Virus record (IMG/VR): IMGVR_UViG_3300026136_000011
Span: 1 to 49,330 of that record
Length of the DNA: 49,330 bases
Direction: 5' to 3' (one strand)
Source: a virus
In this document: positions 1-49,330 of the stretch, in pieces
Layout: every line of letters begins with the position of its first letter
How positions within the stretch are numbered: the first letter of the stretch is position 1
Program-made: the position numbers and the translations under genes
Notes under the pieces: generated by a model
Told to the model about the DNA's origin: nothing
Database searches by the model: none
The model's input: only the letters and a program-made list of their open reading frames with translations

Positions 1-108
1 ATATGTTGGACAATAAGTGCAATCAAAATTACATCTTCTGCCTACATACCAATCTACAGAAAACCATCCTGTATCGTTATGTGTAAAAAATTCTGCAACT
101 GCTTCCAT
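1..108 (-). CDS. Radical SAM protein, N-terminal fragment (runs off the window)
   Basis: The reading frame starts at the ATG at 108-106 and stays open to base 1, giving 36 residues. Residues 26-33 read CNFDCTYC, the C-x3-C-x2-C motif that binds the 4Fe-4S cluster of radical SAM enzymes. It lies about 26 residues from the start, as in the two SPASM-type neighbours. The start codon overlaps the stop of the upstream dehydrogenase gene as TAATG, so the gene is translationally coupled to the cluster. It is the seventh radical SAM protein here. The remaining domains and therefore the substrate class cannot be seen. Confidence 0.8.
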   Translation of the reverse strand, partial: MEAVAEFFTHNDTGWFSVDWYVGRRCNFDCTYCPTY

Positions 109-683
109 TATTCGTCTTTAATCCTTATTTTGTCTAAACAAACTTCACTTATGTTTACATCAGTAGGTTGTTTTACTAACCATTCAACTACTCCAGCAAC
201 ATAATCAGCAGATAACTTTTTCATTGTTGGATGTTTTTTATCTTGTGCTGGTGTGTGAATATGTCCTGGCGAAATATAAGTTGTTTTGAATCCTGAATAT
301 TCTTCGCCCGATACTATTTGACTCAATCCTCTCATATAGGCTCTCAAGGCTTTTTTATCTGTTGGATACAACCACGTACTTGCTTTCACTGGTGTGTCGG
401 CACTTGACCCAAATGCTATTAAGTATCCGTTATGTTTATTTTCTTTCCACAGTTTTGCGACTTCTTGCACCAATGTTGTTTGATGAAACTTCCATAATGA
501 ACTAACACTTATGAATATATCATAATCGAGACTTATTTGTGCCAGTTCACGTTGTCTCTTGTACAGGGTTAGATCTAACTGCAAACCATTTGACCTACAA
601 CAAAAAGTTGCATTAGGAAAAACTTTCGCCAATGCTTTTGCAACTCCGTATTCTGGATTACCTGCGATTAATATTTTAGACAT
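108..683 (-). CDS. Short-chain dehydrogenase/reductase-like protein
   Basis: This 191-residue protein has the outline of a short SDR oxidoreductase. The N-terminus (ILIAGNPEYGVAKALAK) fits the first beta strand and helix of a Rossmann fold, although the usual TGxxxGxG motif is degenerate. Ser93/Ser94 in AFGSSADTP and Tyr106-x3-Lys110 in YPTDK match the SDR catalytic Ser-Tyr-Lys set, and SPGHIHTP resembles the PG motif that follows it. Most SDRs have about 250 residues, so this is a shortened form. It sits between two radical SAM genes, overlapping the upstream one by 8 bases and the downstream one as TAATG. A role in oxidising or reducing a sugar or peptide intermediate is inferred from context only. 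Confidence 0.7.
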   Translation of the reverse strand: MSKILIAGNPEYGVAKALAKVFPNATFCCRSNGLQLDLTLYKRQRELAQISLDYDIFISVSSLWKFHQTTLVQEVAKLWKENKHNGYLIAFGSSADTPVKASTWLYPTDKKALRAYMRGLSQIVSGEEYSGFKTTYISPGHIHTPAQDKKHPTMKKLSADYVAGVVEWLVKQPTDVNISEVCLDKIRIKDE

Positions 684-1815
684 TCATTGTCTCCTTTAAA
701 TTAATATCGATTTTATTTTTTCCGTATACGCTTGAAAATTCATATTCTTCTCCGCACGTTCTAGCACAGGCAGTTAGTCTCGGAATAGCATCACTCTGCT
801 TTCCTTTCCAACTTGAACAAAAACTTTCCTTAAAATACTCGTGAGTTAAAATTTTATCAAACGAGTTGTGTCTTAAACTATTAAAGTCCCATCCATAATA
901 ATCTAAAATTTTGTGTAATTCTGATTGTTGTTTATTTTTACCGAAATGGTACATTCCACTTGCTACCCAATTACAAGGCCAAACTCTAGAATGAAAATCA
1001 ACAAATAGTTTGCCAATCGGCTTTGCTTTACATTTAATCACAGTAGAATCGAAATATTTTTCCCAACTACCGTATTTGTCTATAATATTTTTTCCTTGTT
1101 CTAAACTTTTGGGTCTAAATTTATTTTCTTTAGCAAGTTCTAAAACATACTTGCTTTTACGTGTTGTAACTTTTTTTGAATCATTTATATCTTTATTTTC
1201 TTGATAGTTTAATTCGTCTATGAATCTGCTGGTTAGTTTAAAACGAATATTGTTAAATCCAATACTTTGTGCTATATTTTTTGCTTCATCTACTTGATGT
1301 TCGTTATGTCCAAACACAAGATAATCCCATCTTGCATTTCCCCCGGCATCTATAAATGCTTTTGCATTATTCATTATTAATTTCCATTTTGCATTAACTC
1401 TGTATTTGTGATTTGTGTCCTCTAAACCATCTATGCTAAAAGCAACTTTATTATTAGGATTATTACCTAATATTTTAGCAAGTTGCGTCCACCAGTCTGC
1501 GTTACGTACTGATCCGTTTGTGTTTATAATAATCCTTCCGTTGAAATCTTTATGATTTACAATATATTCTAGTGCAGGCATAAACGTTTTACTGACACCA
1601 ACTTCACCGTAGTTCCCACAAAAATTAATCCGTTCCAAATGTTTTACAACAGGTTCGATTATTTTATGATAATCTTCGACTGTTAATTCTGTTATAGGCA
1701 ATTCAGGTATGGTTCCTCCTTTGTACGTTCTTGCACACTGCGGACATCTTAGATTACAGTCACTATTATGATCTATCTGTATATCTCTAACCTCGTCTAA
1801 ATTTAGATAATGCAT
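676..1815 (-). CDS. Radical SAM/SPASM-type enzyme
   Basis: This 379-residue protein has the radical SAM cluster motif CNLRCPQC at residues 20-27, followed by a TIM-barrel-like region with NTNGS and FSIDGLEDTNH motifs. The C-terminal third is cysteine-rich (CKAKP, WPCNW, then Cys333, Cys350 and Cys354), as expected for SPASM-type auxiliary iron-sulfur clusters. Such enzymes cleave S-adenosylmethionine to a radical that modifies peptides, proteins or sugars. It is a clear paralogue of the protein at 4452-5537; both contain GGxARWDYLVF and NEHQV. Its start overlaps the stop of the upstream gene as TAATG, and it overlaps the SDR gene by 8 bases. The substrate is unknown. Confidence 0.88.
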   Translation of the reverse strand: MHYLNLDEVRDIQIDHNSDCNLRCPQCARTYKGGTIPELPITELTVEDYHKIIEPVVKHLERINFCGNYGEVGVSKTFMPALEYIVNHKDFNGRIIINTNGSVRNADWWTQLAKILGNNPNNKVAFSIDGLEDTNHKYRVNAKWKLIMNNAKAFIDAGGNARWDYLVFGHNEHQVDEAKNIAQSIGFNNIRFKLTSRFIDELNYQENKDINDSKKVTTRKSKYVLELAKENKFRPKSLEQGKNIIDKYGSWEKYFDSTVIKCKAKPIGKLFVDFHSRVWPCNWVASGMYHFGKNKQQSELHKILDYYGWDFNSLRHNSFDKILTHEYFKESFCSSWKGKQSDAIPRLTACARTCGEEYEFSSVYGKNKIDINLKETMNV

Positions 1816-3053
1816 TAATCTAATAATCTCCCAAATTCCGGTATTACTTTAGCAAAGTCCTCGCCTCGTCTTTGATCTAGTTTACCAGTGTAATCTTTAA
1901 AAGCATCTCCATAAAGATGCCAATTATCTTGACTCATTGTATATTTCACTAGATAATCCCAATTTTCTTGTTGTCTTTTTGTTGGTGCGTCTACTAACTT
2001 TTTCGCAACAATTTCTTTTGCCCACTGCGGTAATGTAGTGCAACTTACATATTTTGGATTTAAACAATGAGTATGATTGATCCATGCACCGTTATCAAAC
2101 TTATCACGATAATGTTTATTCATCATATCTGCCCACCATCGTGTTATATTTGGTACATCTAAAACATTCATTAAAGTTATTGTGGGTCTCGTACCAACAT
2201 GAACGTTCATATCTTTACTCAATCTCATTAATGTTTCAACAACTTTTTCAACTTGCGTCCATTTTGTTGGATAACGTTGGTATTCTATTACGGGGCCTAC
2301 TCCGTCTATACTTGTAGCGAATTCAACTTTTCTAAACTTACTCCAAAGTTCAATTAATTTTTTTGAAGGCATAACAGTACAGTTTGTTGAATAATTTAAA
2401 TACACTTCTTTCGCTCTGCCCATAGCAACAATTCTTTCCAATATCTCTCTGTACTCAGGAATCAAGAAAGGTTCTCCGCCTGTCATTTTGATGTGTCTTA
2501 TTGTTGGCAATACTGAATTTAATTTGTCAATATCTATAACATTGTCTTTGTTACTTTGTGCAATTACTTCGTCTATTTGGTCATCTGTGATTTTTGCTTG
2601 ATTATACTTGAATCCAATCACGTGTCTTTTTACTGCTTTCCAGTCTTTATACCAATTGGTGCTAAAATATGGACCACACATTCTACAACTTAAATTACAT
2701 CTATTACTAAAACTTAATTCAAGCCAAGTAATTTTTGGCTTTGACATATCTAAATCTTTGTGTAAATCTCCAATGTCTGGTAGTGTTCTATTATAGTTCT
2801 GTCTAATGCTTAATCTTTTTCCGCCATCTTCTTCTTGCCAACACTTAACGCAACCTTTGTGCCTTATTCCATTGGCCAAATCTTTTCTCACTTCGTCTTG
2901 ATGTTTTCCTAAAAATACATCTTCTAAACTATCTTTGCCTTTGATAGATTTTTTAGTGTCTGGTGGCATAACAAACCTACAACAAGGTTTTATATTTCCA
3001 TCAGGTCCTATAAATTGATGATTCCACGCAATACTACAAAAAGTGTCAGCCAT
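1815..3053 (-). CDS. Radical SAM protein with N-terminal twitch-type cysteine domain
   Basis: This 412-residue protein belongs to the radical SAM group that carries its auxiliary cluster domain at the N-terminus. Cys6 (FCSIAW), Cys24-Cys25 (KPCC) and Cys68-x2-Cys71 (CVKCW) come first. The SAM cluster motif CNLSCRMC follows at residues 119-126, then the SAM-binding GGEP motif (MTGGEPF). The layout matches two other proteins in this window, at 3053-4459 and 11573-12901. The ATG overlaps the stop of the upstream paralogue as TAATG, and its own stop does the same with the next gene, so the genes are probably co-translated. Proteins of this design occur in phage and polysaccharide gene clusters. 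The reaction is unknown. Confidence 0.88.
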   Translation of the reverse strand: MADTFCSIAWNHQFIGPDGNIKPCCRFVMPPDTKKSIKGKDSLEDVFLGKHQDEVRKDLANGIRHKGCVKCWQEEDGGKRLSIRQNYNRTLPDIGDLHKDLDMSKPKITWLELSFSNRCNLSCRMCGPYFSTNWYKDWKAVKRHVIGFKYNQAKITDDQIDEVIAQSNKDNVIDIDKLNSVLPTIRHIKMTGGEPFLIPEYREILERIVAMGRAKEVYLNYSTNCTVMPSKKLIELWSKFRKVEFATSIDGVGPVIEYQRYPTKWTQVEKVVETLMRLSKDMNVHVGTRPTITLMNVLDVPNITRWWADMMNKHYRDKFDNGAWINHTHCLNPKYVSCTTLPQWAKEIVAKKLVDAPTKRQQENWDYLVKYTMSQDNWHLYGDAFKDYTGKLDQRRGEDFAKVIPEFGRLLD

Positions 3054-4459
3054 TATAATATATCCTTGAATATTGGGAAAACTTTTAAAAATTTGTCATC
3101 CCATCCACGTTGTTTGTTAAGAAGATTAATCCATTCTTTAGTTTGTGGTAATCTTTCACTCCAATCCTCTGCCATCATAAAGTTAATAACACCTTTGAAA
3201 CGTTTTAATCCATATGTCGCTTTTAAAAAATCATCTTTTGATATACCTGCTTCTTTTACTCCGGTAAACCTTTCCCAATTTTCTTCAATCCAAGGATAGA
3301 ATTCATTTTCATATTTGTCTTTTATCTTCTGTTTTACATTTTGAGGTAAAACTTTAACATTCAATTGAGGAGGCCAATATGCAAAGTGACTGTTTATTCC
3401 TCCAGCACCCAATGGCCATTTGTTTAATTTTTTAAATCCTTGGTCTATCTTCCACTGCGTAAATTCTGGAAGGTATGCTATATTAAGTGCCATTATTGTT
3501 GTTGCCGTTGTTACTTCAATTTGCGGTGCAGTGTTATCTAATATATGGAATACTTCTTCTTGTCTTGCCCACTTAGAAGGATATCTAATATAATCATTTT
3601 GTTCTCCCAATGCATCAATTGAATAATGAAATCTTACTCTTTTAAATTCATTCCATAGATCAAAAAGATCATCTCTCCACTCCACAGCATTTGAATTATA
3701 TCTTAATTCCATATTTTTTGCGTGACCTCGTTTAATACACTCCTCTAATAATTCATAATGTTCGTCAATGATTAGTGCTTCACCTCCAGCAAAATACAAT
3801 TGATACATATTTGGTATTTGATCCATAAGATCATTCCAAAATTTTGGATTATTTTTATGCCAATTATAACTAGCACCAAAGTCTTTACCTTTGTTATGCC
3901 AAGAAGATGTTGTTTTTAATTTTTCATTTTGTATTGTAGGATGTATTTGTTGCCATTCTTTTATCCAACCCGATGAATCATGAGGAGAACACATTACACA
4001 GGCCAATTGGCATTTGCTTCCTAAACGCAAATCAATGTATCTGATTTTTGGAGGTATAGAGCCATCTTCTTTTGTTTGCCCAATCATATCATCTAGTGTA
4101 TATCTTCTCAACCAGTATTCAGTTTCCCAGTTCCTTTTGCTGTAATGACCTGCGTCTTCTTCTTTGTAACATTTTAAACAAGGTGCAGGTTTTTCTCCAC
4201 GCAACATCATTTTTCTTACATTACGCATATACGAACCATTCCACGCCTCTTCTAATGTTGTTGTGTTAAAGTTTGCCGGTTTGCCGTCTTCTCTTTTTAC
4301 AACACCAACTTGACCTCCTCCGACTTTTTTGTTCGAGTCTGGATCTTGTACAGAACTTGCATTTGATGTACAACAAGTTCTCATACTACCGTCTGGTCTA
4401 CTGCTTAAATGCATCCACGGTAACGCACAAAAAGTATTCGAAGGTAATTTTCTACTCAT
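3053..4459 (-). CDS. Radical SAM protein with N-terminal twitch-type cysteine domain
   Basis: This 468-residue paralogue of the next gene downstream has Cys11 (FCALPW), Cys29-Cys30 (RTCC) and Cys94-x2-Cys97 (CLKCY) in its N-terminal auxiliary-cluster domain. The radical SAM motif CQLACVMC is at residues 150-157, and a GGEA sequence stands where GGEP is usual. An insertion of about 20 residues rich in charged and Gly residues follows the CC pair. The start overlaps the upstream SPASM gene by 8 bases. Two such enzymes in direct succession suggest either two modification steps on one substrate or a heteromeric enzyme; this is inference. Confidence 0.88.
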   Translation of the reverse strand: MSRKLPSNTFCALPWMHLSSRPDGSMRTCCTSNASSVQDPDSNKKVGGGQVGVVKREDGKPANFNTTTLEEAWNGSYMRNVRKMMLRGEKPAPCLKCYKEEDAGHYSKRNWETEYWLRRYTLDDMIGQTKEDGSIPPKIRYIDLRLGSKCQLACVMCSPHDSSGWIKEWQQIHPTIQNEKLKTTSSWHNKGKDFGASYNWHKNNPKFWNDLMDQIPNMYQLYFAGGEALIIDEHYELLEECIKRGHAKNMELRYNSNAVEWRDDLFDLWNEFKRVRFHYSIDALGEQNDYIRYPSKWARQEEVFHILDNTAPQIEVTTATTIMALNIAYLPEFTQWKIDQGFKKLNKWPLGAGGINSHFAYWPPQLNVKVLPQNVKQKIKDKYENEFYPWIEENWERFTGVKEAGISKDDFLKATYGLKRFKGVINFMMAEDWSERLPQTKEWINLLNKQRGWDDKFLKVFPIFKDIL

Positions 4460-5537
4460 ACTGTGACCCCACTACATCAAATTGTTTTGAACATTTCATT
4501 GCACAAACTTTTAATCTTCCTTCTCTACAACCTTTTATATTCCAACTTTGCTCAATACTTTCAAATATTCCTGAATCAAACACTCCTTCTAATCCAACTT
4601 TTAAAGCATTCAAGGAATCTTTTCCTCCTGCTCTATCTATATGACCCCAAATTTGTTCTACTCGAGGATCAGGTTGCCACCATTTGTACATTCTACCTGC
4701 TGTCCAACAGCAAGGCATAACTACTCCTTCGGCACTCACATATAAACTTCCTGTTTCTGCAACTCTGCATTGAATACCAACTTGATCATAGAACTTATCC
4801 ATAGTACCATATTCTTTCAATATACTGTTCTGTTTTAATAATGCTGGATTTTGTAAATTTTTACTGGACGGTTCTTTTAATAATGTAGTCTTACTGCCCT
4901 TTCTGTTAACTGCTTGGTGACTATCCTTTTTCTCTGATGTGTGTCCTGTTATAAATCTTGAACTTTTCTTTGCGATAAATTTTTCAAATCCCCATTTTTT
5001 ACTTAATTCTCTTGCTTCCTCTACTTGATGCTCATTGAAGTCAAACACCAAATAATCCCAACGTGCTCTACCTCCAGCACCTATAAAAGCATCCATAGAT
5101 CTTTTTACTTTGCTCCATTGCACATTTTGTCTATATAGGTGATTTGTGTCTTCCAGTCCATCAACACTAAAAATTACAAGTCCGTTCCTTCCTAATGTTT
5201 TGGCCAATTCTGCCCACCACTCTGGTTCTCTTGCACCTGCGTTTGTGTTCATACTCAACCACATATCTTTATTGTGTTCTCTAAAGTATTGATATGTTTC
5301 TAATGTATGCTCTGCAATAATAGGATCTCCTAGGTTACCGCACAGTTGCGTTGCTGTTAATTGCTTAATGAATGTTGGACTAAAAATTTCTTTGATGTGT
5401 TCTATTTTTAATTCGTCTAAGTTGATGTGAGGATTTAAGGCACCACCGTTTTGATTCCTGTCGCACATCGGACAAGCGGCTTGGCATTTTTGAGTGATTT
5501 CTAGATGAATTTGTTTTATATCTTCGAGTTTATACAT
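4452..5537 (-). CDS. Radical SAM/SPASM-type enzyme
   Basis: This 361-residue protein opens with the radical SAM motif CQAACPMC at residues 18-25, close to the N-terminus, with no twitch domain in front. It has NTNAG and FSVDGLEDTNH in the barrel region and C-terminal cysteines (MPCCW, then CREG and CAMKC) that fit auxiliary clusters. It is paralogous to the protein at 676-1815. It is the first gene of the left block of radical SAM genes, and the 63-base gap before it holds a TATAAT box. No Shine-Dalgarno sequence precedes the ATG. Confidence 0.88.
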   Translation of the reverse strand: MYKLEDIKQIHLEITQKCQAACPMCDRNQNGGALNPHINLDELKIEHIKEIFSPTFIKQLTATQLCGNLGDPIIAEHTLETYQYFREHNKDMWLSMNTNAGAREPEWWAELAKTLGRNGLVIFSVDGLEDTNHLYRQNVQWSKVKRSMDAFIGAGGRARWDYLVFDFNEHQVEEARELSKKWGFEKFIAKKSSRFITGHTSEKKDSHQAVNRKGSKTTLLKEPSSKNLQNPALLKQNSILKEYGTMDKFYDQVGIQCRVAETGSLYVSAEGVVMPCCWTAGRMYKWWQPDPRVEQIWGHIDRAGGKDSLNALKVGLEGVFDSGIFESIEQSWNIKGCREGRLKVCAMKCSKQFDVVGSQYE

Positions 5538-5551
5538 AAAAATTACAAGTT

Positions 5552-5557
5552 ATTATA
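5552..5557 (-). promoter_or_regulatory. Candidate -10 box upstream of the left radical SAM block
   Basis: On the minus strand this reads TATAAT, 14 bases before the ATG at 5537. A start about 7 bases downstream would leave a leader of about 8 bases. No good -35 hexamer is visible at 16-18 bases, so recognition by an unaided host sigma-70 is doubtful. The 63-base gap that holds it is one of the few breaks in the cluster. Confidence 0.35.
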
Positions 5558-5596
5558 ATAGTATCCTAGCGGATAAATCTATTTTTTTACTTGCTT

Positions 5597-5605
5597 GTAT
5601 TTATT
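5597..5605 (-). promoter_or_regulatory. T4-late-like promoter motif AATAAATAC
   Basis: The minus strand reads AATAAATAC, one mismatch from the T4 late core TATAAATA plus its usual following C. It overlaps the TAA stop of the small gene at 5601-5825 and lies about 60 bases before the ATG at 5537. The 12-base sequence AATAAATACAAG recurs exactly at 17424-17435. AT-rich DNA yields such matches by chance, so confidence is limited. Confidence 0.35.
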
Positions 5606-5825
5606 CTTCAATAATGAGCTTTATGTGTTTACCAGGTCCTTTTTTACTAGGTAAATCTCCATACTTATTAACGTAGTCTTTAATGATTGCTTTGTACCAT
5701 TGCTGACTATCATGATGAGCCAATTTATTGTACTTAGAAAGATTGTTGTTTGTAGCACTAAAACATTTTATTGCTTTAGCACATTCAATTTGTAATTGTC
5801 GCAGTTTTAAATTATCTAATTCCAA
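5601..5825 (-). CDS. Small unknown protein, TTG start
   Basis: This 74-residue basic protein has no family I recognise. Its two cysteines (Cys15 and Cys21, in IECAKAIKC) lie in the N-terminal third, and it ends PGKHIKLIIEE. The frame has no ATG. The likely start is TTG at 5825, preceded by AAGG about 10 bases upstream, and the gene overlaps the methyltransferase-like gene by 14 bases. Its position directly before five radical SAM genes makes a peptide substrate or carrier conceivable, but there is no leader or core pattern that proves it. A small accessory protein is equally possible. Confidence 0.55.
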   Translation of the reverse strand: MELDNLKLRQLQIECAKAIKCFSATNNNLSKYNKLAHHDSQQWYKAIIKDYVNKYGDLPSKKGPGKHIKLIIEE

Positions 5826-6525
5826 TTCGCATATACCTTGTGTATTTTATTAAGTCTAAAGTTCCATTGTACAAACATTTTGTCATTGGTGTTTGTGTTT
5901 CAAACTCTTCCAGATCCTTTGCACAGTTAACGTGTTCTTCTAATTGATCGTAATTATTTGATTGCATCACAACTAATTTTCCTTTAGGAATTTTAGCATA
6001 CCAATCTTTAAAATTGTGTATATGTTCGCAACTTGTATTGATTACTGTGTCGCAAATATCTGTTAATGTTACATCCTGATTTTCTGTTTTGCTCCAAGCA
6101 CTATAAGTATGCGGTTGGTCAAAAGTAATTTTATGAATGTCTTGCGTAACTGCTTTGAATTTCCATTGCTCTTTAACTTTATTTCTGTTTATTGTATCGG
6201 CTATCTGCCAACAAGTTTCGTCTATATCAAAACTTCTTATTTTTTTTATACTACACGTACTATCAAAAAGCATTGCCGCAAGTGTACCATACCAACCAGC
6301 ACACAAAAATATTGTGCCAAGGCCTAAAAATTGATTTTCACTTATATTTTCTAATTCTTTTACAAGCCATCTTTTACTTTTTAGTTGTCCGATAGAAAAT
6401 GCATCGGAAAAATCTGCGTCAAAATGATCAACTGCGTTTCTCAAACGTAAAAATAATTTGTTACCTGTCAGTAATTCTAATCTGCCGTACAAATCTTTAT
6501 CGTCTATGTAATTAATTTTGCTCAT
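5812..6525 (-). CDS. Class I SAM-dependent methyltransferase-like protein
   Basis: The protein has 237 residues from the ATG at 6525. The sequence IFLCAGWYGTLAAML looks like the glycine-containing SAM-binding loop (motif I), followed by SFDIDETC, whose acidic residues fit the end of strand beta-2. KGKLVVMQSNNY occupies the position of a later core strand. I place the start at 6525, where AGAAAGA precedes the ATG; another ATG at 6555 would extend the protein by 10 residues but has no ribosome site. The gene overlaps its upstream neighbour by 14 bases. The acceptor is unknown; neighbouring sugar genes suggest a glycan or peptide. Confidence 0.6.
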   Translation of the reverse strand: MSKINYIDDKDLYGRLELLTGNKLFLRLRNAVDHFDADFSDAFSIGQLKSKRWLVKELENISENQFLGLGTIFLCAGWYGTLAAMLFDSTCSIKKIRSFDIDETCWQIADTINRNKVKEQWKFKAVTQDIHKITFDQPHTYSAWSKTENQDVTLTDICDTVINTSCEHIHNFKDWYAKIPKGKLVVMQSNNYDQLEEHVNCAKDLEEFETQTPMTKCLYNGTLDLIKYTRYMRIGIR

Positions 6526-7189
6526 TGAATCTTTCTTGTAACCAATTAAAATCATTTATTTTTTTAAGTGCATCTGTATTTCCAATATTTGCTGTGCCAT
6601 ACTCTCTTCCTTGTTTGGCACCTGCTACACAATAGTCGCCAAAATCTCCGTTGTCCACTGTACACCATACATCTAATCTATCTTCGGTTTCTGTGTCCTT
6701 TTGCCTATCTATAACTTTACTAGATAACTTAACGCATTCTCTGAATGCACTTTTCCAGGTATTGAAAGGATCTGTATTGAATTCAGTTAAGTTGGATACT
6801 TCTGGCATAGATCTAAAACGTGGACTTATGCTGGTTGTCATATCGGTGGATGTAACATCTTGGTCTATTGTCATTTGTCTTGGAAATAATTTTACACCGC
6901 CGTATCCATATAGTAGTCCATTAATAGGATTTTTACATTTCCACACATGGACTATGTCTTCGTCCCATTCTTCTGCTTTGTATGTAAAATTAAAATTATC
7001 TAATATAAGTGCATCTGCATCGACTATCCAAAACATTTTAGTCCAACACATTTTTGCACCTTTGATATGTGCTTGATGTAATCCTTTTACACTGTCAACA
7101 CGTTTGGCCATCGGAAACCGATCTGTTAAACGTTTCCAATTTTTATCTTTGTATTTTTCTTTGTATCCTATAAAAACTATATCATACAT
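6512..7189 (-). CDS. Glycosyltransferase-like protein, DxD type
   Basis: This 225-residue protein carries WIVDADA with Asp57-x-Asp59, the metal and nucleotide-sugar binding motif of GT-A folds. It shares several blocks with the protein at 12928-13854: VKG..AH, NGLxYGxGGxKxxP, W.xxFREGVK-like and GAxQGxxxxT. The two are paralogues, this one being shorter. I use the ATG at 7189, which overlaps the stop of the upstream dehydrogenase as ATGTATGA; the frame also opens at a GTG at 7201. The sugar and acceptor are unknown. The call rests on the DxD motif and context, because no full GT family signature is obvious. Confidence 0.6.
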   Translation of the reverse strand: MYDIVFIGYKEKYKDKNWKRLTDRFPMAKRVDSVKGLHQAHIKGAKMCWTKMFWIVDADALILDNFNFTYKAEEWDEDIVHVWKCKNPINGLLYGYGGVKLFPRQMTIDQDVTSTDMTTSISPRFRSMPEVSNLTEFNTDPFNTWKSAFRECVKLSSKVIDRQKDTETEDRLDVWCTVDNGDFGDYCVAGAKQGREYGTANIGNTDALKKINDFNWLQERFNEQN

Positions 7190-8339
7190 TTTTTGTATCA
7201 CCGTAGTACACTACGTTTTTTGCTTTTGGATATGTTCTCCATGGGTCAAAAACAATAGTGTTTTCGTCTGTTGAAAATTGATCGTTATTATGTACTCTAA
7301 AAATAACATCAATTTTTTCCGCATTTCCATGACTAACAATACCTCCAAGCTCTCTAACATAATGTTGTACTAACAATGAATAAGAACCATCTGTAAGTTG
7401 TGTTCCCTCTTTATATGAATCACTTGTAAAATAAACTACATTGCCATATTTTAATATTTCTTTAGCCATATTTTTTGCTTGTATTTCTCTTGATTCCATT
7501 ATAGCACTAAACAAATCATAATGCAAATCTAACTTTTTGGCTAAAAACCTTAATGCAATATTATCACGTGGATGGCAAGGACCACCATCACCCATTCCAG
7601 GTTTCATGTATTTTCCGCTGGTAATTCTATGTGTGCTGTTTGCCAATGCATTGGTAACAACATCAACATTCATATTACCAAGTTTTACAGCAACATCTTG
7701 TATCATATTAACCAATGATAATTTTGCACTGATAAATGTATTGTAGAATATTTTAATTGCTTCTACTTCCTCCCACGAACCAATTTCTACTCGTGGCATA
7801 TTATCACACATTTGTAGATACATACTTTCAAGTTTTTTTGCCAACACCGCAGTATCTGGATTTCCTTTTTTGGTTCCTATCATTACCATTTCTGGATTCA
7901 ACATATCCCAACCCACCGTGCCCATAGCAATCAAATATGGATTGTACAATAATTTTGTATTATCGACCAAAGGTGCAAGTTGACTCCTGGTCGTGCCTGG
8001 TAACACTGTTGATATCAATACTATGGCTTGGTCTTTTGTCATATGTTTATTGATTCTTTTTAAAACACTTTTAACGGTATCGTAATTGAAATCTTTTGGA
8101 TCTAGTTGTGACGTTGGTTTACTACCATCGTAATCTTTTTCGTGAGGAGTTGGTACTGCGACAAAAACAAAATCTTTGTCTACTACACACTCTAAAATAT
8201 CGTCTGTAATATTAATTTTAGAACTAGACCTATGTTCAGTGTCATATCCTGTCACATCAAACCCTCTGTCAACCATTGCTTCTGCACAAGGATATCCGAG
8301 TTTACCTAACCCAATGAAACCTATTTTAATTCCCCACAT
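7182..8339 (-). CDS. UDP-glucose/GDP-mannose 6-dehydrogenase family protein
   Basis: This 385-residue protein has the NAD-binding Rossmann motif GLGKLG (residues 10-15), the catalytic Lys196 in EAIKIFYNTF and the catalytic Cys255 in GDGGPCHPRDN. These match the Lys and Cys that oxidise C6 of a nucleotide sugar to a uronic acid in two NAD-dependent steps. The C-terminal domain ends with FDPWR, typical of the family. The second NAD-proximal domain is complete and the length is near the usual 390-450. It overlaps its neighbours by 14 and 8 bases. The product would be a uronic-acid donor for the adjacent transferases; which sugar is oxidised cannot be told. Confidence 0.9.
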   Translation of the reverse strand: MWGIKIGFIGLGKLGYPCAEAMVDRGFDVTGYDTEHRSSSKINITDDILECVVDKDFVFVAVPTPHEKDYDGSKPTSQLDPKDFNYDTVKSVLKRINKHMTKDQAIVLISTVLPGTTRSQLAPLVDNTKLLYNPYLIAMGTVGWDMLNPEMVMIGTKKGNPDTAVLAKKLESMYLQMCDNMPRVEIGSWEEVEAIKIFYNTFISAKLSLVNMIQDVAVKLGNMNVDVVTNALANSTHRITSGKYMKPGMGDGGPCHPRDNIALRFLAKKLDLHYDLFSAIMESREIQAKNMAKEILKYGNVVYFTSDSYKEGTQLTDGSYSLLVQHYVRELGGIVSHGNAEKIDVIFRVHNNDQFSTDENTIVFDPWRTYPKAKNVVYYGDTKNV

Positions 8340-9876
8340 CTTCTTTTTCTATTAATGATTTAAAATTTTCAACAATTTTATTATGTAAGGTTTTTTCTAA
8401 TGTTGATCCTCTATGCATAAGAGTTCTGAAGTTATGCTCACAAATTTCTCTTGTTTTTTCATACACAAACTTCTTGTGTTTGGGAGAACTCCTGCACCAT
8501 TTCAATACTTCTTCTAGAGCCATTGTTGCTCTGTTCCAATCGTGTTTCTTATTGTCATACTCTTCATTGAAATGCTCATCAAACGTCCTGTACCCTAATC
8601 TTTTTAAACCTTCTAAAGTTTTCCATTGTCCTACTACAATAAAAGGTCTTTTGTAAAACATTGGTTTAAATGTTTTTTCTGAAACAAAACTATCAGGAAA
8701 ATTTGTCGAATCGGCATATGTTTCTGTGACTACGTGAAGCATAGACACTAGATATTTTTCTGGATCCGTATCTTTATTTGGATTGGCTCCTTCATGAACA
8801 TTATGCCTATCATTTTTAATTTGCATAGGTAACAATCCTGCAATTCTTTTATTATAAATTTTCATTAGATTTGCTGTAAGTTGCTCATATCTTGGAGGTT
8901 GTCCATGGACTAATTCATCTCTAATTTTATACAGATCTTCCTTGTCTTTTGAAAAATGCCATTTGTTCTGTCCAACTTTGTATAAAAACCATCTATAATC
9001 TTTTCTTTTAGCATAAGAAATTTTATCTTCTATATATTCTCGTGCTAATTTTTGATATTTTAAAAAGTCTGGTTCGTCCTTGTAATGATCTGTCCAAGTA
9101 TCGCCAACATATGTTTCATAGTATATTGGGTCTCTTTCTCTATAAACATTTTCCACAAATTCGGGATTATTTGTTAACTCCATTGTCCTAAATTGTTCAA
9201 GTGCTTTTTCAAAATGATCCTTACAAGTTTCGTCGCCATAAAAATTATCTTTGAATGAAGAATCTTTTGATAAATGTGTAAGTATTCCAAACTTATGATA
9301 CTCAAATAATTTTATTAAAGCATAGAACCTATGCCAGTCGGGCCTTCTGTTTAAACATAAAAAATATTTGTAAGGATAAAATCTTACATTATTTTGCATT
9401 CTTTCTATTTTTTTGTAAAATACTTCGTGCCATTGCCATTCCATTTTATTTGCATATAAGGCACAATATTCTTTATTGCCGAAATCATTTAATGATGCTG
9501 TAACAAAAATAAAATGTTTTTTTTCTAACCAAGAATGATTGTGATCTTTTATTGTTTGAAATATTTTTTGGAACTCTTTGTCTCCCCAATTTTCCATCCA
9601 TCCTAACAGCATTATTTTACAACGACCACTTCTAACAGCGGCCTGTGTTTCGTCAGGTAATTCCCAATGTTTTAAAACTTTTTCTTTTGCTACCAATCTA
9701 TGTCTTAATTCAAATAAAATTACAAAATTGCCTTTTGGAATCTTGTATACTGGTTTAAAATATTCTTTTAATTGAAATTCTGTTTTATCTAATTTTAATT
9801 CAGGATAGTCTTCTGGTAATACATTCCAGTTGTCCTTTAAATAATTGTCTTTGTTTTTAACGTAATAGTAAATCAT
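8326..9876 (-). CDS. Exostosin-like glycosyltransferase candidate
   Basis: This 516-residue protein has an N-terminal region without a recognised motif and a C-terminal block (residues about 399-432) that begins SEKTFKPMFYKRPFIVVG. That block resembles the nucleotide-sugar region of exostosin/GT47-like GT-B proteins, where a conserved Ser-Glu-Lys/Arg and Pro-Phe or Pro-Val occur. YFLCLNRRPDWHR near residue 170 is another block often seen with it. The gene overlaps the upstream SGNH-like gene by 20 bases and the dehydrogenase gene by 14. A glycan role is inferred; no membrane segment or signal peptide is visible, so it should act in the host cytoplasm. Confidence 0.6.
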   Translation of the reverse strand: MIYYYVKNKDNYLKDNWNVLPEDYPELKLDKTEFQLKEYFKPVYKIPKGNFVILFELRHRLVAKEKVLKHWELPDETQAAVRSGRCKIMLLGWMENWGDKEFQKIFQTIKDHNHSWLEKKHFIFVTASLNDFGNKEYCALYANKMEWQWHEVFYKKIERMQNNVRFYPYKYFLCLNRRPDWHRFYALIKLFEYHKFGILTHLSKDSSFKDNFYGDETCKDHFEKALEQFRTMELTNNPEFVENVYRERDPIYYETYVGDTWTDHYKDEPDFLKYQKLAREYIEDKISYAKRKDYRWFLYKVGQNKWHFSKDKEDLYKIRDELVHGQPPRYEQLTANLMKIYNKRIAGLLPMQIKNDRHNVHEGANPNKDTDPEKYLVSMLHVVTETYADSTNFPDSFVSEKTFKPMFYKRPFIVVGQWKTLEGLKRLGYRTFDEHFNEEYDNKKHDWNRATMALEEVLKWCRSSPKHKKFVYEKTREICEHNFRTLMHRGSTLEKTLHNKIVENFKSLIEKEDVGN

Positions 9877-10633
9877 TCTCTTTTATGTAATTATGCACTT
9901 CTTTGGCGAACTCATTTTGTCCTGGTTGTCCTACGTGTTGGTTTGGATTCCATACTGTATTTGGATCTTTTTTAAATCTTTCAAAATAACATTCTTTGTA
10001 AATGTTCCTATGATCTAGTAGATTATATAAAGCATTGAGTTTTGGCACTTTGTTAATTTTATGCATATCAAAATCAAATAACATATTAATAAACAGGTGT
10101 TTGATGTTATGTTTTTGCAGAAATGATTGCAAAGTGAAATGTTGTAGTATTGTTCTATATTGCATTTCCGTCCAACTACCCCAATGTGTACGCAATAACT
10201 CTTTGTACATAATCTCGTGTTTGTCTTTCATTGGCACAACATTTTTTGATTTCTTTGCACCAAGCAATCCGGGTATGAACATATAATGATTTAAAAATTT
10301 GTTATCTCCAGGTTCATCCGATTCTAGAAATAATCTATCAGATCCTGTCCACCCAATCAAAACAAACAGTTCGTCTTTGTTTTTATGTTTTTGTATAAAA
10401 TTAATTGTGCTTTGTAATATGTGATCATTACTTGATCCGGGTATGGCATTGTTTATTATTGTTTCAACATTTAAGTTTCTGCCCATTGTGTTTGCCCAGG
10501 AATCATTATAACAGTGTTGAGGTATTTCTTGAATCGTTCCATCCTTTGGCCAAGTAGGTCCACCTTTTTCCCATGAGTCTAGTTCTACTCCTGCGGTGTG
10601 GCTACATCCATTGATGTATAAAGTTTTTATCAT
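9857..10633 (-). CDS. SGNH/GDSL hydrolase-like protein
   Basis: This 258-residue protein begins INGCSHTAG, which places Ser11 where the block I nucleophile of SGNH hydrolases lies. Gly66-Ser67-Ser68-Asn69 (PGSSND) fits the oxyanion region, IGWTGSDR is a further conserved-looking block, and His233 in NQHVGQPGQ may be the catalytic base. Family members hydrolyse or transfer acyl groups on sugars or lipids. With sugar genes around it, sugar O-acetylation or deacetylation is a reasonable guess. It has no signal peptide. Its ATG overlaps the upstream stop as ATGA, so translation is coupled. Confidence 0.65.
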   Translation of the reverse strand: MIKTLYINGCSHTAGVELDSWEKGGPTWPKDGTIQEIPQHCYNDSWANTMGRNLNVETIINNAIPGSSNDHILQSTINFIQKHKNKDELFVLIGWTGSDRLFLESDEPGDNKFLNHYMFIPGLLGAKKSKNVVPMKDKHEIMYKELLRTHWGSWTEMQYRTILQHFTLQSFLQKHNIKHLFINMLFDFDMHKINKVPKLNALYNLLDHRNIYKECYFERFKKDPNTVWNPNQHVGQPGQNEFAKEVHNYIKENDLLLR

Positions 10634-11589
10634 ACTTTCTCTTTTGTTAACAAAACATCAATAGTACAATGACATCTATCTTTGATACATATAGAAGGTG
10701 CTGTTGGCCAATTAATTTTTTCTGGTTCGTTTATGTCTCCTATAACTCCACCCTGGAAACAGTTTGCCATTTGTATCTTTCCTGTATATTGTATAAACAA
10801 ACTTTCTAATCCCATATGGCATTTCCAACCTTTGAAATTTGTTTTTCCTGCATTGATAAGTTCTTGTTCATTACCGCTTGAATTGATCACTTCGCCGTCC
10901 TCAAAATGAATGTTTGAACAACTATCAAAATATTTTCTTTTGGGCCATACTTCTGCTTCTTGAAATAGATTTGTATTTTCAAACCATTTAAGTTGTTCTT
11001 CCGTATAATTTCTTCCTGCCATATTTCCTGGCATCCAGTCAAGTATTTTTACTGCTTCTACTGTAATATTTTTGTGTTTTTTACAACTATCTAAAAATTT
11101 TAATGCGGTATCCCAATGATTACTGTCCATCATAACCCTGATATTTGTTGGAGTAATATCTGCGGCGGCAAGTGCTTTTTCTAAAAATTGTTTATCTTCA
11201 AAACTTGGATGAAAACTAGAAGATATGTAAGCAAGGTATGGTGCCAGTTGTGCCATATATCTTGGAGTTCTAGCAAAGTTTGTTGTTATACCTGTTTTGC
11301 CTCCTGTGTCATGAATCATTTTTGCAAAGTCTAGTAAGAAAGGACTTAGAGTTGGTTCGCCACCCGAAATACTAACGTGTAATTTATCGTATTTGTTTAA
11401 TAATAATTGCCAAAATCTTTTTGCATTTTCCCAATCGTAGTGATGATTTTTTCCTTTATGCAAATTAGGTGGACAATACGAACAAGCATTTGTACAGATA
11501 TTATTAATAACCCAAGTAACTGCCATTACACCCGGAGTTCTTCTTTGTACTTTGACTACCGGTGTTTTATTTTCATTTAAACTTTTCAT
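10630..11589 (-). CDS. Radical SAM enzyme
   Basis: Starting from the ATG at 11589 the protein has 319 residues. The cluster motif CTNACSYC is at residues 32-39, followed by SISGGEPTLSP, the SAM-binding GGEP strand. C-terminal cysteines (CHMG, ANCFQGG, DRCHC) may hold an auxiliary cluster. The frame stays open upstream to 11628, but GAGGAGG directly precedes 11589 and marks it as the real start. The start lies within the end of the upstream radical SAM gene, and the stop overlaps the SGNH-like gene as ATGA. It is not closely paralogous to the other five complete proteins, so it probably does a different step. Confidence 0.87.
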   Translation of the reverse strand: MKSLNENKTPVVKVQRRTPGVMAVTWVINNICTNACSYCPPNLHKGKNHHYDWENAKRFWQLLLNKYDKLHVSISGGEPTLSPFLLDFAKMIHDTGGKTGITTNFARTPRYMAQLAPYLAYISSSFHPSFEDKQFLEKALAAADITPTNIRVMMDSNHWDTALKFLDSCKKHKNITVEAVKILDWMPGNMAGRNYTEEQLKWFENTNLFQEAEVWPKRKYFDSCSNIHFEDGEVINSSGNEQELINAGKTNFKGWKCHMGLESLFIQYTGKIQMANCFQGGVIGDINEPEKINWPTAPSICIKDRCHCTIDVLLTKEKV

Positions 11590-12901
11590 ATGCCTCCTCA
11601 TAAACTCCTGGATACATATTTCTAACATCTTCTAACTCAGGAATTGTTTTAAAAATACTTTCTTTTCTAAGTTTATCTAATTTTGCGTGTTTTTCTAAAA
11701 ATAGTTTTGCGTATTTTCCATTATGTGGTGTTTCTAATCCAGACATTACTTCTTTTAATTTAGGTGTTGGATCATAATCATATTTTTCTTTAAAATCTAG
11801 AATCCAAAATTTATAATTTTGCAGAATTTCTTTTTTGAATTTATCACTTAAAATACTAATATGTAAATCTTCGGGCCAGTGTACAAAGTTTAAGAACCAG
11901 TTATTATACTTTACTTTCCAGGTATTGGAATTTTGGTTAGCATAGTTGTCATGAATTAGTCCTAACTTAATAAAGTGTTCAATGATTTCAGGCAACCTGA
12001 ACACGTTTAAAGCACCTACTGTTATTCCTGGTTGTATAAAAATATCGTTACTCAATCCAGTAAGTGTCTCGATATTTTTTGCTGTTTTTTCCCACACAGT
12101 TCCTGAACGCACTAGCTCTGCTCTATGTCCAAACTCATCTAAACTTGGCCATACTTCAATCTTTCCTGGATCCCATAATTTCCAGTAATCAATTACACTT
12201 TTTCCTTTATGTTCGAGTTTTGACATATTTGTATTGTACATTATTCTAACATCAAACCTTTTATATTTTTTTAGTAAATCTAAAATATACCAATGGTCTT
12301 CCATCATCATTGGCTCACCACCCGCAAAATAAATTCTTTCAACGTGTTTAATTTGATCTTCTAAGAAAGTTAATTTAGATTGTCCTTCTATGTCGCTTAC
12401 GATATTCAAACCTTTTTTGTTTTCGCTCATATACTTCTTTTTACCCCAAATTTTTATTGCATCTGGTACCCATGAAGAACTATATTTTGGTCCACAACTT
12501 CTGCATTTTAAATTACAAATATTGCTGAATCTCATATCCCAATATTTTAATCTCATTTCAGGTACTGTGCCATCGGGCAAAGTAATTTCTTCAACTTTTT
12601 TCATTACTTCTTTGTAAGTTTTATTATTGTGTTGTCTGTTTGAACGCATACCTTTGTCTTCCATATGCCAACATTTAGAACAGATTTTTGGACGAGATCC
12701 AGAAAGCATTTCTCTTCGTAATGCTTTTTGTTTTGGACTATTCCATATTTCTTGTATTGAATTAGTTTCTAGATCTCCGAGATCATAATTGTATGGAGAT
12801 GTAAGACAGCACGGTATTACTTTGTTGTGTGGCTCAAATTGTAAATGAACCCACGGTATAATACAGAAACTTTTGGATTGTTTTAAATCGTCATACTTCA
12901 T
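11573..12901 (-). CDS. Radical SAM protein with N-terminal twitch-type cysteine domain
   Basis: This 442-residue protein has Cys13 (FCIIPW), Cys31-Cys32 (IPCC) and Cys74-x2-Cys77 (CSKCW) in the N-terminal auxiliary-cluster domain, the SAM motif CNLKCRSC at residues 129-136, and FAGGEPMM as the GGEP motif. It is the third member of this architecture here, the other two being at 1815-3053 and 3053-4459, about 7 kb away. The following gene is another radical SAM enzyme, which overlaps it and is probably translated from an SD inside its last codons. A 26-base gap separates it from the upstream glycosyltransferase-like gene. Confidence 0.88.
   Translation of the reverse strand: MKYDDLKQSKSFCIIPWVHLQFEPHNKVIPCCLTSPYNYDLGDLETNSIQEIWNSPKQKALRREMLSGSRPKICSKCWHMEDKGMRSNRQHNNKTYKEVMKKVEEITLPDGTVPEMRLKYWDMRFSNICNLKCRSCGPKYSSSWVPDAIKIWGKKKYMSENKKGLNIVSDIEGQSKLTFLEDQIKHVERIYFAGGEPMMMEDHWYILDLLKKYKRFDVRIMYNTNMSKLEHKGKSVIDYWKLWDPGKIEVWPSLDEFGHRAELVRSGTVWEKTAKNIETLTGLSNDIFIQPGITVGALNVFRLPEIIEHFIKLGLIHDNYANQNSNTWKVKYNNWFLNFVHWPEDLHISILSDKFKKEILQNYKFWILDFKEKYDYDPTPKLKEVMSGLETPHNGKYAKLFLEKHAKLDKLRKESIFKTIPELEDVRNMYPGVYEEAYEKFK
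11593..11599 (-). promoter_or_regulatory. Strong ribosome binding site GAGGAGG that sets an internal start
   Basis: The minus strand reads GAGGAGG three bases before the ATG at 11589. It lies inside the last codons of the upstream radical SAM gene (Glu-Glu-Ala). It favours 11589 over the longer open frame from 11628 and implies coupled translation of two radical SAM enzymes. Confidence 0.6.
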
Positions 12902-12927
12902 ACCTATATTTACTTGAAAATAGTAGT

Positions 12928-13854
12928 CTATTTTTTAATAATGAAGCTCTCTACTCCACGCACAGGATTCTGGTAAACCTGTTTGAAAAACTTGCTTTGT
13001 GACTCTGTAAGCGGTTCTGACCCTATGGGTAATTCTATGTCACTTATCAGTATTTCACCTAATCTTTTTATTTCTGCATCAAGACTTTTTGTTTTAAAAT
13101 TTTCTTCTTCTTTTTTCCACATCTCGTTTAGATACTCAAAATCTCTCGTGTTCACTATATCCCAATCAGTACACATTGTTAAATATGTGCCTTGTCTTGC
13201 TCCATATATCGCCCACAATCCATTGTCAGCATCTGCACCAACCATTTGCCATATGTACATTCTGTTTAAATTTTTCCAATGATTCTTTTTAAAATCATCT
13301 AAGTTGACTCTCGATCCTCTATCCAATGACATTTTTACACCTTCTCTGAATCCTGCTCTCCAGGCCTGTTGTGGTGTGTGGTTATTGTATACATCGCTGT
13401 ATGTTTGATTCATTTGTAAGTATCTAATATCCCAACAAAAATCTATTTGTGCGGCAACATCATCTGGATCTGCGTTTTCGTGTGTCTTCATATCTAACAC
13501 ATATTTTTTTGGCCAACATTTTAATCCACCATTTCCATAAATTAAACCGTTGACGACATTGTACCCACACCAACTAACAACACTGGTTGTTAAATCAACT
13601 GTGTCTGGATCAAAATCAATTTCAACGTCTAACCATTCTGGATTGATAATATTATCTCCGTCTACAGTTGTGAATCTTTCTGTTTCCGCTCTCTCGGCAC
13701 AGGCTTTGTGTGCCGCATCTGATCCTTTCACTCCGTGTACTCTTTTTACCCACGGTATCTTGTTACAAATATCTGCGTAATTTTTTTCAGCATTTGGCTC
13801 GTCATAGCTCAAATAAAAAATATCATGATCTCTTACTAAAAATTTTTTATGCAT
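12928..13854 (-). CDS. Glycosyltransferase-like protein, DxD type
   Basis: This 308-residue protein has TTVDGDNII with Asp65-x-Asp67, the GT-A metal-binding motif. It is a paralogue of the protein at 6512-7189, sharing VKGxxAxH, NGLIYGNGGLKCWP, AWRAGFREGVK and GARQG, and it has an extra 60-residue C-terminal segment rich in Lys and Glu. It overlaps the upstream unknown gene by 8 bases. Sugar transfer is inferred from the DxD motif and the gene neighbourhood. The GNGGxKxWP block is not a signature I can assign to a named GT family. Confidence 0.6.
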   Translation of the reverse strand: MHKKFLVRDHDIFYLSYDEPNAEKNYADICNKIPWVKRVHGVKGSDAAHKACAERAETERFTTVDGDNIINPEWLDVEIDFDPDTVDLTTSVVSWCGYNVVNGLIYGNGGLKCWPKKYVLDMKTHENADPDDVAAQIDFCWDIRYLQMNQTYSDVYNNHTPQQAWRAGFREGVKMSLDRGSRVNLDDFKKNHWKNLNRMYIWQMVGADADNGLWAIYGARQGTYLTMCTDWDIVNTRDFEYLNEMWKKEEENFKTKSLDAEIKRLGEILISDIELPIGSEPLTESQSKFFKQVYQNPVRGVESFIIKK

Positions 13855-14401
13855 TTTCTTTCACGTGATAATAATTGTTATAAATTCTTTTACAAAATAC
13901 ACTAATATTTAATTCATTTATTCCTTCATCTATATTTTCTATGTCACATTTTCCTTGTAATAAATCAACTTTAAACTGGTTATGTAGTATGTTTGGATTA
14001 TCCTTCTTTGTTATATAAAACATTTGCCACAGTGCATTACTGGATATCGAATTTAAAGTATCAACTATATCTCCCTGAACAACTAATTTCCATTTATTAT
14101 TTTTCGTATCTTGCACTATGTTTATTCCGTCTTTTATTTGATCAACAACTGGCACTTGATATATTATGTGTGAGGCGGGCGTCTCATTAATTTCCTCCTC
14201 TAACATACCGATACCTATTTCGTTTACTACATATTTTTTTAATTTTTCGTCATATAGCACTTTGAATTCTTCCAAACGTTTAGATCCAGATTTTATTTCA
14301 TTCGCTAGTATATCATTGATTTCGATGGATGTTTTTTGTTTGCTTGGACCAACTGCTATTGGAATTCCTGTTTCTGCGTTAAATTCAAGATACTGTTGCA
14401 T
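13847..14401 (-). CDS. Unknown protein in the glycan/radical SAM cluster
   Basis: I do not recognise this 184-residue protein. It is acidic in the N-terminal half (LEEEINETPA near residue 70), has a strand-like central part (NKWKLVVQGDIVDTL) and two cysteines in the C-terminal 35 residues. It has no signal peptide or membrane segment. The gene overlaps the upstream transferase gene by 17 bases and the downstream one by 8, so it is expressed with them. An accessory or acceptor role is possible but unsupported. Confidence 0.65.
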   Translation of the reverse strand: MQQYLEFNAETGIPIAVGPSKQKTSIEINDILANEIKSGSKRLEEFKVLYDEKLKKYVVNEIGIGMLEEEINETPASHIIYQVPVVDQIKDGINIVQDTKNNKWKLVVQGDIVDTLNSISSNALWQMFYITKKDNPNILHNQFKVDLLQGKCDIENIDEGINELNISVFCKRIYNNYYHVKENA

Positions 14402-15218
14402 TTGCTTCTTCTAGTTGTGTTATTAAGTAATCTGATAAAAAATTATTTTCTACATAATGTATAATTCCGTTTTGTTTAAAGTTACCAATATAAAAATTTT
14501 TATCAGAAAAATTTAGTGTAACTGCTGTACTTGCCTTTTGATATCTAAAACTCCAGCCTTGTTGTTTGGGTTTCAAGTGTACTACATTTATGAAAGAGTC
14601 TTTGGAGGTAATCTGTTCTTCATTGCACAAAAGTTTTGAAGTAATCGCAGAACTTACATCCATACTACACCATTTTTGTTTTTTCTTTGGCGTGTATTTT
14701 TTGTAAAATGTTTGCCAGTTTTCTATAACCACACGTTGCATTCTGTAAAACAAAGCGGCTTCTTCTGACTTTTCAAAATAACTGAAAGTGTTGTATAAAT
14801 TTGGCAACTCATTTTGTACAAAAGTTTTTCTATATGCTGTTGAATCACTGATTTTATCTCTATACGTTCTTACGGAAGATGCATAATATATCATATAATT
14901 TTTCAAGTACTTCCACCAACTGTTTAAATTTTCAGTTACCAATACATCTGCGTCCATCACTATGGTTTTCAAGTAAGGTGATATATCAAATGCATTTATT
15001 CTTTCTTCTACATTCAATAAACTGTTTGGTTTTGTTTTTTTAACAATTACATTATCAAAAACTTTACTGTATTTGGCCTCTGGCTCTGTGTTTGTTACAA
15101 CTGTTATATGAGCATCACTATTGTACAATTTTATGGACAATGCTAAAGCATATGCTTGTTTTAAGTAGTCTTCTTTCCAGGTATTGTTTGCGTATATCAA
15201 AAAACCTTTTTCTATCAT
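14385..15218 (-). CDS. Glycosyltransferase family 8-like protein
   Basis: This 277-residue protein has a GT-A outline. The N-terminus GFLIYANN..W is followed by helix-rich ALALSIKLYN, and TIVMDADVLV has Asp89-x-Asp91, the metal-binding motif. INVVHLKPKQQGW near residue 210 fits the C-terminal His/Lys block of GT8-type retaining transferases. It is related to the next upstream protein (15215-16069), which opens with a similar GVILFANNN. The ATG overlaps the upstream stop as ATGA. Donor and acceptor are unknown. Confidence 0.68.
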   Translation of the reverse strand: MIEKGFLIYANNTWKEDYLKQAYALALSIKLYNSDAHITVVTNTEPEAKYSKVFDNVIVKKTKPNSLLNVEERINAFDISPYLKTIVMDADVLVTENLNSWWKYLKNYMIYYASSVRTYRDKISDSTAYRKTFVQNELPNLYNTFSYFEKSEEAALFYRMQRVVIENWQTFYKKYTPKKKQKWCSMDVSSAITSKLLCNEEQITSKDSFINVVHLKPKQQGWSFRYQKASTAVTLNFSDKNFYIGNFKQNGIIHYVENNFLSDYLITQLEEANATVS

Positions 15219-16069
15219 ATGCCTTGACCCTCTATTAATCTTTCCAATGCAATTTTATTCATAATATGTACATTAATGTCTTTGGTTGTTGCTATAGAAT
15301 ATGTTCCTTTTTCGTTTGGATTTGCACACAAAAAAGTAAATCTATTGTCAACAAAGTCTTCAACTAAATCTCTGTCATATGTGTAGTACAATGTGCCTGG
15401 AAGTTTTGTTGGCCAATTGGTGTTTTCTTCAAATCCGTTCATAATATGGATAGCAATACTGAATGCAAAGTCGTTTCTAAAATTTACTGATGCAATTTGA
15501 TATATCCATCTGTAATATGCCCAATTGTCTTTGATATATTTTAAAAGTTCAAAAAACGTTTTTGTTTTTTTGTTTTTTTTGAAGTAAAACACAGTTGCCC
15601 AATACATTTCTATCGATACATCACTTACATTTCTTATTTCCCATGGCTCTCCTATTGGATTCAAATAGAATGCATCTTTCCATATCATAAAATCATCATT
15701 TAGTTTAAAACAATTTGATAAATTATCATTACACACAATATAATCAGTGTCCATCACAATAGTTTCATCATACGGAGTAAGATTATATGCATCAGATCTA
15801 TTAAAATTATTCCAGGGTAACTTTTTTGCTTTACCCATACCGTCCCGGAAAGTTTTTCTTTGAAATACTTGTATCTTTTTTGTAGAAATAACTTTATCGA
15901 AAGTGTCTATCAGTTTCGGATAATTGTTTGTTAAGTGTTTGGCCGAATCAGTTACTAACGATACTGGCAATTTTAAATATTTTTGCACCTGTTTTGCACA
16001 AAATATTGCCTGCCTCACATAATCTATTTCATCATTATTGTTGGCAAATAGTATTACACCTTTTGTCAT
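15215..16069 (-). CDS. Glycosyltransferase-like protein, GT8-like
   Basis: This 284-residue protein has the N-terminal strand GVILFANNN and ETIVMDTDYIV with Asp107-x-Asp109, in the same arrangement as its downstream neighbour. The C-terminal part (NVHIMNKIALERL) resembles the conserved His block that follows the active site in such proteins. It has a Lys-rich insertion near residues 160-175. It overlaps both neighbours by 4 bases (ATGA), and AGGA precedes its ATG. With the next gene it forms a likely pair of sequential transferases at the head of the operon. Confidence 0.65.
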   Translation of the reverse strand: MTKGVILFANNNDEIDYVRQAIFCAKQVQKYLKLPVSLVTDSAKHLTNNYPKLIDTFDKVISTKKIQVFQRKTFRDGMGKAKKLPWNNFNRSDAYNLTPYDETIVMDTDYIVCNDNLSNCFKLNDDFMIWKDAFYLNPIGEPWEIRNVSDVSIEMYWATVFYFKKNKKTKTFFELLKYIKDNWAYYRWIYQIASVNFRNDFAFSIAIHIMNGFEENTNWPTKLPGTLYYTYDRDLVEDFVDNRFTFLCANPNEKGTYSIATTKDINVHIMNKIALERLIEGQGI

Positions 16070-16413
16070 CTTCCTAAAACGTCTTTGATATCTCTTTTCT
16101 TAATTGTTTTTAATTGTGTGTAGTATTCATTTACGTTTTTAGAATATATGTCCATTGTGGTTTCCACAAAACTTTTAAAATCTTCAATTTGTACTGGATT
16201 GTCATTATCATCGATTATCACAACATCTTTTGTTTGTCCTTGTTGCAGTAGAAGATTAATAAAGTTTATAAATTCTTTGTTTATTTTAAAAGACGATCCA
16301 CTTGCATAGTGGACATTTTGATCTAAGAACTTTTGTTTCAGTATTCTTTTTTGATTGTTATAGGTTACCATGTAGTTGGAAAATTCCAACGCATTTTTTA
16401 GTTTTTCGTTCAT
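16066..16413 (-). CDS. Small unknown protein, first gene of the cluster
   Basis: This 115-residue protein has no family I recognise. It is charged and probably helical, with an N-terminal Lys/Asn-rich stretch, VVIIDDNDNPV at its centre and a C-terminus rich in Lys, Arg and Thr. Its ATG lies 7 bases after the -10 box of the promoter at 16420-16448 and has no Shine-Dalgarno sequence, so it may be read from a leaderless message. Its stop overlaps the next gene as ATGA. As the first gene it may be a regulator or scaffold, but nothing shows this. Confidence 0.65.
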   Translation of the reverse strand: MNEKLKNALEFSNYMVTYNNQKRILKQKFLDQNVHYASGSSFKINKEFINFINLLLQQGQTKDVVIIDDNDNPVQIEDFKSFVETTMDIYSKNVNEYYTQLKTIKKRDIKDVLGR

Positions 16414-16419
16414 GATATT

Positions 16420-16448
16420 ATTATATATTAATCAGAACTATAGGTCAA
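16420..16448 (-). promoter_or_regulatory. Sigma-70-type promoter of the radical SAM/glycosyltransferase operon
   Basis: On the minus strand TTGACC (16448-16443) and TATAAT (16425-16420) are separated by exactly 17 bases. This is five of six matches at -35 and a perfect -10. Transcription should begin near 16413, which is the A of the first ATG. It suggests early or middle expression by the host polymerase, unlike the late-type motifs before virion genes. Confidence 0.7.
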
Positions 16449-16477
16449 ATAAGATTTGGAAATTACCTAATTAACTA

Positions 16478-17383
16478 TTAATTGAAGTTATCAGTAGTTG
16501 AGAACGATGGATCTGTGAAAGTAACAGCAGATGCATTAGTTGGTCTGAACGAACTCACTGTAAGAGTAGTTGTACCACCAACGTTTTCGTCAACCGGACC
16601 ACCAGTACCTGTTTGGTCACCTGAGTCATCATCGTTAAGTGTAACAATGAATTCTAAAACAGTTGAACTGTTGTCTTTTGCTGTAACGTTGAAATCGTTT
16701 TCTGCGTAAACTCCACCGCCACCTACATTTTTTGAGAATATAGTTTGGTGTGAACCTGTCATGTCAACATTACCAATTGAAGTTGTTGATCCTGAACCTG
16801 TACAAGTTGTTGCTGTTCTTCCAAACTTGATTGTACCTGCTCCTGAGAACAAGTTAGACCAAGAAGTTCCTTTTGAACCTGAACCTGATGATAGTCCTAA
16901 TGCTAAATGTATTTCTCCACCAGCATTAAAATAGTTTCTTTTGATGTCTGCTGATGAAAAAGTTACTGTGAAAGTAGTGTTGATTGTGTCTGGAGATGAT
17001 CCCCAAGCATTTGTTCTCTGTTCAGTAATTTTTGAAGTGGTAGTCATGTTACCACTGTTTGCAGTTAATCTGTTTGTTTCTGCCGTAGTCGCTGTTGCTT
17101 CATATTGTGCCCAACCTTTTTTAGTAGTTGAGTTATCTTCAACGATAGTATCACCAGTTGATGGTGCAACGATAGCCGTTGTTGCTGATCCTGTTTGGTG
17201 TAAAATACACTTGTTAATATCTGTTCTTAAATTTGCGATATGAGTTGCTGTTACTTCGTCACCTGTTGTAACTTGACCAGATGTAACTGATTGTCCATAA
17301 CCTTTATCACCTGATCCTGTTCCTAAAACGTTGGCTACTTTTGTTTGAATTGCGTTGTATCTACTTGCTGTTACTACTGACAT
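16478..17383 (-). CDS. Virion structural (tail/fibre-associated) protein
   Basis: This 301-residue protein is rich in Ser, Thr, Gly and Asn. The N-terminal segment SVVTASRYNAIQTKV, then beta-rich sequence (TTFTVTFSSADIKRNYF, GGEIHLALGLSSGS, TIKFGRTATT, ENDFNVTAKD), is of a kind found among T4-like marine phage structural proteins. It is the last gene of the fibre block. A 68-base gap precedes it with a clear AAGGAA ribosome site and late-type promoter motifs. It is probably a fibre or baseplate-attached protein; which one is not determined. Confidence 0.68.
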   Translation of the reverse strand: MSVVTASRYNAIQTKVANVLGTGSGDKGYGQSVTSGQVTTGDEVTATHIANLRTDINKCILHQTGSATTAIVAPSTGDTIVEDNSTTKKGWAQYEATATTAETNRLTANSGNMTTTSKITEQRTNAWGSSPDTINTTFTVTFSSADIKRNYFNAGGEIHLALGLSSGSGSKGTSWSNLFSGAGTIKFGRTATTCTGSGSTTSIGNVDMTGSHQTIFSKNVGGGGVYAENDFNVTAKDNSSTVLEFIVTLNDDDSGDQTGTGGPVDENVGGTTTLTVSSFRPTNASAVTFTDPSFSTTDNFN

Positions 17384-17415
17384 ATTTTAATTCCTTTTTT
17401 AGTACTAAATTCTAA

Positions 17416-17435
17416 AATTTATACTTGTATTTATT
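17416..17435 (-). promoter_or_regulatory. Candidate late promoter(s) before the 301-residue structural gene
   Basis: The minus strand holds AATAAATAC at 17435-17427 and TATAAATT at 17423-17416, each one mismatch from the T4 late core. They lie 33-52 bases before the ATG at 17383, with AAGGAA in between, so this gene would have a normal leader. Confidence 0.45.
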
Positions 17436-17451
17436 TATCGTTACTATTATA

Positions 17452-19059
17452 TTACACTTTTAGAACGCATTCTACAAGTTTTATTCCTTCATTTTTGTTG
17501 TTTTCCAGTGCTATTCCTACCAAATTAGCACCGTCATCTGCTAATTTTGAAGCAACTCCCTTTGTGTCGCTCACATACAAATTATCACCCTTATTAACTA
17601 CGCCTTTAACTTTGACTGGCACCCTTCCTTTTAGTCCAACTATCTGTCCAGCGATATCCTTGTTCATTAAGAAAGCAGGTTCTTTAGAAATTACTCCAAT
17701 TGGCATACATCCTGGAAAACTTTGTGTTGCTTCTTGTTCTCCACCTACGCAGATTACTGTACCTATTTCATATTGGACATCCGTAACATATTTCTCAGCC
17801 AAGTCAGCGTATTGTGCCGAAGTGGCTGTTGCGTGTACAACATTTGCTCTTATATCTATTAAATGTTTATCACGTAATTGGTTGGCTGATCTGTATGCCG
17901 TCCAAGCACCACCCGTATTTCCATAAATTGTTGTTCCATCGTCTTGAAACTGTTCGTCAAATACCCAAAAAGCATCTTGCACAGTTGCCGCTGATGGTCC
18001 TGCATCATTTTGAGCACTGTCGGCACCTCTGTTTACTTGGATACCTGCTTGATTAGGCAGACCCGATGGTATCAAACCTGACGCCGTTGAGTTTAGGACC
18101 AACATATTATCTTCAACAATCAAAGTCGAAACAGATGTTGATACTGTGTTACTTGCGTTCAATGTACCAGTGACCGTTAAATCTCCTGTTACTGTTGAAT
18201 TTCCTGATATTGCTAAAGTTGTACTAGGATTTAAAGTTAGTGAACCATTTGTGTTAGCAATAGTTGCCACAGTTCCTGAAACTGATACTGTTACATCACT
18301 GTCTTGACCTACTGTTAATCCTGAATCATTTAAGATTCCTAAAGTTCCGCTTGTTGTATCTCCAATATCTGATCTTAATAAACTTGAAGCAGAAATAGTT
18401 ACACCGCTGTCATTCAATGCCGCGGCTTCTGAGGCTATACCTTTAAATCTGTTTGATGATATTGATGTTGAAAGTGTAATACCTTTATAAATTGTTGCGA
18501 ATCCACCTGATGTTAGTGCCGCACCATTTGTTCCTGTACCTGGAGTAAATTCTTCTGCCGATACAACAAATACCACAGAGTCACCTGTAACACCTTTTAG
18601 TATAGATTTGTTTACACCTGTGTTTGATTCAACAACTTCTGGGACCATAGATGTAACTCCTGATCCAGCAACTGATGTTGGACCAATTAATATCCATGAT
18701 GTTCCACTGTAGGTGTATAATTGTTTGTTAGTGGTATCAAACCACATATCACCTAATACTGCACTTGCTGGTTGGCTTGTACCTGTTGTAGAACCTCCAA
18801 CTGGTTTCCATTTAGTTCCTGTGTATACATTTAATTGATTCGTTGATGAATCATACCAAACCTGACCTTTTGTTTTATTATTTGGAGCAGTAGTACTTGC
18901 AAAGTTTTCTAAAAGTGATACAAAGTTTTCATTTAACTTTTCACCAAACCCTGCGTACCCTTTTCCAAACAATGCAACATCACTTGTAGAGGTATCAATA
19001 GTACCATCTTTTAATGTTACGAGAGTTGTCCCGTCAGTTTTGTTTATTGTATACGACAT
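17452..19059 (-). CDS. Tail fibre-like protein, paralogue 3, with C-terminal chaperone-type domain
   Basis: This 535-residue protein shares its first 145 residues with the proteins at 20736-22190 and 22202-23722: NKTDGT.LVTL, GKGYAGFGE..NEN, then two copies of a W-Y/F-D...L..Y.G..W module ending ILIGP. This block is probably the attachment part. The middle is low-complexity beta structure, including SGNSTVTGDLTVTGTLN. The last 125 residues start with QYADLAEKYVTD and resemble the Peptidase G2-like C-terminal domain that acts as an intramolecular chaperone in some phage fibres. No usual ribosome site precedes the ATG. It is likely to be a receptor-contacting fibre. Confidence 0.75.
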   Translation of the reverse strand: MSYTINKTDGTTLVTLKDGTIDTSTSDVALFGKGYAGFGEKLNENFVSLLENFASTTAPNNKTKGQVWYDSSTNQLNVYTGTKWKPVGGSTTGTSQPASAVLGDMWFDTTNKQLYTYSGTSWILIGPTSVAGSGVTSMVPEVVESNTGVNKSILKGVTGDSVVFVVSAEEFTPGTGTNGAALTSGGFATIYKGITLSTSISSNRFKGIASEAAALNDSGVTISASSLLRSDIGDTTSGTLGILNDSGLTVGQDSDVTVSVSGTVATIANTNGSLTLNPSTTLAISGNSTVTGDLTVTGTLNASNTVSTSVSTLIVEDNMLVLNSTASGLIPSGLPNQAGIQVNRGADSAQNDAGPSAATVQDAFWVFDEQFQDDGTTIYGNTGGAWTAYRSANQLRDKHLIDIRANVVHATATSAQYADLAEKYVTDVQYEIGTVICVGGEQEATQSFPGCMPIGVISKEPAFLMNKDIAGQIVGLKGRVPVKVKGVVNKGDNLYVSDTKGVASKLADDGANLVGIALENNKNEGIKLVECVLKV

Positions 19060-19064
19060 AATTT

Positions 19065-19241
19065 TTAGTTAGATCCGTTATCTCTTACGTTAACCAAGAA
19101 ACTAACATCTCCTAATAATTTTATCAATATTGTAGCAGTTTCTGGATCCAAAATTGCGTCTATTTTTTCAATTTCTTCTCCTGTCAATGCTGTACTAACA
19201 TTGGAATTTATGTAATCTGCTACTTCCTGTTTTGTTGCCAT
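19065..19241 (-). CDS. Small acidic protein of 58 residues
   Basis: This short gene lies between two fibre genes. It starts at the ATG at 19241 with GGAGA nine bases ahead, and stops at TAA at 19065-19067, five bases before the next gene. The protein begins MATKQEVADYINSNV and continues as a helical, acidic segment (GEEIEKIDAILDPETA), then a hydrophobic stretch (ILIKLLGDVSFLV). Good ribosome site, tight spacing and codon use like its neighbours support a real gene. The function is unknown; a small fibre chaperone or virion component is possible. Confidence 0.62.
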   Translation of the reverse strand: MATKQEVADYINSNVSTALTGEEIEKIDAILDPETATILIKLLGDVSFLVNVRDNGSN

Positions 19242-19268
19242 TTTGTTTTCTCCATTACTATTTACTTT

Positions 19269-20732
19269 TTAATCGATGTCCGGATCGTATATCTGTAACC
19301 AATCGCCAAATCTCTTCTCTACGAACGGTCTTACTATAAATCCAACACACCAACAGAAACTTTCTCCTATTAATCTTGTTACTTTTCCTAGGATATCGCC
19401 CTGTTTTCTCACTCCCATTTGATATGCCAACTCATTTGCCCTTGCTTGAGCCAACATTCTAATAACTTTAATCACAAGTTTACCAAACCATGTGCCTTTT
19501 TTGTCAGCATTATTCATATATTCTACCAACGGTATTCCCCAGAACCAATAACCTATCTTTAAAGTTCTGCTCAAATACCTTACTGAAAACTCTTGGTCTA
19601 CTTTTAAATCCTCGGCACTGAACATACCTTTGTTTTGTAGCCAAGTACAGATAACACGACCACCGCCGCCGCCACCTGAACCTGCTGATCCTGATGTGCC
19701 TGCACCACCTGATGCATCTGCTCCACCGTTTGCTCCACCAAATTGTGAAGAGTTTGATTTGAAATTTCCGCCTTGTCCTTGTAATGTGTTGAACATTGAT
19801 TTCCAAGTGCCACCTACTTTAGTGTATCCGTCTGTAACTCTTTTCCAATTGCCACCTGTTTTAAAATACATATCTGTAATATTTTTCCAAGTGCCACCAA
19901 TTTTTACTTTTGCTTCTACTGTTGATTCAAATACTAATACAACTTTACCATTTCCACCTGATTGAGTTGCACCACCACCTACAGCAATTCCTGCCGCATA
20001 ATGAGATTCACCTGTTCCTCCAGGTGTTGTTCCTGATCCAACACTATTTGTTCCACCTGCTGGAACTAAATCACCTCCTGAAAAACCGCCAGTACCTCCA
20101 TGGTCTCCTGAACCACCATTACCGCCTTTTCCGCCAGTGTTACCTCCACCAGCACCACCGCCACCACCACCATCTCCGTTGTGGTTGGCACCTTTTTCTC
20201 CCAATGATGCAGGAGATCCTGTTGCTGTTTGTGAATTTGCGTTGACGCCAACAGTACCTACACTGTGTTGACCATCACCAGCACCGCCACCGCCGCCACC
20301 TGCGACAACAACTGGTCCTGGACTTGCGCCTATTCCAATATGGTCATTATGAATTTGTACTACAGAAGCACCTCCGCCTCCGCCTCCAGCACCTGAAGAT
20401 CCGTTTGGACCTGATGATCCTCCGTTACCTCCAGAAAACCCTGTTAAACTTTTTCCGTTAGCACCACCTGATGCTCCTCCACCACCTGATCCTCCAGCAC
20501 CACCGCCACCTACTGCGACTGTGATAACTTTCCCTGCATATGATGTTAGACTTAATGCTGTTTTTTTAACGAAATGTCCTGCGGCGCCTGAACGTCCTGG
20601 TCCAGCAGAGTCTCCTCCTCCACCGCCTCCAGCGCCTCCCCAAGCATAAACATCTACCGATGTTGTACCCGAAGGAATTGTTAGGTATTGTATTGTACCT
20701 GTATACGTGAATATTTTAGTGACTGTTGCCAT
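19269..20732 (-). CDS. Glycine-rich adhesin-like tail protein
   Basis: In this 487-residue protein the first 280 residues are dominated by Gly blocks (GGAGGGGGG, GGAGGSGGGGASGG) in a pattern like the polyglycine adhesins at phage fibre tips. Next come three copies of a 14-residue GGxWKxxTDxY unit, another Gly/Ser-rich stretch, and a unique 125-residue C-terminus that is aromatic and basic (YWFWGIPLVEYM, WCVGFIVRPFVEKRF). GGGAGG lies eight bases before the ATG, counted on the coding strand as GGGAGG. Polyglycine domains often contact receptors and vary between strains. A receptor-binding role is inferred. Confidence 0.72.
   Translation of the reverse strand: MATVTKIFTYTGTIQYLTIPSGTTSVDVYAWGGAGGGGGGDSAGPGRSGAAGHFVKKTALSLTSYAGKVITVAVGGGGAGGSGGGGASGGANGKSLTGFSGGNGGSSGPNGSSGAGGGGGGASVVQIHNDHIGIGASPGPVVVAGGGGGGAGDGQHSVGTVGVNANSQTATGSPASLGEKGANHNGDGGGGGGAGGGNTGGKGGNGGSGDHGGTGGFSGGDLVPAGGTNSVGSGTTPGGTGESHYAAGIAVGGGATQSGGNGKVVLVFESTVEAKVKIGGTWKNITDMYFKTGGNWKRVTDGYTKVGGTWKSMFNTLQGQGGNFKSNSSQFGGANGGADASGGAGTSGSAGSGGGGGGRVICTWLQNKGMFSAEDLKVDQEFSVRYLSRTLKIGYWFWGIPLVEYMNNADKKGTWFGKLVIKVIRMLAQARANELAYQMGVRKQGDILGKVTRLIGESFCWCVGFIVRPFVEKRFGDWLQIYDPDID
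19801..19898 (-). repeat. Tandem 42-base repeat in the glycine-rich protein gene
   Basis: TTCCAAGTGCCACC or its one-base variant recurs on the plus strand at 19801, 19843 and 19885, a period of exactly 42 bases. On the coding strand each unit encodes a 14-residue GGxWKxxTDxY module. The sequence between anchors has diverged, so the copies are old rather than freshly duplicated. Confidence 0.75.
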
Positions 20733-20735
20733 GGG

Positions 20736-22190
20736 TTACGCCTCCCTGACAAACCATATGTCTCCGTTAGCACCATCACTACCACTTGGAGCCGATGTAC
20801 CAATGTATCTGTGTCCAGCCAAGTTATTACTTCCATCGCTGTCTGCGTTTCCGCCTGATGTTACAGAGCCACCCCATCTTTTCAAAGATTCTGCAACCTG
20901 TCCAACTGATGCCGCTTTCGTATCTGAATCGCTTGTTGCTGATGTTATTGAGCTACCTGCCGCGTTCAAAGTTAGTGTAGTAACTTTAAGATCTCCACTT
21001 GACGCATCTGTTGTTAATGCTTTTGTACCTTTGTTTGCATTACCGTCATCTGTTAGATCTGCTAATCTTATTATTTGTGAATAAGAATTGCCATGACCTG
21101 CCGTCCAAAAGTTTTCTGATATGTCATAAAATAATCTCGCATCTGCTGTATCATCGGTTTCAACAATGATTCCTGAATCTGCTTCAGAGTTACCAGTGTT
21201 TAATTTTATGAAAGCATCGTCAATTTGTATTTCTGTTGTTCTTGATACTTCTCCAGACACTGATAAGTTACCTGTGATTGTGACATCACCTGTTATCGCT
21301 GTCGCTCCTGAAGAACCTGTGATTGTAATTCTTGGTGTTTGCGTTGATCCTGCTTTTGCAGAGATAATAACGTTTCCATTGCTGGCTGTGTTCGCAATAG
21401 TTAAATGGTTTGAACCATCTACTGACATTGTTACGTCTGAACCTGCACCTAATGTAAGTCCAGAATCATTAGTAATTGTCAATGCTCCTGTTGTTGTGTT
21501 AGCGGCATCTTTTCTCATAAAGTTTCCGCCTGCAATTAGTGACGCTGAACTGTTTGTTGTTCCTGATGTATCAACGAAAGATGCTGATGTGTTTGTTCCT
21601 TCAAACACTGCACTTAAATTCGAGTTTAATGTTAATCCTGCACTTATAGTTGCAAATCCTGATATTGTTGTTTGTGGTGTAAATGTTACAGATGAAACAA
21701 TACATACCTGTACATTTCCAACGTACATACTTGATATTACTCTGTCGACGCTTCCGCTGTCTGTTACAGTTTCAACTTTCCAACCTGATAATGTTTGTCC
21801 TTTTGTGTAAACTGGACCTACCAATATCCAAGCCGATCCTGAGTACAAATACATTTGATCATTTGTAGAATCGTGCCACAAGTCACCCGCTGATGCTGAT
21901 GATGGTTGTGTACTTGAAGATTGAGCACCTCCTGTTGGTTCAAAAGCCGAACCATCATATACTTTAAGTTGACCGTTGCTGGTATCGAACCAAAGTTCAC
22001 CCTTTAGTGGTGCTGTTGGTGCCGATGTTGAAGATGAATTCTCTAATAATTTTATAAGGTTTTCGTTTAATAGTTCACCAAATCCTGAATAACTTTTACC
22101 AAATAATGTTAAACTTGTTGATGTATCAATTGTACCATCAGTTAGTGTAACTAATGCTGTTCCGTCTGTTTTGTTAATTTCGTATGACAT
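20736..22190 (-). CDS. Tail fibre-like protein, paralogue 2
   Basis: This 484-residue protein has the shared N-terminal block of the three fibre paralogues (residues 1-130), with KGELWFDTSNGQLKVYDG and GDLWHDSTNDQMYLYSG as the two W-x-D modules. The middle carries TITGNLSVSGEV and DDAFIKLNTG segments like those of its paralogues. The C-terminus is different: the chaperone-type YADLAEKY domain is absent, and the protein ends PSGSDGANGDIWFVREA. This suggests that the tip domain was replaced. The glycine-rich gene starts only three bases after its stop. A late-type promoter motif lies 8 bases before its ATG and no SD is visible. Confidence 0.75.
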   Translation of the reverse strand: MSYEINKTDGTALVTLTDGTIDTSTSLTLFGKSYSGFGELLNENLIKLLENSSSTSAPTAPLKGELWFDTSNGQLKVYDGSAFEPTGGAQSSSTQPSSASAGDLWHDSTNDQMYLYSGSAWILVGPVYTKGQTLSGWKVETVTDSGSVDRVISSMYVGNVQVCIVSSVTFTPQTTISGFATISAGLTLNSNLSAVFEGTNTSASFVDTSGTTNSSASLIAGGNFMRKDAANTTTGALTITNDSGLTLGAGSDVTMSVDGSNHLTIANTASNGNVIISAKAGSTQTPRITITGSSGATAITGDVTITGNLSVSGEVSRTTEIQIDDAFIKLNTGNSEADSGIIVETDDTADARLFYDISENFWTAGHGNSYSQIIRLADLTDDGNANKGTKALTTDASSGDLKVTTLTLNAAGSSITSATSDSDTKAASVGQVAESLKRWGGSVTSGGNADSDGSNNLAGHRYIGTSAPSGSDGANGDIWFVREA

Positions 22191-22198
22191 ATTACCAG

Positions 22199-22206
22199 TA
22201 TTTATA
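22199..22206 (-). promoter_or_regulatory. T4-type late promoter TATAAATA
   Basis: The minus strand reads TATAAATAC, an exact T4 late core plus the usual C. It overlaps the stop of the upstream fibre gene and lies eight bases before the ATG at 22190. T4 late transcripts begin about six bases after this core, so the message would have almost no leader. Confidence 0.5.
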
Positions 22207-23722
22207 ACCTTCCTACACTTATTAAAATTACACTTTCTCCATTTGAATCACTATTTTCCATTGCTTTTCCTACAATAGAACCTAATACCGGCGTCATAGC
22301 CTTTCTGGCGTGTCCTGGTTTCTCTCCAGATGTTGTTAAAAGATCGCCTTTTGCTATCATTCCGTGTACTTTACATTTAACTTTTCCTACAAGTGCTATT
22401 GCTTGACCATCTGAATCGTTGTTCATCAAGTATGCTGGATCTTCACTTATAACACCTGCTACTCTTGTATCATTTGCAATAGTTGATTGTGTTACTTCTC
22501 TTTCTCCACCAAATATAACAACTGTACCTACTTCATACTCAGAGTCAGTTTCGTATTTCTCAGCCAAGTCAGCATATCTTGCCTGTGTGGCTGTTGTTGT
22601 TAAAACATTTGTAGATGGATTATAAGATAAACCTGTGTCTGTGAATAATCCTTGGTTACCTGTTGCACTTGTTACAAAGGTTGGATATACTGTTGTGTTC
22701 TCTGTATTTTTTGCTGATATGTTTACTTCACTTGCTTTACTTGAAGTTCCAGTAACGTTACCTGTAACGTTACCTGTTAAGTTTCCTGAAAACAATGTTG
22801 CTTTTACTGTACCAGTAACATCAAGTTCCGTTGTTGGTGTTGCATTTTTAATTCCTACTCTCGCAGTTGATCCATCTAATCTTATTAATTCTACATTTCC
22901 GCCTGCTCCAGAATTATTAACTTTCATTAAGATATCTTTATCTTGTTGACTGTTGACAACTGTAACATCATTAGATGCCACAGTAATTTGTAATTCTGAT
23001 TGGTCTCCTATGTAGATACCATCATTGGTATCGATAGTTAATCTTCCTGTTGTTGTGTCTGCCGCATTAGACAACAGATAGTTTCCTGCCGCAACTCCAC
23101 CTAATGAATCAGAGTTTGTTGCAGTACCATTAAATTTTGTGTCTGTGATCGCAGTTGTTAAAGTTATACCTTTTTTAATTGTTGAAAATCCAGTTATTGC
23201 AGTTTTTGGAATAAACTCGTCTTCAGAAATAATTGCAAGTAAACTTCCGTCATTGAATAGTTTAGTAATTTTTTGTGATGCATCAGAAGAATCTGTAATA
23301 GAATCAAAAGTAAATCCACTTGTTGTTGATGCTGGTGGTCCAACTAATATGTGAGATGAACCATTGTAGAAATACATTTGATCGACATCTGCGTCAATCC
23401 AAATATCTCCTGCTGATGGTGTGGAAGGTTCTGAACTTTGATATACTGCTCCACCCAATGGTTGGAAATTCGAACCTGAATATACTTTTAATCTTGCATT
23501 CGCTTCATCATACCAAAGTTGTCCTTTGATTGGTTTTGCTGGTGATGATGTGTTAGAAAAATTTTCTAATAGTGCTAAAAAGTTTTCTGCAATAGTTTCT
23601 CCGTAACCAGAATAACCTTTACCTACAAATTTAATATCCGTTTCAGTGTTCAAGACATTGTCTTGCACTATGTAAGATGCCACCGATGCCGATGTATTTG
23701 TTTTGTTTACCGTATAGGCCAT
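22202..23722 (-). CDS. Tail fibre-like protein, paralogue 1, with C-terminal chaperone-type domain
   Basis: This 506-residue protein has the shared attachment block (VNKTNTSASVAS, GKGYSGYGETIAENF, GQLWYDEANARLKVYSG, GDIWIDADVDQMYFYNG). The shaft-like middle includes GNLTGNVTGNVTG. The last 129 residues begin RYADLAEKYETDSEYEVGT and are homologous to the C-terminus of the 535-residue paralogue, matching the Peptidase G2-like type of fibre domain. AGGG lies nine bases before the ATG, contributed by the end of the upstream gene. It is the first of the three fibre paralogues in transcription order. Which one binds the receptor is not known. Confidence 0.75.
   Translation of the reverse strand: MAYTVNKTNTSASVASYIVQDNVLNTETDIKFVGKGYSGYGETIAENFLALLENFSNTSSPAKPIKGQLWYDEANARLKVYSGSNFQPLGGAVYQSSEPSTPSAGDIWIDADVDQMYFYNGSSHILVGPPASTTSGFTFDSITDSSDASQKITKLFNDGSLLAIISEDEFIPKTAITGFSTIKKGITLTTAITDTKFNGTATNSDSLGGVAAGNYLLSNAADTTTGRLTIDTNDGIYIGDQSELQITVASNDVTVVNSQQDKDILMKVNNSGAGGNVELIRLDGSTARVGIKNATPTTELDVTGTVKATLFSGNLTGNVTGNVTGTSSKASEVNISAKNTENTTVYPTFVTSATGNQGLFTDTGLSYNPSTNVLTTTATQARYADLAEKYETDSEYEVGTVVIFGGEREVTQSTIANDTRVAGVISEDPAYLMNNDSDGQAIALVGKVKCKVHGMIAKGDLLTTSGEKPGHARKAMTPVLGSIVGKAMENSDSNGESVILISVGRL
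22752..22787 (-). repeat. Three 12-base units encoding Gly-Asn-Val/Leu-Thr
   Basis: On the plus strand GTAACGTTACCT occurs twice in direct succession, followed by the diverged GTTAAGTTTCCT. On the coding strand this encodes the GNLTGNVTGNVT segment in the shaft of the 506-residue fibre protein. Such short in-frame repeats can change copy number by slippage. Confidence 0.7.
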
Positions 23723-23725
23723 TTA

Positions 23726-24457
23726 TTAGTACCCTGTATTACTTCCTGAAGTAGTTCCACTTACAATGTTTGAAGTACTTGCTTCCGTTGAACTTGTTTC
23801 AGTGAATGTTGTTAAACTTTGTATTCTTAAAGTATAATCAATCTGTATTAATCTGTTTAATGATTTTTGTACAGGGTGGAATATAACGTGAGTCAATAAT
23901 TTATTTGTTGAACCGTTTTCAGTTCCCTCCCATGACTTTAATCCTAATTCGTCAAATACATAATCGCCATTAAAATTTGTTGTGTTGTCAAATGCCGCTT
24001 GTCCTGTTGGTTCTCCATAATCTAAAGTACAAGTACAAACAATGTCAGTATACTTGTTACCTGCTGTATGTCTAACTTCCATTTTGTTTCTAGTTGTATC
24101 TCTGTTAGTTGCTGAATTATCATCAATCACTTTGTAATATGTTTGATTATAAAGTGTTGAATTTGAACCTGTTGAGTTTGGAGTAAGATAAGTTATTACA
24201 CCTGTTGGATCAACGGATGTTCCACCGTTACCAAACGCCATCTCGTGTACGAAACCTGTTGTTTTATTTGCTAATGAATTAGCCAAAGCCTGCGACATAT
24301 TTTCATAGTGTATTGCGTTTCTTTTGTCCACTATTACTTCGCCTGATTCTGGATCCCATATTTTGATATGTCCAGACATCATTACTCCAGATTGGTCGTT
24401 TGGAGTTTGATGTTCCGTGTTTTCTTTATGTTCTTCTGATTTGTTATCCTGTGTCAT
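23726..24457 (-). CDS. Conserved T4-like marine phage structural protein
   Basis: This 243-residue protein has a charged, probably disordered N-terminus (about 25 residues, Glu/His/Gln-rich). A conserved-looking core follows: GHIKIWDPESGEVIVDKRNAIHYENMSQ and then EMAFGNGGTSVDPTGVITYL, a pattern I associate with virion proteins of marine T4-like phages. It ends with a Ser/Thr-rich tail closing in SGSNTGY, like the end of gp6. It lies between the giant virion protein and the fibre genes, so a baseplate-to-fibre connector is plausible. An ATAAATAC motif six bases before the ATG could start a leaderless late message. Confidence 0.7.
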   Translation of the reverse strand: MTQDNKSEEHKENTEHQTPNDQSGVMMSGHIKIWDPESGEVIVDKRNAIHYENMSQALANSLANKTTGFVHEMAFGNGGTSVDPTGVITYLTPNSTGSNSTLYNQTYYKVIDDNSATNRDTTRNKMEVRHTAGNKYTDIVCTCTLDYGEPTGQAAFDNTTNFNGDYVFDELGLKSWEGTENGSTNKLLTHVIFHPVQKSLNRLIQIDYTLRIQSLTTFTETSSTEASTSNIVSGTTSGSNTGY

Positions 24458-24463
24458 CTAATG

Positions 24464-24471
24464 TATTTATT
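24464..24471 (-). promoter_or_regulatory. Late-promoter-like AATAAATA before the 243-residue structural gene
   Basis: The minus strand reads AATAAATAC, overlapping the stop of the giant gene and six bases before the ATG at 24457. It has one mismatch to the T4 late core. No Shine-Dalgarno sequence is present, which fits a leaderless transcript. Confidence 0.38.
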
Positions 24472-27400
24472 TAGGTGTATTTGTAGGCTCTTCCGCTATG
24501 AATTTAGCCGCATTTGAAGTGGCTTTTTGTAATCCTTTACCGTCTGCCGCTGAATTTGTGCCCTGATTATACCAAACATTTCCTTTCTTTTGTAATATTT
24601 TAACTTGAACGTCTGCCGATGGAGCAGTGGTTAGAGTAACAACTGCCGTACTTCCATCAACTGTATAGTTTACTGTACTTCCGTCCTCGCTAGTCAACAA
24701 CAATCGTTGGCCACCAATGAATATGTCTAATTGACTAGCAGAGGTCGGTGCTATTGTAGTAGTAAATGATACAGATGATCCGTCACCAGTGTGCGTATCA
24801 GTGTAAATTGTATCACTATAAGGCACGGTATTTTTACCGCTGGCGTCTACTACTGATGTTCCGCCTACGTGAGCCTTAATTCCTGTTCCAAGTGTTCCCC
24901 TTCTGATTTGAGATAATGTGTTACCACTCTTAACAAAATATTCTATTCTTTCTTTGTTAATAAAGATTACACCTGGTAATTTTGTAGTTCCATCAACTTC
25001 ACCTAATACCGATCCGTCAACAACTGTGATTGTTCTGTCGTCGACTGCTAAATCTTGTGCAAGTGTCGTTGTTGTATTTTTTGTAATTCTTTTGTAAAAA
25101 GTTCTATTCAACATATCTTTGAAAATTCTAAATCCTGTTGAGTTCACTGCCGTATCTACAGCAAAATACATTACATCAACTCTGTCTGATGCTGTTATGG
25201 TTCTGCCAACTATTGTAACAACGTTTCCTGCAACTGTGTAATCTTGTCCTTGTTGCAATGGTATGCTGTTGAACCAAACATATACGTAATTTGAATTCAA
25301 TGGTGTGTGATATAGATAATGTTGTCCAGAAGGTCTACCTTCTAATACTTCTCTTCTTGCTTTCATTCCTAGTGCATTGTTAAATGTTGTAACGGTTAAT
25401 ATATCACCTGTTGTCAATGTAATTCCATCAGTGGCAATTTGAGCAGTTTCTAAAACAATATCTCCACCAATATACGAATAATGATTGTCAACATTCGTTG
25501 TAATCGCAATCACGTCCGATGCTTGTGGTGCCGTGTTGAATACAACTGTCTGTGCCCCTATGTCAACAGTGTAATCTGAATTTAAGAACACACGTCCGCC
25601 ATTTAGATATACTTCAACTTGTGAAGCGGAAGTGATTGTTTTAGCAGGATCAACTGTTGATGTATCCGAAAGCGATGACACAACTCCATAACTGTAAGTA
25701 GATCCATCTCCAACGTAATATGTATTGTCTGGTCCACGTAAAACTTTTCCTTTGTGTTCTATAACTGATAATCCTGCGTATGGACCATAAGTTCCAACCG
25801 GGTACGTTAGTGTGTATCTTGTTGTTGAACCATCAAAAGTTATATTGTTTGATTGTATTTCTGCAAACGCTCTTCCTGACGCTTGATTAAATCCTGCAAT
25901 CTGTATCTCGTGTCCGCTTGTTGGTGCTGAACTAAATGTAACAGTGATCGTGTTTGCAGTAGCACTTGTTGTATAAGAAGTTGTTGATACACCATTTACG
26001 GTTACATATAATTGTGAACCTGTACTATCTAATGCAAAACTTTCTCTTGTTCCTGTTGTGAATGATTTTGTAGACCCATCACCTTTAAAGTTATCCAATA
26101 CCATATAGTTTTGTCCTGATACAGCAAAACTTTTAATTGTTATTTTTTTATTATTCGCTGGTGCTGATGAGAACGTAATTGTTTCATTTGCAACATCTAC
26201 TGTAAATTCTGTTCCAAGTGTTTGTCTAACATTATTAACAATTACCGAAACAGATGCCTGTGTTCCAGGTTTTTGTCCAATACTGAATGTAGTTGTCGTC
26301 CCGTCACCAAAATGATTTTTTTCTACAATAAAAGGCACACCTGATTCCGGTGCTGTGTAAACTTGTATATCCAATGTATCAAATAATTGTCCTGGTACTG
26401 CCTCTTCAGGTGCGTAACTTGTATCCGGAGAAACAAAATCATCACCATCTGTGATTACATGGTTTGGATCTATACCCAATGCCGAACCAAATAATCCTCC
26501 TGAAATTTGAGAATCTAAAGTTTTATCATCTGTCGGAGTAAAAGATCTATCTTCATCGAACGGAATAAATTCAACTTTAACATTATTTCCCGGTACTGTA
26601 GACAAAGTAAATGTTGCTGTCGATGAATCACCTCTGTGTACTTCGTTAGTCTGTCTTACTCCATCAAAATAAACTGTGTAAACATCTGTTTGTGCTGGAG
26701 GTCTATCAAAAGCAAATGACACAGTTGATCCGTCACCATAGAATGTTTTTATTCTTGTTCCGCCTGCACTATCCCAAGGTTGTTCATACCAATCAGATTT
26801 ATCCCAACCAACTTCACTGCCAAAGGTTAGACCAGTGACCATTACTCCACCGTAGTCAACACCTGTCATAACTTGTGATAATTCGTTGCCAGGCATTCCT
26901 GAAGTAGGTGCATATAGTCCTTTTGTTCTTTCCGCGGCAGTAATGTATGCTTCGTCGCCTCTTAATTTTTGTAATCCTGTCAATGTAAATTTTGTACCTG
27001 TTGTAATTCTTTGAGATGTTCTGTATAACTCATTGTTGTATCTTATGAGAGTGCCATACTCATATGTTGTACTTGCTGTCCAAGTGCTTACACTTGCAGA
27101 TGATTTTATTCTATCAAATTTAATTGTAGTGTCAAAATCTCTTACAAGGTCATTGTTTAGAACTGCATATGCTTTAGCAATATCACTTGGTGTTGTTCCG
27201 TCATCTTTTCCACCTGATAAAACTATTTCAGGAGTGGTTGTATATCCACTTCCTTTTGTCAGTATGTTTATTTTTGAAACTTTTCCTTGGCTTATTACTG
27301 CTTGACCTGTTGCCTGTGTTTGTGAACCAACTGCAAATATTTTGTATGTACCAGGGTTAGTTGATTCTCCATGATTCATCATGCTGTTAGGCATATAAAA

Positions 27401-30400
27401 AGTTCTCGATGGATATTCCTCGAATGTATGTCCATGCGATGTACCTGAACCTCCATTTTGTTTGTCGGCTACATTTGCATTTGATTGTATTGTGTATAAA
27501 GGATAATAATATCCGTATTTTCCAGAAGAGTTTCCTGAATTACTTCTTCCTAACAATGCATAAGGTCCTACTTCTTCTGTTGCTCCTCCTACAAAAGTTA
27601 CAGTCGGTGCTTTTGTATATCCGGAACCTCCATTAATAATTTTAATCGATTGAACATATTTTTTATGGAAATCTTTCCACATTTTATATGGATAAGTTTC
27701 TAATAATTCTGTATCAGTTTCCGCTTCTGGTAAAGGAGGTCTAGTTTTACTGTTGCTTACATCGTAGAACGGTGGTAAGTCAAAGTCTGTATTCAACCCG
27801 TCTTGTGTTTCAGTGTTAGTGTATTTTAATTTGTACTCACGTATTTTAGTATGGAAAGGTTTAACCTCGTTTATGTAACTTTCAACATAGTCATCTTTTC
27901 CAGTAGTATACGTTTTTCTTTGATTCAATGGTCTTAAACTGTTTGTTATGTTCAAGAAAGAAGATTTAAACAACCAATCTACATATAATTGTTCTGATAA
28001 AACATATCTCAAACCAATGAAGAAAATTGTGTTATATTCTTTGGTTAATGCTCCAGTGAATATATCATCTCTTAACGCAGTTAAAACTTTTCTTGTCTCT
28101 AAAATAGGTTCTTGATCAAAGAAGTTTTCGTCATAAGTGTCTTCACCTGCGTAACCTGTGTTGTCCTGAGAGTAATCATAAAGTTTTGTTGATAACTTAA
28201 TTGTACCATTTTCAGTTCCAACGTTTTCAAAACCATTTGCTGTATACTTGTAAATCTTCCAACCACCTGAATCTGCTTGTGTCACTTTTACGTGATCACC
28301 AACATTCACTGACACAGAATCAAGTTGATACTGATATGTCACCTGTTTGTCAATCCTTACATCTTCTGCTGTTCCTGTTGCATACCAATCCGTGTAACTC
28401 CAATAGTTGTTTGTTTTATATGTTTGTATTTTTGTTCTGCTCCAACTTGTTCCATTCCATTGATATATCGACCATAAATTGTTTGCTGTCTCGTCTGCTT
28501 TTACGAGATAGTTTACAGTACCACTGAAATCTGGAGTATGCAGATATGTCAAATCGGCATATGTGTCGACTGTTCCGTCATATTCTAAACTATCTGTAGT
28601 TGGTTCGGGTTCAAGAGAATCTAAATTATCAAAAGATATAGAACCAACCAGTTGGTTCTCTTTAAGAACTAAATTAGAATAATCTATTACTTCTTTTAAT
28701 GCTTCAAATCTATCTATATACCAACTCTGTCTTGGTCTGATTGAGTTACCATATCTTCTGTTAACAGGCAACTCCGGATCAGGTACTATTGATCCTGCAC
28801 TGTCTGAACCACACAAACTATCCCACCATTTACTTTCGATTGTAGAATCGGGACGTATGTTTGGATCACCTTCCGCAAGTATTTTCCAAACTTTGTGTGC
28901 GTTTGTTTCATTATCGTTTTCTTTGTAATCTATATTAAGAACTACATTAGTATCTTGCAGATCGTTTTTAACATTATAGATCAAAATTTTGTTTTTATCC
29001 GTGACACTAAAATATCTAAATCCAGATGCTTTAGGATTAGTTAAAATATTGCTGATATATGCTGTAGAATTTTGTCTAACCATTGCTGATTTTCCTGCAT
29101 TAGGAACTATTGCAGAATTTTTCACCCAGTAATAATAATAATTTACAAACTCATCTTTGATTGAATCATATTTTTCTTTCAACGTAAACTTATCATCTTC
29201 AGGAGCATATGGCGTTCCTGATATTTGTGTGCCTTGTGCTTCGGTCGTTCCTGATGTAGAATTCCATTCCGATGGAAGTAATGTAGATTCTACCCATTCA
29301 TAGACATCAATTGTTGCTCCAGGGAATAGTTTACCCCAATTTTTTGTTTTGTATTCTTGATCTCCTTGCTCGTACCATATCCATTTTGCTTGTGATAGAT
29401 CCCACCAAGTTTCTCCAACGTGTTCGTCTCCCCAACAAGTTTCTGCTCTGACTTCTCCATTGACATTGTAATTGTAGTCTGCTGGATCCCAAGTAGTTTT
29501 ATATTTGATTTCTCTGTCAGCGACACCAAAAATTCTTCCTTTAACTGGATCATAATAATTTAGGTAGTCAATAATTTTACTTGTCGAACGATTAAAAATA
29601 AATGATGATTGTATTCTTTTATCGTTAACTAAATTTGTTTCTTGTCTTAATACTTTCCAAGCATAAGAATCATTTGTTTTTAAATCGTAATGAGCAACCG
29701 AACCATCATTTGTAACTATAGAAGAACCATCTGAGGCGACACCAGCATCATCGTTTGGTGATCCAACAAATACACTTTGATCAATCATACATACCGACGA
29801 ACCAAATTTATCATTAGATGTGATATCGTCATTTGTTAATCTTTGATCTACAATAAAATGCTTGTCGTATTTTGTTGCTGTGTAAACTGCACCTGCTTCT
29901 GTATTCATATCAATAATGTTTGTATCCTGTAAATCAAATGTAGTTGATCCAGTGTCAATTTTCATTGTTCTAGGACTAGCAGATCCTTTAGCACCAATTA
30001 CTAATCTATTGCCATTATCATTAAGATCTAATGTCGAACCAAACTGTGTATTAGATGCTGTGCTTGGTGCGTCAATTCTTTGTTGCAATGAATATGTGTT
30101 TGTAGATCCATCTGCATTCCATTTGTAATAATAAACAACTCCGGCATTATCTCTATATGTTTGAGTGCTTCCATCTTGTTGTTCGTAACCAGGAGCGCCA
30201 ATTACTAAAGTTGTTCCGTCTTTGCTCATTGATATTGAGTCACCAAATGCTAAATCCAATGTGCTACCGTCTAAGTCTGAATGTCCTTTTAAAGTTTGAA
30301 CTTCCGACCAAGTGTGTTGTGATGACGAATCATTTGTTTGCGAAGTTCTTTTGAAAATATGCACAACACCTGCGTGACCTGGTGCTTGTGAACTAATTGC

Positions 30401-33400
30401 TAATATATCGCCATTGTCGTTAGCGGCCAATCTATGTCCAAATCTCCAACCACCGTTTACTTCAGCAGGTTGTATTGATGTTGTCTGTACCCATGTGCTG
30501 TATGTTGAGCCATCTGCTCCAACACCCCAAACGTACATATGCACAATACCTGTGTCATTATCATATCCTGGTGCTGACACAAACATATATTTTGTTTTTG
30601 TAGTAACCAAAGAATTATCTGTAGGTTCGGATATTTTATGTGCCCAACCAAAATTTAATCCTATTCGAGAAGACGAAACATCGTATGGTGGATATATTGT
30701 ACCACCAACATCATATTTTAAATTTGTGCTATCCCATTGATACCATCTCACCAAACCTTGATCTGATTGTTCCGTGCTGTTGTCTATGCTTGTATTGTTA
30801 AACGGTGCACCCGAAACTATAAAGTTTTCATCAGTACTCATTGACAAAGAATATCCAAATTTGGAAGTATTATCGTTATTTGAATTCAATATGTTCGTTG
30901 ATTGAATTTTAAATGCTGTTCCTGCCTCTGGTGATCTTCTAAAATAAAAATGCAACTCACCTTGCAATTTACCTGGTGCCGAGATTGCAATTAATCTTCC
31001 ATCGTTTCGTGCAACTACTTGAGATCCAAATTCTTGCTCTGCTGTGGTATCTGAAGAAATTATTTGATTGTATAGGTTTGGATTTGTTCTTTCATATACT
31101 TTCCAAGTACTATCTGTATTGTCTACAAATAATCTATCTCCTTTGTAGTCATTAACTGTGTCTGCTTCTTGAAATTCTTCGAACAATAAATTATTATACA
31201 CATCATCAATCGATGGCAACCTAACACTTACGAATTGGCTTATATTACCGTATGTGTTTGCTGTGGATTTATCCGATACTCCTACAAGTGTGGATATATT
31301 TTTTGTGTAATTAATAATAATTGAATTAGGCGAAGGTATTGATTGTACAATGTACGCACCGTTCAAATCTTCGTATTGTGAATTACTAATCATAATATAA
31401 TCTTCAACACTTAAACTGTGTGATGTGTCAAAATCAACTGTCAGTTGAGTATTGTTATTAATACTTTGCAAACCTACCAATCTTAAATCCATTGGGGTTA
31501 ATCTTAATACGTCCCAATCGCTTTTCTTGTTATTTGCTATCCATATTAATTGTTTACTCTTGACTGCTGTTGGATCTAAATTTAAAAGGTCGTCAATGTT
31601 AAATGCTGTATGATGTATGTCGTCCAGTCTAGGATATCCTGCTGTTTTTAAAAATTGTACTGTTTCTCTATCTGTTCCTTGTTTTGTATAATCGTATAAA
31701 GAAAAAGTTGTAGACGGAGTGTATTCCAGTGGTTTGTCATAAAAATCAATCGATGGAACTTTAGCCGATCTAGAATATTCTATAGAGTCATTTGTAGTGT
31801 CAACTAATTCAATACTTTGAGGATCCATTAAAATTTCTGTGTCAGATAATTTTGTTTGTATTGATTTTGTTCCATCAACATTACCAAACATTCCAGTTCT
31901 TATCATCCATTCTGGATAAATCGAAAGATCGATATCTTCATCTAAGAATTTTGCTCTTGCAAGTTTAGTAATTGCATTCAATGATCCTTTTTCTTTTATG
32001 AATCCTTGATAAAATTTGTATTGTGAAATGTCATTTACAAATAAATTTTCCAAGTATGTTCTACTTTGATAACCTGTTAAATGCTGTGCAAGGAATTGTT
32101 GTCCCTCATCAAAATTATTTGTTTCTAAATCATAGAAGTCATTAAACTGTGCAATTTTGTAATCAAAGTTCGGCAGTAATTGTGCAGATGGTTTGGCATC
32201 TTTCCTCATCCAACTACTTGCAACAAATTTGGCGCCTGAATTATGATTTATCTTGGCAACATAAAATTTTGCATTGTATTCAACCGTGTCTCCAATTTTA
32301 TAATCATTATTTGCTATCCATAAAGAAACTTTTGCTTGGTCAAATATAAATCCAGGGGCGTGTAAATCTCCGTTCCAACCTGCAGTCTTCCAACCAACAA
32401 TTTTCAATCTCTGCTGTCTGAATCCTGTTATGCTGTCAAAAATTATATCGTTGAACACTGTTTTGTTATCAAATAATAGTATGTGTTCTTTTTCTACAGA
32501 ATGCAGTTTTATTCCATAAATTCCCACGTCAGGATTTAAACTTGTTAAATCAAATGTCGATCCAATTTTTTTGATAGATAGTTCTCTTCTTGATATCGAT
32601 CTTCCGCCTGCATCTAATATAGTGTATTTGCTATGCGAGTCTTGTAATTTACCAATTACTGTTTTATCAGTTTTCAAAGTAAAACCGTCAGCACCCGGAG
32701 ACACTGTAATAGCAGAACCAGATGCCCAACCTTGCGTAACCCAATATAAAAATTCTCTTACTGCTGTTTCCCAGTTAAGTGTTCTTTCTAGTTCTTTTGA
32801 ATACTTCTCAAAATTGTAACCTTCCGCTTCTAAATATTTTCCATATCCTTGTAAAAAATTACATACATCATCTATAGTTTCAAATACAGTTCCGTACACA
32901 ACAGTTTCAACATGATCGCTAAAGTTTTTGTATAGTCTTGCTCCTGCTGTTCCTTCTTTTATATCAACAAAGTTACTATTTTGTATTGGCTGATGCATTT
33001 TAAATACAGGATTTGTTAAATCATATCCTACTATTCTATATCCGGGTAGTATCGATGATCCGTCAATGGATAACGTTGAATTTTTTTCTATAAGAACTCC
33101 ACTATATGAATATTTTTTAGTAGGATTGCTTGTTCTGAAAACAACTTTATAGTTTTCGTCTGGTATAAATTGTGAACCCGATGTGGATCCTGGTGATATC
33201 GAGTCTGTTAATACTTTAATATTTCCTTTGTCAGTGAATCCTCCAAGTTTATATGCTAATTGAACATTTAAGTTCTTCATTTTATCATAATAAAATTTTG
33301 CTGGATCTAAATTTAAAGAAATCAAATAGTTAACAACAAAAGGCTGATAACCTGATGTTTGATATCTTGTGACAATTCCTGTTGTTGTATCTGTTACCGT

Positions 33401-36400
33401 TTCTAAATGATAAGTTGCACCTTTTAATGTTTGTCTTCTAGCAGTTACTGATTCAACATAATTGCCTGCACTATTTTTTATTAATCTGCTATTATCTAAA
33501 AATACTCCAAAAAATTTCGCTGGTTTCAACAAAGACATCATTTTTGCTAAAGCAAAAGGATAATTTGAACTTCTTCTCCATGCCGTTTCTGCCGGACCTC
33601 TGTCACCAAATTGCCATTGTTTTGTTAACAGTTGTCTATTGAACGATGAAAAGAGGCCTGCTGTTGCTGGATCTCTTAACTCACCTGTATTGTCTACTGG
33701 TATTCTAAATGATAATCCTGTTCTAATATATCTTTTTTTAATTTTTCCTGTAACAAAATCATATCCTCTTTCCATGTCTTCCCATAAAATTTCGTTACCT
33801 TCGGTGTATGGAGCAGAGCCATATCTGTCTTCCCATCCTGTAGGTTTTTCTGAATAACCAATCATTTCCCACGGATGAGTATGTGGTCTATCTGTATCAT
33901 AATAATAATGGAATATCGCTCTCCAGTGACCTAAAGATGCTTCTGAATTCATATCAACACTGCTTGACCAATTAAAAGTAAAATTATCTATAGGACTATA
34001 TGTTGAATTACTTCTATAATCTACATTATTTGCACCTGCCCATTTGTAAAAACTCGAACTTAAAACATTATTTGTTTCTTGTAATGTATATTCCTTGGTG
34101 CTAAAAGCAGAAGGAATGATATCATTGTAATGTAATAATTCACTTTGAGATATTTTTATATTGTTATAGATTCTTTTTTCTAACTCTAACAGTATGTCAT
34201 CTCTATAATCGTCATATGCAATAGTTCTCGAACCGTCGTGTCCAACAATTACTGTTTGTGATGTTCTGTAAGTATTGTCTGTGATTTTTTCAGGAGTATA
34301 CTTTGGTGTTATTCCCATTTTGGTCGGTGTTGGTGGAATAAAACTTCCTGTTGTGTCATTGTAATCTTTTATTTTGATAATATCACCTGCTGTAATTGTT
34401 GCTGTAATATTAATAGTATCGTCTGTTGTGCTGAATGTGTATTCAGAACCTAAAAGTAATTGAACATCATTTTTATAAACATACACGGCTCTGTTGCTTA
34501 AAGTAGTTGTGCTAAATTGACTGTCTATCGCATATTCAGTTTGTGCAGAATCTTGTACTGTAAATGTTCTTAATGTTCTTTGTTCTCCAAAACCCACCAT
34601 GTCGTCATAGTAAAATGGAAAAGTATTGTTTTTGTCTTTTGTTAGTGTTGATAATATTTCGTCAACTCTGTCAGCAACGTTGCCTTCATAGGTTGTTCCA
34701 GTTGCCTGTGTTAAAAAATTTTCTTTAAATCTTTGATATTCCAGTTCACAAAAGTCTAATGCCACTGGAAGATTTGCATCTTTATCAATCAAATTAAACA
34801 TGGCAGAAGTTAATGAACCACCGTGTTGCTGTACACTTCCGCCTTTCAAATAAACTTCTGGATTATCTCTTAAATTTGTAGGTCCAGGAATTATGCCTGT
34901 AATCTGGCTATTCTTTTTAACAACGTCAACAAGATGTGTTGCAATTTGACCATACGTGAATTCTGTTAGATATTCATTTAATGGATTACTACCTAATGCT
35001 TCTGGAATGTCGTATACTCCTTTTCCGTTTACTTTAGGTTTACTTGAGTATGTGTATGTTGTAATTACATCATTTACAGAAAGGTCTTTTACAAACTTAA
35101 CAAATTTATTTGTTGTACCATTCACTAATGTATAATCTTTTGTTAATTGTTTGTGTATTCCGTTGACTATAACCTCTACTTCTAAATCTGTTAAACTTGC
35201 AGAATTTTTATAAACATCTATCGGAAATAATTTCTTTTCCGTGTCAGTTGCAAAATGAGTTCTTTTTACTCTTTGTTTTGATTCATTTTCTCTTTCTATC
35301 CAATTTGATCTTACCTTGTATTTTAACAATGACAAAGTTTTATGCATAAATCCAGTTGAATAGAATTTTTTCAAATAATCATTTCCAGATTTGTATTGGA
35401 AAGAACCTGAGTTTAGATCGGATTCAAAAACAATATCACCAACATTGTTGATTGTATTGTATTTTATTTTAAGTCCTAAAACTGTATCTGTTGTTGCAGT
35501 GCTAGATATTTTGAAACTGAATATTTCTGATCCTGTAAAGTTTGTAGAAGGATATGCTGTGTCATTTGAAAAACTATTTCCTTCACTATCGTAAATGTCA
35601 AACAACGGTTGCTGATTAACTTTAGTTTTATTTTGTCCAGTTATCCAAGTTTTTTCATCTTTGTTAGGACCTGCTTTTTCCGTGTAATATAAAGTTTTAC
35701 CTTGAAAGTTTTTTCCAAATTCTACATAAACAGATTCGCCCTCGATAGGATTTGTATCTGATTCCTCGTCCAACTGCAACGCAATTTTTTGTGTGCCGGA
35801 TATTGTTACAAAATTTACTTTGTAAACTTTATTCCTTACAAGAATATCTGTGTCTGCTGTGAACAATATTCTCATACCATTAGTGACTTGTATTCCGTCT
35901 ACATAATATCCTGTTTGATTGACCATATCTGTGAACACATCTGTTGTTACAGCATCAACTAGTGTAACTGATTTCTTCGATACTGTACCATGATTGTATA
36001 ACGATAAGTTCGAATCGAATTCTATAATTGGTCTTTTCGCTCTATCGCTTTCGTTGAGAACTGGAGTGAAACCCATCGCTGTTCCTGTTGCCTCGATTGC
36101 GGATTTATGGAACCATCTATTATATCTTGACCATGCATTTCTATCCAATGAATCTCTTTTAATTGTAATATAATCATGAGTCTCTGGCCTGTAAAATGCT
36201 TTTGCATATGGTCTTGTATCATAACCGACCGAATCGTACAAAATAGTAGTTTCTGTTGCATAAGATTCCGGTGTAATTAAATCTTCAAGTGGTGTTAATG
36301 TGATCGAGTCCCCAACACCTTCAACATAAAAATCTTTGTCTTTGTAAGTTGCAGTATCAACAACGTTTGATTTGAAATTAACTTTCATTCCATTTGATAA

Positions 36401-37360
36401 TGCAACACCTTTGTTAGTTGTGTAATTTTTTGTTCCTAGAATATCACTTGCTACATCAATTTTAGTGGTTGCAGTAGCAGTTTTAATTTGTAGTACACCA
36501 TACATCGCTGTATGAATTCCACATTGATAATAAAGAGTGTTAGGTGCACTTGTTGGAATAGTAAATGTTACAGTTCCGTCATCGGTACCAGCACCTGTTA
36601 CTCCATCGCTGTATATAACTGATGTGCTTCCGTCTGCGGCAACTCCGCTTGGAAAAGGTTCAGTCATAATATAGAAAGGATGACCTGATGCTTTTATATT
36701 AAATTTGTAAGTGTTTCCTCTGTACAAAGTTATTATTGGATTTGTTTCTGATGGTTTATTAGAAAACACATATCCAGTCAAGGTACTTCCGTCTTGAGAA
36801 GTATTGTTAACTACAATTTCAGTAGTTGTGTTTTGGGCAATTTCGCTTATTGGAATAGAAGTCAAACCGTTTGGTACCCAATAATATTCTCTATAATTAA
36901 TAATCTTGTCTAAATCAACAGAAGGATTCCAAGAGTAAACTTTTTCTTTTGTTAATCTATCTTGATTATCAACGGGTGCGTTAAAATATTTTAATTGATT
37001 TAATAAATCATCATATGTTGCTGTGAACTTAACTTGGTCTTCAGGATTAATAGATGATGTGTCTTTATCAACATATGTTACTGCTGGTTCAAATTGGTAT
37101 GCTGTTCTGTCTGGGGTAGTTGCTTCCAAATATCTATCACTGGCTGATCTTGTGTAGGCATCTAATCTACCAATGTAACCGTCAAGCCTTTTTAAATCGC
37201 CTTTTTGTATTATAGGGTCTAAAGTACTTCCTAAAAATCTTTGGTTTGAATCAGTTCTGTAATAACCCGGTAGGTGAGCAACAGATCTTCTGTAAGTAGT
37301 GCCTGAGTTATCTTTAACTACTTCAAATGTGTTTGTTGGATCGATTGAATTGTCTGCCAT
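24467..37360 (-). CDS. Giant virion structural protein (baseplate/fibre scaffold), 4297 residues
   Basis: This single unbroken frame fills 12.9 kb. After an N-terminal segment rich in Arg and Asp come a cupredoxin-like domain (residues about 205-294), a long unassigned region with Tyr/Trp-rich strands, and a seven-repeat FG-GAP beta-propeller (about 2107-2560). Two GSGYT..P modules with a His-rich insert (about 3240-3380) are next, and the last 700 residues are an array of GDGSTxxF beta-sandwich modules. No transmembrane or signal segment is visible. Its place directly after gp6 is where T4 has gp7 and gp8, so it may replace one or both and carry extra domains; I cannot align it to either. 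AGGA from the end of gp6 serves as ribosome site. Confidence 0.78.
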   Translation of the reverse strand: MADNSIDPTNTFEVVKDNSGTTYRRSVAHLPGYYRTDSNQRFLGSTLDPIIQKGDLKRLDGYIGRLDAYTRSASDRYLEATTPDRTAYQFEPAVTYVDKDTSSINPEDQVKFTATYDDLLNQLKYFNAPVDNQDRLTKEKVYSWNPSVDLDKIINYREYYWVPNGLTSIPISEIAQNTTTEIVVNNTSQDGSTLTGYVFSNKPSETNPIITLYRGNTYKFNIKASGHPFYIMTEPFPSGVAADGSTSVIYSDGVTGAGTDDGTVTFTIPTSAPNTLYYQCGIHTAMYGVLQIKTATATTKIDVASDILGTKNYTTNKGVALSNGMKVNFKSNVVDTATYKDKDFYVEGVGDSITLTPLEDLITPESYATETTILYDSVGYDTRPYAKAFYRPETHDYITIKRDSLDRNAWSRYNRWFHKSAIEATGTAMGFTPVLNESDRAKRPIIEFDSNLSLYNHGTVSKKSVTLVDAVTTDVFTDMVNQTGYYVDGIQVTNGMRILFTADTDILVRNKVYKVNFVTISGTQKIALQLDEESDTNPIEGESVYVEFGKNFQGKTLYYTEKAGPNKDEKTWITGQNKTKVNQQPLFDIYDSEGNSFSNDTAYPSTNFTGSEIFSFKISSTATTDTVLGLKIKYNTINNVGDIVFESDLNSGSFQYKSGNDYLKKFYSTGFMHKTLSLLKYKVRSNWIERENESKQRVKRTHFATDTEKKLFPIDVYKNSASLTDLEVEVIVNGIHKQLTKDYTLVNGTTNKFVKFVKDLSVNDVITTYTYSSKPKVNGKGVYDIPEALGSNPLNEYLTEFTYGQIATHLVDVVKKNSQITGIIPGPTNLRDNPEVYLKGGSVQQHGGSLTSAMFNLIDKDANLPVALDFCELEYQRFKENFLTQATGTTYEGNVADRVDEILSTLTKDKNNTFPFYYDDMVGFGEQRTLRTFTVQDSAQTEYAIDSQFSTTTLSNRAVYVYKNDVQLLLGSEYTFSTTDDTINITATITAGDIIKIKDYNDTTGSFIPPTPTKMGITPKYTPEKITDNTYRTSQTVIVGHDGSRTIAYDDYRDDILLELEKRIYNNIKISQSELLHYNDIIPSAFSTKEYTLQETNNVLSSSFYKWAGANNVDYRSNSTYSPIDNFTFNWSSSVDMNSEASLGHWRAIFHYYYDTDRPHTHPWEMIGYSEKPTGWEDRYGSAPYTEGNEILWEDMERGYDFVTGKIKKRYIRTGLSFRIPVDNTGELRDPATAGLFSSFNRQLLTKQWQFGDRGPAETAWRRSSNYPFALAKMMSLLKPAKFFGVFLDNSRLIKNSAGNYVESVTARRQTLKGATYHLETVTDTTTGIVTRYQTSGYQPFVVNYLISLNLDPAKFYYDKMKNLNVQLAYKLGGFTDKGNIKVLTDSISPGSTSGSQFIPDENYKVVFRTSNPTKKYSYSGVLIEKNSTLSIDGSSILPGYRIVGYDLTNPVFKMHQPIQNSNFVDIKEGTAGARLYKNFSDHVETVVYGTVFETIDDVCNFLQGYGKYLEAEGYNFEKYSKELERTLNWETAVREFLYWVTQGWASGSAITVSPGADGFTLKTDKTVIGKLQDSHSKYTILDAGGRSISRRELSIKKIGSTFDLTSLNPDVGIYGIKLHSVEKEHILLFDNKTVFNDIIFDSITGFRQQRLKIVGWKTAGWNGDLHAPGFIFDQAKVSLWIANNDYKIGDTVEYNAKFYVAKINHNSGAKFVASSWMRKDAKPSAQLLPNFDYKIAQFNDFYDLETNNFDEGQQFLAQHLTGYQSRTYLENLFVNDISQYKFYQGFIKEKGSLNAITKLARAKFLDEDIDLSIYPEWMIRTGMFGNVDGTKSIQTKLSDTEILMDPQSIELVDTTNDSIEYSRSAKVPSIDFYDKPLEYTPSTTFSLYDYTKQGTDRETVQFLKTAGYPRLDDIHHTAFNIDDLLNLDPTAVKSKQLIWIANNKKSDWDVLRLTPMDLRLVGLQSINNNTQLTVDFDTSHSLSVEDYIMISNSQYEDLNGAYIVQSIPSPNSIIINYTKNISTLVGVSDKSTANTYGNISQFVSVRLPSIDDVYNNLLFEEFQEADTVNDYKGDRLFVDNTDSTWKVYERTNPNLYNQIISSDTTAEQEFGSQVVARNDGRLIAISAPGKLQGELHFYFRRSPEAGTAFKIQSTNILNSNNDNTSKFGYSLSMSTDENFIVSGAPFNNTSIDNSTEQSDQGLVRWYQWDSTNLKYDVGGTIYPPYDVSSSRIGLNFGWAHKISEPTDNSLVTTKTKYMFVSAPGYDNDTGIVHMYVWGVGADGSTYSTWVQTTSIQPAEVNGGWRFGHRLAANDNGDILAISSQAPGHAGVVHIFKRTSQTNDSSSQHTWSEVQTLKGHSDLDGSTLDLAFGDSISMSKDGTTLVIGAPGYEQQDGSTQTYRDNAGVVYYYKWNADGSTNTYSLQQRIDAPSTASNTQFGSTLDLNDNGNRLVIGAKGSASPRTMKIDTGSTTFDLQDTNIIDMNTEAGAVYTATKYDKHFIVDQRLTNDDITSNDKFGSSVCMIDQSVFVGSPNDDAGVASDGSSIVTNDGSVAHYDLKTNDSYAWKVLRQETNLVNDKRIQSSFIFNRSTSKIIDYLNYYDPVKGRIFGVADREIKYKTTWDPADYNYNVNGEVRAETCWGDEHVGETWWDLSQAKWIWYEQGDQEYKTKNWGKLFPGATIDVYEWVESTLLPSEWNSTSGTTEAQGTQISGTPYAPEDDKFTLKEKYDSIKDEFVNYYYYWVKNSAIVPNAGKSAMVRQNSTAYISNILTNPKASGFRYFSVTDKNKILIYNVKNDLQDTNVVLNIDYKENDNETNAHKVWKILAEGDPNIRPDSTIESKWWDSLCGSDSAGSIVPDPELPVNRRYGNSIRPRQSWYIDRFEALKEVIDYSNLVLKENQLVGSISFDNLDSLEPEPTTDSLEYDGTVDTYADLTYLHTPDFSGTVNYLVKADETANNLWSIYQWNGTSWSRTKIQTYKTNNYWSYTDWYATGTAEDVRIDKQVTYQYQLDSVSVNVGDHVKVTQADSGGWKIYKYTANGFENVGTENGTIKLSTKLYDYSQDNTGYAGEDTYDENFFDQEPILETRKVLTALRDDIFTGALTKEYNTIFFIGLRYVLSEQLYVDWLFKSSFLNITNSLRPLNQRKTYTTGKDDYVESYINEVKPFHTKIREYKLKYTNTETQDGLNTDFDLPPFYDVSNSKTRPPLPEAETDTELLETYPYKMWKDFHKKYVQSIKIINGGSGYTKAPTVTFVGGATEEVGPYALLGRSNSGNSSGKYGYYYPLYTIQSNANVADKQNGGSGTSHGHTFEEYPSRTFYMPNSMMNHGESTNPGTYKIFAVGSQTQATGQAVISQGKVSKINILTKGSGYTTTPEIVLSGGKDDGTTPSDIAKAYAVLNNDLVRDFDTTIKFDRIKSSASVSTWTASTTYEYGTLIRYNNELYRTSQRITTGTKFTLTGLQKLRGDEAYITAAERTKGLYAPTSGMPGNELSQVMTGVDYGGVMVTGLTFGSEVGWDKSDWYEQPWDSAGGTRIKTFYGDGSTVSFAFDRPPAQTDVYTVYFDGVRQTNEVHRGDSSTATFTLSTVPGNNVKVEFIPFDEDRSFTPTDDKTLDSQISGGLFGSALGIDPNHVITDGDDFVSPDTSYAPEEAVPGQLFDTLDIQVYTAPESGVPFIVEKNHFGDGTTTTFSIGQKPGTQASVSVIVNNVRQTLGTEFTVDVANETITFSSAPANNKKITIKSFAVSGQNYMVLDNFKGDGSTKSFTTGTRESFALDSTGSQLYVTVNGVSTTSYTTSATANTITVTFSSAPTSGHEIQIAGFNQASGRAFAEIQSNNITFDGSTTRYTLTYPVGTYGPYAGLSVIEHKGKVLRGPDNTYYVGDGSTYSYGVVSSLSDTSTVDPAKTITSASQVEVYLNGGRVFLNSDYTVDIGAQTVVFNTAPQASDVIAITTNVDNHYSYIGGDIVLETAQIATDGITLTTGDILTVTTFNNALGMKARREVLEGRPSGQHYLYHTPLNSNYVYVWFNSIPLQQGQDYTVAGNVVTIVGRTITASDRVDVMYFAVDTAVNSTGFRIFKDMLNRTFYKRITKNTTTTLAQDLAVDDRTITVVDGSVLGEVDGTTKLPGVIFINKERIEYFVKSGNTLSQIRRGTLGTGIKAHVGGTSVVDASGKNTVPYSDTIYTDTHTGDGSSVSFTTTIAPTSASQLDIFIGGQRLLLTSEDGSTVNYTVDGSTAVVTLTTAPSADVQVKILQKKGNVWYNQGTNSAADGKGLQKATSNAAKFIAEEPTNTPK
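24580..26760 (-). repeat. C-terminal array of GDGSTxxF beta-sandwich modules in the giant protein
   Basis: The last 700 residues contain repeated units of about 75-110 residues. Each opens with GDGSTVSF, GDGTTTTF, GDGSTKSF, FDGSTTRY or GDGSSVSF, continues with a V.VNGVRQ or I.GQRL strand pair and a YTVD turn, and closes with ITFSSAPA-like and hydrophobic strands. I count five to six recognisable units and one more isolated copy near residues 925-1003. Such modules are common in fibre and baseplate proteins and may be carbohydrate-facing or simply spacers. Confidence 0.6.
29678..31040 (-). repeat. Seven FG-GAP repeats, predicted beta-propeller in the giant protein
   Basis: Seven units each begin Phe-Gly (FGSQ, FGYS, FGWA, FGHR, FGDS, FGST, FGSS), continue with an NDNG or SxDG turn and a hydrophobic strand such as LVIGAPG, LAISAPG or FVSAPG, and most end with GxVxxYxW. 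This is the FG-GAP pattern of the seven-bladed propeller in integrin alpha chains. Asp/Asn-rich turns could bind calcium. The exact count of seven supports a closed ring. Confidence 0.7.
36479..36748 (-). other. Cupredoxin-like domain within the giant virion protein
   Basis: Residues about 205-294 read as a blue-copper fold. TLYRGNTYKFNI is the first strand pair, GHPFYI has His227, and LYYQCGIHTAMYG has Cys280, His283 and Met286. His, Cys, His and Met are the four ligands of type 1 copper sites, here spaced C-x2-H-x2-M. Plastocyanin uses the same set with slightly longer final spacing. Copper binding is a prediction. It is fused into a structural protein and is not a free electron carrier. 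Confidence 0.68.
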
Positions 37361-37362
37361 CG

Positions 37363-40300
37363 TTAGTATCCTGTACCACTACTTGTTCCTGAACCTGATG
37401 ATGTAGTGGTGCTAGAAGATACTGCTGATGTCGATCTTGACGTACTAGTTGTTGAAGTGGTTGATGTTACAACTGTACCTGACGCTTGGAGTTGATTTGC
37501 TCCTATGGCATCTATTATCGATACATCATCAACGGTGGCCCCACTAATGAAAATTTCGTTTGCTGATCCGCCTATTTGGAATAATGATCCAAATACCTGT
37601 CCTGATTGATTCGGTACTATTACAACTGTCAATAAATCTGGTGCTAATTGAGTATGTATGTAAGCGGCTAATTCTGTAAAGTAAAAAGTGTCTCCGAAAT
37701 CAAAGTTATCTAATGCAAAAAATTCATTTATTGCTTCAATTACTCTTGTTTTGATTATTGCATTTGAAACATTTGTTCCAGCATTTTTTACAACTTTAAA
37801 TGTTGCTTGATATTCTTCTTCTGATTGCGTACCAAATAAAATTTTGTATTTCACTGGGTGATAAATTATTTGATCAGATAGTCCTTTTAATGGATTTAGT
37901 GTTCCAGAATAATTAATTCTCAATTGATCTGATGTGCTAGGAGCAGGTTTAGTTCCGCCTTCTTGTAACCAAGTTCTAAATAACTCATCATAATTTCTTT
38001 CAAGTATGAATAAATCTATTATGTTAGATACAGAAGGATCAATTCTAGTGTTTTGTCCTGCAAAATGTTTGTATTGGAAGTCAATGGCTGATCTTCCTAA
38101 TCTTGCTATATAATCCGTTGTTGTAACCAAAGAGTTTGATGCTGATTCATATTTTTTAATTACATTTTCACTGGCATCATAAAAATAAAATAATTGTCCA
38201 TCTGTGTACGTTCCTGGCAATGATATATCTGCTTCATTTTTTGTTATAGTAAAGTTTGTACTAGCATATGGTCTAAATCTTTCTATGTTGTTGTCTGTTG
38301 AAACATATTTTTCAAAGAATACATATTTTGTAGCAACACTTACCGTTGGCTCTATGAATATATCAAAAAGTTCTGGATTGTCAACAACACCATCATCGTC
38401 TGAATCGTAAAAACCAACTTTAACTTTTCTATTATCTTGATAACCATCTGACTCAGTAACTGTATCTACTACTTGCCAATCTAGGTTATAACCTACCGCT
38501 GTTGTTGAACTTAACAACAAATTGTTTTTTAATATTTTGATAGTATCTTTTTTAGTTTGCCCAGTCACGTAATCGTAAATTTTATCTTGAGAATCATAAT
38601 GAAATTTATTTTGTGATTCAGATTCAAAAATGTAATCTAATTTTCTGTACGTTACTGTGTACGTTGATCCATCGTTCGTGAAGTTAAACCACCAACTTTG
38701 ATCTAAATTTGTTCCATCTGTGTTTCCTGCAAACGAAAGATCAAAAACCGAACTGGTGCTTATATTTGTTGTTGTGATTACTTTCCAAGTTGATGTTGTT
38801 TCGTCGTATCTGATTGCAAAATTTTCATATGCATTTATTCTGTCTTGTAAGTCATTTTTAAGTGTAACGCCTAATACTGTTGTTAATGTCGGAATAACCT
38901 TAGACACCACTGCACCATCTGGAATAATGTCTGCTAATGTGACTGGTCCTTTTCCTGAATCTAAATTTCCTACACCACCATTTGCACCATCTGTTACTAT
39001 TTCACTTACTTTTGCCCAGGCTCTATCCTGTGCTTGTGATGTTCCTGCTGTGACAAGTTTTCCATTTAAAAATTCTCGTGTATCAGGTGAGGTAAATTTA
39101 ACCAACGATCCTGATTTCACAAACTTTAAATTACTTGTTGAATATTCACCAACAACCAACGGTCCTGACGATTTAATATAACCTGTGTTTGTGTTTGTTC
39201 CTGTTGTTGTGCTGTTCCACGTTGCTGTCAATGTGGACAAATCTTTTGTCGCATATTTTAAATAGAAAAATTGTCTTGAGTATGCTTGTTTTAATTTACT
39301 CTCTATTTGTGTGTTAAGAACATTTAAAATATCATTTTTATTTTTAAATGTAAAAGTAAAACTCGGTGTCGACTCTTCTCTGTATAGTATTCCGTCATCT
39401 GCAAAAACATTTGTGTTTGAATAAGATCCTGAAGGATCAACTACTTCCTTTGCTCTTGATATACCAGATGCTGTTCTGTTTACTGATTTTATTTTAATAA
39501 TGTTTTGTGATGCTGATAAAGGCACAACATTATAATCTTCTGCTGTTATCATTCTATTTTGAGAATAATAAACTTGTGGTGCTTTTTCTTTGATCGAATC
39601 ATTTGATTCTGTTTCCGAAGCATTATATATCGATTGTTCTAAACTTGCACTAACAGTTAAAGTTTGATTTCCGCCATTAGCATCTATGTAATTAATATTC
39701 AATTGAATATTTTTTAAATCAAAAGGTTGTACACTAAATTTTTCATTATCACTTGTTCTGTAATATGCTCTAAATCTTCCTAGAGGAATATTTGCAAAGT
39801 TACCATCGCCGAAAACTAAATCAATTTTATCATCCGCTTTTGTTACAACGTTGTAAATGTCTCTAACATCATTTGCTAGTGAATTGTAGATGGCATTGTT
39901 TCCAGATGTGTTTGAAACTTGCGTCCACAATTTGTTTGGCTGGCCAAAATCGTCCATTTGCCATAACCATACATCTGAATTGTTTATATTAGCAGAATCA
40001 ATTGGCTTGACTAAATTTGTAACCGATTCTGATATTGTAAAATCTTGTTGCTCTAATGAACCTTGTTTGAATAAACAGAAAAATCCTGTGTTCGGGGAAG
40101 TGTCGCCTGCACCATCTGTTCTATAACAATAAGTAAAACCACTTCCAGGTACTGGAGTTGGCTCATATATTTCTTCGGCACCTGATATGGCAGATGAAAC
40201 AATTTCAAAATTTCTTGTTATGCCACTTACTGATCTACTAAAACCATACATTGGCAAATCTGTGTTTGCAGATCTAGAATTATAAACCTCAGTTTGTATT

Positions 40301-40842
40301 CCGCCTATTTTATTAGAGTCCTGTGGACTTCCAAATTTTTGTCCATCAGTATTGAATGCGTTTAAAATATTAATAAAGTGTTCTCTGTAATTAGGATTTG
40401 CAGAATCGTTCCATACTATATTAAGTCCTGCTAAACTTGTTCCGGCACTATCTCTTACATCTTCTGTTGTTGACACAGCACTAAATTTTAATAATCCAAT
40501 GGCAGGTTTATTTCTGCTTGGATTGTAATTGATTAATCTTGCTAACCTTAATATTGAATTTCTTCTTTCCGCTGTTTCTAGGAAATTTTCTCTTGCATTT
40601 AAATCTATTCTAAATGATAGTGATTGTGAAAGATATGCAATTAAATCTAAAAGTGCCACATATTCCGATGATTCAATAAAATCGTTGAAATCATCTGGAT
40701 AGTTTTCTTGTAGGTAAGAAACCATAGTTCTACGTATAGTTTCGAAGTCGTAACTTTTGAAGTCTGCTTGTTGGAAAGCCGTATAAATTTTACGCCAATC
40801 CTCTGCAACTAATAATCTGTTCTGTCGTTCTGTTGTGGCCAT
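37363..40842 (-). CDS. 6: Baseplate wedge protein gp6
   Basis: This is gp6, which forms the inner ring of the T4 baseplate. The N-terminal 120 residues (AEDWRKIYTAF, YVALLDLIAYLSQSLSFRIDLNARE, NSILRLARLINYNPS) are highly typical, as is the baseplate J-like core (IDLVFGDGNFANIPLG). The protein has 1159 residues from the ATG at 40842, against about 660 in T4; the additions lie in the C-terminal half. The frame also opens at TTG (40857). It ends in a 40-residue Ser/Thr/Gly tail closing SSGTGY, and the last codons supply AGGA for the giant gene. A TATAAATA motif lies just before it. Confidence 0.9.
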   Translation of the reverse strand: MATTERQNRLLVAEDWRKIYTAFQQADFKSYDFETIRRTMVSYLQENYPDDFNDFIESSEYVALLDLIAYLSQSLSFRIDLNARENFLETAERRNSILRLARLINYNPSRNKPAIGLLKFSAVSTTEDVRDSAGTSLAGLNIVWNDSANPNYREHFINILNAFNTDGQKFGSPQDSNKIGGIQTEVYNSRSANTDLPMYGFSRSVSGITRNFEIVSSAISGAEEIYEPTPVPGSGFTYCYRTDGAGDTSPNTGFFCLFKQGSLEQQDFTISESVTNLVKPIDSANINNSDVWLWQMDDFGQPNKLWTQVSNTSGNNAIYNSLANDVRDIYNVVTKADDKIDLVFGDGNFANIPLGRFRAYYRTSDNEKFSVQPFDLKNIQLNINYIDANGGNQTLTVSASLEQSIYNASETESNDSIKEKAPQVYYSQNRMITAEDYNVVPLSASQNIIKIKSVNRTASGISRAKEVVDPSGSYSNTNVFADDGILYREESTPSFTFTFKNKNDILNVLNTQIESKLKQAYSRQFFYLKYATKDLSTLTATWNSTTTGTNTNTGYIKSSGPLVVGEYSTSNLKFVKSGSLVKFTSPDTREFLNGKLVTAGTSQAQDRAWAKVSEIVTDGANGGVGNLDSGKGPVTLADIIPDGAVVSKVIPTLTTVLGVTLKNDLQDRINAYENFAIRYDETTSTWKVITTTNISTSSVFDLSFAGNTDGTNLDQSWWFNFTNDGSTYTVTYRKLDYIFESESQNKFHYDSQDKIYDYVTGQTKKDTIKILKNNLLLSSTTAVGYNLDWQVVDTVTESDGYQDNRKVKVGFYDSDDDGVVDNPELFDIFIEPTVSVATKYVFFEKYVSTDNNIERFRPYASTNFTITKNEADISLPGTYTDGQLFYFYDASENVIKKYESASNSLVTTTDYIARLGRSAIDFQYKHFAGQNTRIDPSVSNIIDLFILERNYDELFRTWLQEGGTKPAPSTSDQLRINYSGTLNPLKGLSDQIIYHPVKYKILFGTQSEEEYQATFKVVKNAGTNVSNAIIKTRVIEAINEFFALDNFDFGDTFYFTELAAYIHTQLAPDLLTVVIVPNQSGQVFGSLFQIGGSANEIFISGATVDDVSIIDAIGANQLQASGTVVTSTTSTTSTSRSTSAVSSSTTTSSGSGTSSGTGY

Positions 40843-40857
40843 ATTGCGTCTTTGCAA

Positions 40858-40865
40858 TATTTATA
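40858..40865 (-). promoter_or_regulatory. T4-type late promoter TATAAATA before gp6
   Basis: The minus strand reads TATAAATA 15 bases before the ATG at 40842, in the 43-base gap after gp25. The expected start would leave a leader of about 9 bases, with no SD. If the real start were the TTG at 40857, the promoter would lie inside the start region and could not serve it. Confidence 0.42.
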
Positions 40866-40885
40866 GTAATAGTAATGTGCGTATA

Positions 40886-41293
40886 TTAAGATAGGCGTAA
40901 ACTTGAATCTTGATTGAACTTGAACGTTAGTTTTTCCGTGATATTGTAAGGAACATAGGTTAAACTAGCCTCAATCGCAATTCCATGCTCGAATTCGCTG
41001 ATTCTGATTTCATCTGCGGCCAAACGAGGATCAGCATTTAATTGATGTGTTATATCGTCTGCAATTAGTTTTTTAAGTGATTCCGTTAGTGGCTCAAATA
41101 TTGCATCATATATGATCGTGCCAAACTCTGGATTCTCCACTCTTTCGCCCTTTCGCACACTTAATCTGTTGATCAAATCTTGTTTAATCAACTCGAAATC
41201 GTACAATTTGTAGTTTGAATTTTCTGCTCGAGAACTAAATCCTTTAAAAACCTGTCCCTTTGCTTTATTTGTTATGTTGTTGTTATACGCCAT
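40886..41293 (-). CDS. 25: Baseplate wedge protein gp25
   Basis: This 135-residue protein is of the gp25 family, which binds gp6 in the wedge and helps nucleate the sheath. The core YDFELIKQDLINRLSVRKGERVENPEFGTIIYD is split around the characteristic KGER and PEFG turns. The length matches T4 gp25 (132). The start overlaps the stop of the spike gene as TAATG. A Lys/Asn-rich N-terminal 20 residues precede the fold. Confidence 0.92.
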   Translation of the reverse strand: MAYNNNITNKAKGQVFKGFSSRAENSNYKLYDFELIKQDLINRLSVRKGERVENPEFGTIIYDAIFEPLTESLKKLIADDITHQLNADPRLAADEIRISEFEHGIAIEASLTYVPYNITEKLTFKFNQDSSLRLS

Positions 41294-43509
41294 TAAAATC
41301 CAAACCTTTTTCCTATGCTTCTTCCTATCGAACCAATTTTACTTTTAAATGTATTTACGAAACCTCCAACCCTAGTCATACCACCCGGTGTCCAAGTTGG
41401 CTTACCTAAGAAGGCAGTTTTTACATTATTAACCACACTACTAATTTGAGTGATGGCAGTTACCTGTCCACCTACAACATTTTTATAAGTGTTCTTAACA
41501 ATATTTACACCTGATATCGTATCTCCGTGTAATGCTTGTCCCCTGCTCAATACTTTGTTAGAGGAAACTAATGAGTTAAGTGTATTTGATACTGTCGTGG
41601 AACCTTTTATTACTGAAGATAGATCACCAGACTTCAATGCGTTGACTGTTCCTTTAACATTCTTTGCAAGACCGTCTGCAAAAAGTACTCCATCTTTTCC
41701 AATTTTTATACCTTTAGCAAGATTTAAATTATCAGTAGTAATGTTTTCAATCGATTTGTTAACCATTTCATTTATTGAAGCACCAGTTGATATCAATTCG
41801 TTAACTTTACTGAAAGGTCCATTATCTTTCAAGTCGTAAAGTTTTGTATATTTCTGTGCAAACTCATTTGAAACCATTCTTATTTTTTCAACATCACCGT
41901 TCAATAAATTATTTTTAGATAGATGTTCTTTTAGGTCTGATTCAAATTGCATTGTTCTTATTGCTAAATTGTCACTCTGCCTATTTGTGTGAGCAACGTG
42001 TTCTGCTGTTCCTATCGTATTCATGTTAACACTTGGTTCGTGTCCAACAGTGGCAACAACTTGATCAAAGTGATATTGGAATGGTTCGTGTGTTGTCATT
42101 CTCATACCTGACATTGTGATGTTTCCATCATCTGTGACTTCGATAGGTCCTGTTGTATATTTGTTCGAAGGTAAAACATCATCTATCATCTCTCTTTTGG
42201 TTCCTGTACCAGAAGGGTCATTGAATGCAGTTCTTTTCATCGTTGAAACAATACTCGGCATTGGTGGTATTGAATTGAAATGAACTTGTGAACCTGCTAA
42301 ATGGATTTGTCCTCCTGCATGATGTTGTTGGCCACCTGCTCCAAAAGATATAATAGGGCCTCCGGCTTTTTGTGTTATAGCACCTCCGGTTGCTTGTAAT
42401 TGTATATCTCCATCTGCGTGTTGTTGAATTACTCCTCCATCTAGTACTAATCTAGATAAAGCACTCATTTTAATTTCGTTTCTAGAAAAGAAATTAATAT
42501 TAGAATCACTGTGAAAATTCATATCTCCCATTGATCTGAAACTGATTGCGTTTGCTGAAAATACATCAACACTTCCGTTTGCTGATAATTCTACCCAAGC
42601 ATTTCCAGTTGCGTTTCCAATGTAAATTGTTCCTGCTGTGTCGTGTAATAAAATTTGATGTCCACTACCTGAACGTAATCTAACAAGTTTGTTATTTCCA
42701 AGAATATCTCCGTCGTCCATTGTAAAAGTGTGTCCTGCCAACCTACTGTTTTGCGTATTTTGTTTTGATTCTCGTGGACCTAACTGATCAACATTTGATG
42801 TAGGATCTATAGGACCCGGAGTGCTCATACCAAACACTCTGCTTGGCGATTCTCTTCTAGCAGATGATGATGTTGTTCCCCTTACTTGGTCTTGTATCAA
42901 TCCTTGCTGTCTTAATGTTTCTGCAAATGGGTGTACTGGTTTGTTAAGTTTTTCATAAGTGTTGCCATTTACTTTCCAAGTTTTTTTGTTGACTTCTCCT
43001 GCAGGCACTTGGTCCGTTCCAAATTCCTGTTCTTTCGACATTGAAAAATCTGTGCCTTGAGCGTCTTGCCCTGTCATATCACTGGATGCAATACCGGGAA
43101 CCATGTGATTTACATATGCATCTTGTATACAACCTATCCAAAATGCGTTTGATTCTTTTCCTTCAGCAAATACTACAAGTACCCTAGATCCAATGTCAGG
43201 TGGCACTGCCCAAAAACCATATGAGTTTTGACTGCCTTTGTAACTATTTGGATTGGTTGGATCTGTTGTTTCTATACTTTTTGATCCATAAAAAGGTGCT
43301 AGGTATTCGCAAGGTATTAATTCATCTTCGGTTGGCTCTGATCCTGTTATGCTAGGAATGGCTACCCAAAGCCTTCCCATAAATTGTGGATCGGTGTTTA
43401 TTTTTACGGTACCTACAAAAGGACCATTGCCTTTTATTTTGTGTATCTTTCTATCTGCCGATTCTGCCGATTGTGATACGTCACCTGATAAATGAGTTGC
43501 TCTAGCCAT
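41293..43509 (-). CDS. 5: Baseplate spike protein gp5-like, without lysozyme domain
   Basis: This 738-residue protein has an N-terminal OB-fold (residues about 30-140: FVGTVKINTDPQFMGRLWVAIP, GSRVLVVFAEG, AFWIGCI). After a polar linker comes a beta-helix of short strands (about 270-430: VRLRSGSGHQILLHD, GTIYIGNATGNAWVELS, GDMNFHSDSNINFFS). These are the membrane-piercing spike parts of T4 gp5 and VgrG proteins. The lysozyme domain that T4 gp5 carries between them is absent. A helical C-terminal extension of about 300 residues follows, probably for hub contacts. The start has GGAG eleven bases ahead. Confidence 0.85.
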   Translation of the reverse strand: MARATHLSGDVSQSAESADRKIHKIKGNGPFVGTVKINTDPQFMGRLWVAIPSITGSEPTEDELIPCEYLAPFYGSKSIETTDPTNPNSYKGSQNSYGFWAVPPDIGSRVLVVFAEGKESNAFWIGCIQDAYVNHMVPGIASSDMTGQDAQGTDFSMSKEQEFGTDQVPAGEVNKKTWKVNGNTYEKLNKPVHPFAETLRQQGLIQDQVRGTTSSSARRESPSRVFGMSTPGPIDPTSNVDQLGPRESKQNTQNSRLAGHTFTMDDGDILGNNKLVRLRSGSGHQILLHDTAGTIYIGNATGNAWVELSANGSVDVFSANAISFRSMGDMNFHSDSNINFFSRNEIKMSALSRLVLDGGVIQQHADGDIQLQATGGAITQKAGGPIISFGAGGQQHHAGGQIHLAGSQVHFNSIPPMPSIVSTMKRTAFNDPSGTGTKREMIDDVLPSNKYTTGPIEVTDDGNITMSGMRMTTHEPFQYHFDQVVATVGHEPSVNMNTIGTAEHVAHTNRQSDNLAIRTMQFESDLKEHLSKNNLLNGDVEKIRMVSNEFAQKYTKLYDLKDNGPFSKVNELISTGASINEMVNKSIENITTDNLNLAKGIKIGKDGVLFADGLAKNVKGTVNALKSGDLSSVIKGSTTVSNTLNSLVSSNKVLSRGQALHGDTISGVNIVKNTYKNVVGGQVTAITQISSVVNNVKTAFLGKPTWTPGGMTRVGGFVNTFKSKIGSIGRSIGKRFGF

Positions 43510-43510
43510 A

Positions 43511-45778
43511 TTATCTCATACTCCATGGACCAACCGTTCCTGTTGGTTTGTCTTTAGTTTCTTTAACTTCAAACTGTGTATCTTTAACTGTTCCTGTTTG
43601 GTTTTTAAATCTAACCATTAATAAATCCTGCGTAAATTGTCCTTGATCAAATATGCTTTCAACCTTTGCAACTTTATATAAGCCTGAAAACTGTGCATTG
43701 TCTTTATTCTTGGTTGAGTAAAATCCGCTTTGTTCATTAAAATCTCTAGGAAATTTAAAATTTAAAGTTACCAATGGTTCTGCTTGATCTACGTTAAAGG
43801 CTCCTAATTTTTCATCAAACACCATTCCGCCGAGTCTGCCTGCTCCTTCTATCGAAGAAACTCTCTTATTGGTCATTGCAAGTGGCATTGGAATTGCAAA
43901 ATCGTGTCCAATAAATGCTGGATCACCCATTATTCTCATTTCAACTCTCATCATATCAGCATCAGGATTTGTAAGATAATCATAATACTGTTGCGTTACA
44001 GTCATGTTGTTTTGATTTGTTCCTTTTACTATACTGTCCTCTGAGTCTTGAAAAATTGGTTCCATGGTTAAAGGATTTAGTTTTTCTGGATAATCCCCTG
44101 TTCCATATGCCCAACGTGCCTTCTCTAAATCAGCCTTACTTGCATCTTGATTATCTTCGTCATCATGATAATCACTCATTACTAATCGCGATTGGAAAAA
44201 TGCGTATTTGTATTTTATGTTTAGATCCAGTATGTCTAAATTTTTACCTGTAAAAGTATAGTTGTATCTTTTCTTGACATATTTTCCGTATAAACTTCCT
44301 CCACCCAATCCAGGGACAACGAAATTTAAAATATGTACTAAAAAAGGTTTTATGTGATAATGTATAATTTTTTTCTCTTTTTTCCTTAGACGATCAAAAT
44401 TTCCTGCTTCTGTATGCACAGTTGTTACAATTTTAAACCACGGCACATACTCTTTGCTTAATACATCGCCTTTTTGTTGCTCCGATAATTTGCCCCAATA
44501 ATCTTCTGTAAACGTTCTTGTGATCTGTCTAAAATATTTGGTCTTCAGCATTATTCTTTCTAAAATATGTGAAATAGAAGTGTTTGGTCTTGCAACCATT
44601 ATTTGTGGTCTAAATTTTTGATCACCTGGGGCTTTTGGATTTCCCTTTCCAAAGTGATGTATTTCTCCTCTGAAACCGTCATTGCCCTTTTCATTGAAAG
44701 TGAAGATACTCATTGTGTTGTTGTCTATTGGAGAATCTTGGCTTGTGAAAAACGGGTCAACAGTAAAACGATATTCATCTTCTATTGTTCTGTAATCTAA
44801 TTCTTTCTCTTTTTCTTGATGTTTTTTTAAAATTGTCTCTAAACTTTTCAACGCATCGGTTATGGAGCCACCTTTTATGGTTGCTGTTCCTCTGGTATAA
44901 AGATATCTATTAACCATTCCAAATTCCGTCCACGGTACAGCAGTAAGAGTATACATTGTACCACCTGCTCCCATATCCATTTCAGAATTAACAATTTTTA
45001 TAGGAAAGTATCTACGTGGTATTTCCTTGTGTGTTTTTCCTTCTGTGTCCATTCCAATAAAATCCAAGGTTAATAAAAATGGTGCGTCCAAATGATCTCT
45101 GAAATCATTGGCAACAGCGGCCGCTCTCAATTTTTCATAAAGTGATATGCCCATTGGCTCACTCAATTCCATTTCAATTTTTGTAAAATTCATTAATTTC
45201 CTATCTGGATTTGGAGTGTGTACTCCTGTGATAACAACTTTTTCAAAATATATGTCCAGTTGGTCTCTTAATGTGTCTAATGCCGTGTCTTCGCCTCTTC
45301 TTTCTCTTGCGTAAATTTCTTCGGCAACACTGGCATCTCCTGTGCCTGCATCTTTCCTACGGTCCACCACAGTATCTTTTCCTCCTATGCCGGCGGATCT
45401 TGCAACGATGTTTTGCCCTAATGTATCAATATTGTTGTTCCAGTCGTTTATGTTTTTTTCACTCAATCCTGAAAGTGTCCATTGGTATGAATAAGATGCG
45501 TATTTGTGTAATTTGTTATCCTCTGCTTTGAAATTAGCATTTTTTAATTCTGCCTTTTCGGCTTTGGCATCCTTGCCGTTGGTTTTTGTATTTCCGTCAC
45601 CTACAGTATTTTTTTGTGTTTCTTTGAATCCTTTATGGAAATATCCTTTTTTCTCATCTTTAATTTGTCCGGGTCCTTTTTCGAATCTAGCCTGTGCCAC
45701 GGGACCGTTGTAATCGTAGGATTGTTCTTCTATGATATTATCGTCTTTGTCGTAAACTATCTTAGTATAAACTTTCAT
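43511..45778 (-). CDS. Probable baseplate hub/tail protein (position of gp27)
   Basis: This 755-residue protein has a Lys/Asp-rich N-terminal 150 residues. A beta-rich body follows (VVITGVHTPNPDRKLMNF, PFLLTLDFIGMD, RYFPIKIVNSEMDMGAGG, MYTLTAVPW), and the C-terminus resembles hub barrels (LVTLNFKFPRDFN, GLYKVAKVESIF, QDLLMVRFKNQTG). It lies between gp53 and the spike gene, where a hub partner for gp5 is expected. It is about twice the length of T4 gp27 (391). I cannot align it residue by residue, so the role is inferred from position and fold-like patterns. TAGGAG precedes the ATG. Confidence 0.68.
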   Translation of the reverse strand: MKVYTKIVYDKDDNIIEEQSYDYNGPVAQARFEKGPGQIKDEKKGYFHKGFKETQKNTVGDGNTKTNGKDAKAEKAELKNANFKAEDNKLHKYASYSYQWTLSGLSEKNINDWNNNIDTLGQNIVARSAGIGGKDTVVDRRKDAGTGDASVAEEIYARERRGEDTALDTLRDQLDIYFEKVVITGVHTPNPDRKLMNFTKIEMELSEPMGISLYEKLRAAAVANDFRDHLDAPFLLTLDFIGMDTEGKTHKEIPRRYFPIKIVNSEMDMGAGGTMYTLTAVPWTEFGMVNRYLYTRGTATIKGGSITDALKSLETILKKHQEKEKELDYRTIEDEYRFTVDPFFTSQDSPIDNNTMSIFTFNEKGNDGFRGEIHHFGKGNPKAPGDQKFRPQIMVARPNTSISHILERIMLKTKYFRQITRTFTEDYWGKLSEQQKGDVLSKEYVPWFKIVTTVHTEAGNFDRLRKKEKKIIHYHIKPFLVHILNFVVPGLGGGSLYGKYVKKRYNYTFTGKNLDILDLNIKYKYAFFQSRLVMSDYHDDEDNQDASKADLEKARWAYGTGDYPEKLNPLTMEPIFQDSEDSIVKGTNQNNMTVTQQYYDYLTNPDADMMRVEMRIMGDPAFIGHDFAIPMPLAMTNKRVSSIEGAGRLGGMVFDEKLGAFNVDQAEPLVTLNFKFPRDFNEQSGFYSTKNKDNAQFSGLYKVAKVESIFDQGQFTQDLLMVRFKNQTGTVKDTQFEVKETKDKPTGTVGPWSMR

Positions 45779-45782
45779 TGGT

Positions 45783-46082
45783 TTATACTCCTAGGTCAGA
45801 TTGCAAATTACTTAACTTGGGTAATTGTATAGTGACTCCTGGCTTAAAATCATAAATTGGATCTTCAATTGCATCGGGATTCCTTTGAGCGAACACCCAC
45901 CAAAGCCTCGGTGTGCCATACAAATCATATGCCAATAGGTCTGGTCTGTAAGCATATATTCTGTCGATAGTATAAGTTACATCGTCACCATCAGATGTAA
46001 TTGTTCTAGGATTGAAGAAATCTAAACTTACCTCATTTTCCGGAGTATTAAAATACGGAGATGTATTTGAATATTTTGCCAT
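45783..46082 (-). CDS. 53: Baseplate wedge protein gp53
   Basis: This 99-residue protein has typical wedge-protein motifs: YRPDLLAYDLYGTPRLWWVFA and NPDAIEDPIYDFKPG, then a short LysM-like strand pair (VTIQLPKL). T4 gp53 (196 residues) joins neighbouring wedges; this protein keeps only the core, as marine relatives do. The ATG overlaps the gp48 stop as TAATG. Confidence 0.85.
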   Translation of the reverse strand: MAKYSNTSPYFNTPENEVSLDFFNPRTITSDGDDVTYTIDRIYAYRPDLLAYDLYGTPRLWWVFAQRNPDAIEDPIYDFKPGVTIQLPKLSNLQSDLGV

Positions 46083-46942
46083 TAAATGTAACCTACTCCG
46101 TCAGTACCATCGAGATTGCCTTGCACAAAATCTTTCATATTAAATTTCTTAACAGATTCTCTAGAGTATACAGGTTGTAATTGTAGTGTGAATGTACTCA
46201 ACGTTGGTGCCCAAGTTTCAGGAATGGATTCCGATGCCGCTGTGTATTCTATGCCTTTTTCTTTTGCAATAGAAATTTTTCCATTTAAGTCTGTATTCGT
46301 TGCTGTTGATATATAATCTATTCCATCTCTCAATTCACAAGTAAAGTTTGTTAAAATCACAGGCACATTGTTGAACACGTGATTCCCGTATCCGTTCAAA
46401 GTCATGATAGGAGGTGGATTTCCCCTTGTTGCATCATCTCCACCAAAGAACATTTTTGTACAAGCTCTTAAAAAATGTAAAGTTGATACCCAATAAAGTG
46501 CATCTTGAGAATTTTGTACTGGAAATTCTCCAACTATTGACAGTGCCGCCGGTTCTGAATTTTGGTATGCATAGAAAGGATAATTTGCGTGAGTGGTTGA
46601 TAACGGATTATAGTTTGCGTTATGCTGAATCATCACTGTTGGTGTCAATGGAAAAGTAACACCACCATCTTGCGATAATGGTTTTAGTAATTGACTGGAA
46701 CTTTTTCCAAAAAAGAATGTGTACATATCTTCGTTTTTACGCAAAGTTAATTTTACACGCCAATCTTTTTGATCTTGCTTCACTCTCCATAATGCTTTTG
46801 AATTTAATCTACCAGCGTCTTTTTCAGCACCCGGCTCTAGTCCAGCACCGAATAATCTGCCCAGTGTTCTATTGAAAATACTGCCGCCAGCATTTTTTAA
46901 GGTTTTACCTAATGTTTGTTTTTCCGGTGTTAGTTCGTCCAT
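46082..46942 (-). CDS. 48: Baseplate tail tube cap protein gp48
   Basis: This 286-residue protein caps the baseplate and starts tail tube assembly. It has DWRVKLTLRKNEDMY, GVTFPLTPTVMIQHNANYNP, HANYPFYAYQNSEPAALSI, LHFLRACTKMFFGGD and NPPPIMTLNGYGNHVFNNVP, all conserved-looking in T4-like gp48. The N-terminus holds a Gly-rich helix (NAGGSIFNRTLGRLFG). It is the first gene of the leftward structural block, with a TATAAATA promoter 45 bases ahead. AAGGAA lies farther from the ATG than usual. Confidence 0.85.
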   Translation of the reverse strand: MDELTPEKQTLGKTLKNAGGSIFNRTLGRLFGAGLEPGAEKDAGRLNSKALWRVKQDQKDWRVKLTLRKNEDMYTFFFGKSSSQLLKPLSQDGGVTFPLTPTVMIQHNANYNPLSTTHANYPFYAYQNSEPAALSIVGEFPVQNSQDALYWVSTLHFLRACTKMFFGGDDATRGNPPPIMTLNGYGNHVFNNVPVILTNFTCELRDGIDYISTATNTDLNGKISIAKEKGIEYTAASESIPETWAPTLSTFTLQLQPVYSRESVKKFNMKDFVQGNLDGTDGVGYI

Positions 46943-46986
46943 TTTAGTGGTTGCAATTCCTTGTTATTTTTCGTATACTTTAACTA

Positions 46987-46994
46987 TATTTATA
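46987..46994 (-). promoter_or_regulatory. T4-type late promoter TATAAATA before gp48
   Basis: The minus strand reads TATAAATA, an exact T4 late core, 45 bases upstream of the gp48 ATG. It lies in the only intergenic region (142 bases) between the divergent gp48 and gp55 genes. A 12-base imperfect direct repeat overlaps it. Confidence 0.65.
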
Positions 46995-47084
46995 GGCACA
47001 ATTATAGGCGCATTTAATTCCCCATACGGCACACTTTAACAGACCTGTTTGTGGTCACTTTAGCAAAAAAAATGAAAGATTATT

Positions 47085-48080
47085 ATGAAAAGAGTAAAGT
47101 ACTTAAACAACCGGGATCTGTTGATTCAAATACACGCCAGTAAGAATACCTACTGTTCGTACGTGTCTGACAACGATTCAACATATGATATAATAGTGCC
47201 AAGTTTATCTAAAATAAATGTTAGAACTATTTCACAAGCAAAGAAAAATAAAGCAAAAAGATTAACGCAAGATGCCTGGGAACAAGCCAAAGCAGAAGGA
47301 CAGAAAAAAATAAAACTTTCTGACTTTACTGTGTCTCCAAGAAAAATTGATAAAACAGATCTGGTATTTAGAGTGATGTCATATGAACATATTCCAGATG
47401 ACGCTGATAGAAAAAGAAATCCAAAAAATGAGGCAGACAGAAAAGTAAAAATTAATTTTCCTCCTTTCCAACACTATAAATTAGACAGCAAAAACAAGAC
47501 CAAATGTGTTGGCAAGAGTCATTGGATTGGTGGAATGAGCAATGGAAGTTTTTCTTGTGACCACGGAAAAATTACAAACAGTCTCGCAATGATGTTTATG
47601 AAGTTGTGTGAACGATATGGTACAAGAGCAAACTGGAGAGGTTACACCTACAATGATGAAATGCAGTCACAAGCATTGATGCAACTATCACAGATTGGTT
47701 TACAATTTGATGAATCAAAATCAGAAAATCCTTTCGCATATTACACAGCGGCAATTACAAATTCATTTACAAGGATATTAAACATCGAAAAGAAAAATCA
47801 ATCTATAAGAGATGATATATTAGAATACAATAATATGAATCCCTCCTACACAAGACAAGGCGAAAGAGAAAGAAACACAGTAGCATTTAAGAAAAAAATG
47901 GAAACTGCTCATGGGGATGTAAAAATTATGAATAAAACTGATATAAAAGAATTAAACAAAAAACTTAAGAAAAAAGGAAAATTAACCGAAGAGGACTTTC
48001 AAAACGCAAAGTATAAAGAATTAAAAACAAAGGATATTAAGCCTCCAACGATTATTAAAAAATTTGGCAGAGGTAGATAA
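47085..48080 (+). CDS. 55: Late sigma factor gp55, with N-terminal extension
   Basis: This 331-residue protein has a sigma-like core near residues 170-270: NWRGYTYNDEMQSQALMQL, LQFDESKSENPFAYYTAAI and FTRILNIEKKNQSIRDDI. These match the gp55 family of T4-like phages, whose product directs host polymerase to TATAAATA promoters. T4 gp55 has 185 residues; here about 160 extra residues precede the core, including CSYVSDNDSTYDIIVP, a Lys-rich segment and a KSHWIGGMSNGSFSC block. A Lys-rich C-terminus may be the clamp-binding tail. It is divergent from gp48 and overlaps gp47 as TAATG. Confidence 0.85.
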   Translation: MKRVKYLNNRDLLIQIHASKNTYCSYVSDNDSTYDIIVPSLSKINVRTISQAKKNKAKRLTQDAWEQAKAEGQKKIKLSDFTVSPRKIDKTDLVFRVMSYEHIPDDADRKRNPKNEADRKVKINFPPFQHYKLDSKNKTKCVGKSHWIGGMSNGSFSCDHGKITNSLAMMFMKLCERYGTRANWRGYTYNDEMQSQALMQLSQIGLQFDESKSENPFAYYTAAITNSFTRILNIEKKNQSIRDDILEYNNMNPSYTRQGERERNTVAFKKKMETAHGDVKIMNKTDIKELNKKLKKKGKLTEEDFQNAKYKELKTKDIKPPTIIKKFGRGR

Positions 48081-49102
48081 TGGCATTTTTTAAAAAAGTT
48101 GCTTGTTTTACAGATATACATTTTGGTTTAAAGGGTAATAGTCGTGTACATAACGATGACTGTGAATCATTTGTGTATTGGTTCATTGAACAGGCAAAAG
48201 CAGAAGGTTGCGAAACTTGTATATTCCTAGGCGATTGGCATCATCACAGATCTGCAACAAACGTTTCCACAATGAACTATACTGTATCTAATATAGAACG
48301 TTTGGGTAAAGCATTTGAAAAAGTTTATGTAATAATGGGTAATCACGATTTATTCTACAGAGAAAAAAGAGAAATAAACTCAATGGAATTTATTAGAAAT
48401 ATTCCAAATGTGCATATTGTAAATCAATGGATTGTGGAAGATGACGTTGCAATCATTCCTTGGATTGTAGGTGACGAATATAAAGTTATAGAGAAGATGC
48501 AACAAAAATATGTTTTTGGACATTTTGAACTTCCGTATTTTAAAATGAATGCAATGGTAGATATGCCAGATGTTGGAACTATCAAAACAGAACACTTTGC
48601 AAATTGCGGAATGGTATTTTCAGGACACTTCCATAAAAGACAACAAATGAAAAATGTAACTTATATGGGTAATGCGTTTCCACACAATTACGCAGATGCC
48701 GGTGACGATGAACGTGGTATGATGGTATTAGAATATGGCGGACAACCAAAATATATTAATTGGCCTGATATGCCAAGATACAGACACATTAAAATAAGTG
48801 AACTATTAAAAGATGCTGACAATTTGCTAAAACCTAAGATGTATGTGAGAGTAACACTAGATATTAAAATTTCTTACGAAGAAGCAAACTTTATCAGAGA
48901 AACATTTATTGAAAAATATCAATTAAGAGAATTACAATTAATACCAGAACAAGTTGATCAAGCACAACAACCAACTGTAGAAGTACAAAAATTTGACTCT
49001 GTTGATCAGATTGTAATTAAACAACTTGACGGTGTTGATTCTGAAACTTATGATAAAAATATTTTAATGGCAATATACAATAATTTAGATGTTAACAATT
49101 AA
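48080..49102 (+). CDS. 47: Recombination endonuclease subunit gp47 (Mre11/SbcD family)
   Basis: This 340-residue protein is the nuclease half of the gp46-gp47 complex, which resects DNA ends during recombination and replication. It has all expected metal-binding blocks: FTDIHFG (Asp12, His14), FLGDWHHH (Asp52), IMGNHD (Asn88, His89), VFGHFE and FSGHFHKRQ. The length equals T4 gp47 (339). It overlaps gp55 at TAATG and gp46 by 14 bases, so the three are coupled. Confidence 0.93.
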   Translation: MAFFKKVACFTDIHFGLKGNSRVHNDDCESFVYWFIEQAKAEGCETCIFLGDWHHHRSATNVSTMNYTVSNIERLGKAFEKVYVIMGNHDLFYREKREINSMEFIRNIPNVHIVNQWIVEDDVAIIPWIVGDEYKVIEKMQQKYVFGHFELPYFKMNAMVDMPDVGTIKTEHFANCGMVFSGHFHKRQQMKNVTYMGNAFPHNYADAGDDERGMMVLEYGGQPKYINWPDMPRYRHIKISELLKDADNLLKPKMYVRVTLDIKISYEEANFIRETFIEKYQLRELQLIPEQVDQAQQPTVEVQKFDSVDQIVIKQLDGVDSETYDKNILMAIYNNLDVNN

Positions 49103-49330
49103 AAATTTAACTGTAAAAAACTTTATGAGTGTGGGTAATCAAACCCAGGCTGTTGACTTTAACAACAAGCATTTAATTCTTGTTATTGGAGAAAATATGG
49201 ATTTAGGTGGCGATGATGCTGGTGCAAGAAATGGTACTGGTAAGACTACTATTGTTAATGCATTGTCATATGTGTTCTTTGGAGATCCTTTAACAAATAT
49301 TAGAAAAGATAATCTTGTAAACAAAACAAA
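49089..49330 (+). CDS. 46: Recombination endonuclease subunit gp46 (Rad50/SbcC family), N-terminal fragment
   Basis: The frame opens at the ATG at 49089-49091 and runs off the window after 80 codons. It begins MLTIKNLTVKNFMSVGN and has a P-loop, ARNGTGKTTIVNAL, near residue 46, followed by YVFFGDP. This is the Walker A region of the SMC-like ATPase that pairs with gp47. A short acidic insertion (MDLGGDDAG) precedes the P-loop. Confidence 0.9.
   Translation, partial: MLTIKNLTVKNFMSVGNQTQAVDFNNKHLILVIGENMDLGGDDAGARNGTGKTTIVNALSYVFFGDPLTNIRKDNLVNKT

Follow-up and report, generated by a model that had tools for sequence, protein, structure and literature searches.

What would a phage make with a long array of radical SAM (rSAM) enzymes and glycosyltransferase (GT)-like proteins encoded next to its fibre genes, and on what would the product be placed? 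The question is raised by one end of the 49,330-nt viral record IMGVR_UViG_3300026136_000011 (the window).

Gene content of the cluster

The initial annotation listed six complete rSAM genes and a partial one, together with five GT-like proteins, a dehydrogenase (UGD), a methyltransferase (MT), an SDR, an SGNH-like protein and three small proteins, a gene content borne out by profile searches, motifs and the MT model. The genes, described there as overlapping, are all on one strand (-) and mostly do overlap, by 1-56 nt, but gaps of 26, 63 and 64-68 nt also occur. The features are as follows.

1..108 (-): R7, 5' end of the seventh rSAM gene; ATG at 108, CNFDCTYC, runs off the contig; like the start of Bdellovibrionota L191:7329-8513
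108..683 (-): SDR-like protein, 191 aa; weak SDR matches (best 26.6 bits)
676..1815 (-): R1, rSAM (MoaA/twitch-like), same family as R4; PF04055 40.3 bits and family grouping
1815..3053 (-): R2, N_Twi_rSAM (N-terminal-twitch rSAM); NF033640 333 bits
3053..4459 (-): R3, core N_Twi_rSAM, most conserved member; NF033640 422 bits, 169 viral relatives, alignment
4452..5537 (-): R4, core rSAM, Cys-rich C-terminal domain; alignment, model pLDDT 91
5601..5825 (-): sm74, conserved 74-aa protein; alignment, 99 viral loci, absent from Bdellovibrionota loci
5812..6555 (-): MT, core gene product with the fold of a class I SAM methyltransferase; alignment, model and PDB matches, relatives in viruses (at least 591)
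6512..7201 (-): GTa, core GT-A-like protein, VDADA motif; alignment, no known family
7182..8339 (-): UGD, UDP-glucose/GDP-mannose dehydrogenase-like; GLGKLG, GGPCHPRD, Pfam, PHROGs
8326..9876 (-): GT516, GT-like, SEKTFKP...FIVVGQ stretch; sequence, no family match
9857..10633 (-): DUF6071/SGNH-like protein; PF19547 53.7 bits
10630..11628 (-): R5, rSAM, weakly viperin/NrdG-like; PF04055 40.9 bits
11573..12901 (-): R6, N_Twi_rSAM; NF033640 346 bits
12928..13854 (-): GTb, GT-A-like, relative of GTa; family grouping with GTa, GTb before GTa 42/42
13847..14401 (-): c184, small conserved protein between GTc and GTb; relatives in L003, L132, L138, L151, L180
14385..15218 (-): GTc, GT-like, MDADVL; sequence, directly after GTd 37/37
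15215..16069 (-): GTd, GT-like, MDTDYI, relative of GTc; alignment, directly after c115 32/32
16066..16413 (-): c115, cluster head gene; family grouping, gene order in relatives
16420..16448 (-): sigma70-type promoter TTGACC-17-TATAAT (11/12); same place in relatives
16478..17383 (-): fib301, virion-like protein with 30% S/T, candidate acceptor; preceded by the late motif ATAAATA near 17438

A CxxxCxxC motif can be read in all seven rSAM proteins, R7 included, and PF04055 matched at six places, over its cut-off in R1, R2 and R5 and below it in R3, R4 and R6. The 170-bit cut-off of the NCBIfam family NF033640 (N_Twi_rSAM) was exceeded by R2, R3 and R6; R1, R4 and R5 (47, 41 and 21 bits) fell below it and are other rSAMs. 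The name of this family (twitch domain-containing radical SAM) assigns no function. The AlphaFold model of R4 matched BlsE, SkfB, MoaA, anSME, SuiB, viperin and BtrN in the PDB; the predicted fold is as close to enzymes acting on peptides as to those acting on nucleotides or sugars. The MT has no family by sequence, and its model (pLDDT 82) matched class I SAM methyltransferases. PDB sequence searches with the MT, GTa and sm74 profiles returned nothing usable, GTa being without a PDB match. UGD scored over the cut-offs of PF03721 and PF00984 and matched phrog_9148 with 280 bits; its TIGR03026 score (137 bits) lies under the cut-off of 189.8. GTa-GTd and GT516 matched no Pfam or PHROGs family, and are called GT-like from their DxD-type motifs and the family resemblances of GTa to GTb and of GTc to GTd. 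An Rfam search gave no match.

The cluster genes are under purifying selection, with dN/dS of 0.06-0.39 for comparable homologues; the value of 0.50 for R1 comes from comparison with a distant paralogue, and that for R5 is an artefact and not usable. Profile matches and dN/dS rule out chance or faulty annotation as the source of the cluster. The operon runs on beyond the left contig edge, and its closest long relative (91 kb) has 13 rSAM matches.

Gene order and promoters in viral relatives

Genes scattered among related phages would speak against the single pathway proposed in the initial annotation. Instead, across about 160 related viral loci there is no inversion of the order fib301-c115-GTd-GTc-(c184)-GTb-...-GTa-MT-sm74-R4-...-R3. 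Once identical proteins, and most overlapping fetches of the same contig, had been removed, GTa preceded MT in 114/114 cases, MT preceded R4 in 95/95, R4 preceded R3 in 92/92, GTd preceded GTc in 37/37 and fib301 preceded GTd in 33/33. The loci had been chosen by similarity to R3 and MT, which conditions the presence of these two genes but not their order. Neighbouring genes overlap in the relatives as well (median gap -17 to -8 for GTa-MT, MT-sm74, sm74-R4 and GTd-GTc). At the sequence level, then, c115, GTd, GTc, GTb, GTa, MT, sm74, R4 and R3 are shown to form a fixed-order core, a block carried by uncultured marine phages. The single-pathway view withstands this check for the core, in tens of deduplicated viral loci. 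The extra rSAM genes form a variable shell (4-25 per record of at least 35 kb).

The companion genes in related islands are of a sugar or natural-product type: a carbamoyltransferase in 27 loci (Pfam 185 and 130 bits), a DegT aminotransferase in 17 and a QueC-like PP-loop protein in 39. Amidinotransferase-like (26 loci) and 2OG-oxygenase-like companions carry putative labels without a Pfam match. A gp25-like gene was found in 8 of the 26 records searched.

The cluster does follow the fibre genes, as had been noted, but since it has its own sigma70-type promoter it is not simply part of a late fibre operon. At c115, TTGACA-17-TATAAT was found in 21 of 33 relatives against 5% in dinucleotide shuffles (binomial p=1.7e-19, relatives being counted as if independent). 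In 58% of cases (chance 6%) fib301 has the T4-type late motif ATAAATA in the 110 nt before it, as has fib500 in 45% (4%); the motif is absent upstream of c115, GTd, GTc and GTb in the relatives. Membership of the cluster in a late fibre operon is not supported, its genes showing no enrichment of the late motif; an ATAAATA that precedes R4 in the window (at 5604) is no more frequent in relatives than expected (7% vs 7%).

Counterparts in Bdellovibrionota and in published phages

Outside viruses, relatives of R3 are found almost only in Bdellovibrionota. Their clusters (L191/L192, L193/L194, L189/L190) share with the window R1-R6-like rSAMs, SDR, MT, GTa and GTb homologues, with R3 at 51-60% identity; SDR-like relatives occur in both phage and Bdellovibrionota islands, adjoining an R1-like gene in L192. 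Unlike the phage cluster, they are chromosomal, have genes on both strands, do not keep the phage order (R4/R3 9 vs 11) and lack sm74 and UGD, with c115, GTc and GTd on one contig only. This contig, from a Bdellovibrionales chromosome (MAG SI034_bin15, JABGUH010000022.1), carries fib301-c115-GTd-GTc-c163-GTb-R6-R2 in phage order. Other Bdellovibrionota clusters have R3, R4, MT, GTa and GTb without fib301. Phage contamination as the origin of these matches is argued against by the long bacterial contigs and by the gene content of the fib301-c115 contig, better than by the absence of a gp5 relative from the 16 Bdellovibrionota genomes tested, a weak test alone. The search of Bdellovibrionota genomes for fib535, run without a positive control, was empty. 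In the R3 tree, which has a distant root, the bacterial sequences form one group (93/95) set apart from the viral ones, against a recent transfer between phage and bacterium.

So many rSAM genes in one phage operon had been taken initially for an unfamiliar pattern, which is right only in part. Cassettes of rSAM and GT genes adjoining fibres are published for pelagimyophages as a host recognition cluster (PMC7029224). In these phages, of which Pelagibacter phage Mosig EXVC030M (MT647606) is a cultured example, GTs and/or rSAMs lie beside tail-fibre or baseplate genes, as in the window, and the Mosig island carries three MoaA-like genes, a carbamoyltransferase, a methyltransferase, an aminotransferase and oxygenases. 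The window has the layout of a host recognition cluster (GT and rSAM beside fibre and baseplate genes) in a different baseplate lineage. Identity is only ~21% for R4 and ~30% for MT, and pelagimyophage clusters have far fewer rSAM genes than the window group. The gp5-like (baseplate) gene of the window has its nearest counterparts in jumbo phages of the PA5oct/Paride type (39.7% over 47% of its length), with no pelagiphage among the matches listed, against a pelagimyophage identity of the window. Among 50,697 GenBank phages GTa had no match and R3 only 23-26% rSAM similarity. Twelve rSAM genes are also reported for the 183-kb T4-like marine genome TARA_ERS488813_N000010 (PMC5332604), given in the relevant part of that source as a count of Fe-S genes, without operon, order or pathway; it may belong to the same group as the window phage or to a related one. 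Within open-licence papers we did not find the conserved core, the promoter split or the Bdellovibrionota counterpart described, nor any account of a jumbo phage with rSAM, GT and fibre genes together.

Product and acceptor

These enzymes very probably constitute one co-inherited pathway. Its product is likely to be of a saccharide type, and the cluster probably builds an unusual sugar decoration. Our preferred reading, with a probability of roughly 0.4, is that an uncultured T4-like marine myovirus uses a separate, sigma70-promoted operon to put an rSAM-tailored saccharide on a fibre protein. The GTs would transfer nucleotide sugars (a UDP-uronate where UGD is present), MT would methylate them, the rSAM enzymes would alter them at unactivated carbons, and the shell rSAM and tailoring genes would give each phage its own variant. 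The saccharide would be attached to an acceptor in the cytosol, the likeliest being fib301, with its high S/T content, or a fibre next to it, and would yield virions with variable surface chemistry. If so, GTa-MT-sm74-R4-R3 would be a testable minimal set for a phage-borne radical-SAM glycan pathway, and the promoter a handle on its timing. The group would also be a large untapped source of rSAM chemistry, with as many as 25 genes on a single viral fragment, and would offer a clue to which host these uncultured marine phages infect.

The fibre as acceptor is itself tentative. Gtr-type seroconversion cassettes carry membrane proteins; by a hydropathy scan, all cluster proteins of the window are without a TM segment, hence no membrane flippase or membrane transferase of that kind, and proteins without TM segments make up 96.6% in viral loci vs 81.8% in Bdellovibrionota loci. 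Between fibre and host surface, both suggested in the initial annotation, this absence and the fib301 linkage point rather to an acceptor in the cytosol, for instance a fibre protein. Against it, the sigma70 promoter suggests expression early, before fibres are made, and the Bdellovibrionota clusters without fib301 indicate that the core can serve another acceptor. The S+T content of fib301 (0.30) is the highest among the window proteins examined; a high S/T content is, however, common to the fibre proteins of this phage (fib484 0.28).

In the main rival reading, the operon would act early in host takeover and change the glycan of the host envelope, from cytosolic precursors and through host export, and so block superinfection by other phages. 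In its favour are a conserved sigma70 promoter, unlike the late motif found at the fibre genes, and the Bdellovibrionota counterpart, which lies near GT2 genes and, being cellular, cannot act on phage fibres; it has also been suggested for the pelagimyophage GT cassettes (PMC7029224). The lack of a flippase, polymerase, ligase or any membrane protein in the window cluster, unlike Gtr-type cassettes, and the strict fib301 linkage make it somewhat less likely. Synthesis of a hypermodified nucleobase or nucleoside, for phage DNA or RNA, agrees with the early-type promoter and with the QueC-like PP-loop proteins, PLP-type enzymes and rSAMs of related islands. Such enzymes resemble pieces of deazaguanine and thymidine hypermodification pathways. 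We consider it improbable given the bacterial chromosomal counterpart and the position among fibre genes; a Tet_JBP search of 18 large viral records had no match, the controls being equally without one.

Slightly less credible still is a RiPP-like pathway, in which the rSAM enzymes would act on a small peptide such as sm74, lying between MT and R4. The R4 model does match SkfB, SuiB and anSME, but also MoaA, BlsE and BtrN; sm74, the sole precursor candidate considered, is conserved along its full length without a variable core, and Bdellovibrionota loci have R3/R4 without it. The least credible reading is that of unrelated metabolic cargo gathered beside fibre genes without a single product: the shell rSAM genes differ strongly among relatives and the phage order is lost in Bdellovibrionota, but the core order is invariant, the genes overlap and share a promoter, and R1-R6, SDR, MT, GTa and GTb co-occur in Bdellovibrionota as well.

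A wider version of the preferred fibre reading is more speculative and, we think, unlikely: marine T4-like phages and Bdellovibrionota would share an undescribed class of rSAM-tailored saccharide pathway whose GT-MT-rSAM core is fixed and whose rSAM shell changes fast, giving each phage a surface chemistry of its own, the genes having been exchanged between phages and Bdellovibrionota, which the phages may infect. N_Twi_rSAM genes number 5-25 per Bdellovibrionota genome.

Gene content and order of the cluster

The window record is a linear viral sequence of 49,330 bases, and the minus-strand gene content at 108-16413 agrees with the initial annotation, which had described radical SAM (rSAM) and glycosyltransferase genes following fibre genes. 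The contig edge truncates a seventh rSAM gene, whose start lies at 108 on the same strand. Among the six complete ones (R1-R6), R2, R3 and R6 all pass the NCBIfam cut-off for N-terminal-twitch rSAMs, whereas R1 and R4 form a single MoaA-like family and R5 is weakly viperin/NrdG-like. The DUF6071, nucleotide-sugar dehydrogenase (UGD) and short SDR assignments were retained, although UGD falls below the TIGR03026 cut-off (its Pfam domains pass) and the SDR matches are weak. The modelled methyltransferase (MT) has a predicted class I fold, and the five glycosyltransferase-like proteins (GTa-GTd, GT516) are labelled from their motifs. The cluster genes are under purifying selection.

We counted neighbours in related loci taking every distinct protein once. 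The head gene, c115, directly follows fib301 (a virion-like fibre gene) in 31/36 cases, GTd follows c115 in 32/32, GTc follows GTd in 37/37 and MT follows GTa in 104/126. After MT came the 74-aa protein sm74 in 59/114 and R4 in 18; after R4, R3 in 44/105 and another rSAM in 31. UGD lay ahead of GTa in 22 loci and not in 5. No tested core pair was inverted where both members were present on a viral locus. The conserved neighbours and this lack of inversion define a fixed core, around which further rSAM and tailoring genes vary as a shell. Recurrent companions are a 451-aa rSAM (54 loci), a QueC-like PP-loop protein (39), carbamoyltransferase (27) and DegT (17), together with PLP-like (28) and amidinotransferase-like (26) proteins, these last two labels being read from sequence without a Pfam match.

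Viral relatives

The gp5-like baseplate protein of the window is closest to PA5oct/Paride-type jumbo phages, which places the phage as a T4-like myovirus by homology; no close cultured relative was found. R3 had relatives on 169 viral contig stretches (the best 80 of 169 were kept) and MT at least 591 viral ones. Of 26 viral records searched, 25 had at least one PF04055 match above the curated cut-off; those of at least 35 kb had 4-25 matches (25 in 76.8 kb, 21 in 179.6 kb, 20 in 44 kb) and one 5-kb record had 2. A gp25-like baseplate gene was present on 8 of the 26 records searched for it, window included, and five relatives carrying it had 13-17 rSAM matches, so these are not misfiled bacterial DNA.

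Against 50,697 GenBank phages, R3, R4, GTa, MT, GTd and c115 gave 0-4 weak records per query. The nearest system seen in a cultured phage is an analogous but remote island of the Pelagibacter (SAR11) phage Mosig (L200:16563-23322, i.e., MT647606 61562-68321), which adjoins the fibre genes, between them and the baseplate genes, and contains three MoaA-like genes, a carbamoyltransferase, an aminotransferase and a methyltransferase. In published work, glycosyltransferase-rich host recognition clusters carry rSAM cassettes and a change of the O-chain is suggested for them (PMC7029224), a T4-like genome with 12 rSAM genes is reported (PMC5332604) and rSAM is listed among viral genes (PMC7150976, PMC9301287). 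Searches of the accessible, mostly non-subscription literature that paired rSAM with phage carbamoyl- or amidinotransferases, with Bdellovibrionota, or with fibres and jumbo phages turned up no account of the present system in the titles, abstracts or text covered.

Transcription signals

The window has three copies of TATAAATA, each on the minus strand and close to a structural-gene start, a count not above chance (6.3 expected). In relatives, the positional signal of ATAAATA is strong: it is found upstream of fib301 in 58% vs. 6% and of another fibre gene, fib500, in 45% vs. 4%, and never upstream of c115, GTd, GTc or GTb. Upstream of c115, TTGACA-17-TATAAT was matched at 10 or more of 12 positions in 21 of 33 distinct regions, the window's counted; dinucleotide shuffles reach this in 5% (p=1.7e-19, a value that takes no account of relatedness). 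TTGAC is invariant across the 21 sites with variable flanks, the spacer is 17 in all strong sites, and the -10 element mostly ends 19-26 nt ahead of the ATG. Weaker sigma70-like enrichment upstream of GTa and GTb (25% and 24% vs. 5-6%) suggests internal promoters in some relatives. Transcription of the cluster would thus be early-type, by the host polymerase.

Bacterial counterparts, acceptor and substrate

One scan of 84,980 species gave 26 relatives of R3, three of them on phage-like contigs inside MAG bins. Nearly all others belong to Bdellovibrionota MAGs, with identities of 51-60% apart from one at 31%, and some of their contigs span 200-937 kb; the set also includes a bin labelled only "bacterium" and a Planctomycetota contig of 5.8 kb. 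Sixteen of these genomes have 5-25 genes of the N-twitch family NF033640, and control genomes had none above cut-off. Within the phylum R3 is patchy (7/144 genomes). The Bdellovibrionota clusters hold R1-R6-like, SDR, MT, GTa and GTb homologues, as well as GT2, QueC-like and Asp/Arg hydroxylase genes. N-twitch rSAM genes, up to 25 of them per genome, form dense clusters on the Bdellovibrionota chromosomes L189-L194.

On a Bdellovibrionales MAG contig (JABGUH010000022.1), R3, a GTa-like gene and R5 precede the run fib301-c115-GTd-GTc-c163-GTb-R6-R2, which keeps the phage order and extends to the contig end. The phage-order module (127-139.5 kb; L205:7061-19513) lies directly after a pheT-like gene, and the rest of the contig reads as bacterial housekeeping genes (rnhB-, trmD-, pheT-like). 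GTd was found in 1/291 genomes, this one, whose own copy was included in the query alignment. If the contig is sound, it shows gene exchange between phage and Bdellovibrionota lineages; for the phage host it is a lead that falls short of proof.

The evidence best supports a single cytosolic modification pathway that is inherited together, has its own promoter and uses a sugar-like toolkit. Its acceptor may be fib301, given the strict linkage and the S/T richness (0.30) of this protein. The host envelope is another candidate acceptor, in keeping with the promoter type of the cluster and the existence of cellular homologues. A hydropathy scan found no transmembrane segment in the window cluster proteins, and at least one in 3.4% of proteins of 120 aa or more from viral loci vs. 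18.2% from Bdellovibrionota loci. The pathway seems cytosolic on these grounds, which makes export-type surface glycan models less probable while leaving them some weight. The PDB neighbours of the R4 model (BlsE, SkfB, MoaA, anSME, SuiB, viperin and BtrN, TM about 0.45-0.55) do not separate peptide, nucleotide and sugar substrates.

Two further genes were observed:
19269-20732, minus strand: 487-aa protein among the fibre genes, most of which is rich in glycine, except for a non-repetitive C-terminus unlike the remainder
24467-37360, minus strand: single 4,297-aa ORF that lies upstream of the fibre genes and probably encodes a giant virion protein
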